Assembly (NCBI GenBank): GCA_008360975.2
Contig: CM039182.1
Location: 151,255,858 to 151,319,857, forward strand
Length of the DNA: 64,000 nucleotides
Source of the DNA: Lichenostomus cassidix
Taxonomy: Eukaryota; Chordata; Aves; Passeriformes; Meliphagidae
Direction of reading: 5' to 3'
The number at the start of each line of letters is the position of its first letter. Within the stretch, counting starts at the first letter, position 1. The notes under the pieces are model-generated. The model ran no database searches, was not told the DNA's origin, and worked only from the letters and a program-made list of their open reading frames with translations. This document shows, one piece after another, positions 1-64,000 of this stretch. The position numbers were made by a program, and so were the translations under genes.

Positions 1-1760
1 CCAAGGTGGGACCAGCAGAAGATTTGAGTTCCCAAGTTTGGTCCTGGTGGAGATTGGAGGCCACCAAGGTGGGACCTGGTGGAGAATGGGAGCAGCAAGG
101 TGGGTCCTGGTAGAAATTTGGGGGCACCTAGGTGGGTCCTAGAAGAAGTCGGGGCACCAAGGTGGGACCTGGAGAAGATCTGGGGTCCCAAGGTGGGAGC
201 TGGAGGAGATTTGGGGTCCCAAGGTGGGTCCTGGAGGACCTGGAGAAGATGGGTGCCGCCAAGGTGGAACCTGGAGGAGATTTGGGGTCACCAAGGTGGA
301 ACCTGAAGGAGATTTGGGGTCACCAAGGTGGGACCTGGAGGAGATCTGGGGTCCCAAGGTGGGTCCTGGATGAGAATGGGAGCACCAAGGTGGGACCTGC
401 AGAAGATTTGAGGTCCCAAGGTGGGACCTGGTGGAGAATGGGAGCACCAAGGTGGACCCTGGTGGAAATTTGGGGGCACCAAGTTGGGTCCTAGAAAAAG
501 TGGGGACACCAAGGTGGGACCTGGAGAAGATCTGGGGTCCCAAGGTGGGAGCTGGAGGAGATTTGGGGGCACCAAGGTGGGTCCTGGAGGACCTGGAGGA
601 GATTTGGGAGCACCAGGGTGGATCCAGGTGGAGATTTGGGGTCCCAAGGTGGGTCCTGGAGGACCTGGAGAAGATGGGTGCCACCAAGGTGGAACCTGGA
701 GGAGATTTGGGAGCACCAAGGTGGGACCTAGAAGAGACTGGGTGGGCACCAAAGTCCTGCAGGAGGTTGGGGGGCACCAAGGTGGGACCTGGTGGAGATT
801 TGGGGTCCCAAGGTGGGTCCTGGTGGAGATTGGAGGCCACCAAGGTGGAACATGGAAGAGACTGGAGGCCACCAAGGTGACACCTGGTGGAAATTTGGGA
901 GCACCAGGGTGGGTCCTAGAAGAAGTGGGGACACCAAGGTGGGACCTGGAGAAGATCTGGGGTCCCAAGGTGGGAGCTGGAGGACCTGGAGAAGATGGAT
1001 GCCGCCAAGGTGGAACCTGGAGGAGATTTGGGAGCACCAAGGTGGGATCTAGAAGAGACTGGGTGGGCACCAAAGTCCTGGAGAAGGTTGGGGGGCACCA
1101 AGGTGAGACCTGCAGAAGATTTGAGTTCCCAAGTTTGGTCCTGGTGGAGATTGGAGGCCACCAAGGTGGGACCTGGTGGAGAACGGGAGCACCAAGGTGG
1201 GCCCTGGTGGAAATTTGGGAGTACCAAGTTGGGTCCTAGAAGAATTGGGGACACCAAGGTGGGACCTGGAGAAGATTTGGGGTCCCAAGGTGGATCCAGG
1301 TGGAGATTTGGGGCACCAGTGTGGGTCCTGGAGGACTTGGAGAAGATGCGGGCCACCAAGGTGAATCCCAGTGGAGATTTGGGGCCACCAAGGTGGGACC
1401 TGGAGGAGATTTGGGGTCCCAAGGTGGATCCAGGTGGAGATTTGGGGCACCAGTGTGGGTCCTGGAGGACCTGGAGAAGATGAGTGCCACCAAGGTGGGT
1501 CCCAGTAGAGATTTGGGGGCACCAAGGTAGGTCCTGGAGGAGGTTGGGGACACCAAGGTGGGACCTGGAGAACAACGGGAGCACCAAGGTAGGTCCTGGT
1601 GGACATTGGAGGACACCAAGATAGGACCTGAAAGAGATCAGGGGACACCAAGGTAGGACCTGGAGGACTCTGGGGACACCGAGGTGGGCAGGCCAGAAGA
1701 CAGGTGCCCAGGTTGGTCCTGGAGGACACTGGGTGGCACCAAGGTGGGACCTGGAGCAGG
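1..1760. repeat. 31-36 bp minisatellite (CAAGGTGGGACCTGGAGGAG)
   Basis: Tandem, diverged units of about 31-36 bp built on CCAAGGTGGGACCTGGAGGA and AGATTTGGGGTC fill this stretch and continue past the left edge. Long open frames on both strands come from the repeat and are not genes. Higher-order phrases recur: the block at 120-290 returns near 480-720 and 900-1,060. Confidence 0.9.
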
Positions 1761-1789
1761 TGATGGTGCTCAGGTGGGTTGGGCAACAT

Positions 1790-2690
1790 CTGGAGGTGAT
1801 TGGGGAGCAGCAAGGTGGGTCCAGTAGGATCAAGCAGGGATGATGGACACCAACGTGGGTCCAGCAGGAGCAAGAGGAGATGATGGACACCAGGATGGAC
1901 TGGACAGAAGCAGAGGATGATGGGTACCAAAGTGGTCCAGGAGGAGAAGCAGCAGCAGATGATGGACACCGAGATGTGTCCAGCAGGGTCAAGCAGAGCT
2001 GGCCTGGATGGGTGGTGGAGGACCAGGAGGAGGTGGTGGAGGCCAAGGTGGGTCCAGGAGGAGATTGGGGGCATCAGGTGGGGTTGGACAGGAGCTGGGA
2101 GATGGGAGGGGCACCAAAACAGGTCCAGGAGAAGCTGGGGGAGATAATGAGGGCCAAGATGGATCCAGGAGGACCAGGAGGAGATGATGGACATCAGGAT
2201 GGGTTCAGGAGAACCAGGAGGAGATGATGGACATCAGGATGGGTTCAGGAGAACCAGGAGGAGATGATAGACACCAGGATGGGTCCTGTAGGATCAGGAG
2301 GAAGTGATGGATCCCAAGATGGGTCCAGGAGGTCCAGGAGGAGATGATGGACACCAAGGTCATTTCAGGAGAACCAGGAGGAGATGATGGACACCAGGAT
2401 GGGTTCAGGAGAACCAGGAGGAGATGATGGACACCAGGATGGGTCCTGGAGAATCAGGAGGAGATGAACCCCAAGGTAGGTCCAGGAGAACCAGGAGTTG
2501 ATGATAGGCTCCAAGATGGGTTCAGGAGAACCAGGAGGAGATGGTGAACCCCAGGATGGGTTCAGGAGTTGCAGATGGGCACCAAGATATATCCAGGAGG
2601 ACCAGGAGGAGATGATGGTCACCAAGATGGGTCCAGGAGTTGATGATGGGCTCCAAGATGGGTCCAGGAGAACCACGAGCAGGACAGGTC
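1790..2690. repeat. 40-bp minisatellite (GGATGGGTTCAGGAGAACCA)
   Basis: Units of 40 bp, best preserved at 2,190-2,450, combine GGATGGGTTCAGGAGAACCA with GGAGGAGATGATGGACACCA. The left part (1,760-2,100) is a degenerate transition from the previous array. Confidence 0.9.
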
Positions 2691-3320
2691 CTGGTGGTGC
2701 CAACGGCCACAGGACAGGATGGACACTGTGACCTGTGGGGACACCATCCTGCCCACCCAGCTCCTCCAGCACCCCAGGGTGGACAATCGGCCACAGGGTC
2801 ACGACAAAGGTCCTACGAGGAACCCCCTGAGCTGGAAAATGGGGAATCACCACATGGTGACCTCAGAGAACCCAAAACCACCTTGAGAGGAAGATCCCAC
2901 CCTGCGCTCTCTTGGTGTCCCACGTTCTCCAGATGAACTTCTCCCACCGCCCCAGAGGTGGCTCCTGCCCCACGGCTCTGCTCCACCCACATTCCCAACC
3001 CCACGGAGACCCCATGGATTCCTCCATCCTTCAGCAATGTCCTCGTGACCTCCATGGATGGAGTTCTCCACGTCCAGGCAGGAGGTCCCTGGGCTGGTTT
3101 GGGGGGTCCCTGGGATGGTTTGGGGTTCTCAGGGGTCACCTGAGGGGGTTTAGGGGGACTGGGGGGGTTAGAGGAGGTTTGGGGGGTCCCTGGGGTGGGA
3201 GTGGCTGTTTTGGGGTTTCCCCTATAGATATCCTCCTGTAGATCACCCCATATACATCCCCCCTGCCTCGCTCATCCCGGTTATAAAAACACTCACAGAT
3301 TTTGGGGTCCTGGCCAAATT
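2690..3320. other. Mostly non-repetitive stretch downstream of ARHGAP39
   Basis: No gene recognised. It contains one isolated copy of the ARHGAP39 intron repeat (2,835-2,905: GAGAACCCAAAACCACCTTG), G-rich runs at 3,085-3,220, and a less biased stretch at 3,225-3,320. It might be distal 3' untranslated sequence of ARHGAP39; nothing seen proves it. Confidence 0.5.
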
Positions 3321-3790
3321 GTGACCGGTGACCCCACCGGGCCACCCTCTGTCGCGACAGGTGACAGCGGCCAAATCGGGACCGGTGACCCCACCGGGCC
3401 ACCCCCTATGGCGACAGTGACCGGTGACCCCACCGGGCCACCCCCTGTCGCGACAGGTGACAGCGGCCAAATCGGGACCGGTGACCCCACCGGGCCACCC
3501 CCTATTGCGACAGGTGACCAGTGACCCCACCGGGCCACCCCCTACTGCGACAGGTGACAGCGGCCAAATCGTGACTGGTGACCCCACCGGGCCACCCCCT
3601 GTCGCGACAGGTGACAGCGGCCAAATCGCAACAGTGACCGGTGACCCCACCGAGCCACCCCCTATCGTGACAGTGACCGGTGACCCCACCAGGCCACCCC
3701 CTATGGCGACAGGTGACAGTGGCCAAATCATGACTGGTGACCCCACCAGGCCACCCCCTATCGCGACAGGTGACAGCGGCCAGAAGTGGC
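3320..3790. repeat. Alternating ~40/57-bp minisatellite (GTGACCCCACCGGGCCACCC)
   Basis: GTGACCCCACCGGGCCACCC recurs about nine times at alternating spacings near 40 and 57 bp. The long form adds CGACAGGTGACAGCGGCCAA. It is GC-rich and lies about 230 bp beyond the ARHGAP39 stop. From 3,790 to 4,016 the sequence is GC-rich and unique, probably 3' untranslated sequence. Confidence 0.9.
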
Positions 3791-4016
3791 GGCCTGGGGG
3801 ACCGGAATGCGCGGACACCTCCTCGGGATGGAACCGGCAGTGAGGGGGGGAACGGCCCCAGGGACAGCCTGGGGACACTTGGGGACACCCAGAATCCTCA
3901 GCGCCACACCCCTGGGACACCGCCACCGTCGCTCGCCGCCCTCGGTCCGGCCGGCGCTCCTCGGAGGGGACGGAGGGGCTGGTGGTGGCGGGGAGGGGAC
4001 AACGCGGTGGCGGCCG

Positions 4017-12879
<8,863 letters not shown>

Positions 12880-12959
12880 CTTTGGGGACAGCGGGGGACA
12901 GCGGGAGGGGACAGCGGGAGCGGGAGCGCAGACAGATGGAATGGAAGCGAGATGGAAGT

Positions 12960-13113
12960 GAAATTATAAAAAAAATGAAAAAAATTGAAATTAATTAAAA
13001 TGTGAAAATTGGAATTATAATTGAAATTAGAATTGAAATTAAAACCAAAATTTGAAACAAAATTGAGATCTGAAATGAAATTCGAAATTGAAATTAAAAT
13101 TGAAATTAAAATC
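12960..13113. repeat. Low-complexity (AAATTGAAATT)n at left gap edge
   Basis: Degenerate units of GAAATTGAAATTAAAA run directly into the N block, so the contig probably ends inside an array. From 12,880 to 12,960 lie short CTGTCCCC-type repeats. Confidence 0.85.
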
Positions 13114-13613
13114 NNNNNNNNNNNNNNNNNNNNNNNNNNNNNNNNNNNNNNNNNNNNNNNNNNNNNNNNNNNNNNNNNNNNNNNNNNNNNNNNNNNNNNN
13201 NNNNNNNNNNNNNNNNNNNNNNNNNNNNNNNNNNNNNNNNNNNNNNNNNNNNNNNNNNNNNNNNNNNNNNNNNNNNNNNNNNNNNNNNNNNNNNNNNNNN
13301 NNNNNNNNNNNNNNNNNNNNNNNNNNNNNNNNNNNNNNNNNNNNNNNNNNNNNNNNNNNNNNNNNNNNNNNNNNNNNNNNNNNNNNNNNNNNNNNNNNNN
13401 NNNNNNNNNNNNNNNNNNNNNNNNNNNNNNNNNNNNNNNNNNNNNNNNNNNNNNNNNNNNNNNNNNNNNNNNNNNNNNNNNNNNNNNNNNNNNNNNNNNN
13501 NNNNNNNNNNNNNNNNNNNNNNNNNNNNNNNNNNNNNNNNNNNNNNNNNNNNNNNNNNNNNNNNNNNNNNNNNNNNNNNNNNNNNNNNNNNNNNNNNNNN
13601 NNNNNNNNNNNNN
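13114..13613. other. Assembly gap, exactly 500 N
   Basis: Five hundred N, a conventional placeholder length for a join of unknown size. Both flanks are low-complexity repeat. Confidence 0.99.
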
Positions 13614-13786
13614 AAGGGGAATTTTGGTGAGAAAGAAGCAGGAATTTTGGTGGGAAAAAGCAGGAATTGTGGGGGAAATATTGGGAATGTTGGGGAAACG
13701 GAGGTGAATTTTGGTGAAAGAGAGGAAATTTTGGGGGAAAAGCAATTGGGAATTTTGGGAGAAACCCGGAAGGGAGAGACAGGAAC
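13614..13786. repeat. GGAATTTTGGTGGGAAAAAG-type repeat at right gap edge
   Basis: Degenerate units of about 24-27 bp built on GGAATTTTGG(T/G)GG(A/G)AA. They resemble the RECQL4 intron arrays. Confidence 0.75.
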
Positions 13787-14385
13787 GAAGAAGAAGAAGA
13801 AGAAGAAGAAGAAGAAGAAGAAGAAGAAGAAGAAGAAGAAGAAGAAGAAGAAGAAGAAGAAGAAAGAAGAAGAAGAAGAAGAAGAAGAAGAAGAAGAAGA
13901 AGAAGAAGAAGAAGAAGAAAGAAGAAGAAGAAGAAGAAGAAGAAGAAGAAGAAGAAGAAGAAGAAGAAGAAGAAGAAAGAAGAAGAAGAAGAAGAAAGAA
14001 GAAGAAGAAGAAGAAGAAGAAGAAGAAGAAGAAGAAGAAGAAGAAGAAGAAGAAGAAAGAAGAAGAAGAAGAAAGAAGAAAGAGAAGAAGAAAGAAAGAA
14101 GAAGAAGAAGAAGAAAGAAGAAGAAGAAGAAGAAGAAGAAGAAGAAGAAGAAGAAGAGAAGAAGAAGAAGAAGAAGAAGAAGAAGAAGAAGAAGAAGAAG
14201 AAAGAAGAAGAAGAAAGAAAGAAGAAGAAGAAGGAGAAGAAGAAGAAGAAGAAGAAGAAGAAGAAGAAGAAGAAGAAGAAGAAGAAGAAGAAGAAGAAGA
14301 AGAAGAAGAAGAAGAAGAAGAAGAAGAAGAAGAAGAAGAAGAAGAAGAAGAAGAAGAAGAAGAAGAAGAAGAAGAAGAAGAAGAA

Positions 14386-14416
<31 letters not shown>

Positions 14417-14475
14417 AAGAAGAAGAAGAAGAAGAAGAAGAAGAAGAAGAAGAAGAAGAAGAAGAAGAAGAAGAA

Positions 14476-14506
<31 letters not shown>

Positions 14507-14565
14507 AAGAAGAAGAAGAAGAAGAAGAAGAAGAAGAAGAAGAAGAAGAAGAAGAAGAAGAAGAA

Positions 14566-14596
<31 letters not shown>

Positions 14597-14664
14597 AAGA
14601 AGAAGAAGAAGAAGAAGAAGAAGAAGAAGAAGAAGAAGAAGAAGAAGAAGAAGAAGAAGAAGAA
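13787..14664. repeat. GAA/TTC triplet tract, about 880 bp
   Basis: A nearly uninterrupted GAA run on the + strand. The left half carries frequent GAAA slips. The right half is perfect except for a single TAA-type interruption (AATAAG) at 14,384, 14,474 and 14,564, exactly 90 bp apart. All polyGlu, polyLys, polyArg, polySer and polyPhe frames here are artefacts of the triplet. Confidence 0.97.
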
Positions 14665-14930
14665 ACGAATGAAACAAGAAAAAAAGGAAAAAAAGAAGAA
14701 AAAAAAGAAAAAAGAAAAAAAGAAAAAAGAGTGGGAGGAGCGTATTTGTGATGTTGGATGTTGGGATTTTGGGATCGTGGGATTCGGGAATTTTGGGATG
14801 TTGGAATTTGAGTGTTGGGATGTTGGGAGTTTGGATTTTGGGACGTTCGCCTTTGGGTTTTGAACACCGGATGTCGGCATTTCGGCATTTCGGCACGTCG
14901 GCATTTCGGCATTTGGGGATTCCGCTGCCG
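14665..14930. repeat. A-rich and TTGGGATTTTGGGA / CGGCATTT short repeats
   Basis: A GAAAAA run (14,665-14,730) is followed by degenerate TGTTGGGATTTTGGGA units, then CATTTCGG repeats at 14,868-14,915. Confidence 0.8.
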
Positions 14931-15130
14931 GGTCCCCTCCCTCCGTCCCGGGCTGTCCCTGTCCCTGCCGCCGCCAGCGCCGGCCCTGCGGCGAGCTCCG
15001 CGGCTCCTCACGCCGTTCCACGCGCGCTTCCCGCGGGAATCCTCCCGGCGGATCCGCCCGGCACCGATCGGGATCGGCAATTGCCAGAAATCTCCGGGAC
15101 GGGAGGAAGGACTCTGTCCCGCCCCTGCCC
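14930..15130. other. CpG-rich unique stretch beyond the RECQL4 3' end
   Basis: About 200 bp of GC-rich sequence with many CG dinucleotides, downstream of the RECQL4 polyadenylation signals. It could be part of a CpG island or a neighbouring gene. No frame on either strand was recognised. Confidence 0.5.
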
Positions 15131-15152
15131 GTCACGTTCCACGTTGATTCCG

Positions 15153-15180
15153 TTTATTGAAAACTTTATTACGTTTTATT
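15153..15180 (-). terminator. Three AATAAA polyadenylation signals of RECQL4
   Basis: On the minus strand AATAAA occurs three times, at 15180-15175, 15170-15165 and 15158-15153, between 113 and 140 bp after the RECQL4 stop. This gives a short 3' untranslated region ending roughly at 15,130-15,140. The signals are seen directly; the cleavage site is inferred. Confidence 0.8.
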
Positions 15181-15292
15181 GGCGAAAATCCCGAGAAAAT
15201 CTCCATAAAATCCGAAGAAAGCTCCCCGAAATTCCCGCGAGGAAGTGCCGGTGACGCTCCTGGAATATTCCAAGGAATATTCCGGAAGTTTG

Positions 15293-15414
15293 TCACCTCC
15301 AGGCCAGGATCTCCTCGGTGGCCAGGCGGGACAGGGAGTGGAAATCCAGGGCGAGGTGTCGCCTCCAGAAGCGCCGATCGCGGCCGTAGATCTGCGCCGG
15401 GAAACGGGGACTGC
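15293..15414 (-). CDS. RECQL4: RECQL4 last exon K and stop
   Basis: A 122-bp coding part: two bases complete a glycine, then 39 codons and TGA. It reads [39 protein letters not shown]. It aligns with the human C-terminus (PAQVYGQDRRFWRKYL ... LATEELLQVAR), two residues shorter at the very end. The acceptor is TTCCCGCAG|GCAGTC. Polyadenylation signals follow about 110-140 bp downstream. Confidence 0.95.
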
Positions 15415-18400
15415 CTGCGGGAAAATGTTGGGAATTTTAGGGGAAAACCCCCAAAATTTGGCGGAAAAAATCCCAATTTTAGCGGAAAAATCCCAAATCT
15501 AAGGAGAGAAATCCCAATTTTAGGGGGAAAATCCAAATTTTAAGGGGACAAATCCGAAATTTAAGGGAAAATCCTAAATTTAGGGGGAAAATCCCATTTT
15601 TAGGGTAGAAATCCCAAAAATTTTGGGGAATCCCAAATTTAGAGGCGAAATCCCGAATTTAAGTGGAAAATCCCAATTTGAGGGGAAAATCCCATTTTTA
15701 AGGACAAATTCCAAAATTTTTAGGGAAAACCCCATTTTTAAGAACAAATGCCAAGATTTTAATGGAAAATCCACATTTTCAGGAGTCAACCCCAATTTTT
15801 AGGATCTAAACTTTCATTTTTAGGGAAAACCCGTATTTAGGGGCAAAATCCCTAAAATTTTCTCGTGTGAACTCTGGGATTTGGGATGGAATCCAAACTG
15901 GTTTCATTCCCGCAGGAGTTGGAAAACCAGGATGGGATTAGCGCTTCCCGCTTGGATTGACCCTCTGGAATGGGATTTTCCCAACCATTTCATTCCCAGG
16001 CGGATCCCAACCCCAATCCCAATCCAAATCCCAATAAAAATTCCAATCCCAATAAAAATTCCAATCCTAAACCTGATCCCAATTCAATTCCCACTCCTGA
16101 TCCCAATGCCAATCCCATCCGATCCCGATCCCAACCCCAATCCCAATCCAACCCCAACCCCAATCCCAATCCCGATCTCAACCCCAATCCCAATCCCGAT
16201 CTCAACCCCAATCTCGATCCCGATCCCCTTTTCCCAATCCCAATCCTAATCCGAATCCAATCCCAATCCCAATCCCAACCCCAATCCCAAATCGTAATCC
16301 AACCCCAATCCGACTCCCAATCCAAATCCAATCCAATCCCAATCCCAATCCAATCCCACTCCCAATCTTAACCCCAATCCCAATCCCAAATTCCAATCCC
16401 AACTCCAACCCCAATCCGATCTCAATCCCAATCTTAACCCCAATCCAATCCCAATCCCACTCCCAACACCAATCCCGATCCCAAATTCCAATCCCAGTCC
16501 CAATTCCAACCTCAGTCCCAATCCCAACCCAGCCTCAATCCCAATCCTGATCCCAATCCCAAATTCCAATCCCAACCTCAATCCCAATCCCAACCCCAAT
16601 CCCAAACCAACCTCAACCCCAATCCCAATCCCAACTCCAACCCCAATCCCAATCCCATCCCAACCCCACCTCAGTCCCAATTCCAATTCCAATCCCAATC
16701 CCAACCCCAACCCCAATCCTGATCCCAATCCCACCCCAACCCAACCCCAATCCCAACCCCAATCCCAGTTTTGATTCCAATCCCAATCCCAACCCCAATC
16801 CCAACCCCAACCCCGATCCCAAATCCCAACTCACCGATCCCATGGAACACCCTGGCGATGGCTCTGCCGGTGAAATCCTCATCCGGATGCGCGGCGAGGA
16901 ACTTCCGGACGTCGGCGCGGATTTGCTCTTCCCAATCCTTCACCTGCAGATGGAAAAATTTGGGAATTCTCATCCCTTTGCTCTCCCTAATCCCAAAAAA
17001 ATCCGGGATTTGCTCACTTTCGCCATTTCCCGTTTTTTCTCCTCCTCCTCTTCCTCGTCGTCTCCCTCGGATTCGATCCGATCCCGCCGGAAATATTCCT
17101 GGAGAATCTCCTTCAGCTGAGAGCTTCTCCTCTCCTGCTCCTCTTCCGGAGGCTCCGGATGGAAACTTGGGAACGCCACGCTGTGCCCGGGAAATCCACC
17201 AATCAGATCCCAGCATTCCGATCCCAACCCCAATCCCGAACCCAAATTCCAATTCCGATCCCAACCTCAATCCCAATCTGATCACAATTCCAATCTCCTT
17301 TTCCCAATCCCAATCCAATTCCAACCACAACCTGAATCCCAACCCCAAATCCCAATCCAATCCCAGTGCCAACCCCAATCCCAATCCCAATCTCCAAATC
17401 ACTATCAATCCCAATCCCATCCCAATCCCAATCCCATCCAATCCAATCCCAATCCCAACCCCAATCCCAGGGAAAATTCCCGTTTTTCCCTCGCCTCTGG
17501 AATGCCCGGAAGCAGGCGCAGAGCTGCCGGAGCGCGACTTTTTCCATCCCAATCCCAATCCCAATGCCGATCCCAACCCTGATCCAGATCCCAATCCAAT
17601 TCGGATCCAAATTCCAATCCTAACCCCAATCCCAATCTCAACCCCCATTCCAATGCCAATCCCCACCCCATTCCCCACTCTAACCCCAATTCTAATCTCA
17701 ATCTCCAAATCAATATCAATCCCAATCCCAATCCCAATCCCAAATCCCAATCTCAAATCCAAATCCCAATCCCAATCCCAATCCAAATTTAATCCCAAAG
17801 CCAATCCCAATCCCAATCCCAATCGCAATCCCAATGAAATCCCAAATCCCAATCCAATTTGGATCCAAATTCCAATCCCAACCCCAATCCCAATCCCAAT
17901 CCCAATCCCAATCCCAATCCCAATCAGCCAATCCCAATCCCAATCCAACCCCATTCCCATTCCCATCCCAATCCAATCTCAACCCCAAATCCCAATCCCA
18001 ATCTCAACCTCAATCCCACCCCAATCCCAATCCCACGGAAAATTCCCATTTTTCCCACCTCTGGAAAGCCCGGAAGCACTGCCGGAGCTGCCGGAGCGCC
18101 GCCTTTTCAATCCCGATCCCAATCCCAACCCCAATCCCAACCCCAATCCAATCCAATCCCAAATCCCAATCCAATCCCAAATTCCAATTCCAACCCCATT
18201 CCCAATCCCAATCCCAACCCCATTCCCATCCCAATCAAATCCCAAATCCCAAATCCCAATCCAATACCAAATTCCAATTCCAATTCCAATCCCAATCCAA
18301 ATCCCAATCCCATGGAAAATTCCCATTTTTCCCTCACCTCTGGAAAGCCCGGAAGCACTCGTGGAGCTGCCGGAGCGCGGCCTTTTCCCGGGAAATCGCT

Positions 18401-21400
18401 CGGCCGTGCAGGAACTCGCAGACGGAATCCAATTCCGGCGGCTCGAGATCTCCGACGGCGCGGAAGTGGAAGGAGAGTTCATGGAATTCCACCAGGATCC
18501 CGCTTTTCCTGCCTGGCGGAGAGACGGGTGGGATTTTCCAATGGATTCCCGCGAAATTCCGGCTGGATTCCCGTGAAATTCCCGAGAAATTCCCGTAAAA
18601 TTCCTGTGGAATTCCTGCTGGATTCCCGTGAAACTCCCATGGAATTCCCACTAGATTCCCATGAAATTCCCATGGAATTCCTGCGAAATCCCAACAGAAT
18701 TCCTGCTGGATTCCTGTGAAATTCCCACAAAATTCCCGCGAAACTCCTGTGGAATTCCTACAAAATTCCTGCAAAATGGGAAATTTCATTTCCCATGAAA
18801 TTCCCGTGAAACTCCTGCTGGATTCCTGAGAAATTCCCATAAAATTCCTGTGGAATTCCTGCTGGATTGCCGCGAAATTCCCACGGAATTCCTGCTGGAT
18901 TCCCACAACATTCCCATGAAATTCCCATGGAATTCCTGGGAAACTCCCTTGAAATTCTTATGGAATTCCTGTGAAACTCCCATGAAAATTCCCACGAAAT
19001 TCCCGTGGAATTCCTGCAAAATCCCTGCAGAATTCCCGTGGAATTCCCACTAAATTCCCAAAAAATTCCCGCTGGATTCCTGTGAAACTCCTGTGGAGTT
19101 CCTGATGGATTCCCGCGAAACTCCCATGAAAATCTCCATGAAATTCCTGGTGGATTCCTGGGAAAATTCCCATGGAATTCCCACAAAATTCTCGCTGGAA
19201 TTTCTGTGAAACTCACAAAATTCCCATTAGATTCCCATGGAATTCCCGTGAAATTCTTATGGAATTCCTGTGAAACTCCCATGAAAATTCCCATGAAGTT
19301 CCCATGGAATTCTTGCAAAATCCCTGCGGAATTCCCGCTAAATTCCCACAAGATTCCCACGAGATTCCCACAAAATTCCTGACAAATTCCCGCTGGATTC
19401 CTGTGGAATTCCCGCTAGATTGCCGCGAAATTCCCACTGGATTCCGGCGGAATTCCTGTGAAACTCCTGTGGAATTCCTGCAGAATTCCAGTGAAATTCT
19501 TATGGAATTCCCGTGAAACTCCCATGAAAATTCCCATGAAATTCCCATGAAATTCCCATAGAATTCCTGCAAAACCCCTGTGGAATTCCCATGGAACTCC
19601 CACTGTATTCCTGCGAAATTCCCATGAAATTCCCACAAAATTCCCATGAAATTCCCACGAAATTCCTGCTGAATTCCCACAAAACTCCCATGGAATTCCT
19701 GTTGAATTACCACGAAATTCCCATGGAACTCCCGCTGTATTCCTGCAAAATTCCCATGAAATTCCCACACCGGATTCTCCACAAAATTCCCACAAAATTC
19801 CCAAAAATCTTCCCGGGAAATCACCTTTCCGGGGATCCCGCTGGAGTCGGCTGAGCTCTCGTTTCACCAGCCGAGATTCCCAACCCATGGAGTCGCTCAG
19901 GGCGACGACGTCGAATTCCATGGATCCCGAAATTCCCGAAATTCCCGAAATTCCCGAGGGATTCCTCGCCAGGAGAACCGCCAGAGGAGGAGAACTGGGG
20001 GGAAAAATGGGAATTTTGAGGGAAAATGGGAATTTTGGGGAAAAAAAGGGAATTTTTGGGGAAAAAAGGGGGATTTTGGGAAAACTGTGGGATGGGAATG
20101 ATCGGAATTCTGTTGGAATTCTGGGATTTTGGGAAAAAATTTTGGGAATTTTGGGGGAAAAAGGGAATTTTGGGGAAAAAATGGGAAATTTGGGGGAAAA
20201 AATGGGAATTTTGGAGGAAAAATGGGAATTTTGGGAAAAGAATGGGATGGGAATGAATCAAATCCTGTCAGAATTCCGGGATTTCGGGGGAAAAAATGGG
20301 AATGTTTGGGGAAAAAATAGGATTTTTGGGGAAAAAAACGGGAATTTTGGGGGAAAAAATGGGAAATTTGGTAAAAAAACTGGGAATTTTGGGAATTCTC
20401 ACCTCTGCGCCGCCTCACGGAGCTGGCGGGATCCTCCGGAGCAGCGGATCCGGCAGCGGGAATAGGTGGGAAGAAGCAATTCCAAGAAATTCCCGGGATG
20501 GAGATCCAGGTAGCACAGGAGAGTCTCGATGGCTGTGGGGGAGAAAGGAAAAATTGGGAATGGGTTTGGGATTTTTGGGGTTTTGGGGGTTTTTTTGGGA
20601 TTTTTGGGGAGTTCTGGTGGAATTCCCACGAAATTGCCATGAAATTCCTGCGGAATTCCCGCAAAAATTCCCACAAAATTCCCCAAAAATTCCCGTGAGA
20701 TTCCCGCTGGATTCCCACAACATTCCCGCAAAATTCCTGCAGAATTCTGGCAAAATTCCCACAAAAATTGCCGCAAAATTCCTGTGGCATTCCCAAGGAA
20801 TTCCCACAAAATTCCCGTGAAATTCCTGCAAAACTCCTGTGGAATTCCCACAACATTCCCGCTGGATTCTGGCAAAATTCCTGTGGAATTCCCACTGGAT
20901 TCCCAAGAAATTCCTGCAAAATTCCTGTGAAATGCCCACAAAATTCTGGTGAAATTCCCACAGAATTCCTGCAAAATTCCTGCTGGATTCTGGCAAAATT
21001 CCTGTGGAATTCCTGCTGGATTCCTGTGAAATTCCCATGAAATTCCCGCAAAATTCCCATGGAATTCCCGCAAAGTTACCGCAAAATTCCTGCGAAATTC
21101 CAATTGGATTCCCGCAAAATTCCCGCCCAATTCCCCAAAAATTCCCATGAAATTCCCACAAAATTCCTGTGAAAGTCCCATGGAATTCCCGTGAAATTCC
21201 TGCTGCATTGTGGTGAAATTCCCGCGGAATTCCCACAAAATTCCTGCAAAACTCCTACGGAATTCCCATGAAATTCCCTCAAAATTCCCGCTGGATTCTG
21301 GCAACATTCCTGTGGAATTCCCATGAAATTCCCACAAAATTCCCATAAAAATTCCAGCAACATTCCTGTGGAATTCCCACTAAGTTCCCCAAAAGTCCCT

Positions 21401-24400
21401 GCAAAATTCCCACAAAATTCCCACTAGATTCTGGCAAAATTCCTGTGGAATTTCCATGAAATTCCCACAAAATTCCCGTGAAACTCCTGCTGGATTCCTG
21501 CAAAACTCCTGTGAAATTCCCATGGAATTCCCGCAAAATTCCCGTTGGATTCCGGCAAAATTCCTGTGGAATTCCTGCTGGATTCTCATGAAATTCCCAC
21601 AAAATTCTCACTGGATTCCCGTGAAATTCCCACAAAATTCCTGCCAGATTCCTGTGAAATTCCTGCAAAATTCCTGCTGGATTCCCACAAAAATTCCCAC
21701 AAAATTCCAGTGGAATTCTCGTGAAATTCCCGTGAAATTCCTGCTGGATTCCCATGAAATTCCCACAAAATTCCCATCAAATTCCTGTGGAATTCCCGCA
21801 AAATTCCTGCCGGATTCCCACAAAATTCCCACAAAATTCCCACAAAATTCCCACGAAATTCCCGTTTTTTGGAGGTTGATTCCCGAGGTTTTTTCACCTT
21901 CCTCCCGCAGATCCAAAGATTCCACGATTTCCCGGATGGGGATGGATCTCTCGTGGCCGTGGCAGATCCGACGGTTTTCCCGCTTTTCCGGGTTTTCCTT
22001 GTCCAAAAATTCCGGGATTTTGGGATTTTCTGGTTCTCTGCCCTGAGGAGAATCCGGAATTTTGTTTGGGGTATTTTGAGTTTTCCCTAAAATTTGTAAT
22101 TCCCAATGAAATTTAAAAAATTCCCAACAAAATTGCCAAAAATTCCCCCAAAAATTCCCAAAAATTCCCAATGAAATTCTCAATGAAATTGTCAAAAAAT
22201 TCCCAATGAAATTCCAATGAAATTCCCCAAAAATTCCCAATGAAATTCCCCAAAAGTTCCCAATGAAATTCCCAATGAAATTCCCAAAAATTCCCAAAAA
22301 ATTCCAAAGAAATTCCCAAAAATTCCCAAAAAATTCCCAATGAAATTCCCAAAAATCCCCAAGAAATTCCCAAAAATTGCCAATGAAATTCTCAATGAAA
22401 TCATCAAAATTCCCCCAAAAATTCATTAAAGCTCCCAAATTCCAAAAAATGCCCAATGAAATTCCCGAGAAATTACAAAAATTCCAATGAAATTACCAAT
22501 GAAATTCCCAAAAATTCCCAATGAAATTCGAATGAAATTCCCAAGAAATTCCCAATGAAATCCCCAAAAATTCCAAAGAAATTTCCAATGAAATTCCCCA
22601 AAAGTTCCCCAAAAATTCCCAAAATTTCCAATGAAATTCCCAAAAAATCCCAAAGAAATTCCCAAAAATTCCCAAAAAATTCCCAATGAAATGCCCAAGA
22701 AAATTCCAAATGAAATTCTAATGAAATTCCCAAAAAGTTTCCAATGAAATTCCCAAAAATTCCAATGAAATTCCCAATGAAATTCCCAATGAAATTCCAA
22801 TGAAATTCCCAAAAATTCCAAAGAAATTCCCAAGAAAATCCCCAAAAATTCCAAAAATTCCCAACGAAATCACTCAGAAAATTCCAAAGTTTTTTAGGAA
22901 GTTGGGAATGGGATCCCAAAATTCCCAAAAAATTCCCAATGAAATTCCCTTGAAATTCTCTCAAAATTCCCAACAAAATTCCCAAAAAATTCCAAAAATT
23001 CCCAATGAAATTCTCAAGAAATTCCCAACAAAATTGCTCAGAAATTCCCAAGTTTTCGGGAAGTTGGGAATGGGATCCCAAAATTCCCTCATTCCCAATG
23101 AAATTCCCAAGAAATTCCCCAAAAATTCCCAATGAAATTCCAAAAAATTCCAAAAAAATTCCAAAAAAATTAATAAAAATTCCCAATGAAATTCCAAGAA
23201 ATTCCAAAAATTCCAAATGAAATTTCCAAAAAATTCCCAAAAATTCCCCAAAAATTCCCTCATTCCCAATGAAATAATCTGGAAATTCCAACGTTTTTAA
23301 GAAGTTGGGAATGGAATCCCAAAATGCCAAAAATTCCCAAAAAATTCCCAATGAAAAATCCCAAAAATTCACAATGAAATACCCAAAAAATTCCCCAAAA
23401 TTCCCCAAAAAATCCCCAAAATTCCCCAAAAATCCCCAAAGAAATTCCCAATGAAATTCCCAAGAAATTCCCAAAAAATTCCAAAAAATTCTCCCAAAAA
23501 TTCCCCAAAATCCCCAAATATCCCAAAAATCACCAAAAAAAAACACAAAATCCCCAAAATCCCAAAAATTCTCCCAAAAATCCCCAAAATCCCAAAAAAA
23601 TTCCCAAAAATCCCCAAAAAATCCCCAAAATCGAAAACCCCAAAAAAAAAAAAAAATTCCAAAAAAATCCCCAAAAATTAAAAAAAACCCAAAAAATCCC
23701 AAAAATCCCCAAAAAATCCTCCCAAAATCCCCCCAAAAATCCCCAAAAAATCCCCAAAAATTCCCAAAAAATTGCCAAAAATTCCAAAAAAATCCCCAAA
23801 AATTAAAAAAAAATCCAAAAAAATCCAAAAAAATTCCCAAAAATCCCCCAAAAATCCCCCAAAATTCCCAAAAAATCCAAAAAAATCCCCAAAATTCCCA
23901 AAAATTGCCAAAAATTCCAAAAAATCCCCAAAATTAAAAAATCCAAAAAAATCCAAAAAATCCCAAAAATCCCCCAAAAAATCCCAAAAAATCCCAAAAA
24001 ATCCCCAAAATTCCCAAATTTCCCCACCAATCCCAAAAATTCCCAAAATCCCCAAAAAATCCCCAAAAATCCCAAAAAATCCCAAAAATTCCCAAAAATT
24101 CCCCAAAAATTCCCAAAAAATCCCCCAAAAATCCCAAAAATCCCCAAAAAATTCCCCAAAAATTCCCAAAAATCCCCCAAAAAATCCCCAAAATATCCTC
24201 AAAAATTGCCAAAAAATTAAAAAAAATCCCCCAAAATTCCCCAAAAACTCCCCAAAAACACCCCCAAAAATCCCCCAAAACCCCCAAAATTCCCACCTTT
24301 TCCCCACCAATCCCAAAAACCCGGAATATTCTCCCCACCTGGGCGAATTCCCGAATTTTCCCGTGGATCTCCCGACATTTGCAGGGAAAGAAAACCTTCT

Positions 24401-27400
24401 GGATCAACTTCTTGACGGAGAGGAAATCCACGGAATCTGCCAGGATGTGACGCCGAAGCTCCGGCAGGTCCTGACCCTGCGGAAAATCCATGGAAAATCC
24501 ATGGAAAAATCCCAAAATTCCGGGATTTTCCCAAAAATTCCCGGTAGAAAAACCCCAAAATCCCATTTTTCCCCCCCCAAAAAAATCCGGAAAATCCATT
24601 AGAAAATCCCGGAAATCCATGGAAAAATCCCAAATTCCTGTTTTTTCCCCCAAATTCCTGTTTTTTCCCCCCAAAATTCCCAGCGGAAATCCATGGAAAA
24701 ACTCCAAAAATCCATGGAAAAATCCCAAAATTCCAGGATTTTCCCAGAATTCCCAGCAAAAATCCACAGAAAAACCCCCAAATTCCCATTTTTTTCCACC
24801 CAAATTCCCAGCAGAAATCCATGGAAAAATCCCACAAATCCACAGAAAAAACCCAAATTTCTGGGTTTTTCCCAAAAAATTCCCCTTGAAATCCATGGAA
24901 AAATGCAAAATATCCATGGAAAAACCTCAAATTTCCAGTGGAAATCCATGGAAAACCACAAAAAATTCATTGAAACAACCCAGAAAATCCATGGAAAAAC
25001 TCCAGTAATCCATGGAAAAACCTGGAAAATCCGTGGAAAACCCCCAAATTTCATGGATTTTCCACAAAAATTCCCGGTAGAAAACCCCCAAAATCCCATT
25101 TTTTCCCCCCAAAATTCCCATTTTTTTCCCTAAATTCCTGTTTTTTTCCCCCAAAATTCCCATTTTTTCCCCTAAATTCCTGGTTTTTTTCCCTAAATTC
25201 CCATTTTTTTTCCTAAATTCCTGTTTTTCTCCCCAAATTCCCAGTGGAAAAACCCCAAATTCCCTTTTTTTTCCCCAAAATTCCAGTGGAAATCCATGGA
25301 AAAACCCGAAAAATCCATGGAAAAATCCCAAAATTCCGGGATTTTCCCAAAAATTCCCCTTGAAATCCATGGAAAAACCTGAAAAATCCATGGAAAAATC
25401 CCAAAATTCCGGGATTTTCCCAAAAATTCCCAGTAGAAAAACCCCAAAATCCCATTTTTTCCCCGCAAAATTCCCATTTTTTTCCTAAATTCCTGCTTTT
25501 TTTCCCCAAAATTCCCATTTTTTTTCCTAAATTCCTGTTTTTTTCCCCAAATTCCCAGTGGAAAAACTCCAAATTCCCGTTTTTTTCCCCAAAATTCCAG
25601 TGGAAATCCATGGAAAAACCCCAAAAATCCATGGAAAAATCCCAAAATTCCGGGATTTTCCCCAAAATTTCCCAGCAGAAATCCATGGAAAAATGCTGAA
25701 AATCCATGAGAAAATCCCAGAAATCCATGGAAAAATCACAAATTTCCAGGATTTTCCCAAAAATTCCCAGTGGAAAACCCCCAAAATTTACGGAAAAACA
25801 GAAAATCCATGGAAAAACCCCAAATTCCCATTATTTTTCCCAAAATTCCCAGTGGAAAAACCCAAATTTCTAGGATTTTCCCAAAATTTCCCAGTGGAAA
25901 TCCATGGAAAAACACAGAAATTCATGAAAAAACCCAGATATCCATGGAAAAACATGGAAAATCCATGGAAAAACCACAAATTCCTGGGTTTTCCCCCCAA
26001 ATTCCCATTGGAAAAATCCCCAAATTCCCGTTTTTCCCCCTAAATTCCCAATGGAAAAACTCCAGAAATCCATGGAAAACCCTGGAAAATCCACAGAAAA
26101 ACCTCAAATTTCTGGGATTTTCCCAAGAATTCCCAGCGGAAAAACCCCAAATTCCTGTTTTTTCCCCCAAATTCCCAGCGGAAATCCATGGAAAAACTCC
26201 AAATTCCCATTTTTTTTTCCAAAATTCCCAGTGGAAAAACCCCGAAAATCCACGGAAAAACCCCAAATTTCATATTTTGCCAAAAATTCCCAGTGGAAAA
26301 ACCCCAGAAATCTACAGGAAAACCTCAAAATTCCCAGTTTTTTCCCCAAATTCCCAGTGGAAAAACTCCAAATTCCCTTTTTTTTCCCCCAAAATTCCAG
26401 TGGAAATCCATGGAAAAACCCCAAAAATCCATGGAAAAAGCCCAAAATTCTGGGATTTTCCCAAAAATTCCCGGAAGAAAAACCCCAAAATTCCATTTTT
26501 CCCCCCAAAATTCCCATTTTTTTTCCTAAATTCCTGTTTTTTTTCCCCAAAATTCCCATTTTTTTCCTAAATTCCTGTTTTTTTTCCCCAAAATTCCCAG
26601 TGGAAAAACTCCAAATTCCCGTTTTTTTCCCCAAATTTCCAGTGGAAATCCATGGGAAAACCCGAAAAATCCATGGAAAAATCCCAAAATTCTGGGATTT
26701 TCCCCAAAATTTCCCAGCAGAAATCCATGGAAAAACTCAGAAATCCATGGAAAAAGACCAAATTTCCAGGATTTTCCCAAATTTCCAGCGGAAATCCATG
26801 AAAAAACGTAAAAAATTAATGGAAAAATGCAAAAAATTCATGGAAAACCCCAAATTGCATGGATTTTCCCGAGAATTCCCAGCGGGAATCACCAGAAAAT
26901 CTATGGAAAAAACCTCAAATTTTCGGGATTTTCACAAAATTCCCAGTGGAAAACCCACAGAAATCCCATTTTTTTTCCTCCAAATCTCCAGGATTTTTCC
27001 CAAAATTCCCATTTTTTCCCCAAAATCCCCATTTTTCCCCCCAAAATCCCCACCTGTGGCTCCAGGAAGAGGTGACACTTTTCTCCCAAAATTCACTTTT
27101 TTTCCCCCCAAATTCTCAGTTTTTTCCCCCAAAATTCCCATTTTTCCCCCCAAAAACCCCACCTGCAGCTCCAGGAACAGGTGACTATTTTTCTCCCAAA
27201 ATACCCAAAATTCCCATTTTTTCCCCCGAAATTCCCATTTTTTCTCCCAAATTATCATTTCTTACCCTCAAATTCCCATTTCTTTCTCCAAAATTCCCAT
27301 TTTTTCCCTCCATGAATTCCCAATTTTTTCCCCCAAATTCTCATTTTTTCCCCCAAAATTCCCATTTCCCCCCAAATCCCCATTTTTCCTCCCAAAATTC

Positions 27401-30400
27401 TTGGGTTTTTTACCCCAAATTCCCATTTTTTTCCTCCAAATTCCCATTTTTTTCCCAAAATTCCCATTTTTCCCCCAAATTGCCATTGGAAAATCCCCAA
27501 AATTCCCATTTTTTCCCCCCCAATTCTTGATTTTTCCCCAAAATCCCCATTTTTCCCCCCAAATCTCCAGGATTTCCCCCAAAATCCCCATTTTTCCCCC
27601 AAAATCCCCACCTGTGGCTCCAGGAAGAGGTGACACCTCGCAAAACCCCAAATTTCCAGGATTTACCCAAGAATTCCCAGCAGAAAAAACCCCAAATTCC
27701 CATTTTTTTCCCCCAAATTCCCTTTTTTCCCCCAAATTCCCATTTTTTTCCCCAAATTCCCATTTTTTCCCCAAATTCCCATTTTTCCCCCAAATTCCCT
27801 TTTTTTCCCCCAAATTCCCATTTTTTTCCCCAAATTCCCATTTTTTCCCCAAATTCCCATTTTTCCCCCAAATTGCCATTGGAAAATCCCCAAAATTCCC
27901 ATTTTTTCCCCTCAAATTCCCCCAAAATTCCCATTTTTCCCCCAAAATCCCCATTTTCCCCCAAACCCCACCTGGGGCTCCAGGAAGAGGTGACACTTTT
28001 CTCCCAAAATTCCCTTTTTTCCCCCCAAAATTCCCATTTTTCCCCCCAAATTCTCAGTTATTTCCCCCAAAATTCCCATTTTTTCCCCCCAAATCCCCAT
28101 TTTTCCTCCCAAATCCCCAGGATTTTTCCCCAAATCCCCATTTTTCCCAAAATCCCCATTTTTCCCCCAAACCCCACCTGTGGCTCCAGGAACAGGTGAC
28201 TATTTTTCCCCCCAAATTCCCATTTTTTTCCCCCAAATCCCAAATTCCCATTTTTTTCTCCCAAATTCCCATTTTTTCCCCCAAATTCCCATTGGAAAAT
28301 CCCCAAAATTCCTGGTTTTTTTGCCAAAATTCCCATTTTTTTCCCAAAATTCTTGGGTTTTTTCCCCAAAAATTCCCATTTTTCCCCCCAAATTCCCTTT
28401 TTTCCCCCAAATCTCCAGGATTTTTCCCAAAATTCCCAGGATTTTTTCCCGAAATTCCCATTTTTTCCCAAAATCCCCATATTTCCCCCAAAATCCCCAC
28501 CTGTGGCTCCAGGAGCAGGTGACACTTTTCTCCCAAAATTCCCATTTTTTCCCCAAAATTCCCATTTTTCCCCCAAATCCCCATTTTCCCAAAATCCCCA
28601 TTTTTTTCCCGAAAATCCCCATTTCCCCAAAATCCCCATTATTCCAATCCCCACCTGTGGCTCCAGGAGCAGGTGACATTTTTCCCCCAAATTCCCTTTT
28701 TTCCCCCCAAATCTCCAGGATTTTTCCCAAAATTCCCAGGATTTTTTCCCGAAATCCCCATTTCTTCCCCCAAAATCCCCATTTTTTTCCCCAAATTCCC
28801 ATTTTTCTCCCCAAATTCCCATTTTTCTCCCCCAAATTCCCATTTTTTCCCCCCAAATCCCCATTTTTCCCCAAAATCCCTGGATTTTCCCCAAACCCCA
28901 CCTGTGGCTCCAGGAGCAGGTGACATTTTTCCCCCCAAATTCCCTTTTTTCCCCCAAATCTCCAGGATTTTTCCCCCAAAATTCCCATTTTTTTCCCCAA
29001 AATTCCCATTTTTTCCCCCAAATTCCCCAAAATCCCCATTTCCCCCAAACCCCACCTGTGGCTCCAGGAGCAGGTGACACCTCGCAAAACCCCAAATTTC
29101 CTGGATTTTCCTAAAAATCCATGGAAAAACCCCAGAAATCCATGGAAAAACCCCAAATCTCCAGGATTTTCCCCAAAATTCCCAGTGGAAAACCCCAAAA
29201 TTTCATGGAAAAATCTGGGAACTCCATGGAAAAACCCCAAATTTCATGGAAAAACCCCAGAAATCCCATTTTTTCCCCCAAATTCCCATTGGAAAATCCC
29301 CAAAATTCCCATTTTTCCCCCCAAATCCCCATTTTTTCCCCCCAAATTCCCATTTTTTCCCAAAATCCCCATTTCCCCCAAACCCCACCTGTGGCTCCAG
29401 CAGCAGGTGACACCTGGCCTCCATCCCGTCCCTGCCGGCTCTGCCGATCTGCTGCACGAAACCCTCGAAGTTGGCGGGAAGGTTGAAGTGGATGATTCCC
29501 CGCAGAGCCGCGACGTCCAAGCCCATCCCCAGCGCCACCGTCGCCACCAAAATCCGGATCTTCCCACCCACGAAATCCCGCTGCAGCCGCCGGCGAGCGC
29601 CGCTGGCCAACCCGGCATGGTAGCATTCCGCCACGGAGGGAAAGTTTCCTGAAAAAATACCAAATTTAGGTGAAAAAATCCCAAATTTAGGTGAAAAAAT
29701 CCCAAATTTAGGAGAAAAATCCCAATTTTTAGGGAAAAAAGTGGAATTTTTAGCGAAAAAAATCCCAATTTTTAGGGGAAAAACTGGAATTTTTAGCGAA
29801 AAAATCCCAATTTTAGGGGAAAAAAATCCCATTTTGAAGGGAAAAAAGTGCCATTTTTAGGGGAAAAAAATCCCATTTTTAGGTGAAAAAATCCCATTTT
29901 TAGGGGAAAAAAAATCCCAATTTTTAGGAGAAAAATCGGAATTTTAGGGAAAAAATCCTATTTTTAGGGGAAAAAAGTCCCAATTTTAGGGGAAAAAAAT
30001 CCAATTTTTAGTAGCAAAAAATCCCATTTTTAGGGGAGAAATCTTGTTTTTAGGGGAAAAAAAATCCCAATTTTGGGGGGAAAAATATCTATTTTAGGTG
30101 AAAAAATCCGAAATTTAGAGAGAAAAATCAGAATTTTAGGGGAAAAAAATCCCAATTTTAGGGGAAAAACTGGAATTTTTACCGAAAAAAATCCCAATTT
30201 TTAGAGGAAAAAAATCCCAATTTTTAGGGAAAAAAAATCACAATTTTTAGGGCCAAAAATCCTATTTTTAAGGGAAAAAACCCACAATTTTTAGGGGGAA
30301 AAATCCCAATTTTTAGGGAAAAAAACCTAGTTTTAGGGGAAAAAATCCTATTTTTAGGGAAAAAAAATCCCAATTTTTAGGGAAAAAAATCACATTTTTA

Positions 30401-33400
30401 GGGCAAAAAAATCCCAATTTTAGGAGAAAAAAATCCCAATTTTAGCGGAAAAATCCGAAATTCAAGGAGAGAAATCCCATATTTAGGGGAAAAAATCCCA
30501 AAATTAGGAGAAAAATTTCCAAATTTAGTGGAAAAATCCCAAATTTCTTGTAGAAAAGTCCCCAATTGGGCACACTGGGATCTCTCCAAGCCCATCCCCA
30601 GCGCCACCGTCGCCACCAAAATCCGGATTTTCCCACCCAGGAATTGCCGCTGCAGCCACTGGCGAGCGTTTCCTGAAAAATTGGGAATTTTGGGGGGGAA
30701 TCCCATTTTTGGGGAAAAAAATCTGAAATTTAGGAGAAAAATGCAAATTTTAGGGGGAAAAAATCCCATTTTTTAAGGGAAAAAAGTCCCAATTTTAGGG
30801 GAGAAAATCCTGTTTTTAGGGGACAAAATCCTATTTATAGGGGAAAAAGTCCCATTTTTAGGGGAGAAAAATGCAAATTTTAGGGGAAAAAATCCCAATT
30901 TTTAGGGGAAAAAAATCCCATTTTTAGGGGAAAAAATCCCATTTTTGGGGGGAAAAAAATCCCATTTTTTGGTGAAAAAATCCAAAATTCAGGTGAAAAA
31001 ACCCAAAATTTAGGGAGAAAAATACTATTTTTAGGGAAAAAAATCCTATTTTTAAGGGAAAAAAGTGCGAGTTTTAGGGGAAAAAAAATCCAATTTTTAG
31101 GGGAAAATTTCTTGGTTTTAGGGGAAAAAATCCAATTTCTCGGGAAAAAATCCCAAATTCAGGGAGAAAAATTCTATTTTAAGGGAAGAAAATCCCATTT
31201 TTAAGGGAAAAAAGTGCCATTTTTAGGGGAAAAAAAATCCCATTTTTAGGGGAGAAAATCCTATTTTTAGGCGGCAAAAACTATCTATTTTAGGTCAAAA
31301 AATCCAAAATTTAGGGGAAAAATCCCAATTTTTAGGGGTAAAAAATCCCAATTTTAGGGGAAAAAATCCCATTTTTAGGGGGAAAAATCTTGTTTTTAGG
31401 GGAAAAAATGCCAAATTTTAGGGGGAGAAATCTGAAGTTTAAAGGGAAAAAATCCCATTTTTAGGTGAAAAAATCCGAAATTTAGGAGAAAAAATCCCAA
31501 TTTTACTGGAAAAATCTGAAATTCAAGGAGGCAAATCCCAATTTTAGGGTAAAAAAATCCCAAAATTAGGGGAAAAATCCCAAATTTAGGGACACCCCGC
31601 GTGGGAGCATTCCGCCAGGGAGGGAGAGATTCCTGGAAAAATCCCAAATTTAGGTGAAAAAATCCCAAATTTAGGTCAAAAAATCCAAAATTTAGGTGAA
31701 AATATCCGAAATTTAGGTGAAAAAATCCGAAATTTGGGTGAAAAAATCCCAATTTTTAGAGGAAAAACCGGAATTTTTAGCGAAAAAATCCCAATTTTTA
31801 GGGGAAAAAAATCCCATTTTTTGGGGAAAAACGACCCAGTTTGAGGGGGAAAAATCCAAATTTTTAGGGGAAAAAATCCTATTTTTAGAGAGAAAAATCC
31901 CAGTTTTAGGGGAAAAAATCCCATTTTTGGGGGAAAAAAAATCCCATTTTTTGATGAAAAAATCCAAAATTTAGGTGAAAAAATCCAAAATTCAGGGAGA
32001 AAAATCCTATTTTTAGGGTAAAAAATCCTAATTTTTAGGGAAAAAATCCTAATTTTAGGGGGAAGAAAATCCCATTTTTAAGGGAAAAAAGTGCGAGTTT
32101 TAGGGGAAAAAAATCCCAATTTTAGGGCAGAAATCTTGTTTTTAGGGGAAAAAAACAATCCTAATTTTAGGGGAGAAAATCCTATTTTTAGGGGAAAAAA
32201 TCCTATTTTTAGCGAAAAAAATCCCAATTTTTAGGGGAAAAAAATCTCATTTTTAGGGGGAAAAATTCCAATTTTTAGGAGAAAAAATCCCAGTTTTAGG
32301 GGAAAAAAATCCTATTTTTAGGGGAAAAACCAGAATTTTTAGCGAAAAAATCCCAATTTTTAGGGGTAAAAAATCCCATTTTTAGGGAGAAAAATCCTAT
32401 TTTTAGGGAAGAAAATCCCATTATTATGGGAAAAAATCCCGTTTTTTGGGGAAAAAAATCCTATTTTTAGGGGAAAAAATCCTATTTTTAGGGGAAAAAA
32501 ATCCCAATTTTAGGGGAAAAAATCCAATTTTTAGGGTAAAAAATCAAAATTTTAGGGGAAAAAATCCTATTTTTAGGGGAAAAAAGCGCCAGTTTTAGGG
32601 GAGAAATCTGATATTTAAGGGAAAAAAAATCCCAATTTTAGGGGAAAAAATCTGATTTTTAGGTGAAAAAATCCAAAATTTAGGTGAAAAAATCCAAAAT
32701 TTAGGTGAAAAAATCCAAAATTTAGAGAGAAAAATCAGAATTTTAGGGGAAAAAAATCCCAATTTTAGGGGAAAATTCCCAATTTTTAGCGAAAAAATCC
32801 CATTTTTAGGGAAAAAAAATCCCAATTTTTAGGGGAAAAAATCCGATTTTTAGGTGAAAAAATCCAAAATTTAGGGGAAAAAATCCCATTTTTAAGGGAA
32901 AAAACCCACAATTTTTAGGGTAAAAAATCCCAATTTTTACAGGAAAAAGTCCTATTGTTAGGGGAAAAAATCCAAGTTTTAGTAGCAAAAAATCCCATGT
33001 TTAGGGGAGAAATCTTGTATTTTGGGGAAAAAAAATTCCAATTTTTAGGGGAGAAAATCCCAATTTTTAGGAGAAAAAATCCAATTTTTAGGTGAAAAAA
33101 TCCAAAATTTAGATGAAAAAATCCAAAATTTAGGAGAAAAATCCCAATTTTTAGGGAAAAAATCCCATTTTAGGGGAAAAAAATCCCATTTTTTGGTGAA
33201 AAATCCCACAATTTTTAGGGGAAAAAATCGTGGTTTTAGGGGCAAAAAATGTGTATTTTAGGGGAAAAATCCAAAATTTTTTGAGAAAGAATCACATTTT
33301 TAGGGGAAAAAAGTGCCAATTTTTAGGGAAAAAAAATTCCCAATTTTAGGGAAAAAATCCCAATTTTAGGGGAAAAATCCGAAATTTAGGGAAGAAAATC

Positions 33401-36400
33401 CCATTTTTAGGGGAAAAAATCCAATTTTTAGGGTGAAAAAAATCCTATTTTTAGGGGAAAAAATCCTATTTTTAGTAGCAAAAAATCCCATTTTTAGGGG
33501 AGAAATCTTGTTTTTAGGGGAAAAAAAATTCCCAATTTTAGGGGAGAAAATCCCAGTTTTAGGTGAAAAAATCCGAAATTTAGGGATAAAAATCCAATTT
33601 TTAGGGAGAAAAATACCATTTTTAGGGGAAAAAAATCAAATTTTTAGGGAAGAAAATCCCATTTTTAAGGGAAAAAAGTGCCAATTTTAGGGGAAAAAGT
33701 CCCAATTTTTATGGGAAAAATCCTATTTTTAGGAGAAAAATGCAAATTTTAGGGGGAAAATTGGAATTTTAAGGAGAAAAATCCCAATTTTAGGGGAAAA
33801 AATTCCAATTTTAGGGAAAAAAACTCCTATTTTTAAGGGAAAAAATCCCAATTTTTAGGGAAAAATCCTATTTTTAGGGGAAAAATGCGCCAGTTTTAGG
33901 GGAGAAATCCGAATTTTAGGGGAAAAAAATACCAATGTTAGGGGAAAAAATCCTATTTTTAGGGAGAAAAATCCCAAATTTTAGGGGGAGAAATCTGAAG
34001 TTTATGGGGAAAAATTCCCATTTTTAGGGGGAAAAAAATCCCATTTTTAGGGGAAAACATCCAATTTTTAGGGGAAAAAATATCTATTTTAGGTGAAAAA
34101 ATCCGAAATTTAGGGAGAAAAATCCTATTTTTAGGGGGAAAAGTCCCAATTTTTAGGAGAAAAATGCAAATTTTAGGGGAAAAAATCCTAATTTTAGGGG
34201 AAAAAAATCACGTTTTTAGGGAGAAAAATTCCAAATTTTAGGGGGAAAAATCCCAATTTTTAGTGGAAAAAATCCCATTTTTAGGGGAGAAATCTTGTTT
34301 TTAGGGGAAAAAAATCACAATTTTAGGGAAAAAATCCTATTTCTAGGGTAAATATCTGAAATTTAAGGGGAAAAAATCCCAATTTTAGGGGAAAAAATCC
34401 CAAATTTAGGGGAAAAAAATCCCAATTTTTAGGGCAGAAAAATCCCAAATTCAGGGGAAAAAAATCCCAAATTTAAGGGAAAATCCCAAATTTAGGGGAG
34501 AAATCCCAAAATTTAGGGAAAAAACTCCCAATTTTTAGGGAAAAAAATCTGAAATTTAAGGAGAAAAATCCCAATTTTTAGGGGAAAAAAAATCCCAATT
34601 TTAGGGGAAAAAATCCCAATTTTAGGGGAAAAAATCCCAATTTTAGGGGAAAAAATCAAATTTTAGGGGAAAAATCCTGTTCTTAGGGGGAAAAATCCCA
34701 ATTTTTAGGGGAAAAAAATCACAATTTTTAGGGAAAAAATCCTATTTTTAGGAAAAAAAATCCTATTTTTAGGGGGAAAAATCACAATTTTTAGGAGAAA
34801 AATGCAAACTTTAGGGGAAAAAATCCTATTTTTAGGGAGAAAAATTCCAAGTTTTAGGGGAAAAAATCCCATTTTTAGGGGAAAAAATCCCATTTTTAGG
34901 ATAAAAAAGTACCAATTTTAGTGGAAAAATCCAAAATTTAAGGTGAAAAAGTCCAAAATTTTGGGGAAAAATCCCAGTTTTTAGGGGAAAAAATCCTATT
35001 TTTAGGGGGAAAAATCCGAAATTTAGGGAGAAAAATTCCAATTTTTAGGGGAAAAATCTGAAATTTAAGGGGAAAAAAAATCCCAATTTTAGGGGGAAAA
35101 AATTCCAAAATTTAGGGTCAAAAATCCCAGATTTAGGGAAAAAAATCCCATTTTTAAGGGGAGAAAAAAATCCCAATTTTAGGGAAGAAAAATCCCAAAT
35201 TCTGGGGAAAAAAATCCCAATTTAGGGTCAAAATCCCAAAATTTAGGGTCAAAATCTCAGATTTAGGGGAAAAAAATCCCATTTTAGGGGAGAAAAAAAT
35301 CCCAATTTTAGGGAAAAAATCCTATTTTTAGGGAAAAAAATCTGAAATTTAGGGAGAAAAATCCCAATTTTTAGGGGAAAAAAAATCCCATTTTTAGGGG
35401 GAAAAAAAATCACAATTTTAGGGCAGAAAAACCCCAAATTCAGGGAAAAAAAAAATCCCAAATTTAGGGTAAAAAATCCAAATTTTTAGGGAAAAAAATC
35501 CTATTTTTAGGGGAAATAATCCAAAATTTAGGGAGAAAAATCCCAATTTTTAGGGGAAAAAAATTCCCATTTTTAGGGAAAAAAAAATCACAATTTTAGG
35601 GAAAAAATCCCAATTTTTAGGGGAAAAATCTGAAATTTAAGGGGAAAAAAAATCCCAATTTTAGGGGGAAAAAATTCCAAAATTTAGGGTCAAAAATCCC
35701 AGATTTAGGGAAAAAAATCCCATTTTTAAGGGGAGAAAAAAATCCCAATTTTAGGGCAGAAAAATCCCAAATTCACGGGAAAAAAATCCCAAATTTAGAG
35801 GAAAAAAATCCCAATTTTTAGGGAAAAACCCCCTATTTTTAGAGGGAGAAATCCGAAATTTAGGGAGAAAAATCCCAATTTTTAGGGGAAAAAAATCCCA
35901 ATTTTTAGGAGAAAAATGCAAATTTTAGGGGAAAAAATCGCAATTTTAGGGGAAAAAAATCACATTTTTTAGGGAAAAAATCCCAATTTTTAGGGCAAAA
36001 ATCCCATTTTTAGGGGAAAAAAAATCCCATTTTTAGGGTAAAAATCCCAATTTTTAGGGGAAAAATCGTGTTTTTAGGGGCAAAAAATATGTATTTTAGG
36101 TGAAAAATCCAAAAATTTTGAGAAAAAATCACATTTTTAGGGGAAAAAAAATCCCATTTTTAGGGGGAGAAATCGGCAATTTAAGGGTAAAAAAAATCCC
36201 ATTTTTAGGGGAAAAATCTGAAATTTAAGGGGAAAAAAATCCCAATTTTAGGGGGAAAAAATTCCAAAATTTAGGGTCAAAATCCCAGATTTAGGGGAAA
36301 AATCCCAATTTTAGGGGAGAAAAAAAATCCCAATTTTAGGGAAAAAAAATCCCAAATTCAGGGGAAAAAAATCCCAAATTTAGGGTAAAAAAATCCCAAT

Positions 36401-39400
36401 TTTTAGGGGAAAAAAATCCCATTTTTAGGGGAAAAATCTGAAATTTAAGGGGAAAAAAATCCCAAATTTAGGGTAAAATATCCCAATTTTTAGGGAAAAA
36501 AATCCTATTTTTAGGGGAAAAAAGATCCGAAATTTAGGGAGAAAAATCCCAATTTTTAGGGGAAAAAAATCCCAAATTTAGGGGGAGAAATCTGCAATTT
36601 AAGGGGAAAAAAATCCCAATTTTAGGGGGAAAAAATCCCAATTTTAGGGCAGAAAAATCCCACATTTTCTTGAGGGAAAAATCCACATTTTTAGGGCCAA
36701 AATCCCTCATTTTAAGGCCCCAAATGTCCATTTTTAGGGGAAAATCCCAAATTTAGAGAAAAAATCCGAAATTTTGGGGGAAAATCCCAATTTTAGAGGA
36801 AAAAACCCCAAAATTTTGGGTCAAAATCCCAATTTTAGGGGAGAAAAATCCCAAATTTCCTGAAGCAAAATCCACATTTTTTGGGCCAAAATTCCTCAGT
36901 TTAAGGGAGGAAAATTCCCAAATTTTTCCCTAAAAATTCCTAAATTTTTCCCTAAAAATTCTCAAATTTTTTCCTAAAATTTCCCAAATTTTTCTCAAAA
37001 AATTCCCAAAATTCCCCTAAAAATTCCCAAAATTTCTCCTAAAAATTCCCAAAAATTTCCCAAAAAATTCCCAAATTTTCCCCTAGAAATTCCCAAAATT
37101 TTCCCCAAAAAATTCCCAAATTTTCCCTAAAAATTCCCAAAATTTTCCCCTAAAAATTCCCAAAATTTCCCCTCAAAATTCCCAAAATTTCCCCTCAAAA
37201 TTCCCAATTTTTTTCCCAAAAATTCCCAAAATTTTCCCTAAAAATTCCCAAAATTTTCCCCTAAAAATTCTGAAATTTTCCCCTAAAAATTCCCAAAATT
37301 TCCCCTCAAAATTCCCAATTTTTTTCCCAAAAATTCCCAAACTTTTCCCTAAAAATTCCCTAAATTTCCCTAAAAATTCCCAAAATTTCCCTAAAAATTC
37401 CCAAATTTTTCCTCTAAATTCCCAAATTTTCCCCCTCAAAATTCCCAAATTTTCCAGGAATTTCCCTTAAAAATTCCCCAATTTTTTCTCTAAAAATCCC
37501 AATTTTTCCCTAAAAAAATCCCAAATTTTTCCCAAAAATTCCCAATTTTTTCCCTCATCTTTCCCTTTCCCCTTGGATTCCTGGTTTGGAATTCCCGTGG
37601 ATTTTTTGGGAATTCCCTTGAAATTTTCAGGAATTCCCTGGGATTTTCTGGGAATTTCCCTAAAATTTCCCCTAAAAATTCCCAAACTTTTCCCTATAAA
37701 TTCCCTAAATTTCCCCAAAAATTCCCAATTTTTCTCTAAAAAATCCCAAATTTCTCCCTAAAAATTCCCAAATTTTCCCTAAAAATTCCCCAAATTTCTC
37801 CCTAAAAATTCCAAAATTTCCCTCAATTCCCAATTTTCCAAAATTCCCAAACTTTCCTAAAAATTCCCAAAATTTCCCTAAAAATTCCCAAATTTCTCCC
37901 TAAAAATTCCCAAAATTCCCCCTAATAATTCCCAAATTTTCTGGGAATTTCCCCTCAAAATTCCACAATTTTCCCCTCAAAATTCCCAAATTTTCCCCTC
38001 AAAAATCCCAAATTTTCCCTAAAAAATCCCAATTTTTCACCAAAAATTCCGAATTTCTTCTTACCTTTCCCTTTTTTCTCCTTCCCAGCAGATTCCTGGT
38101 TTGGAATTCCCGAGGATTTTCTGGGAATTCCCAAGAAATTTCCCCTAAAAATTCCCAAATTTTCCTCTAAAAATTCCCAGATTTTCCAGGAATTTCCCCT
38201 AAAATTTCCCTAAAAATTCCCAAATTTTTCCTCAAAATTCCCAAATTTTCCCCCTCAAAATTCCCAAATTTTCCAGGAATTTCCCTTAAAAATTCCCCAA
38301 TTTTTTCTCTAAAAATCCCAATTTTTCCCTAAAAAAATCCCAAATTTTTCCCAAAAATTCCCAATTTTTTCCCTCACCTTTCCCTTTCCTCTTGGATTCC
38401 TGGTTTGGAATTCCCTGGGATTTTCCGGGAATTCCCTTGAAATTTTCAGGAATTTCCTGGGATTTTCTGGGAATTTCCCTAAAATTTCCCCTAAAAATTC
38501 CCAATTTTCCCCTCAAAATTCCCAAATTTTCCCCTAAAAATTCCCAAATTTCCCCTAAAAATTCCCAAATTTCCCCTCAAAATTCCCAAAATTTCCCCTA
38601 AAAATTCCCAAATTTTCCCCTAAAAATTCCCAAAAATTTCCCTAAAAATTCCCAGATTTTCCGAGAATTTCCCCTAAAATTTCCCTAAAAATTCCCAAAT
38701 TTCTCCGTAAAAATTCCCAAATTTTCCCCTAAAATTCCCAAAATTTTCTCCTAAAAATTCCCAAAATTTCCCCTAAAAATTCCCAAATTTTCCCTAATAA
38801 TTCCCAAAAATTTTCCCTAAAAATTCCCCAATTTTCCCTCAAAATTCCCAAATTTTTCCCCTAAAAATTCCCAAAATTTTCCCTAAAAATTCCTGATTTT
38901 CCCCTCAAAATTCCCAAATTTTTCCCTAAAAATTCCCAGATTTTCTGGGAATTTCCCCTAAAATTTCCCCTAAAAATTCCCAAATTTTCCCTAAAAATTC
39001 CCAATTTTTTTCCCTAATAATTCCCAAATTTTCCCTAAAAATTCCAAATTTTCCCCTCATAATTCCCAAAATTTCGCTAAAAATTCCCAAATTTTCCGGG
39101 AATTTCCCCTAAAATTTCCCCTAAAAATTCCCAAAATTTTCCCTTAAAAATTCCCTAATTTTTCCCTAAAAATGTCCAGATTTTCCAGGAATTTCCCCTC
39201 AAAAATCCCAAATTTTCCCTAAAAAGTCCTAAATTTCTCCTTCAAAATCCCCAGTTTTTTTCCCTAAAAAAAATCCCAATTTTTTACCAAAAATTCCCAA
39301 TTTTTTTCCCTCACCTTTCCCTTTCCCCTTGGATTCCTGGTTCGGAATTCCCAAATTCCCAATTTTTTGCCCAAAAATTCCCAAACTTTTCCCTAAAAAT

Positions 39401-42400
39401 CTCCAAATTTTCCCTTAAAAATTCCCAAATTTTTCCCTAAAAATGTCCAGATTTTCCAGGAATTTCCCCTAAAATTTCCCCTAAAAATTCCCAAATTTTC
39501 CCTAAAATTCCCAAATTTTCACTAAAAATTCCCAAATTTCCCCTCAAAATTCCCAAATTTTTCTCTAAAAAATCCCAAAATTCCCCTAAAAAGTCCCAAA
39601 CTTTTCCCTAATAATTCCCAAACTTTCCCTAAAAATTCCCAATTTTCCCCTAAAAATCCCAAAATTTCCCCTAAAAATTCCCCAATTTTTTTCCCTTTCC
39701 TCTTGGATTCCCTGTTTGGAATTCCCATGGATTTTCCAGGAATTCCCTGGAAATTTCCCCTCAAAATTCCCAAAATTCCCCCTAAAAATTCCCCAATTTT
39801 CTGGGAATTTCACCTAAAATTTCCCCCAAAACCTCCCAAATTTTTTCCCTCACCTTTCCCTTTCCCCTTGCATTCCCGGTTCGGCATTCCCTGGGATTTT
39901 CCGGGAATTCTGCTGCGGATCAGCGCCGCGATCCTCTCGGTCTCTTCCCTCCTGGTGCAATAAACGAGGATGGAATTCATGGAGCCAAAATGTTTCCCTT
40001 CCAGCAGCGACAGCAGAGCCTGAGCCCCGAAAAAAAATGGGAAAAATCCGGATGAGAATTCCCAAAAAAATAAAAAAATTTGGGAAAGGAGGAAATTCGG
40101 GTGGGAATTGAGCCAAAATTCTGGATTTTTGGTGCGAAAATTCACGATTTTAGTGGAAAAATTCACATTTTTTGGGCCAAAATTCCAGATTTTTAGTGCA
40201 AAAATTCACTTTTTTTTGGGGCAAAATTGCAGATTTTTAGTGCAAAAATTCATATTTTTAGTGCAAAATTTCATAATTTTAGGGCAAAAATTCAGATTTT
40301 TAGCAAAAAATTCCAGATTTTTGGTGCAAAATTTCATATTTTTAGTGCAAATTTCCAGATTTTTAGTGCAAAATTTCACATTTTTAGTGCAAAAATTCAT
40401 ATTTTTAGTGCAAAAATTCATATTTTTAGTGCCAAACTCCCAATTTTTAGTGCAAAATTCCAGATTTTTGGTGCAAAAATTTCACATTTTTAGTGCAAAA
40501 ATTTACATTTTTTGGGCCAAAATTCATATTTTTAGTTCAAAAATTCATATTTTTAGTGCAAAAATTCACATTTTTAGTGCAAAATTTCAGATTTTTGGTG
40601 CAAAAATTCACATTTTTGGTGCAAAAATTCACATTTTTAGTGTCCAAAATCCATATTTTTTGTGCAAAAATTCACATTTTTAGGGCAAAAATTCCACATT
40701 TTTTGGGCCAAAATTTCAGATTTTTAGTGCAAAAATTCACATTTTTAGTGCCAAATTTCATATTTTTAGTGCAAAAATTCATATTTTTAGTGCAAAATTC
40801 CAGATTTTTAGTGCAAAAATTCATATTTTTTTAGCAAAAAATTCCAGATTTTTAGTGCAAAATTCCAGATTTTTGGTGCAAAATTCACATTTTTAGTGCA
40901 AAATTTCACATTTTTACTGCAAAATTTCATATTTTTGGTGCAAAAATTCACATTTTTACTGCAAAATTTCACATTTTTACTGCAAAATTTCATATTTTTA
41001 GTGCAAAAATTCACATTTTTACTGCAAAATTTCACATTTTTAGTGCTAAATTCACATTTTTGGTGCAAAAATTCACATTTTTAGTACAAAATTCCAGATT
41101 TATAGTGCAAAATTCCATATTTTTAGTGCAAAATTTCACATTTTTAGTGCCAAATTCCAGATTTTTGGTGCAAAAATTCACCTTTTTTTGGCCAAAATTG
41201 CAGATTTTTAGTGCAAAATTCCATATTTTCAGGGCAAAATTCCATATTTTTAGTGCAAAAATTCACATTTTTAGTGACAAAATTCCATATTTTTAGTGCC
41301 AAATTCCAGATTTTTAGTGTAAAGATTCATATTTTTAGCGCAAAAATTCATATTTTTACTGCAAAATTCCATATTTTTAGAGCAAAATTCACATTTTTAG
41401 GGCAAAATTCCATATTTTTAGTGCAAATTTCCAGATTTTTAGTGCAAAAAGTCATATTTTTGGTGCAAAAATTCACATTTTTAGTGCCAAATTCCAGATT
41501 TTTAGTGCAAAAATTCACATTTTTAGTGCAAAATTTCAGATTTTTAGTGCAAAATTTCACATTTTTAGTGCAAAAATTCACATTTTTGGTGCAAAAATTC
41601 ACATTTTTAGTGCAAAATTCCATATTTTTAGTGCAAAAATTCACATTTTTAGTGCAAAAATTCACATTTTTAGTGCAAAATTCCATATTTTTAGTGCCAA
41701 ATTTCATATTTTTAGTGCAAAATTCCGGATTTTTGGTACAAAAATTCACATTTTTAGTGCAAAAATTCATATTTTTAGTGCAAAATTTCACATTTTTAGT
41801 GCAAAAATTCATATTTTTAGTGTAAAAATTCACAATTTTAGTGCAAAAATTCACATTTTTACTGCAAAATTCCACATTTTTAGTGCAAAATTCCAGATTT
41901 TTGGTGCAAAAATTCACATTTTTAGGGCAAAATTTCACATTTTTAGTGCAAAATTCTAGATTTTTAGTGGAAAAATTCATATTTTTTGGGCCAAAATTCC
42001 AGATTTTTAGTGCAAAATTTCACATTTTTAGTGCCAAAATTCATATTTTTAGTGCAAAAATTCCACATTTTTTGGGCCAAAATCCATATTTTTAGTGCCC
42101 AAATCCCACATTCTCAAATCCCACATTTTCAGGTCCAAATCCCAGATTTTAAGCACCCAAATCCCACATTTTTAGCATCCAAATCCCAGAGTTTTTTTAG
42201 TGCCAAATTCCTGATTTTTAGTGTCAAAATCCCACATTTATTGCCAAAAATCCCACATTTTTAGTACCCAAATCCCACATTTTCAGGTCCAAATTCCATA
42301 TCTTTAGTGCCAAAATCCCACATTTTTAAAGTGTCAAATCCCCCTTTTTCAGCCTCAAATTCCCACATTTTCAGTGACAAAATCCCAAATTTTTATGCCC

Positions 42401-45400
42401 AAATCTCACATTTTCAGTTCCCAAAATCCCTTATTTTTTGAGCCAAAATCCCACATTTTCAGCCCCAAATTCCCACATTTTTTGTGTCCAAATTCCATAT
42501 TTTAAGATCCCAAATCCTACATTTTTTAGTGCCAAAATTCCACATTTTTACTGCTCAAATCCAACATTTTTTTAGGGTCAAATTCCCACATTTTCAGTGC
42601 CAAAATCCCAAATTTTTATGCCCAAATCCCACATTTTCAATGTCCAAATTCCCACATTTTCAGTGCCAAAATCCCACATTTTCTGCTCCCAAATCCCATA
42701 TTTTTTTAATGTCAAATCCCAATTTTTCAGCCCCAAATCCCACATTTTCAATGTCCAAAATCCCACATTTTTACTTCCCAAATCCCACATTTTTTTTACT
42801 CAAATCCCATATTTTCAGTTCCCAAATCTCATATTTTTTGAGCCAAAATTCCACATTTTCAGCCCCAAATCCCACATTTTTTTAGTGCCAAATTCCTGAT
42901 TTTCAGACCCAAATCCCACATTTTCAGTTCCCAAATCCCATATTTTTAGTGCCAAAATCCCACATTTTCAGGACCCAAATCCCACATTTTCCCGCTAAAA
43001 TCCCACAATTTTAGCGCCAAAATCCAGATTTTTAGTGCCCAAATCCCACATCTTTTCATGCCAAATCCCATCTTTTCATTGCCCAAAATCCCACATTTTC
43101 AGTGCTCAAATCTCATCTTTTTAGTGCAAAAATCCCACATTTATATTGCCCAAATTCCACATTTCCAGCCCCAAATCCCATATTTTTATTGCCCAAATTC
43201 CCACATTTTTGGTGCCAAAATCCCACATTTTCAGCCCCAAATCCCACATTTTTTGGGCCCAAATTCCCCATTTTTCATTCCCAAATCCCACATTTTCAGG
43301 TCCAAATTCCATATCTTTAGTGCCAAAATCCCACATTTTTTCAGTGTCAAATCCCACATTTTTAGGGTCCAAATTCCATATTTTCAGTGCCAAAAATCCA
43401 ACATTTTTAGTGACCAAGTTCTATATTTTCAGCCCCAAATCCCACATTTTCCGTGCCAAATTCCACCCTTTCCAGCCCCAAATTCTACATTTTTACTGCC
43501 AAAATTCCACATTTCCAGCCCCAAATCCCACAGTTTTTTTTACGGTGAAATTCCACATTTTCACACCCAAAATTCCACATTTTTACTTCCCAAATCCCAC
43601 ATTTTTTTAGTGTCAAATTCCCACATTTTCAGCCCCAAATCCCACATTTTTAGGGTCCAAATCCCAAATTTTCAGCCCCAAATTCTCACATTTTTGGTGC
43701 CAAAATCCCACATTTCCAGCCCCAAAATTCCTTATTTTTAGGGTCCAAATCCCACATTTTCAGTGCCAAAAATCCAATATTTTTAGTGCTCAAATCTCAA
43801 ATTTTCAGCCCCAAATCCCACATTTTCCATATCGAAATCCCACATTTTTTTAGTGCCAAATTCCTCATTTTCAGCCCCAAATTCCCACATTTTCAGTGAC
43901 AAAATCCCACATTTTCATGCCCAAATCCCACATTTTTTTTTACTCAGATCCCATATTTTCAGTTCCCAAATCTCATCTTTTTTGAGCCAAAATTCCACAT
44001 TTTCAGCCCCAAATCCCACAATTTTAGTGCCAAATTCCTGATTTTCAGACCCAAATCCCACAATTTTTCAGACCCAAATCCCACATTTTCAGCCTCAAAT
44101 TCCCACATTTTCAGTGCCAAAATCCCACATTTTTATTGCCCGAAATTCCACAATTTTCAGCCCCAAATCTCACATTTTTACTTCCCAAATCCAACATTTT
44201 TTCCCCAAATCCCATATTTTTAGTGTCCAAATTCCCCATTTTTATTGCCCAAATCTCACATTTTCCAGCCAAAATCCCACATGTTTTTAGTGTCAAATTC
44301 CCACATTTTCAGCCCCAAATTCCCACATTTTCAGGTCCCAAATCCCACATTGTTTTAGTACCAAATCCCACATTTTCAGCCCCAAATCCCACTTTTTTTC
44401 CCCCCAAATACTACATTTTTTAGTGGCAAATCCCACCGGTTGGAGTGCCAAAAATCCCACATTTGCAGTGCTCAAATCCCACATTTGCAGCGCCAAATTT
44501 CACACCTTTGCTGCCCAAATCCCACTTGGTTTTTAGGGTGAAATTCCAGATTTTCACACCCAAAATCCCACATTTTTACTGCCCAAATCCCACATTTTTT
44601 TAGTGTCAAATTCCTCATTTTCAGACCCAAATTCCCACATTTTTAGTGTCCAAATCCCACATTTTTACTGCCAAAATCCCACATTTTTTAGTGTCTAAAT
44701 CCCTGATTTTTAGGCCCCAAATCCCACATTTCCAATCTCAAATCCCACATTTTTTTAGCACCAAATTCCCCATTTTCAGCCCCTAATTCCTCATTTTCAG
44801 CCCCAAATCCCACATTTTTCATGCCAAAATCCCATAATTTTAGTGCCAAAATCCCACATTTTCAGTTCCCAAATCCCACATTTTTAGTGCCAAATTCTCA
44901 TATTTTCAGCCCCAAATTCCCACATTTTCAGTGACAAAATCCCACATTTTCATGCCCAAATCCCACATTTTTTTTACTCAAATCCCATATTTTCAGTTCC
45001 CAAATCTCATACTTTTTGAGCCAAAATTCCACATTTTCAGCCCCAAATCCCACAATTTTAGTGCCAAATTCCTGATTTTCAGCCCCAAATCCCACATTTT
45101 TATTGCCCCAAATCCCACATTTTTCAGCCCCAAATCTCACATTTTCAGTGCCCAAATCCCACATTTTCCATTCCCAAATCCCATATTTTTAGTGTCCAAA
45201 TTCCCCATTTTTATTGCCCAAATCTCACATTTTCCAGCCAAAATCCCACGTTTTTAGTGTCAAATTCCCACATTTTCAGCCCCAAATTCCCACATTTTCA
45301 GTTCCCAAATCCCACATTTTTTTAGTACCAAATCCCACATTTTCAGCCCCAAATCCCACTTTTTTCCCCCCAAATACTACATTTTTTAGTGGCAAATCCC

Positions 45401-48400
45401 ACCGGTTGGAGTGCCAAAAATCCCACATTTGCAGAGCTCAAATCCCACATTTGCAGCGCCAAATTTCACACCTTTGCTGCCCAAATCCCACTTGGTTTTT
45501 AGGGGGAAATTCCAGATTTTCACACCCAAAATTCCACATTTTTACTGCCAAAATCCCACATTTTTTAGTGTCTAAATCCCTGATTTTTAGGGTCCAAATC
45601 CCACATTTCCAATCTCAAATCCCACATTTTTTCAGCCCCAAATTCCTTATTTTTCGTGTCCAAACCCCACATTTTTCATGCCAAAATCCCATAATTTTAG
45701 TGCCAAATTCCCACATTTTCAGTTCCCAAATCCCACATTTTTAGTGCCAAAATCCCACATTTTTAGTGCCAAATTCTCATATTTTCAGCCCCAAATTCCC
45801 ACATTTTCAGTGACAAAATCCCACATTTTCAGTGTCCAAATCCCACATTTTTAGTGCCAAAATCTCACCTTTTCTCACTCAAATCCCATATTTTCATTGC
45901 CCAAAATCCCATATTTCTTGAGCCAAAATCCCACATTTCCAGCCCCAAATCCCACATTTTTAGTGCCAAATTCCTGATTTTCAAACCCAAAATTCCACAT
46001 TTTTCATGCCAAAATCCCACATTTTCAGTTCCCAAATCCCACCTTTTTAGTTCCCAAATCCCACATTTTTAGTGCCAAATTCTCATATTTTCAGCCCCAA
46101 ATTCCCACATTTTCAGTGACAAAATCCCAAATTTTCATGCCCAAATCCCACATTTTTTTTACTCAAATCCCATATTTTCAGTTCCCAAATCTCATATTTT
46201 TTGAGCCAAAATTCCACATTTTCAGCCCCAAATCCCACATTTTTAGTGCCCAAAACTCACATTTTGAGTGTCCAAATCCCACATTTTTAGGATGCAAATC
46301 CCACATTTTTCAGGGCAAAATCCCACATTTTCAGTGCCCAAATTCCATATTTTCAGCCCCAAATCCCATCTTTTTACTGCCAAATTCCTACATTTTTTTT
46401 CCCCAAATCCCACATTTTTTGAGCCAAAATCCCACATTTCCAACCCCAAATCCCACAATGTTTTAGTGTCCAAATCCCATATATTTAGTACCCAAATCCC
46501 ACATTTTTAATGCCCAAAACCCACATTTTTCAGCCCAAATTTCCCATTTTTCAGTTCCCAAATCACTCATTGTTTGCCCAAATCCCACATTCTTCAGTGC
46601 CAAAATCCCACATTTTTTAGTGCCAAATTCCTCATTTTTAGCACCAAATCCCACCTTTTTTTGCCAAAATCTCACATTTTTTTAGTGCCAAATCCCACAG
46701 TTTTTAGTCCCAAAATCCCATATTTTTAGCTCCCAAATCCCACATTTTTACATTCCAAATCCCACATTTTTATTGCCCAAATCCCACATTTTCAGACCCA
46801 AATATCCACATTTTTTTGCCCAAATACTACATTTTTTATTGCCAAAATCTCACATTTTTTTAGTGCCAAATTCCACAATTTTCATTCCCAAATCCCACAT
46901 TTTTCAGTCCCAAAATCCCATATTTTTAGCTCCGAAATCCCACATTTTTACATTCCAAATCTCAAATTTTTAGTGCTCAAATCCCACATTTTCAGTTCTC
47001 AAATTCCCACCTTTTTTGTACCCATATCCCACATTTTTCTAGTTCCAAATTCCACATTTCCAGCCCTAAATCCCATGTTTTTAGTGCCAAATTCCCCATT
47101 TTTATTGCCCAAATCTCACATTTTCCATCCCCAAATCCCACATTTTTTAGTGCCTAAATCCCCCATTTTTCACTCCCAAATCCAACATTTTTCATGCCAA
47201 AATCTAACTTTTTTCAGCCCCAAATTCCCACATTTTTTTGCCCAAATCCCTTATTTTTAGTGCCCAAATTCCCCATTTTTATTGCCCAAATCTCACATTT
47301 TCCAGCCAAAATCCCACATGTTTTTAGTGTCAAATTCCCACATTTTCAGCCCCAAATTCCCACATTTTCAGTTCCCAAATCCCACATTGTTTTAGTGCCA
47401 AATTCCCACATTTTCAGCCCCAAATCCCACTTTTTTTCCCCCCAAATACTACATTTTTTAGTGGCAAATCCCACCGGTTGGAGTGCCAAAAATCCCACAT
47501 TTGCAGAGCTCAAATCCCACATTTGCAGCGCCAAATTTCACACCTTTGCTGCCCAAATCCCACTTTGTTTTTAGGGTGAAATTCCAGATTTTCACACCCA
47601 AAATCCCACATTTTTACTGCCCAAATCCCACATTTTTTAGTGTCTAAATCCCTGATTTTTAGGGTCCAAATCCCACATTTCCAATCTCAAATCCCACATT
47701 TTTTTAGCACCAAATTCCTCATTTTCAGCCCCAAATTCCTTATTTTTAGTGTCCAAATCCCATATTTTTAGGGTCCAAATCCCAAATTTTCAGCCCCAAA
47801 TTCTCACATTTTTAGTGCCAAAATCCCATATTTTTGGTGCCAAAATCCCACATTTCCAGCCCCAAAATTCCTTATTTTTAGGGTCCAAATCCCACATTTT
47901 CAGTGCCAAAAATCCAATATTTTTAGTGCTCAAATCTCAAATTTTCAGCCCCAAATTCCCACATTTTCAGTGCCAAAATCCCAAATTTTCATGCCCAAAT
48001 CCCACATTTTTAGGGTCCAAATCCCACATTTTTCAGCCCAAATCCCACCATTTTTCATGTCCAAATCCCACATTTTTAGTGCCAAAATCCCACATTTTTT
48101 TCACTCAACTCCCATAATTTCATTGTCCAAAATCCCATATTTTTTGAGCCAAAATTCCACATTTTCAGCCCCAAATCCCACATTTTTAGTGCCAAATTCC
48201 TGATTTTCAGCCCCAAATCCCACATTTTTTTCCCAAATCCCACAATTTTTAGGATCCAAATCCCACATTTTCAGCCCCAAATCCCATCTTTTTCGTGCCC
48301 AAAACTCACGTTTTTAGTGCTCAAATCCCAAATTTTCAGTTCCCAAATCCCACATCTTTTATGCCAAAATCCCATATTTTTATTGCCCAAAAATCCCATA

Positions 48401-50808
48401 TTTTTAGCCCCAAATCCCACATTTTTAGTGCCCAAATCCCCCATTTTTCAGCCCCAAATCCCACATTTTTAATCCACAAATCCCCCATTTCCAGCTCGAA
48501 ATCCCAAATTTTTCATGGCAAAATCCCATAATTTTAGTGCCAAAATCCCACATTTTCAGTTCCCAAATTTCACATTTCTATTACCCAAATCCCACATTTT
48601 CCAGCCAAAATCCCACAATTTTACTGCCAAAATCCAGATTTTTAGTGCCCAAATCCCACTTTTTCAGCCCCAAATTCCCACATTTTCAGTGCCAAAATCC
48701 CAAATTTTCATGTCCAAATCCCACAGTTTCAGTTCCCAAATCCCATATTTTTAGGATCCAAATTCCACATTTCACTGCCCAAATCCCACATTTTTTCCCA
48801 AAATCCCACCTTTTTTTGCCAAAATCTCACATTTTTTTAGTGCCAAATTCCACATTTTCATTCCCAAATCCCACATATTTTTAGTCCCAAAATCCCGTAT
48901 TTTTAGCTCCCAAATCCCACATTTTTACATTCCAAATCCCACATTTTTATTGCCCAAATCCCACATTTTTTTAATGTCAAATTCCCACATTTTCAGCCTC
49001 AAATTCTCACATTTTTAGTGCCAAAATCCCACATTTTCCAGCCAAAATCCCACAATTTTATTGCCAAAATCTAGATTTTTAGTGCTCAAATCCCACATTT
49101 TCTGCTCCCAAATCCCACATTTTTTTAGTGTCAAATCCCAATTTTTCAGCCCCAAATCCCTCATTTTCAATGTCCAAAATCCCACATTTTCATTGCCCAA
49201 AATCCCACATTTTACTGCCAAATTCCTACATTTTTTTCCCCCAAATCCCACATTTCCGCCCCGAAATCCCACAATTTTTTGGCCCAAATCCTCTATTTTC
49301 ATTCCCAAATTTTTTCCCCCAAATCTCACCTCCTCCCTGTGGCTCTCCATGCTCACTGCCAGCCGCACATTCCCGCCAATTCCCGCCCAGCCAATCCCCA
49401 CATTCCCGCTTTTTGCCCCAATTCCCACTTGCTCAGCCACACTTGGCGGGGCAAATCCCATGTTTTGGAGTGCCAAAAATCCCACTTTTGCAGAGCTCAA
49501 ATCCCACAGTTTTTTAGTGTCAAATTCCCCAATTTTAGCACCCAAATCCCACATTTTTTAGTACCAAAATCCTCATTTTCAGCCCCAAATCCCACATTAT
49601 TTTGAACCCCAAATCCCACATTTTCTGTTCCCAAATCCCACATTTTTAGCATCCAAATCCCAGAGTTTTTTAGTACCAAATTCCTGATTTTTAGTGTCAA
49701 AATCCCACATTTATTGCCAAAAATCCCACATTTTTAGTACCCAAATCCCACATTTTCAGCTCAAAATCCCACATTTTTAGTGCCCAAAACTCACATTTTG
49801 AGTGTCCAAATCCCACATTTTTAGGATGCAAATCCCACATTTTCCAGCCCCAAATCCCCAATTTTCAGAGCCCAAATTTCATATTTTCAGCCCCAAATGC
49901 CATATATTTACTTCCCAAATCCCACATTTTTTAGTGCCAAATCCCACATTTTCAGCCCCAAATCCCACATTTTTTGAGCCAAAATCACACATTTCCAGCC
50001 CCAAATCCCACAATGTTTTAGTGTCCAAATCCCATATATTTAGTATCCAAATCCCACATTTTTAATGCCCAAAACCCACATTTTTCAGCCCAAATTTCCC
50101 ATTTTTCAGTGCCCAAATCCCACATTTTTAGTGCTCAAATCCCAGAGTTTTTTAGTGCCAAATTCCTGATTTTTAGCGTCAAAATCCCACATTTATTGCC
50201 AAAAATCCCACATTTTTAGGATCCAAATCCCACCTTTTTAATGCCAAAATCTCACATTTTTTTAGTGCCAAATTCCACCATTTTCATTCCCATATCCCAC
50301 ATATTTTTAGTGCCAAAATACCATATTTTTAGCTCCCAAATCCCACATTTTTATTGCCCAAATCCCACATTTCTATTGCCCAAATCCCACATTTTTCAGC
50401 CCCAAATCCCACAATTTTAGTGCCAAATTCCTGATTTTCAGACCCAAATCCCACACCTTTTAATGCCAAAATCCCATCTTTCCATTGCCCAAAATCCACA
50501 TTTTTACTGCCAAATTCCTACATTTTTTTTCCCCAAATCCCACATTTCCACCCCGAAATCCCACACTTTTTTTGGCCCAAATCCTCTATTTTCATTCCCA
50601 AATTTTTTCCCCCAAATCTCACCTCCTCCCTGTGGCTCTCCATGCTCACTGCCAGCCGCACATTCCCGCCAATTCCCGCCCAGCCAATCCCCACATTCCC
50701 GCTTTTTTCCGGAATTCCCAGTTTTTCCGCCACATCCCGCGCTGTGCTCGCCGTCGCCGTGGCTGTGAGACCCAGGAAGCAGGAAACGCCCAGCTGGGAA
50801 CGGAGAAC
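15293..50808 (-). CDS. RECQL4: RECQL4, C-terminal half (eleven exons)
   Basis: Gene-level entry. Exons A to K in transcription order are 50808-50623, 40019-39854, 29648-29389, 24476-24339, 22042-21898, 20532-20403, 19994-19825, 18512-18338, 17180-17018, 16943-16835 and 15414-15293. The total of 1,764 bp gives 587 residues plus TGA, with phase agreement at all ten junctions. RECQL4 is the RecQ-family 3'-5' DNA helicase mutated in Rothmund-Thomson syndrome; it works in replication initiation and repair in the nucleus and also in mitochondria. Visible parts are motif III (TATAT), motif IV ([12 protein letters not shown]), motif V ([10 protein letters not shown]), motif VI ([10 protein letters not shown]), the zinc-ligand pairs CKC and CHGH, and the C-terminal domain. 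Motifs I and II (GKS, DEAH) are not in the window. All introns but one are swollen by minisatellites. No coding frame is broken. Confidence 0.96.
15430..15860. repeat. ~22-bp array (AATCCCAATTTTTAGGGGAA), RECQL4 intron J-K
   Basis: Degenerate units of AAATCCCAATTTTAGGGGGA next to exon K. The same family reappears at large scale at 29.6-36.7 kb. Non-repetitive sequence fills 15,860-16,000. Confidence 0.88.
16000..16830. repeat. Hexamer array (CCAATC)n, RECQL4 intron J-K
   Basis: CCCAATCCCAATCCCAACCC-type hexamers fill the intron up to the donor of exon J. Variant hexamers (CCGATC, CTCAAC) give it a higher-order texture. Confidence 0.93.
16835..16943 (-). CDS. RECQL4: RECQL4 exon [17 protein letters not shown] ... 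ARVFHGIG
   Basis: A 109-bp exon of 36 codons plus one base. It reads [36 protein letters not shown]. It aligns with human DWEDQVRCDIRQFL and RAVARIFHGIG. The acceptor is CATCTGCAG|GTGAAG and the donor GGGATCG|GTGAGT. Confidence 0.95.
16944..17017 (-). other. Unexpanded 74-bp RECQL4 intron I-J
   Basis: The only RECQL4 intron in the window without a tandem array. Its size is what is known for many human RECQL4 introns, below 100 bp. It serves as an internal control for the expansion of the others. Confidence 0.9.
17018..17180 (-). CDS. RECQL4: RECQL4 exon I: acidic segment ([18 protein letters not shown])
   Basis: A 163-bp exon: one base completes a serine, then 54 codons. It reads [34 protein letters not shown], then an acidic run of glutamates and KKREMAK. 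It matches the human VAFPSC...RLKDLLGRYFEEE segment. The acceptor is GGGCACAG|CGTGGC and the donor GCGAAA|GTGAGC. A 74-bp intron follows. Confidence 0.92.
17495..17543 (-). pseudogene. Decoy copy 2 of RECQL4 exon H 3' edge
   Basis: Matches the last ~50 bp of exon H (would read [13 protein letters not shown]). The donor is GC rather than GT (CAGAG|GCGAGG). No acceptor-bearing 5' part is present. Confidence 0.9.
18059..18107 (-). pseudogene. Decoy copy 1 of RECQL4 exon H 3' edge
   Basis: Matches the last ~50 bp of exon H (would read [13 protein letters not shown]), followed by AGAG|GTGGGA, so a GT donor is kept. It lies 279 bp downstream of the real donor. Confidence 0.9.
18338..18512 (-). CDS. 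RECQL4: RECQL4 exon H: C-terminal domain ([13 protein letters not shown])
   Basis: A 175-bp exon: two bases complete a glycine, 57 codons follow, and two bases remain. It reads [37 protein letters not shown], and ends [13 protein letters not shown]. It matches the human GVLVEFSELAFHL segment. The acceptor is CTCCGCCAG|GCAGGA and the donor CAGAG|GTGAGG. The last ~50 bp plus donor recur twice in the next intron. Confidence 0.94.
18540..19815. repeat. 12-bp-period array (GAAATTCCCATGGAATTCCT), intron G-H
   Basis: Units of about 12 bp built around AATTCC: GGAATTCCTG, GAAATTCCCA and GGATTCCCG alternate, giving many GAATTC palindromes. The exon H sequence ATGGAATTCCACCAGGATCC resembles the unit. 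Confidence 0.92.
19825..19994 (-). CDS. RECQL4: RECQL4 exon G: contains an in-frame 9-bp repeat (Gly-Ile-Ser)
   Basis: A 170-bp exon: one base completes a serine, 56 codons follow, and one base remains. It reads [13 protein letters not shown], three Gly-Ile-Ser repeats, then [20 protein letters not shown] and [14 protein letters not shown]. The EFD...SDSMGWE block matches human EFDMVKLVDSMGWE. The repeat is a perfect triple of the 9-mer GGGAATTTC, a sequence close to the neighbouring intron arrays. The acceptor is CCCCCAG|TTCTCC and the donor GGAAAG|GTGATT. Confidence 0.93.
20000..20398. repeat. ~20-bp array (GGGAATTTTGGGGGAAAAAA), intron F-G
   Basis: G-rich + strand units of GGGAATTTTGGGGGAAAAAAT fill this 408-bp intron, the shortest of the expanded RECQL4 introns. 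A 44-bp phrase (ATGGGATGGGAATGA) occurs twice. Confidence 0.92.
20403..20532 (-). CDS. RECQL4: RECQL4 exon F: C-terminal domain ([12 protein letters not shown])
   Basis: A 130-bp exon: two bases complete an alanine, 42 codons follow, and two bases remain. It reads [40 protein letters not shown]. This is the RECQL4-specific segment after the zinc domain, with the winged-helix-like fold described for the human protein. The acceptor is CCCCACAG|CCATCG and the donor CAGAG|GTGAGA. Confidence 0.95.
20570..21880. repeat. 12-bp-period array (AAATTCCCACAAAATTCCTG), intron E-F
   Basis: The same 12-bp AATTCC family as the G-H intron, but with CACAAAATT replacing CATGGAATT as the common variant. It runs up to the donor of exon E. 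Confidence 0.92.
21898..22042 (-). CDS. RECQL4: RECQL4 exon E: second zinc-ligand pair ([10 protein letters not shown])
   Basis: A 145-bp exon of 48 codons plus one base. It starts with a charged low-complexity segment ([20 protein letters not shown]), then [18 protein letters not shown] and SLDLREE. The CxxH in CHGH matches the second ligand pair of the RECQL4 zinc-binding domain. The acceptor is TCTCCTCAG|GGCAGA and the donor GGAAG|GTGAAA. The N-terminal segment is poorly conserved, so the acceptor is slightly less secure than the donor. Confidence 0.92.
22085..24335. repeat. AATTCCCAAAAATTCCCAAT array, intron D-E
   Basis: Two textures. From 22,085 to about 23,380 the units are AAATTCCCAATGAAATTCCC, with a 35-bp phrase (AAGTTGGGAATGGGATCCCA) at 22,900, 23,060 and 23,300. 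From 23,380 to 24,335 they are CCCCAAAAATTCCCAAAAAA. Confidence 0.92.
24339..24476 (-). CDS. RECQL4: RECQL4 exon D: first zinc-ligand pair (PCKC)
   Basis: A 138-bp exon of 46 codons, phase 0 to phase 0. It reads [46 protein letters not shown]. The CKC pair corresponds to the first two ligands of the zinc-binding domain reported for human RECQL4. The acceptor is TTCCGCAG|GGTCAG and the donor GCCCAG|GTGGGG. Confidence 0.95.
24480..27000. repeat. Acceptor-side array (AATCCATGGAAAAACCCCAA), intron C-D
   Basis: Units carry GAAATCCATGGAAAAA with CCCAAAATTCCCAGTGGAA. The first unit abuts the exon D acceptor (GGAAAATCCATGG). Variants with TTTTTTTCCCC mark sub-blocks repeated at 25,100-25,480 and 26,460-26,640. 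Confidence 0.92.
27000..29385. repeat. Donor-side array with nine exon C edge copies, intron C-D
   Basis: Units of AAATTCCCATTTTTTCCCCC carry repeated CCACCTGTGGCTCCAGGA segments, copies of the exon C 3' end with its donor, at 27,052, 27,161, 27,611, 27,970, 28,177, 28,500, 28,653, 28,900 and 29,052. The real junction is at 29,389. Confidence 0.95.
29389..29648 (-). CDS. RECQL4: RECQL4 exon C: helicase motifs V and VI
   Basis: A 260-bp exon: two bases complete a glycine, then 86 codons. It reads [20 protein letters not shown], then [18 protein letters not shown] (motif V), [16 protein letters not shown] (motif VI with the catalytic arginine region), and ends CHLLLEPQ. The acceptor is TTTTTTCAG|GAAACT and the donor CCACAG|GTGGGG. 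The last ~25 bp with the donor recur nine times in the downstream intron, and parts of its 5' half recur twice in the upstream intron. Confidence 0.96.
30590..30673 (-). pseudogene. Partial copy of RECQL4 exon C with acceptor and motif V
   Basis: On the minus strand it has TTTTTCAG|GAAACG followed by codons in the exon C frame, reading [16 protein letters not shown] and [12 protein letters not shown]. The 45-bp segment encoding [15 protein letters not shown] is missing. No donor follows the copied part, and the frame runs into [10 protein letters not shown] and then the array. It looks like a broken duplicate, not an alternative exon. Confidence 0.88.
31597..31632 (-). pseudogene. Partial copy of RECQL4 exon C 5' edge
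   Basis: The minus strand reads TTTTTCCAG|GAATCTCTCCCTC and continues as [12 protein letters not shown], equivalent to [12 protein letters not shown] of exon C. Only the first ~36 bp with the acceptor are present. Confidence 0.85.
37556..37630 (-). pseudogene. Decoy copy of RECQL4 exon B 3' edge, donor lost
   Basis: Resembles the exon B tail ([12 protein letters not shown]). The donor position reads AAAG|ATGAGG, so GT is destroyed. Confidence 0.85.
38062..38135 (-). pseudogene. Decoy copy of RECQL4 exon B 3' edge, donor intact
   Basis: Exon B tail copy ([17 protein letters not shown]) with donor AAAG|GTAAGA, a stronger consensus donor than the real GTGAGG. Confidence 0.85.
38380..38440 (-). 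pseudogene. Decoy copy of RECQL4 exon B 3' edge, donor intact
   Basis: The closest copy: the match continues into CTGGGATTTTCCGGGAATTC, shared with the real exon B. The donor is AAAG|GTGAGG, identical to the real one. Confidence 0.88.
39313..39352 (-). pseudogene. Decoy copy of RECQL4 exon B 3' edge, short
   Basis: About 40 bp of the exon B tail with donor AAAG|GTGAGG. Confidence 0.85.
39690..39745 (-). pseudogene. Decoy copy of RECQL4 exon B 3' edge, no donor
   Basis: Exon B tail copy ([12 protein letters not shown]). The donor dinucleotide is lost and the sequence runs into TTTTTTCCC. Confidence 0.82.
39854..40019 (-). CDS. RECQL4: RECQL4 exon B: helicase motif IV with a repeat-like tail
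   Basis: A 166-bp exon of 55 codons plus one base. It reads [37 protein letters not shown], then a basic tail [16 protein letters not shown]. Human RECQL4 has a different linker at the tail position. The tail DNA resembles the adjoining intron array, which contains five partial copies of it. The acceptor is GGGCTCAG|GCTCTG and the donor AAAG|GTGAGG. It ends in phase 1 and joins exon C as Gly-Asn-Phe-Pro. The tail is lineage-specific by my reading, and the precise donor should be checked against RNA. Confidence 0.9.
40100..42110. repeat. Acceptor-side 21-bp array (TTTTTAGTGCAAAAATTCAC), intron A-B
   Basis: Homogeneous 21-bp units of TTTTTAGTGCAAAAATTCACA begin about 80 bp upstream of the exon B acceptor. 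Confidence 0.95.
42110..50610. repeat. Donor-side 20-22 bp array (CAAATCCCACATTTTCAGCC), intron A-B
   Basis: Diverged units of CCCAAATCCCACATTTTTAG and CCAAATCCCACATTTTCAGC, 8.5 kb. Longer blocks are duplicated within it: a block with CACCGGTTGGAGTGCCAAAA recurs near 44,430, 45,390 and 47,470, and the exon A 3' half recurs at 49,330. Confidence 0.94.
49330..49425 (-). pseudogene. Duplicated 3' half of RECQL4 exon A with donor
   Basis: The last ~85 bp of exon A ([26 protein letters not shown]) with donor GAGGAG|GTGAGA and ~130 bp of adjoining intron are copied here. The copy is about 1.29 kb downstream of the original. The upstream part, including TATAT, is missing. Confidence 0.92.
50623..50808 (-). 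CDS. RECQL4: RECQL4 exon A: helicase motif III (TATAT)
   Basis: A 186-bp exon of 62 codons in phase 0. It starts [19 protein letters not shown], continues [17 protein letters not shown], and ends [16 protein letters not shown] is RecQ motif III, which couples ATP hydrolysis to DNA binding. The acceptor is AAATTGCAG|GTTCTC and the donor GAGGAG|GTGAGA. The exon's first 38 bp plus acceptor recur seven times in the upstream intron, and its last ~85 bp plus donor recur once downstream (49,330). The stretch between the motif and the exon end contains a glycine-rich variable loop (GIGWAGIGG). Confidence 0.95.
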
Positions 50809-51060
50809 CTGCAATTTGGGAAAAATTTGGGAAAATTTGGGAGGTTTAGGGTCCAAATCCCAGATTTTTTGGGTGAAAATCCCACATTTTCAGCCCCAAA
50901 TTCCATATTTTTCGTGCTTAAATCCCAAATTTTTAGTCCCGAATCCCACATTTTTAGTGCCACATCCCACAGTTTCAAATCCCACATTTTCAGTTCCCAA
51001 ATCCCATATTTTCAGTGCCCAAAATTCGTATTTTCCTTGCTCAAATCCCACATTTTCAGC

Positions 51061-51098
51061 CCCAGGAAGCAGGAAACGCCCAGCTGGGAACGGAGAAC
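51061..51098 (-). pseudogene. Decoy copy 1 of RECQL4 exon A 5' edge with acceptor
   Basis: The first 38 bp of exon A ([13 protein letters not shown]) behind AAATTGCAG|. The array follows at once, with no donor. It lies 290 bp upstream of the true acceptor. Confidence 0.93.
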
Positions 51099-51435
51099 CT
51101 GCAATTTGGGAAAAATTTGGGAAAAATTTGGGAGAAAATTTGGGAATTTTGGGATGGGAAGGGTTAAATCCCAGAGTTTTAGTTCCCAAATCCCACATTT
51201 TCAGCCCCAAATTCCACATTTTTCGTGCTTAAATCCCACATTTTTAGCCCCAAATCCCACATTTTTTAGAGCCAAATCCCACAGTTTCAAATCCCACATT
51301 TTCAGCTCCAAATTCCACATTTTCAGTCCCAAATCCCACATTTTCAGTGCCAAAATGCCATATTTTTAGTGCCCAAAATTCACATTTTTCTTGCCAAAAT
51401 CCCACATTTTCAGCCCCAAATCCCACATTTTCAGC

Positions 51436-51473
51436 CCCAGGAAGCAGGAAACGCCCAGCTGGGAACGCAGAAC
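51436..51473 (-). pseudogene. Decoy copy 2 of RECQL4 exon A 5' edge
   Basis: Same 38 bp with one substitution (CTGCGTTCCC); acceptor AAATTGCAG| kept. Confidence 0.93.
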
Positions 51474-53314
51474 CTGCAATTTGGGAAACATTTGGGAAAA
51501 ATTTGGGAATTTTGGGACGGGAAGGGTTAAATCCCAGAGTTTTAGGGTTAAATTCCATATTTTCAGTCCCAAATTCCATATTTTCAGTACCGAAAATCCA
51601 CATTACTGCCAAAATCCCATATTTTTAGTGCCCAAATCTCACATTTCCAATCCCAAATCCCACATTTTCAAATCCACATTTTCATTGCCCAAATCCCACA
51701 TTTTTTCTTCTCAAATCCCACATTTTTGAGTGAAAAATTCCACATTTTGTAGATCCAAATTCCTCATTTTTACTACTCAAATCTCACACTTTTTGTCCCA
51801 AATCCCATAATTTCAGTGCCCAAAATCCTCATTTTCACTCCTGAATTCCACATTTTTAGTGCCAAAATCCCATACTTTTAGCACCACAAACCCCACATTA
51901 TTTTATTTCCCAAATCCCACATTTTTAGGGTCAAATTCTTCATTTTTGGGGCCAAAATCCCAAACTTTTCATGTTCAAATCCCATGTTTTTAGTGCCCAA
52001 AAGTCACATTTTATTCCCCAAATCCCACATTTTTAGTTCCCAAATTCCACATTTTTAGTGCCAAAATCCCATAATTTTAGTGCCCAAATTCCCACATTTT
52101 CAGCCCCAAATCCCATATTTTGAGCACCCAAATCCTATATTTTTAGTTCTCAAATTTCACATTTTTATTGCCCAAATCCCATAATTTCAGTGCCAAAATC
52201 CCACATTTTTTTGGCCAAAATCACACATTTTCAGCCTCAAATTCCTCCTTTTCATTGCCCAAATCCCAGATTTTTACATCTCAAATCCCACATTTTTTTA
52301 GTGCCAAAATTCCACATTTTCAGTTCCCAAATCCCACAATTTTTGTGGCCAAAATCTCACATTTTTAGTGCCCAAAATTCATCTTCTTCGTGCCCAAATC
52401 GCACATTTTCAGCCCCAAATCCCACATTTTCAGCTCCAAAATTCCACATTTTTTGTGCCAAAATCCCACATTTTCAGTCCCAAATCCCACATTTGTTTTT
52501 TCCCAAATTCCACATTTTTAGTGCCAAAATCCCATAATTTTAGTGCCTAAATTTCACATTTTTAGTGCCCAAAATTCACATTTTTAGTGCCAAAATCCCA
52601 CATTTTCAAATCCACATTTTTAGTCCCAAATCCCATATTTTGAGCAACCAAATCCCACATTTTTAGTGCCCAAAATTCACATTTTCGGTGCCAAATTCCA
52701 TAGTTTTACTTCCCAAATCCCTCATTTCCAATCCCAAATCCCACAGTTGAAAATCCAACATTTTCAGCCCCAAATCCCACATTTTCAGTGCCAAAATCCC
52801 AAATTTCAGACCCAAATTTCACATTTTTAATGCCCAAATCCCACATTTTTAGTGCCCAAAATTCACATTTTCTTTGCCAAAATCCCACATTTTTAGTGCC
52901 CAAAATTCATCTTTTTCTTGCTCAAATCCCACATTTTCAGTTCCCAAATTCCACATTTTCAGTGCCAAAATCCCATAATTTCAGTGCCCAAATCCTATAT
53001 TTTTATTGCCCAAATTTCACGTTTTTAGTGCCAAAATCCCACAGTTTTAGGGTCAAATTCTTCATTTTTAGTGCCAAAATCCCACATTTTTAGTGCCCAA
53101 AATTCACATTTTCAAATCCCAAATCCCACATTTTCTTTGCCCAAATCCCACATTTTCAGTTCCCAAATCCCACAGTTTTTAGTGCCAAAATTCCACATTT
53201 TTAGGATCAAATTCTTCATTTTTGGGGCCAAAATCCCACATTTTTAGTGCCCAAAATTCACATTTTCATTGCCCAAATCCCATATTTTTGGATCCCAAAT
53301 CCCACATTTTCAGC

Positions 53315-53352
53315 CCCAGGAAGCAGGAAACGCCCAGCTGGGAACGGAGAAC
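53315..53352 (-). pseudogene. Decoy copy 3 of RECQL4 exon A 5' edge
   Basis: Same 38 bp, identical to the exon; acceptor AAATTGCAG| kept. Confidence 0.93.
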
Positions 53353-53987
53353 CTGCAATTTGGGAAAAATTTGGGAAAATTTTGGGAAAAATTAGGAAAA
53401 CTTTGGGAATTTTGGGAGGTTTAGGGCCAAATCCCACATTTTTAGGGTGAAAATCCCACGTTTTTAGGCTCAAATTCCTCATTTTCAGGGCCAAATTCCA
53501 CAGTTTTAGGGCCAAAATCCCATATTTTTACTTCCCAAATTCCTCATTTTCAGGGCCAAATCCCACATTTTTATTGCCCAAATCCCACATTTTCAGCCCC
53601 AAACTCCATAGTTTTAGTTCCCAAATCCCACAGTTTTTAATTCCCAAATCCCACAGTTTTAGGGTCAAATTCTTCATTTTCAGGGCCAAAATCCCACATT
53701 TTTCCTGCCCAAAATTCACACTTTTACTCCCAAATCCCACATTTTTCAGCCCCAAATCCCAAATTTTCAGTGCCAAAATCCCAAATTTCAGACCCAAATT
53801 TCACATTTTTAATGCCCAAATGCCACATTTTTAGTGCCCAAAATTCACATTTTCTTTGCCAAAATCCCACATTTTTAGTGCCCAAAATTCATCTTTTTCT
53901 TGCTCAAATCCCATATTTTCAGTTCCCAAATTCCACATTTTCACTGCCAAAATCCCATAATTTTAGTGCCCAAATCCTATATTTTTA

Positions 53988-55559
53988 TTGCCCAAATTTC
54001 ACGTTTTTAGTGCCAAAATCCCACAGTTTTAGTGTTCAAATCCCAAATTTTTGGGGCCAAAATTCCACATTTTTCATGCTCAAATCCCATAGTTTTAGTG
54101 CCAAAATTCCACATTTTCAGCCCCAAATCCCACATGATTTTTAGTGCCAAATTTCACATTTTTAGTTCCAAAATCCCACATTTTCAGCCCCAAATCCCAT
54201 ATTTTTCTTGCTCAAATCCCACATTCTTTTAGTGCCAAAATTCCCCATTTTCAGCCCCAAATTCCTCATTTTCAGCCCCAAATCCCACATGATTTTTAGT
54301 GCCAAATTTCACATTTTTCTTGCCCAAATCCCACATTTTCAGTTCCCAAATCCCACATTTTCAGTTCCCAAACCCAATATTTTCAGTTCCCATATTTCCC
54401 ATTTTTAGTGCCAAAATCCCACATTTCCAACCCCAAATCTCACAGTTTCAAATCCACATTTTCAAATCCCAAATCCCACATTTTTAGTGCCCAAAATTCA
54501 CATTTTCAGTCCCAAATCCCATATTTTCATCCCAAAATTCACATTTTCATTCCCCAAATCCCATATTTTTAGATCCCAAATCCCACATTTTCAGCCCCAG
54601 GAAGCAGGAAACGCCCAGCTGGGAACGGAGAACCTGCAATTTGGGAAAAATTTGGGAAAATTTCGGGAAAAATTAGGAAAACTTTGGGAATTTTGGGAGG
54701 TTTAGGGCAAATTCCTACATTTATAGGGACAAATTCCATATTTTTAGGGCCAAAATCCCACATTTTCAGTCCCAAATTTCACATTTTCAGCCCCAAATCC
54801 CATATTTTCAGAGTCCAAATCCCACATTTTTTTAGGGCCAAAATTCCTCATTTTCAGTCCCAAATCCCACATTTTTAGTGCCCAAATCCCACATTTTCAG
54901 TTCCCAAATCCCAGATTTTTGGGGTCAAAATTCCGTATTTTTCATGCTCAAATCCCACATTTTCCAATCCCACATTTTCAGCCCCAAATCCCAGATTTTG
55001 AGCACCCAAATCCTATATTTTTAGTTCTCAAATTTCACATTTTTATTGCCCAAATCCCATAATTTCAGTGCCAAAGTCTCACATTTTCAGCCCCAAATTC
55101 CTTGTTTTCATTGCCCAAATCCCAGATTTTTACATCTCAAATCCCACATTCTTCTAGTGCCAAAATTCCACATTTTCAGCCCCAAATCCCACAATTTTTG
55201 TGGCCAAAATCCCACATTTTTAGTGCCCAAAATTCATCTTTTTCTTGCCCAAATCCCACATTTTTTTTCCCAAATTCCACATTTTCAGTGCCAAAATCAC
55301 ACTTGTTTTTAGTGCCAAATTCCCTATTTTTCGTGCCCAAAATCCCACATTTTCAGTTCCCAAATCCCAGATTTTTAGTGCCAAAATCCCACATTTTTAG
55401 TGCCCAAAATTCACATTTTTAGTGCCCAAAATCCCACATTTTCAAATCCCCATTTTCAGACCCAAATCCCACATTTTCAGCCCCAAATCCTATATTTTCA
55501 GTTCCCAAATCCCATATTTTTAGTGCCCAAAATTCACATTTTCGGTGCCAAATTCCATA
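53988..55559. repeat. 1.57-kb segment duplicated at 62,429-64,000
   Basis: At a constant offset of 8,441 bp the two segments look identical over at least 1.57 kb, including decoy exon copies 4 and 7. Similarity with scattered mismatches extends about 60 bp further left. The match reaches the window edge, so the true length is unknown. Confidence 0.92.
54596..54633 (-). pseudogene. Decoy copy 4 of RECQL4 exon A 5' edge
   Basis: Same 38 bp, acceptor kept. It lies inside the segment duplicated again at 62.4-64.0 kb. Confidence 0.93.
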
Positions 55560-56750
55560 GTTTTACTTCCCAAATCCCTCATTTCCAATCCCAAATCCCA
55601 CAGTTGAAAATCCAACATTTTCAGCCCCAAATCCCACATTTTCAGTGCCAAAATCCCAAATTTCAGACCCAAATTTCACATTTTTAATGCCCAAATTCTG
55701 TATTTTTAGTGCCCTAAATTCACATTTTCTTTGCCCAAAATCCCACATTTTTAGTGCCCAAAATTCATCTTTTTCTTGCTCAAATCCCACATTTTCAGTT
55801 CCCAAATCCCACATTTTCAGTGCCAAAATCCCATAATTTCAGTGCCCAAATCCTATATTTTTATTGCCCAAATTTCACGTTTTTAGTGCCAAAATCCCAC
55901 AGTTTTAGGGTTCAAATCCCAGATTTTTGGGGCCAAAATTCCACATTTTTCATGCTCAAATCCCATAGTTTCAAATCCACATTTTCAGCCCCAAATCCCA
56001 TATTTTTCTTGCTCAAATCCCACATTCTTTTAGTGCCAAAATTCCCCATTTTCAGCCCCAAATTCCTCATTTTCAGCCCCAAATCCCACATGATTTTTAG
56101 TGCCAAATTTCACATTTTCAGTTCCCAAATCCCACATTTTCAGTTCCCAAATCCCACATTTTCAGTTCCCAAACCCAATATTTTCAGTTCCCATATTTCC
56201 CATTTTTAGTGCCAAAATCCCACATTTCCAACCCCAAATCTCACAGTTTCAAATCCACATTTTCAGCCCCAAATCCCATATTCTGTGCACCCAAATCCTA
56301 TATTTTCATTGCCCAAATTTCTCATTTTCAGCCCCAAATCCCACATTTTCTTTGCCCAAATCCCAGAATTTCAGTTCCCAAATCCCACAGTTTTTAATGC
56401 CAAAATCCCACATTTTTAGGGTCAAATTCTTCATTTTTTGTGCCAAAATCCCACATTTTTCGTGCCCAAAATTCACATTTTTAGTGCCCAAAATTCACAT
56501 TTTCACCCCAAATCCCATATTTTTAGTTCCCAAATCCCACATCTTTAGTGCCCAAAATACCCATTTGCAGAAACAAATCCCATATTTTTTAATTTCCCAA
56601 ATCCCACATTTTCTTTGCCAAAATCCCACATTTTCAGTGCCCAAAATCCCAGATTTTTACTTCCCAAATCCCACATTTTTAGTATCCAAAACTCATCTTT
56701 TCAGAGCCCAAAATTCCATATTTTTAGTGCCCAAAATTCACATTTTCAGT

Positions 56751-57155
56751 TGGAATGATTTTTTGGGGAAAATTTTGGGATTTGGGATGATTTTTTGGGG
56801 AAAATTTTGGGAATTTGGGAAAAATTGGGAAAATTTGGGAATTTGGGATGATTTTTCCAGAAAAATTTGGGAATTTTGGGATTTGGGATGTTTTTTCCAC
56901 TAAAATTTTGGGAATTTTGGGGACTTGGGATGTTTTTTTGGGGAAAATTTTGGGAATTTGGGATTTTTTGGGGGGAAAATTTTGGGAATTTTGTGGATTT
57001 GGGATGATTTTTCTGGGAAAATTTTGGGAATTTGGGGGATTTGGAGGATTTTTCCATTAAAATTTTGGGAATTTTGAAAGAGTTTTTCAGGATTTTCCTG
57101 CTTTTCCTGGGGAAATGTGGGTTTGGATTTGGGAAGAGTCAAATCCCAGAGTTTT
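56751..57155. repeat. G-rich 405-bp block, copy 1 of 3
   Basis: Begins TGGAATGATTTTTTGGGGAA and ends near GGGAAGAGTCAAATCCCAGA. It is a G-rich + strand segment (GGGGAAAATTTTGGGAATTT) set within the C-rich array, with a unique-looking stretch CAGGATTTTCCTGCTTTTCC. The other copies are at 57,791-58,195 and 60,248-60,650. Confidence 0.9.
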
Positions 57156-57790
57156 AGGGTCAAAATTCACATTTTTAGTGCCAAAATCCCATAATTTTAG
57201 TGCTCAAATCCCACATTTTCAGCCCCAAATCCCATATTTTGAGCATCCAAATCCTATATTTTCATTGCCCAAAATTCACATTTTCAGTTCCCAAATCCCA
57301 CAATTTTAGTGCCAAAATCCCACATTTTTTCAGCCCCAAATTCCAGATTTTTAATGCCAAATTCCAGTATTTTTAGTGCCCAAAATTCCCATTTTCAGCA
57401 CCAAATCCCACATTTTTTTATTGCCCAAATCCCACATTTTCAGTTCCCAAATCCCACATTTTTGGGGCCAAAATTCCGTATTTTTCATGCTCAAATCCCA
57501 TATTTTCAAATCCCACATTTTCAGCCCCAAATCCCACATTTTTAGTGCCCAAAATTCACATTTTCATTGCCCAAATCCCATATTTTTAGATCCCAAATCC
57601 CACATTTTCTTTGCCAAAATCCCACATTTTTAGTGCCCAAAATTCATCTTTTTCTTGCCCAAACCCCACATTTTCAGTGCCCAAAATCCCCGATTTTTAC
57701 TTCCCAAATCCCACATTTTTAGTATCCAAAACTCATCTTTTCAGAGCCCAAAATTCCATGTTTTTAGTGCCCAAAATTCACATTTTCAGT

Positions 57791-58195
57791 TGGAATGATT
57801 TTTCCAGGAAAATTTTGGGATTTGGGATGATTTTTTGGGGAAAATTTTGGGAACTTGGGAAAAATTGGGAAAATTTGGGAATTTGGGATGATTTTTCCAG
57901 AAAAATTTGGGAATTTTGGGATTTGGGATGTTTTTTCCACTAAAATTTTGGGAATTTTGGGGACTTGGGATGATTTTTCGGGGAAAATTTTGGGAATTTG
58001 GGATTTTTTGGGGGGAAAATTTTGGGAATTTTGCGGATTTGGGATGATTTTTCTGGGAAATTTTTGGGAATTTGGGGGATTTGGAGGATTTTTCCATTAA
58101 AATTTTGGGAATTTTGAAAGAGTTTTTCAGGATTTTCCTGCTTTTCCTGGGGAAATGTGGGTTTGGATTTGGGAAGAGTGAAATCCCAGAGTTTT
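57791..58195. repeat. G-rich 405-bp block, copy 2 of 3
   Basis: Nearly identical to the copy 1,040 bp to the left, including the flanking AAAATTCACATTTTCAG. Confidence 0.9.
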
Positions 58196-58285
58196 AGGGT
58201 CAAAATTCCACATTTTTAGTGCCAAAATCCCATAATTTTAGTGCCCAAATTTCACATTTTCAGCTCCAAATCCCACATTTTCAGC

Positions 58286-58323
58286 CCCAGGAAGCAGGAA
58301 ACGCCCAGCCGGGAATGGAGAAC
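58286..58323 (-). pseudogene. Decoy copy 5 of RECQL4 exon A 5' edge, diverged
   Basis: Same segment with substitutions (CTCCATTCCCGGC); the acceptor reads AAACTCCAG|. Confidence 0.9.
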
Positions 58324-60247
58324 CTGGAGTTTGGTAAATTTGGGAAAATTTGGGGGAAAATTAGGAATTTTGGGATGGGAAGGGTTAAATCCCAGAGTTT
58401 TAGGGTGAAATTCCACATTTTCAGCCCCAAATCCCATATTTTTTGCCCCAAATCCCATATTTTGTCGCAAGAAATCCCAAATTTTTATTGCCCAAATCCC
58501 ACGTTTTTAGTGCTAAATTCCCACATTTTTACTTCTCAAATCCCACATTTTTAAATCCCACATTTTTCATGCCAAAATCCCATATTTTTAGGGCCAAAAT
58601 CCCATAATTTTACTTCCCCAATTTCCCATTTCCTGCCCTAAATCCCACATTTTTCATGCCAAAATCCCACTTTTTTTAGTGTCAAATTCCTCATTTTCAA
58701 ATCCCACATTTTCAGCCCCAAATTCCACATTTTCAGTCCCAAATCTCACATTTTCAGTGCCAAAATTCCATAATTTTAGTGCCAAAATCCCATATTTTTG
58801 TAATGGCAAATTCAACATTTTCAGCCTCAAATTCCATATTTTCTTTGCCCAAATCCCACATATTTTTAGTGCCAAAATCCCACATTTTTATTGCCCAAAT
58901 CTCACATTTTTAGGTCCAAATCCCACATTTTTATTGCTCAAAACTCACATTTTTCACACCCAAATATTTTTTCAGACCTTTTTTTTTTTTGCCCAAATCC
59001 CACTTTGGTTTTTTGCCAAAATCACATTTTTATTTGGTGCCAAAATCCCACATTTTCAAATCCACATTTTCAGCCCCAAATCCCACAGTTTTCATCCCAA
59101 ATCCCAGATTTTTTAAAGAAAAATTCCACATTTTTTTAGATTCAAATTCCTCATGATTAGTAGACCCAAATCCCACATTTTTCGGCCCAAATCCCATAAT
59201 TTCACTGCCAAATATCCCAAATTTTTAGTGCCAAAATCCCAAATTTCAGACCCAAATTTCACATTTTTAATGCCCAAATGCCACATTTTTAGTGCCCAAA
59301 ATTCATCTTTTTCTTGCTCAAATCCCACATTTTCAGCCCCAAATTCCACATTTTCAGTGCCAAAATTCCATAATTTCAGTGCCCAAATCCTATATTTTTA
59401 TTGCCCAAATTTCACGTTTTTAGTGCCAAAATCCCACAGTTTTAGGGCTCAAATCCCAAATTTTTGGGGCCAAAATTCCACATTTTTCATGCTCAAATCC
59501 CATAGTTTCAAATCCCACATTTTCAGCCCCAAATCCCAGATTTTCACTTCTCAAATCCCACATTTTTTTAGTGCCAAAATTCCCCATTTTCAGCCCCAAA
59601 TTCCTCATTTTCAGCCCCAAATCCCACATGATTTTTAGTGCCAAATTTCACATTTTCAGTTCCCAAATCCCACATTTTCAGTTCCCAAATCCCACATTTT
59701 CAGTTCCCAAACCCAATATTTTCAGTTCCCATATTTCCCATTTTTAGTGCCAAAATCCCACATTTCCAACCCCAAATCTCACAGTTTCAAATCCACATTT
59801 TCAGCCCCAAATCCCATATTCTGAGCACCCAAATCCTATATTTTTAGTGCCCAAATTTCTCATTTTCAGCCCCAAATCCCACATTTTCTTTGCCCAAATC
59901 CCAGAATTTTTGTTCCCAAATCCCACAGTTTTTAATGCCAAAATCCCACATTTTTAGGGTCAAAATCTTCATTTTTGGTGCCAAAATCCCACATTTTTAG
60001 TGCCCAAAATTCACATTTTCAGTTCCCAAATCCCACATTCTTTTTAATGCCCAAAATTCACATTTTCATTGCCCAAATCCTATATTTTTAGTTCCCAAAT
60101 CCCACATTTTCAGCCCAAAATCCCACATTTTCAGTGCCCAAAATCCCAGATTTTTACTTCCCAAATCCCACATTTTTAGTATCCAAAACTCATCTTTTCA
60201 GAGCCCAAAATTCCATGTTTTTAGTGCCCAAAATTCACATTTCCAGT

Positions 60248-60650
60248 TGGAATGATTTTTCCAGGAAAATTTTGGGACTTGGGATGATTTTTTGGGGAAA
60301 ATTTTGGGAATTTGGGAAAAATTGGGAAAATTTGGGAATTTGGGATGATTTTTCCAGAAAAATTTGGGAATTTTGGGATTTGGGATGTTTTTTCCACTAA
60401 AATTTTGGGAATTTTGGGGACTTGGGATGATTTTTCGGGGAAAATTTTGGGAATTTGGGATTTTTTGGGGGGAAAATTTTGGGAATTTTGCGGATTTGGG
60501 ATGATTTTTCGGGGAAAATTTTGGGAATTTGGGGGATTTGGAGGATTTTTCCATTAAAATTTTCGAATTTTGAAAGAGTTTTTCAGGATTTTCCTGCTTT
60601 TCCTGGGGAAATGTGGGTTTGGATTTGGGAAGAGTCAAACCCCAGAGTTT
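60248..60650. repeat. G-rich 405-bp block, copy 3 of 3
   Basis: Nearly identical to copy 2, 2,457 bp further right. The flank on its left is shared with copies 1 and 2. Confidence 0.9.
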
Positions 60651-61567
60651 TAGGGACAAAATTCCACATTTTTAGTGCCAAAATCCCATAATTTTCGTGC
60701 CCAAATTTCACATTTTCAGCTCCAAATCCCATATTTTCAGAGTCCAAATCCCACATCTTTTTAGGGCCAAAATCCCACATTTTCAGCCCCAAATTCCATA
60801 TTTTTAGTGCCCAAAATTCACATTTTTAGTGCCCAAAATTCACATTTTCAGTTCCCAAATCCCACCGTTTTAGGGTCAAAATCCCACATTATTTTAGTGG
60901 AAATCCCACATTTTTAGCACTCAAATCCCACATTTTTTTAGTTCCGAAATCCCACATTTTTAGGGTCAAATTCCTCATTTTTAGGGTCAAAATCCCACAT
61001 TTTTCAGGCTCAAATCCCACATTTCCAGACCGAAATCCCAGATTTTTAGTGTTGAAATCCCACACTTTTCCTGCTCAAATCCCATATTTTTGTAATGCCG
61101 AATTTCACATTTTCAGCCCCAAATCCCATCTTTTTAGTTCCCAAAATTTCACATTTTCAGCCCCAAATTTCACATTTCCAGCACCAAATTCCAGATTTTT
61201 ATTGCCCAAAATTCACATTTTCAGTTCCCAAATCCCACATTTTCAGAGCCAAAATTCACATTTTTAGTGCCCAAAATTCACATTTTCAGCCCCAAATCCC
61301 ATATTTTTAATGCCAAAATCCAGTATTTTTATTGCCCAAATCCCACATTTTCAGCCCCAAATCCCACTTGTTTTTCCCCCAAATCTCAGATTTTTATTGC
61401 CCAAATCCCACAGTTTCAAATCCCACATTTTCAGAGTCCAAATCCCACATTTTTAGTGCCAAAATTCCACATTTTCAGCCCCAAATCCCATAATTTTTGT
61501 GGTCAAAATCCCACTTTTTTAGTGCCCAAAATTCATCTTTTTACTTCTCAAATCCCACATTTTCAGC

Positions 61568-61605
61568 CCCAGGAAGCAGGAAACGCCCAGCTGGGAACGG
61601 AGAAC
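61568..61605 (-). pseudogene. Decoy copy 6 of RECQL4 exon A 5' edge
   Basis: Same 38 bp, identical to the exon; acceptor AAATTGCAG| kept. Confidence 0.93.
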
Positions 61606-63036
61606 CTGCAATTTGGGAAAAATTTGGGAAAATTTCGGGAAAAATTAGGAAAACTTTGGGAATTTTGGGAGGTTTAGGGCAAATTCCTACATTTATAGGG
61701 ACAAATTCCACATTTTTAGGGCCAAAATCCACATTTTCAGTCCCAAATCCCATATTTTTAGTGCCCAAAATTCATATTTTTAGCGCCAAAATCCCACATT
61801 TTCAAATCCACATTTTCAGTCCCAAATCCCATATTTTGAGTACCAAATCCTATATTTTTAGTTCCCAAATTTCACATTTTTATTGCCAAAATCCCATAAT
61901 TTTAGTGCCAAAATCCCACATTTTTTTGGCCAAAATCTCACATTTTCAGCCCCAAATTCCTCGTTTTCATTGCCCAAATCCCAGATTTTTACTTCTCAAA
62001 TCCCACATTTTTAGTGCCAAAATTCCACATTTTCAGCCCCAAATCCCATAATTTTTGTGGCCAAAATCCCACATTTTTAGTGCCCAAAATTCATCTTTTT
62101 ATTGCCCAAATCCCACATTTTCAGCCCCAAATCCCACATTTTCAGCTCCAACATTCCACAATTTTTGTGCCAAAATCCCACATTTTCAGACCCGAATTTC
62201 TCATTTTCAGCCCCAAATCCCACATTTGTTTTTCCCAAATTCCACATTTTCAGTTCCCAAATCCCACAGTTTTTAATGCCAAAATCCCACATTTTTAGTG
62301 CCCAAAATTCACATTTTCGGTGCCAAATTCCATATTTTTACTTCCCAAAATCCCACATTTTCAGCCCCAAATTCCACATTTTCAGTGCCAAAATCCCATA
62401 ATTTTAGTGCCAAAATCCTATATTTTCATTGCCCAAATTTCACGTTTTTAGTGCCAAAATCCCACAGTTTTAGTGTTCAAATCCCAAATTTTTGGGGCCA
62501 AAATTCCACATTTTTCATGCTCAAATCCCATAGTTTTAGTGCCAAAATTCCACATTTTCAGCCCCAAATCCCACATGATTTTTAGTGCCAAATTTCACAT
62601 TTTTAGTTCCAAAATCCCACATTTTCAGCCCCAAATCCCATATTTTTCTTGCTCAAATCCCACATTCTTTTAGTGCCAAAATTCCCCATTTTCAGCCCCA
62701 AATTCCTCATTTTCAGCCCCAAATCCCACATGATTTTTAGTGCCAAATTTCACATTTTTCTTGCCCAAATCCCACATTTTCAGTTCCCAAATCCCACATT
62801 TTCAGTTCCCAAACCCAATATTTTCAGTTCCCATATTTCCCATTTTTAGTGCCAAAATCCCACATTTCCAACCCCAAATCTCACAGTTTCAAATCCACAT
62901 TTTCAAATCCCAAATCCCACATTTTTAGTGCCCAAAATTCACATTTTCAGTCCCAAATCCCATATTTTCATCCCAAAATTCACATTTTCATTCCCCAAAT
63001 CCCATATTTTTAGATCCCAAATCCCACATTTTCAGC

Positions 63037-63074
63037 CCCAGGAAGCAGGAAACGCCCAGCTGGGAACGGAGAAC
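63037..63074 (-). pseudogene. Decoy copy 7 of RECQL4 exon A 5' edge
   Basis: Same 38 bp, acceptor kept; the counterpart of copy 4 at an offset of 8,441 bp. Confidence 0.93.
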
Positions 63075-64000
63075 CTGCAATTTGGGAAAAATTTGGGAAA
63101 ATTTCGGGAAAAATTAGGAAAACTTTGGGAATTTTGGGAGGTTTAGGGCAAATTCCTACATTTATAGGGACAAATTCCATATTTTTAGGGCCAAAATCCC
63201 ACATTTTCAGTCCCAAATTTCACATTTTCAGCCCCAAATCCCATATTTTCAGAGTCCAAATCCCACATTTTTTTAGGGCCAAAATTCCTCATTTTCAGTC
63301 CCAAATCCCACATTTTTAGTGCCCAAATCCCACATTTTCAGTTCCCAAATCCCAGATTTTTGGGGTCAAAATTCCGTATTTTTCATGCTCAAATCCCACA
63401 TTTTCCAATCCCACATTTTCAGCCCCAAATCCCAGATTTTGAGCACCCAAATCCTATATTTTTAGTTCTCAAATTTCACATTTTTATTGCCCAAATCCCA
63501 TAATTTCAGTGCCAAAGTCTCACATTTTCAGCCCCAAATTCCTTGTTTTCATTGCCCAAATCCCAGATTTTTACATCTCAAATCCCACATTCTTCTAGTG
63601 CCAAAATTCCACATTTTCAGCCCCAAATCCCACAATTTTTGTGGCCAAAATCCCACATTTTTAGTGCCCAAAATTCATCTTTTTCTTGCCCAAATCCCAC
63701 ATTTTTTTTCCCAAATTCCACATTTTCAGTGCCAAAATCACACTTGTTTTTAGTGCCAAATTCCCTATTTTTCGTGCCCAAAATCCCACATTTTCAGTTC
63801 CCAAATCCCAGATTTTTAGTGCCAAAATCCCACATTTTTAGTGCCCAAAATTCACATTTTTAGTGCCCAAAATCCCACATTTTCAAATCCCCATTTTCAG
63901 ACCCAAATCCCACATTTTCAGCCCCAAATCCTATATTTTCAGTTCCCAAATCCCATATTTTTAGTGCCCAAAATTCACATTTTCGGTGCCAAATTCCATA

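Follow-up and report, generated by a model that had tools for sequence, protein, structure and literature searches.

Copies of exon edges in the tandem-repeat introns of RECQL4 in the honeyeater Lichenostomus cassidix, very probably a case of exon stuttering

INTRODUCTION

Sequence stuttering was named in chicken, on avian dot chromosomes, by Hron et al. (2026, Genome Biol Evol; PMC12954441). Its exon form, exon stuttering, consists of duplicates of the lateral part of an exon together with its splice site, and was reported for 115 chicken genes and 236 introns, 190 of which lie on dot chromosomes. Stuttered introns vary strongly in length between chicken individuals, and repeat expansions exist in some instances in other birds. 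As for mechanism, repair under replication stress or meiotic conversion has been speculated (PMC12954441).

Tandem-repeat introns had been described earlier in GC-rich avian genes (Beauclair et al., 2019; PMC6792250). These short-tandem-repeat introns of hard-to-assemble genes (leptin, TNF-alpha, MRPL52, PCP2, and PET100) resemble those presented below, but the relevant passages of PMC6792250 mention no exon-edge copies. Two further systems share features with our case. Intron gain by tandem duplication (PMC4974935, PMC2891723) likewise involves duplication of coding sequence and splice sites, whereas here existing introns grow and no new intron arises. In human paralogues, repeats at the exon-intron boundary likewise alter gene structure; the relevant passages concern novel introns that formed from the boundary repeats, not the multiplication of exon edges within an intron array (PMC2812944).

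In the literature searched, the terms sequence stuttering and exon stuttering led to PMC12954441 alone, and none of the listed titles concerned RECQL4 in birds. The words RECQL4 and passerine are absent from the main text of PMC12954441; its supplementary gene list (Fig. S5) may include chicken RECQL4. A preliminary description of the locus, which knew of no named class of intron growth that would fit, had overlooked exon stuttering.

RESULTS

The last 11 exons of RECQL4 are intact

The stretch of Lichenostomus cassidix DNA that was analysed is 64,000 nucleotides long and is referred to as the window. Its minus strand carries the last 11 exons of RECQL4 between 15293 and 50808, which are named A to K in transcript order (Table 1). 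When joined, they form a single open frame of 587 residues with a stop at the end. The frame is unbroken through all 11 exons, hence the coding exons are intact, which is one of the marks of exon stuttering. The identity of the gene is clear. The top PDB match of the exon-C peptide is human RECQL4 (5lst, E 2e-28), the joined protein contains a Helicase_C domain, and its top matches (best 120 of 959) are bird RECQ4 proteins followed by those of reptiles, the first being RECQ4 of the honeyeater Grantiella picta with 76% identity over 79% of the query. The RECQL4 exons upstream of exon A are beyond the window end. Exon G hosts a short in-frame repeat. A repeat insertion in exon A was also considered and rejected, as alignment gives this exon the same length as in relatives.

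A gene with a RhoGAP domain lies on the same strand at approximately 3.9–7.9 kb. One of its three stretches matches Pfam RhoGAP above the cut-off, one matches below it, and one is unmatched. This neighbour may be ARHGAP39, which adjoins RECQL4 in human 8q24.3. The RhoGAP gene served as a control, in which no exon copies were found for five exons chosen by eye from open frames (24-mers every 8 nt, up to 5 mismatches).

Tandem-repeat arrays fill the introns

Nine of the 10 complete RECQL4 introns have a TRF coverage of 83–99%, and such heavy tandem repetition is a further mark of exon stuttering. The remaining one, intron IJ, is 74 bp long and has zero coverage. The 13.2 kb upstream of exon A are covered completely (TRF coverage 1.0) by an array that is cut by the window end. 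The repeat unit varies from intron to intron; for example, it is 22 bp around exon A, 21–22 bp in BC, roughly 20 bp in CD, 11 bp in GH, and 6 bp in HI and JK. All these intron data represent a single sequence of one assembly.

The array upstream of exon A was inspected for internal similarity. A stretch of 1573 bp, which starts at the window end (64000-62428), is exactly repeated 8441 bp away at 55559-53987. Perfect matches are common in the rest of the array as well. Among 266 segments of 68 nt taken from 51.2–62.4 kb, excluding those in the 1573-bp duplicate and those over exon copies, 46 have a perfect counterpart elsewhere; best matches have a median of 94% and an upper quartile that begins at 98.5%. 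The figures are the same for the 282 segments obtained when exon copies are retained. We also considered G-quadruplex motifs as a common cause and rejected them as not general here. Counts of sense-strand motifs in five arrays are 30 for intron CD and 12 for DE, as against one each for AB and BC and none upstream of A.

Six exon edges have copies in the bordering arrays

Twenty-five exon-edge copies were found by a 24-mer scan (in steps of 4 nt over the exons and their edges, up to 4 mismatches), alignment, and inspection. All of them are located in the bordering intron and run in the gene's direction. They derive from six of the 21 exon edges (11 acceptors and 10 donors), with seven copies of the A acceptor, one of the A donor, four of the B donor, two of the C acceptor, nine of the C donor, and two of the H donor. 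The repeated material comprises an exon part of approximately 23–98 nt with its splice site, and together the copies occupy four introns and the array upstream of A. Match runs extending into the exon appear in the scan at these six edges, in the adjoining intron. The preliminary description had placed exon-edge copies with splice sites in the introns adjoining exons A, B, C, and H, and they are present at all six edges. Its total of 26 is lowered by one: the counts for the other five edges stand, and the fifth B-donor candidate, at 38739, was rejected since it aligns only to plain array.

Table 1. Positions of the RECQL4 exons, the array upstream of exon A, and the exon-edge copies in the window
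Feature	Positions	Strand	Evidence
Array upstream of exon A, 22-bp unit, 7 A-acceptor copies inside	50809..64000	-	TRF
Exon A (helicase domain), source of acceptor and donor copies	50623..50808	-	open frame, splice sites
Exon B, source of donor copies	39854..40019	-	open frame
Exon C (Helicase_C), source of donor and acceptor copies	29389..29648	-	open frame, PDB and domain match
Exon D, no copies above threshold	24339..24476	-	frame, screen
Exon E, no copies above threshold	21898..22042	-	frame, screen
Exon F, no copies above threshold	20403..20532	-	frame, screen
Exon G, no copies above threshold; own in-frame repeat	19825..19994	-	frame, screen
Exon H, source of donor copies	18338..18512	-	open frame
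Exon I, no copies above threshold	17018..17180	-	frame, screen
Exon J, no copies above threshold	16835..16943	-	frame, screen
Exon K with stop codon, no copies above threshold	15293..15414	-	frame, screen
A-acceptor copy, 30 nt intron + 38 nt exon, 68 nt identical to real junction	63037..63104	-	alignment, screen
A-acceptor copy, 68 nt identical	61568..61635	-	alignment, screen
A-acceptor copy, most diverged; Arg vs exon Gln	58286..58354	-	alignment, screen
A-acceptor copy, 68 nt identical; duplicate of 63037-63104	54596..54663	-	alignment, screen
A-acceptor copy, 68 nt identical	53315..53382	-	alignment, screen
A-acceptor copy, 37/38 exon nt identical	51436..51503	-	screen
A-acceptor copy, 38/38 exon nt identical	51061..51128	-	screen
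A-donor copy, last 98 exon nt (97% identical) + at least 119 nt intron (alignment ends with query), GT kept	49211..49427	-	alignment, screen
B-donor copy, donor lost, gapped	39690..39745	-	alignment, screen
B-donor copy, GT kept	39315..39352	-	alignment, screen
B-donor copy, GT kept	38378..38434	-	alignment, screen
B-donor copy, donor GT to AT	37559..37615	-	alignment, screen
C-acceptor copy, first 39 exon nt, AG kept	31594..31713	-	alignment; outside the 17 screen matches
C-acceptor copy, internal deletion: acceptor + 5 exon nt, then exon bases 50-133 (without ~6-49)	30585..30672	-	alignment, screen
C-donor copy, nearest, CTG CTC, GT kept	29056..29079	-	inspection, screen
C-donor copy, CTG CTC, GT kept	28902..28925	-	inspection
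C-donor copy, CTG CTC, GT kept	28655..28678	-	inspection
C-donor copy, CTG CTC, GT kept	28501..28524	-	inspection, screen
C-donor copy, CTG TTC, GT kept	28178..28201	-	inspection
C-donor copy, CTC TTC, GT kept	27972..27995	-	inspection
C-donor copy, CTC TTC, GT kept	27612..27635	-	inspection
C-donor copy, CTG TTC, GT kept	27163..27186	-	inspection
C-donor copy, farthest, CTC TTC, GT kept	27054..27077	-	inspection
H-donor copy, GT kept, next bases changed	18059..18108	-	alignment, screen
H-donor copy, donor GT to GC	17495..17545	-	alignment, screen

The copies are real and well above chance

For a chance control, exons were compared with introns by blastn-short using the thresholds of Hron et al. 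(20 nt and 42.1 bits), their remaining filters being left off. Fifty-seven matches of at least 20 nt were obtained, 27 proximal and 30 distal. At or above 42.1 bits there are 17 matches, all in bordering introns and in the gene's direction, and none is distal; the 40 matches below this score comprise 10 proximal and 30 distal ones. Twenty runs with mononucleotide-shuffled introns yielded no match at the threshold, the best reaching 30.2 bits. The screen is conservative, as it recovers two of the nine C-donor copies and fails to recover the 39-nt C-acceptor copy. Sixteen of the 17 matches conform to the pattern described for exon stuttering, the exception being the C-acceptor copy with the internal deletion. 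Exons D, E, F, G, I, J, and K have no match above the threshold, though their adjoining introns, except IJ, are arrays.

The comparison of all exon edges with all introns had been set beforehand as a check, and equal copying in non-adjacent introns was not found (17 versus 0 above threshold). The preliminary description went further in stating that copies come from the bordering exon edge only. This holds for every match above 42.1 bits, but weaker distal and opposite-strand matches exist. Specifically, the 24-mer scan gave same-strand matches in non-bordering stretches for 11 query positions (four in A, two each in G and K, and one each in B, E, and H) and some opposite-strand matches, mostly at the intronic acceptor tract before exon G; permissive local alignment gave distal or inverted matches for exons A, D, E, and G, which have 63–69% identity or are no longer than 36 nt. 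Taken as a group, these weak matches are probably repeat-like. The proximity of the copies follows from the geometry of any tandem duplication and is not, taken alone, a sign of a special mechanism.

Exon fragments might instead have been inserted independently into existing arrays as repair patches or reverse-transcribed pieces, and the appearance of the copies as short islands within array sequence would agree with this. We consider such an origin very unlikely, since the 17 significant matches include no distal or inverted one and end points are shared within copy families; that the intron next to the splice site is copied too speaks against a spliced RNA source. Still less probable is an artefact of assembly or read error, i.e., stutter at exon edges or false duplication by the assembler. 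The exact 1573-bp repeat is of the kind that would raise this concern, as is a scaffold gap of 500 N at 13114-13613. The copies, however, vary in sequence, spacing, and flanks, which false duplication would not yield, and in chicken the repeat structure of PHF8 introns was checked against raw nanopore data (PMC12954441).

A duplication across the junction would seed the copies

The seven A-acceptor copies have a common architecture. Each joins roughly 30 nt of intron to the exon's first 38 nt, ends at the same exon base, and continues with GCTGAAAATG. The copied part of exon A ends in CCTGGG. Throughout the array upstream of A, the word preceding GCTGAAAATG is TTTGGG in 53 of 69 cases, CCTGGG in seven, which are the copies, and another in nine. 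The uniform joint of CCTGGG and GCTGAAAATG is what one founder junction would give. The copies at 63074 and 54633 are both inside the exact 1573-bp duplication and hence represent one lineage. In the donor copies the geometry is mirrored, array sequence lying immediately upstream of the exon piece.

These features are consistent with a first copy that was placed in the intron by a tandem duplication whose unit straddled the exon-intron junction. At the A acceptor the duplication probably took place at the 4-nt identity TGGG common to exon and array. Its unit would begin in the array, cross the acceptor, and end within the exon, so that a truncated exon edge would come to lie upstream of the complete exon. 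The adjacency of the copies and their common direction would be due to the tandem duplication. Repeat turnover, i.e., slippage, unequal exchange, and short-tract conversion, may then carry the exon piece along with purely intronic sequence. At exon C and perhaps at exon H, exchange possibly involving the exon would update nearby copies, while older states would survive farther out. The preliminary description had proposed seeding or repeated recapture at exon-intron junctions; local seeding by duplication fits the data, and there is some evidence of later exchange or recapture.

The length of shared sequence bears on how the copies spread. Pairs of A-acceptor copies share 68–234 nt under strict extension before similarity drops to array level, the pair 63074/54633 being the exception. 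We thus rejected long higher-order repeats as carriers of these copies, the exact 1573-bp pair aside; loose extension gives apparent kilobases of homology, which does not discriminate in an array that is in phase. Since perfect patches are common in the array, the exon pieces fit passengers in short-patch turnover. The junction segments of the A-acceptor copies are mostly 95–100% alike, and their flanks drop to array level. The real A junction has four places identical at 68 of 68 nt and two more with 37–38 of 38 exon nt identical, and none of the other 266 array segments has more than four places at 66 of 68 nt or better. The identity of the exon pieces is therefore at the high end of the array range, which weighs against their being mere passengers.

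Most copies retain their splice dinucleotides

AG is kept in all nine acceptor copies and GT in 13 of the 16 donor copies (A 1/1, B 2/4, C 9/9, and H 1/2), and every C-donor copy has the complete CAG/GTGGGG. Judged from their sequence, copies with AG or GT could act as decoy splice sites. One may ask whether they were selected as decoy or regulatory sites that tune RECQL4 splicing. Retention of AG or GT in 22 of 25 copies and of the whole C-donor motif agrees with such a role, and so does the A-acceptor core being repeated near-exactly in more places than any other array segment examined. Nevertheless, array free of exon copies is also rich in perfect 68-nt matches, half of the six B- and H-donor copies have lost GT, and coding changes are present in copies at 11 codons for which the exon encodes the commonest residue. 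We accordingly give selection for splicing very little credence; most simply, the copies are passengers of repeat turnover.

Copies at exon C may retain older exon states

The nine C-donor copies differ from the exon at codons 199-200, which are CTG CTG in exon C. The four nearest copies have CTG CTC, and the five farthest have TTC at codon 200, preceded by CTC in three and by CTG in two. Codon 200 encodes Phe in 15 of 18 aligned relatives, Leu in two, and Cys in one; exon C now has Leu. A plausible reading is that TTC, CTC, and CTG at this codon form a series of the exon's own past. Identity of the 24-nt C-donor edge falls with distance (rho -0.82, p 0.007, n = 9, with related copies treated as independent). 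No such trend with distance is seen among the B-donor or the A-acceptor copies.

The left contexts of the C-donor copies cross this near-far division. TGCGAGG precedes the near copy 29079 and the far copy 27635; GGGAGAAAAG precedes 28524 (near) as well as 27995 and 27077 (far); GGGGAAAAA precedes 28925 and 28678 (near) and 28201 (far). The far copy 27186 has a left context of its own. Near and far codon states with the same left contexts require either that core and flank were exchanged against each other or that mutation recurred at two sites. The shuffling of codons and flanks, as seen at two variable sites within 24 nt, is suggestive of exchange in short tracts, in which the exon perhaps took part.

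Similar sites were sought in the other copies. The near H copy has Arg449, as do 16 of 20 relatives, and the far one has Ala450, as do 12 of 20, where the exon has His and Glu, respectively. The A copy at 58323 has Arg5 (9 of 10 relatives) in place of the exon's Gln. For the tally, 24 of the 25 copies were used (the gapped B copy at 39745 was excluded) together with an alignment of 20 of the 120 listed proteins. At 12 codons the exon deviates from the commonest residue and a copy differs from the exon. Four of them (5, 200, 449, and 450) are restored in at least one copy and eight (105, 107, 110, 112, 119, 120, 142, and 144) in none, six of the eight being in variable columns with 4–9 letters. 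At 11 further codons with the commonest residue in the exon, a copy deviates, which is plain decay; one more codon is tied.

DISCUSSION

The best explanation of the locus, which we hold to be highly probable as a whole, is exon stuttering in RECQL4 of a bird other than chicken, with a duplication straddling the junction, repeat turnover, and copies that are most simply passengers. As in chicken, a lateral exon part together with its donor or acceptor is repeated through the bordering, tandem-repeat-filled intron, and the source is mostly within one base of the exon border (PMC12954441), a trait that the RECQL4 case shares. The dimensions are comparable as well, with exon parts of 20–187 nt and 1–44 copies in chicken (PMC12954441) versus 25–98 nt in our screen and 1–9 copies. 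The two studies differ in that PMC12954441 screened chicken, while the present case concerns RECQL4 of a passerine. The examined sections of PMC12954441 contain neither copies with older exon states nor a recombination analysis of copies.

A bolder reading is that the copies form a layered archive of the exon's past, in which short-tract conversion overwrites the near copies, distant ones keep ancestral codons, and reverse exchange could introduce variants from the array at the coding edge and accelerate its evolution. We regard this as a tentative possibility and would rather expect it to fail. If true, the exon-C series (far TTC, near CTC, and exon CTG) would be its first readable case. An archive of older exon states that exchanges with the exon, as glimpsed at a few sites, may be new.

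Predicted proteins of other birds bear on the consequences for annotation. One of the 120 proteins listed, the UniRef model P0112 for RECQL4 of Geospiza parvula, repeats the exon-C edge peptide ending in GRDGQPARGHLCLHSG after 26 residues. The repeat is at the end of the exon-C equivalent, and the linker starts with Val, as a read-through GT would give. The RefSeq model of the same species (P0114) has no edge repeat, and three other proteins among the 120 have internal repeats that are not at the exon-C edge. Copied exon edges can enter gene models, as this Darwin's finch model suggests, which is a warning for annotation.

These findings carry a phenomenon known from a chicken screen over to a further bird and to a gene for a DNA helicase, in which one and the same locus shows how exon-edge copies may be seeded, spread, and updated. 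If the copies really keep former exon states, such arrays could be of help in dating how they grew and might hint at earlier coding sequence.

Composition and integrity of the arrays

The arrays of introns AB, CD, and DE, as well as the one upstream of exon A, have a sense-strand G:C ratio of two to five, whereas the array of intron BC contains nearly equal numbers of G and C on that strand. Within the array upstream of exon A, positions 62428–64000 are identical to 53987–55559 over 1573 bp, with a spacing of 8441 bp; one member touches the end of the window. This exact repeat reflects either a recent duplication or an assembly duplication. The 22-bp array is also broken by three mutually similar blocks of another repeat type.

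Interrupting blocks of the other repeat type
Block	Position
1	56750–57076
2	57790–58116
3	60247–60572

A scaffold gap of 500 N lies at 13114–13613, adjoined by a GAA/TTC array of ca. 310 copies (13787–14724). The RhoGAP-domain gene at 3900–7900 (minus strand) likewise has arrays as introns, and intronic copies were not found for five of its exons chosen by eye (24-mers every 8 nt, at most five mismatches).

Repeats in coding sequence

In the predicted RECQL4 of Geospiza parvula (P0112, a UniRef model), the exon-C edge peptide recurs after 26 residues (residues ca. 482–526), as though a tandem duplication spanning the donor of exon C had been taken for exon sequence in the annotation. Exon G (19825–19994) encodes GIS three times through a 9-bp in-frame repeat, and the honeyeater Grantiella has a single GIS. 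This is small-scale repeat growth within a coding exon; Hron et al. (PMC12954441), by contrast, did not observe repeats extending into exons.
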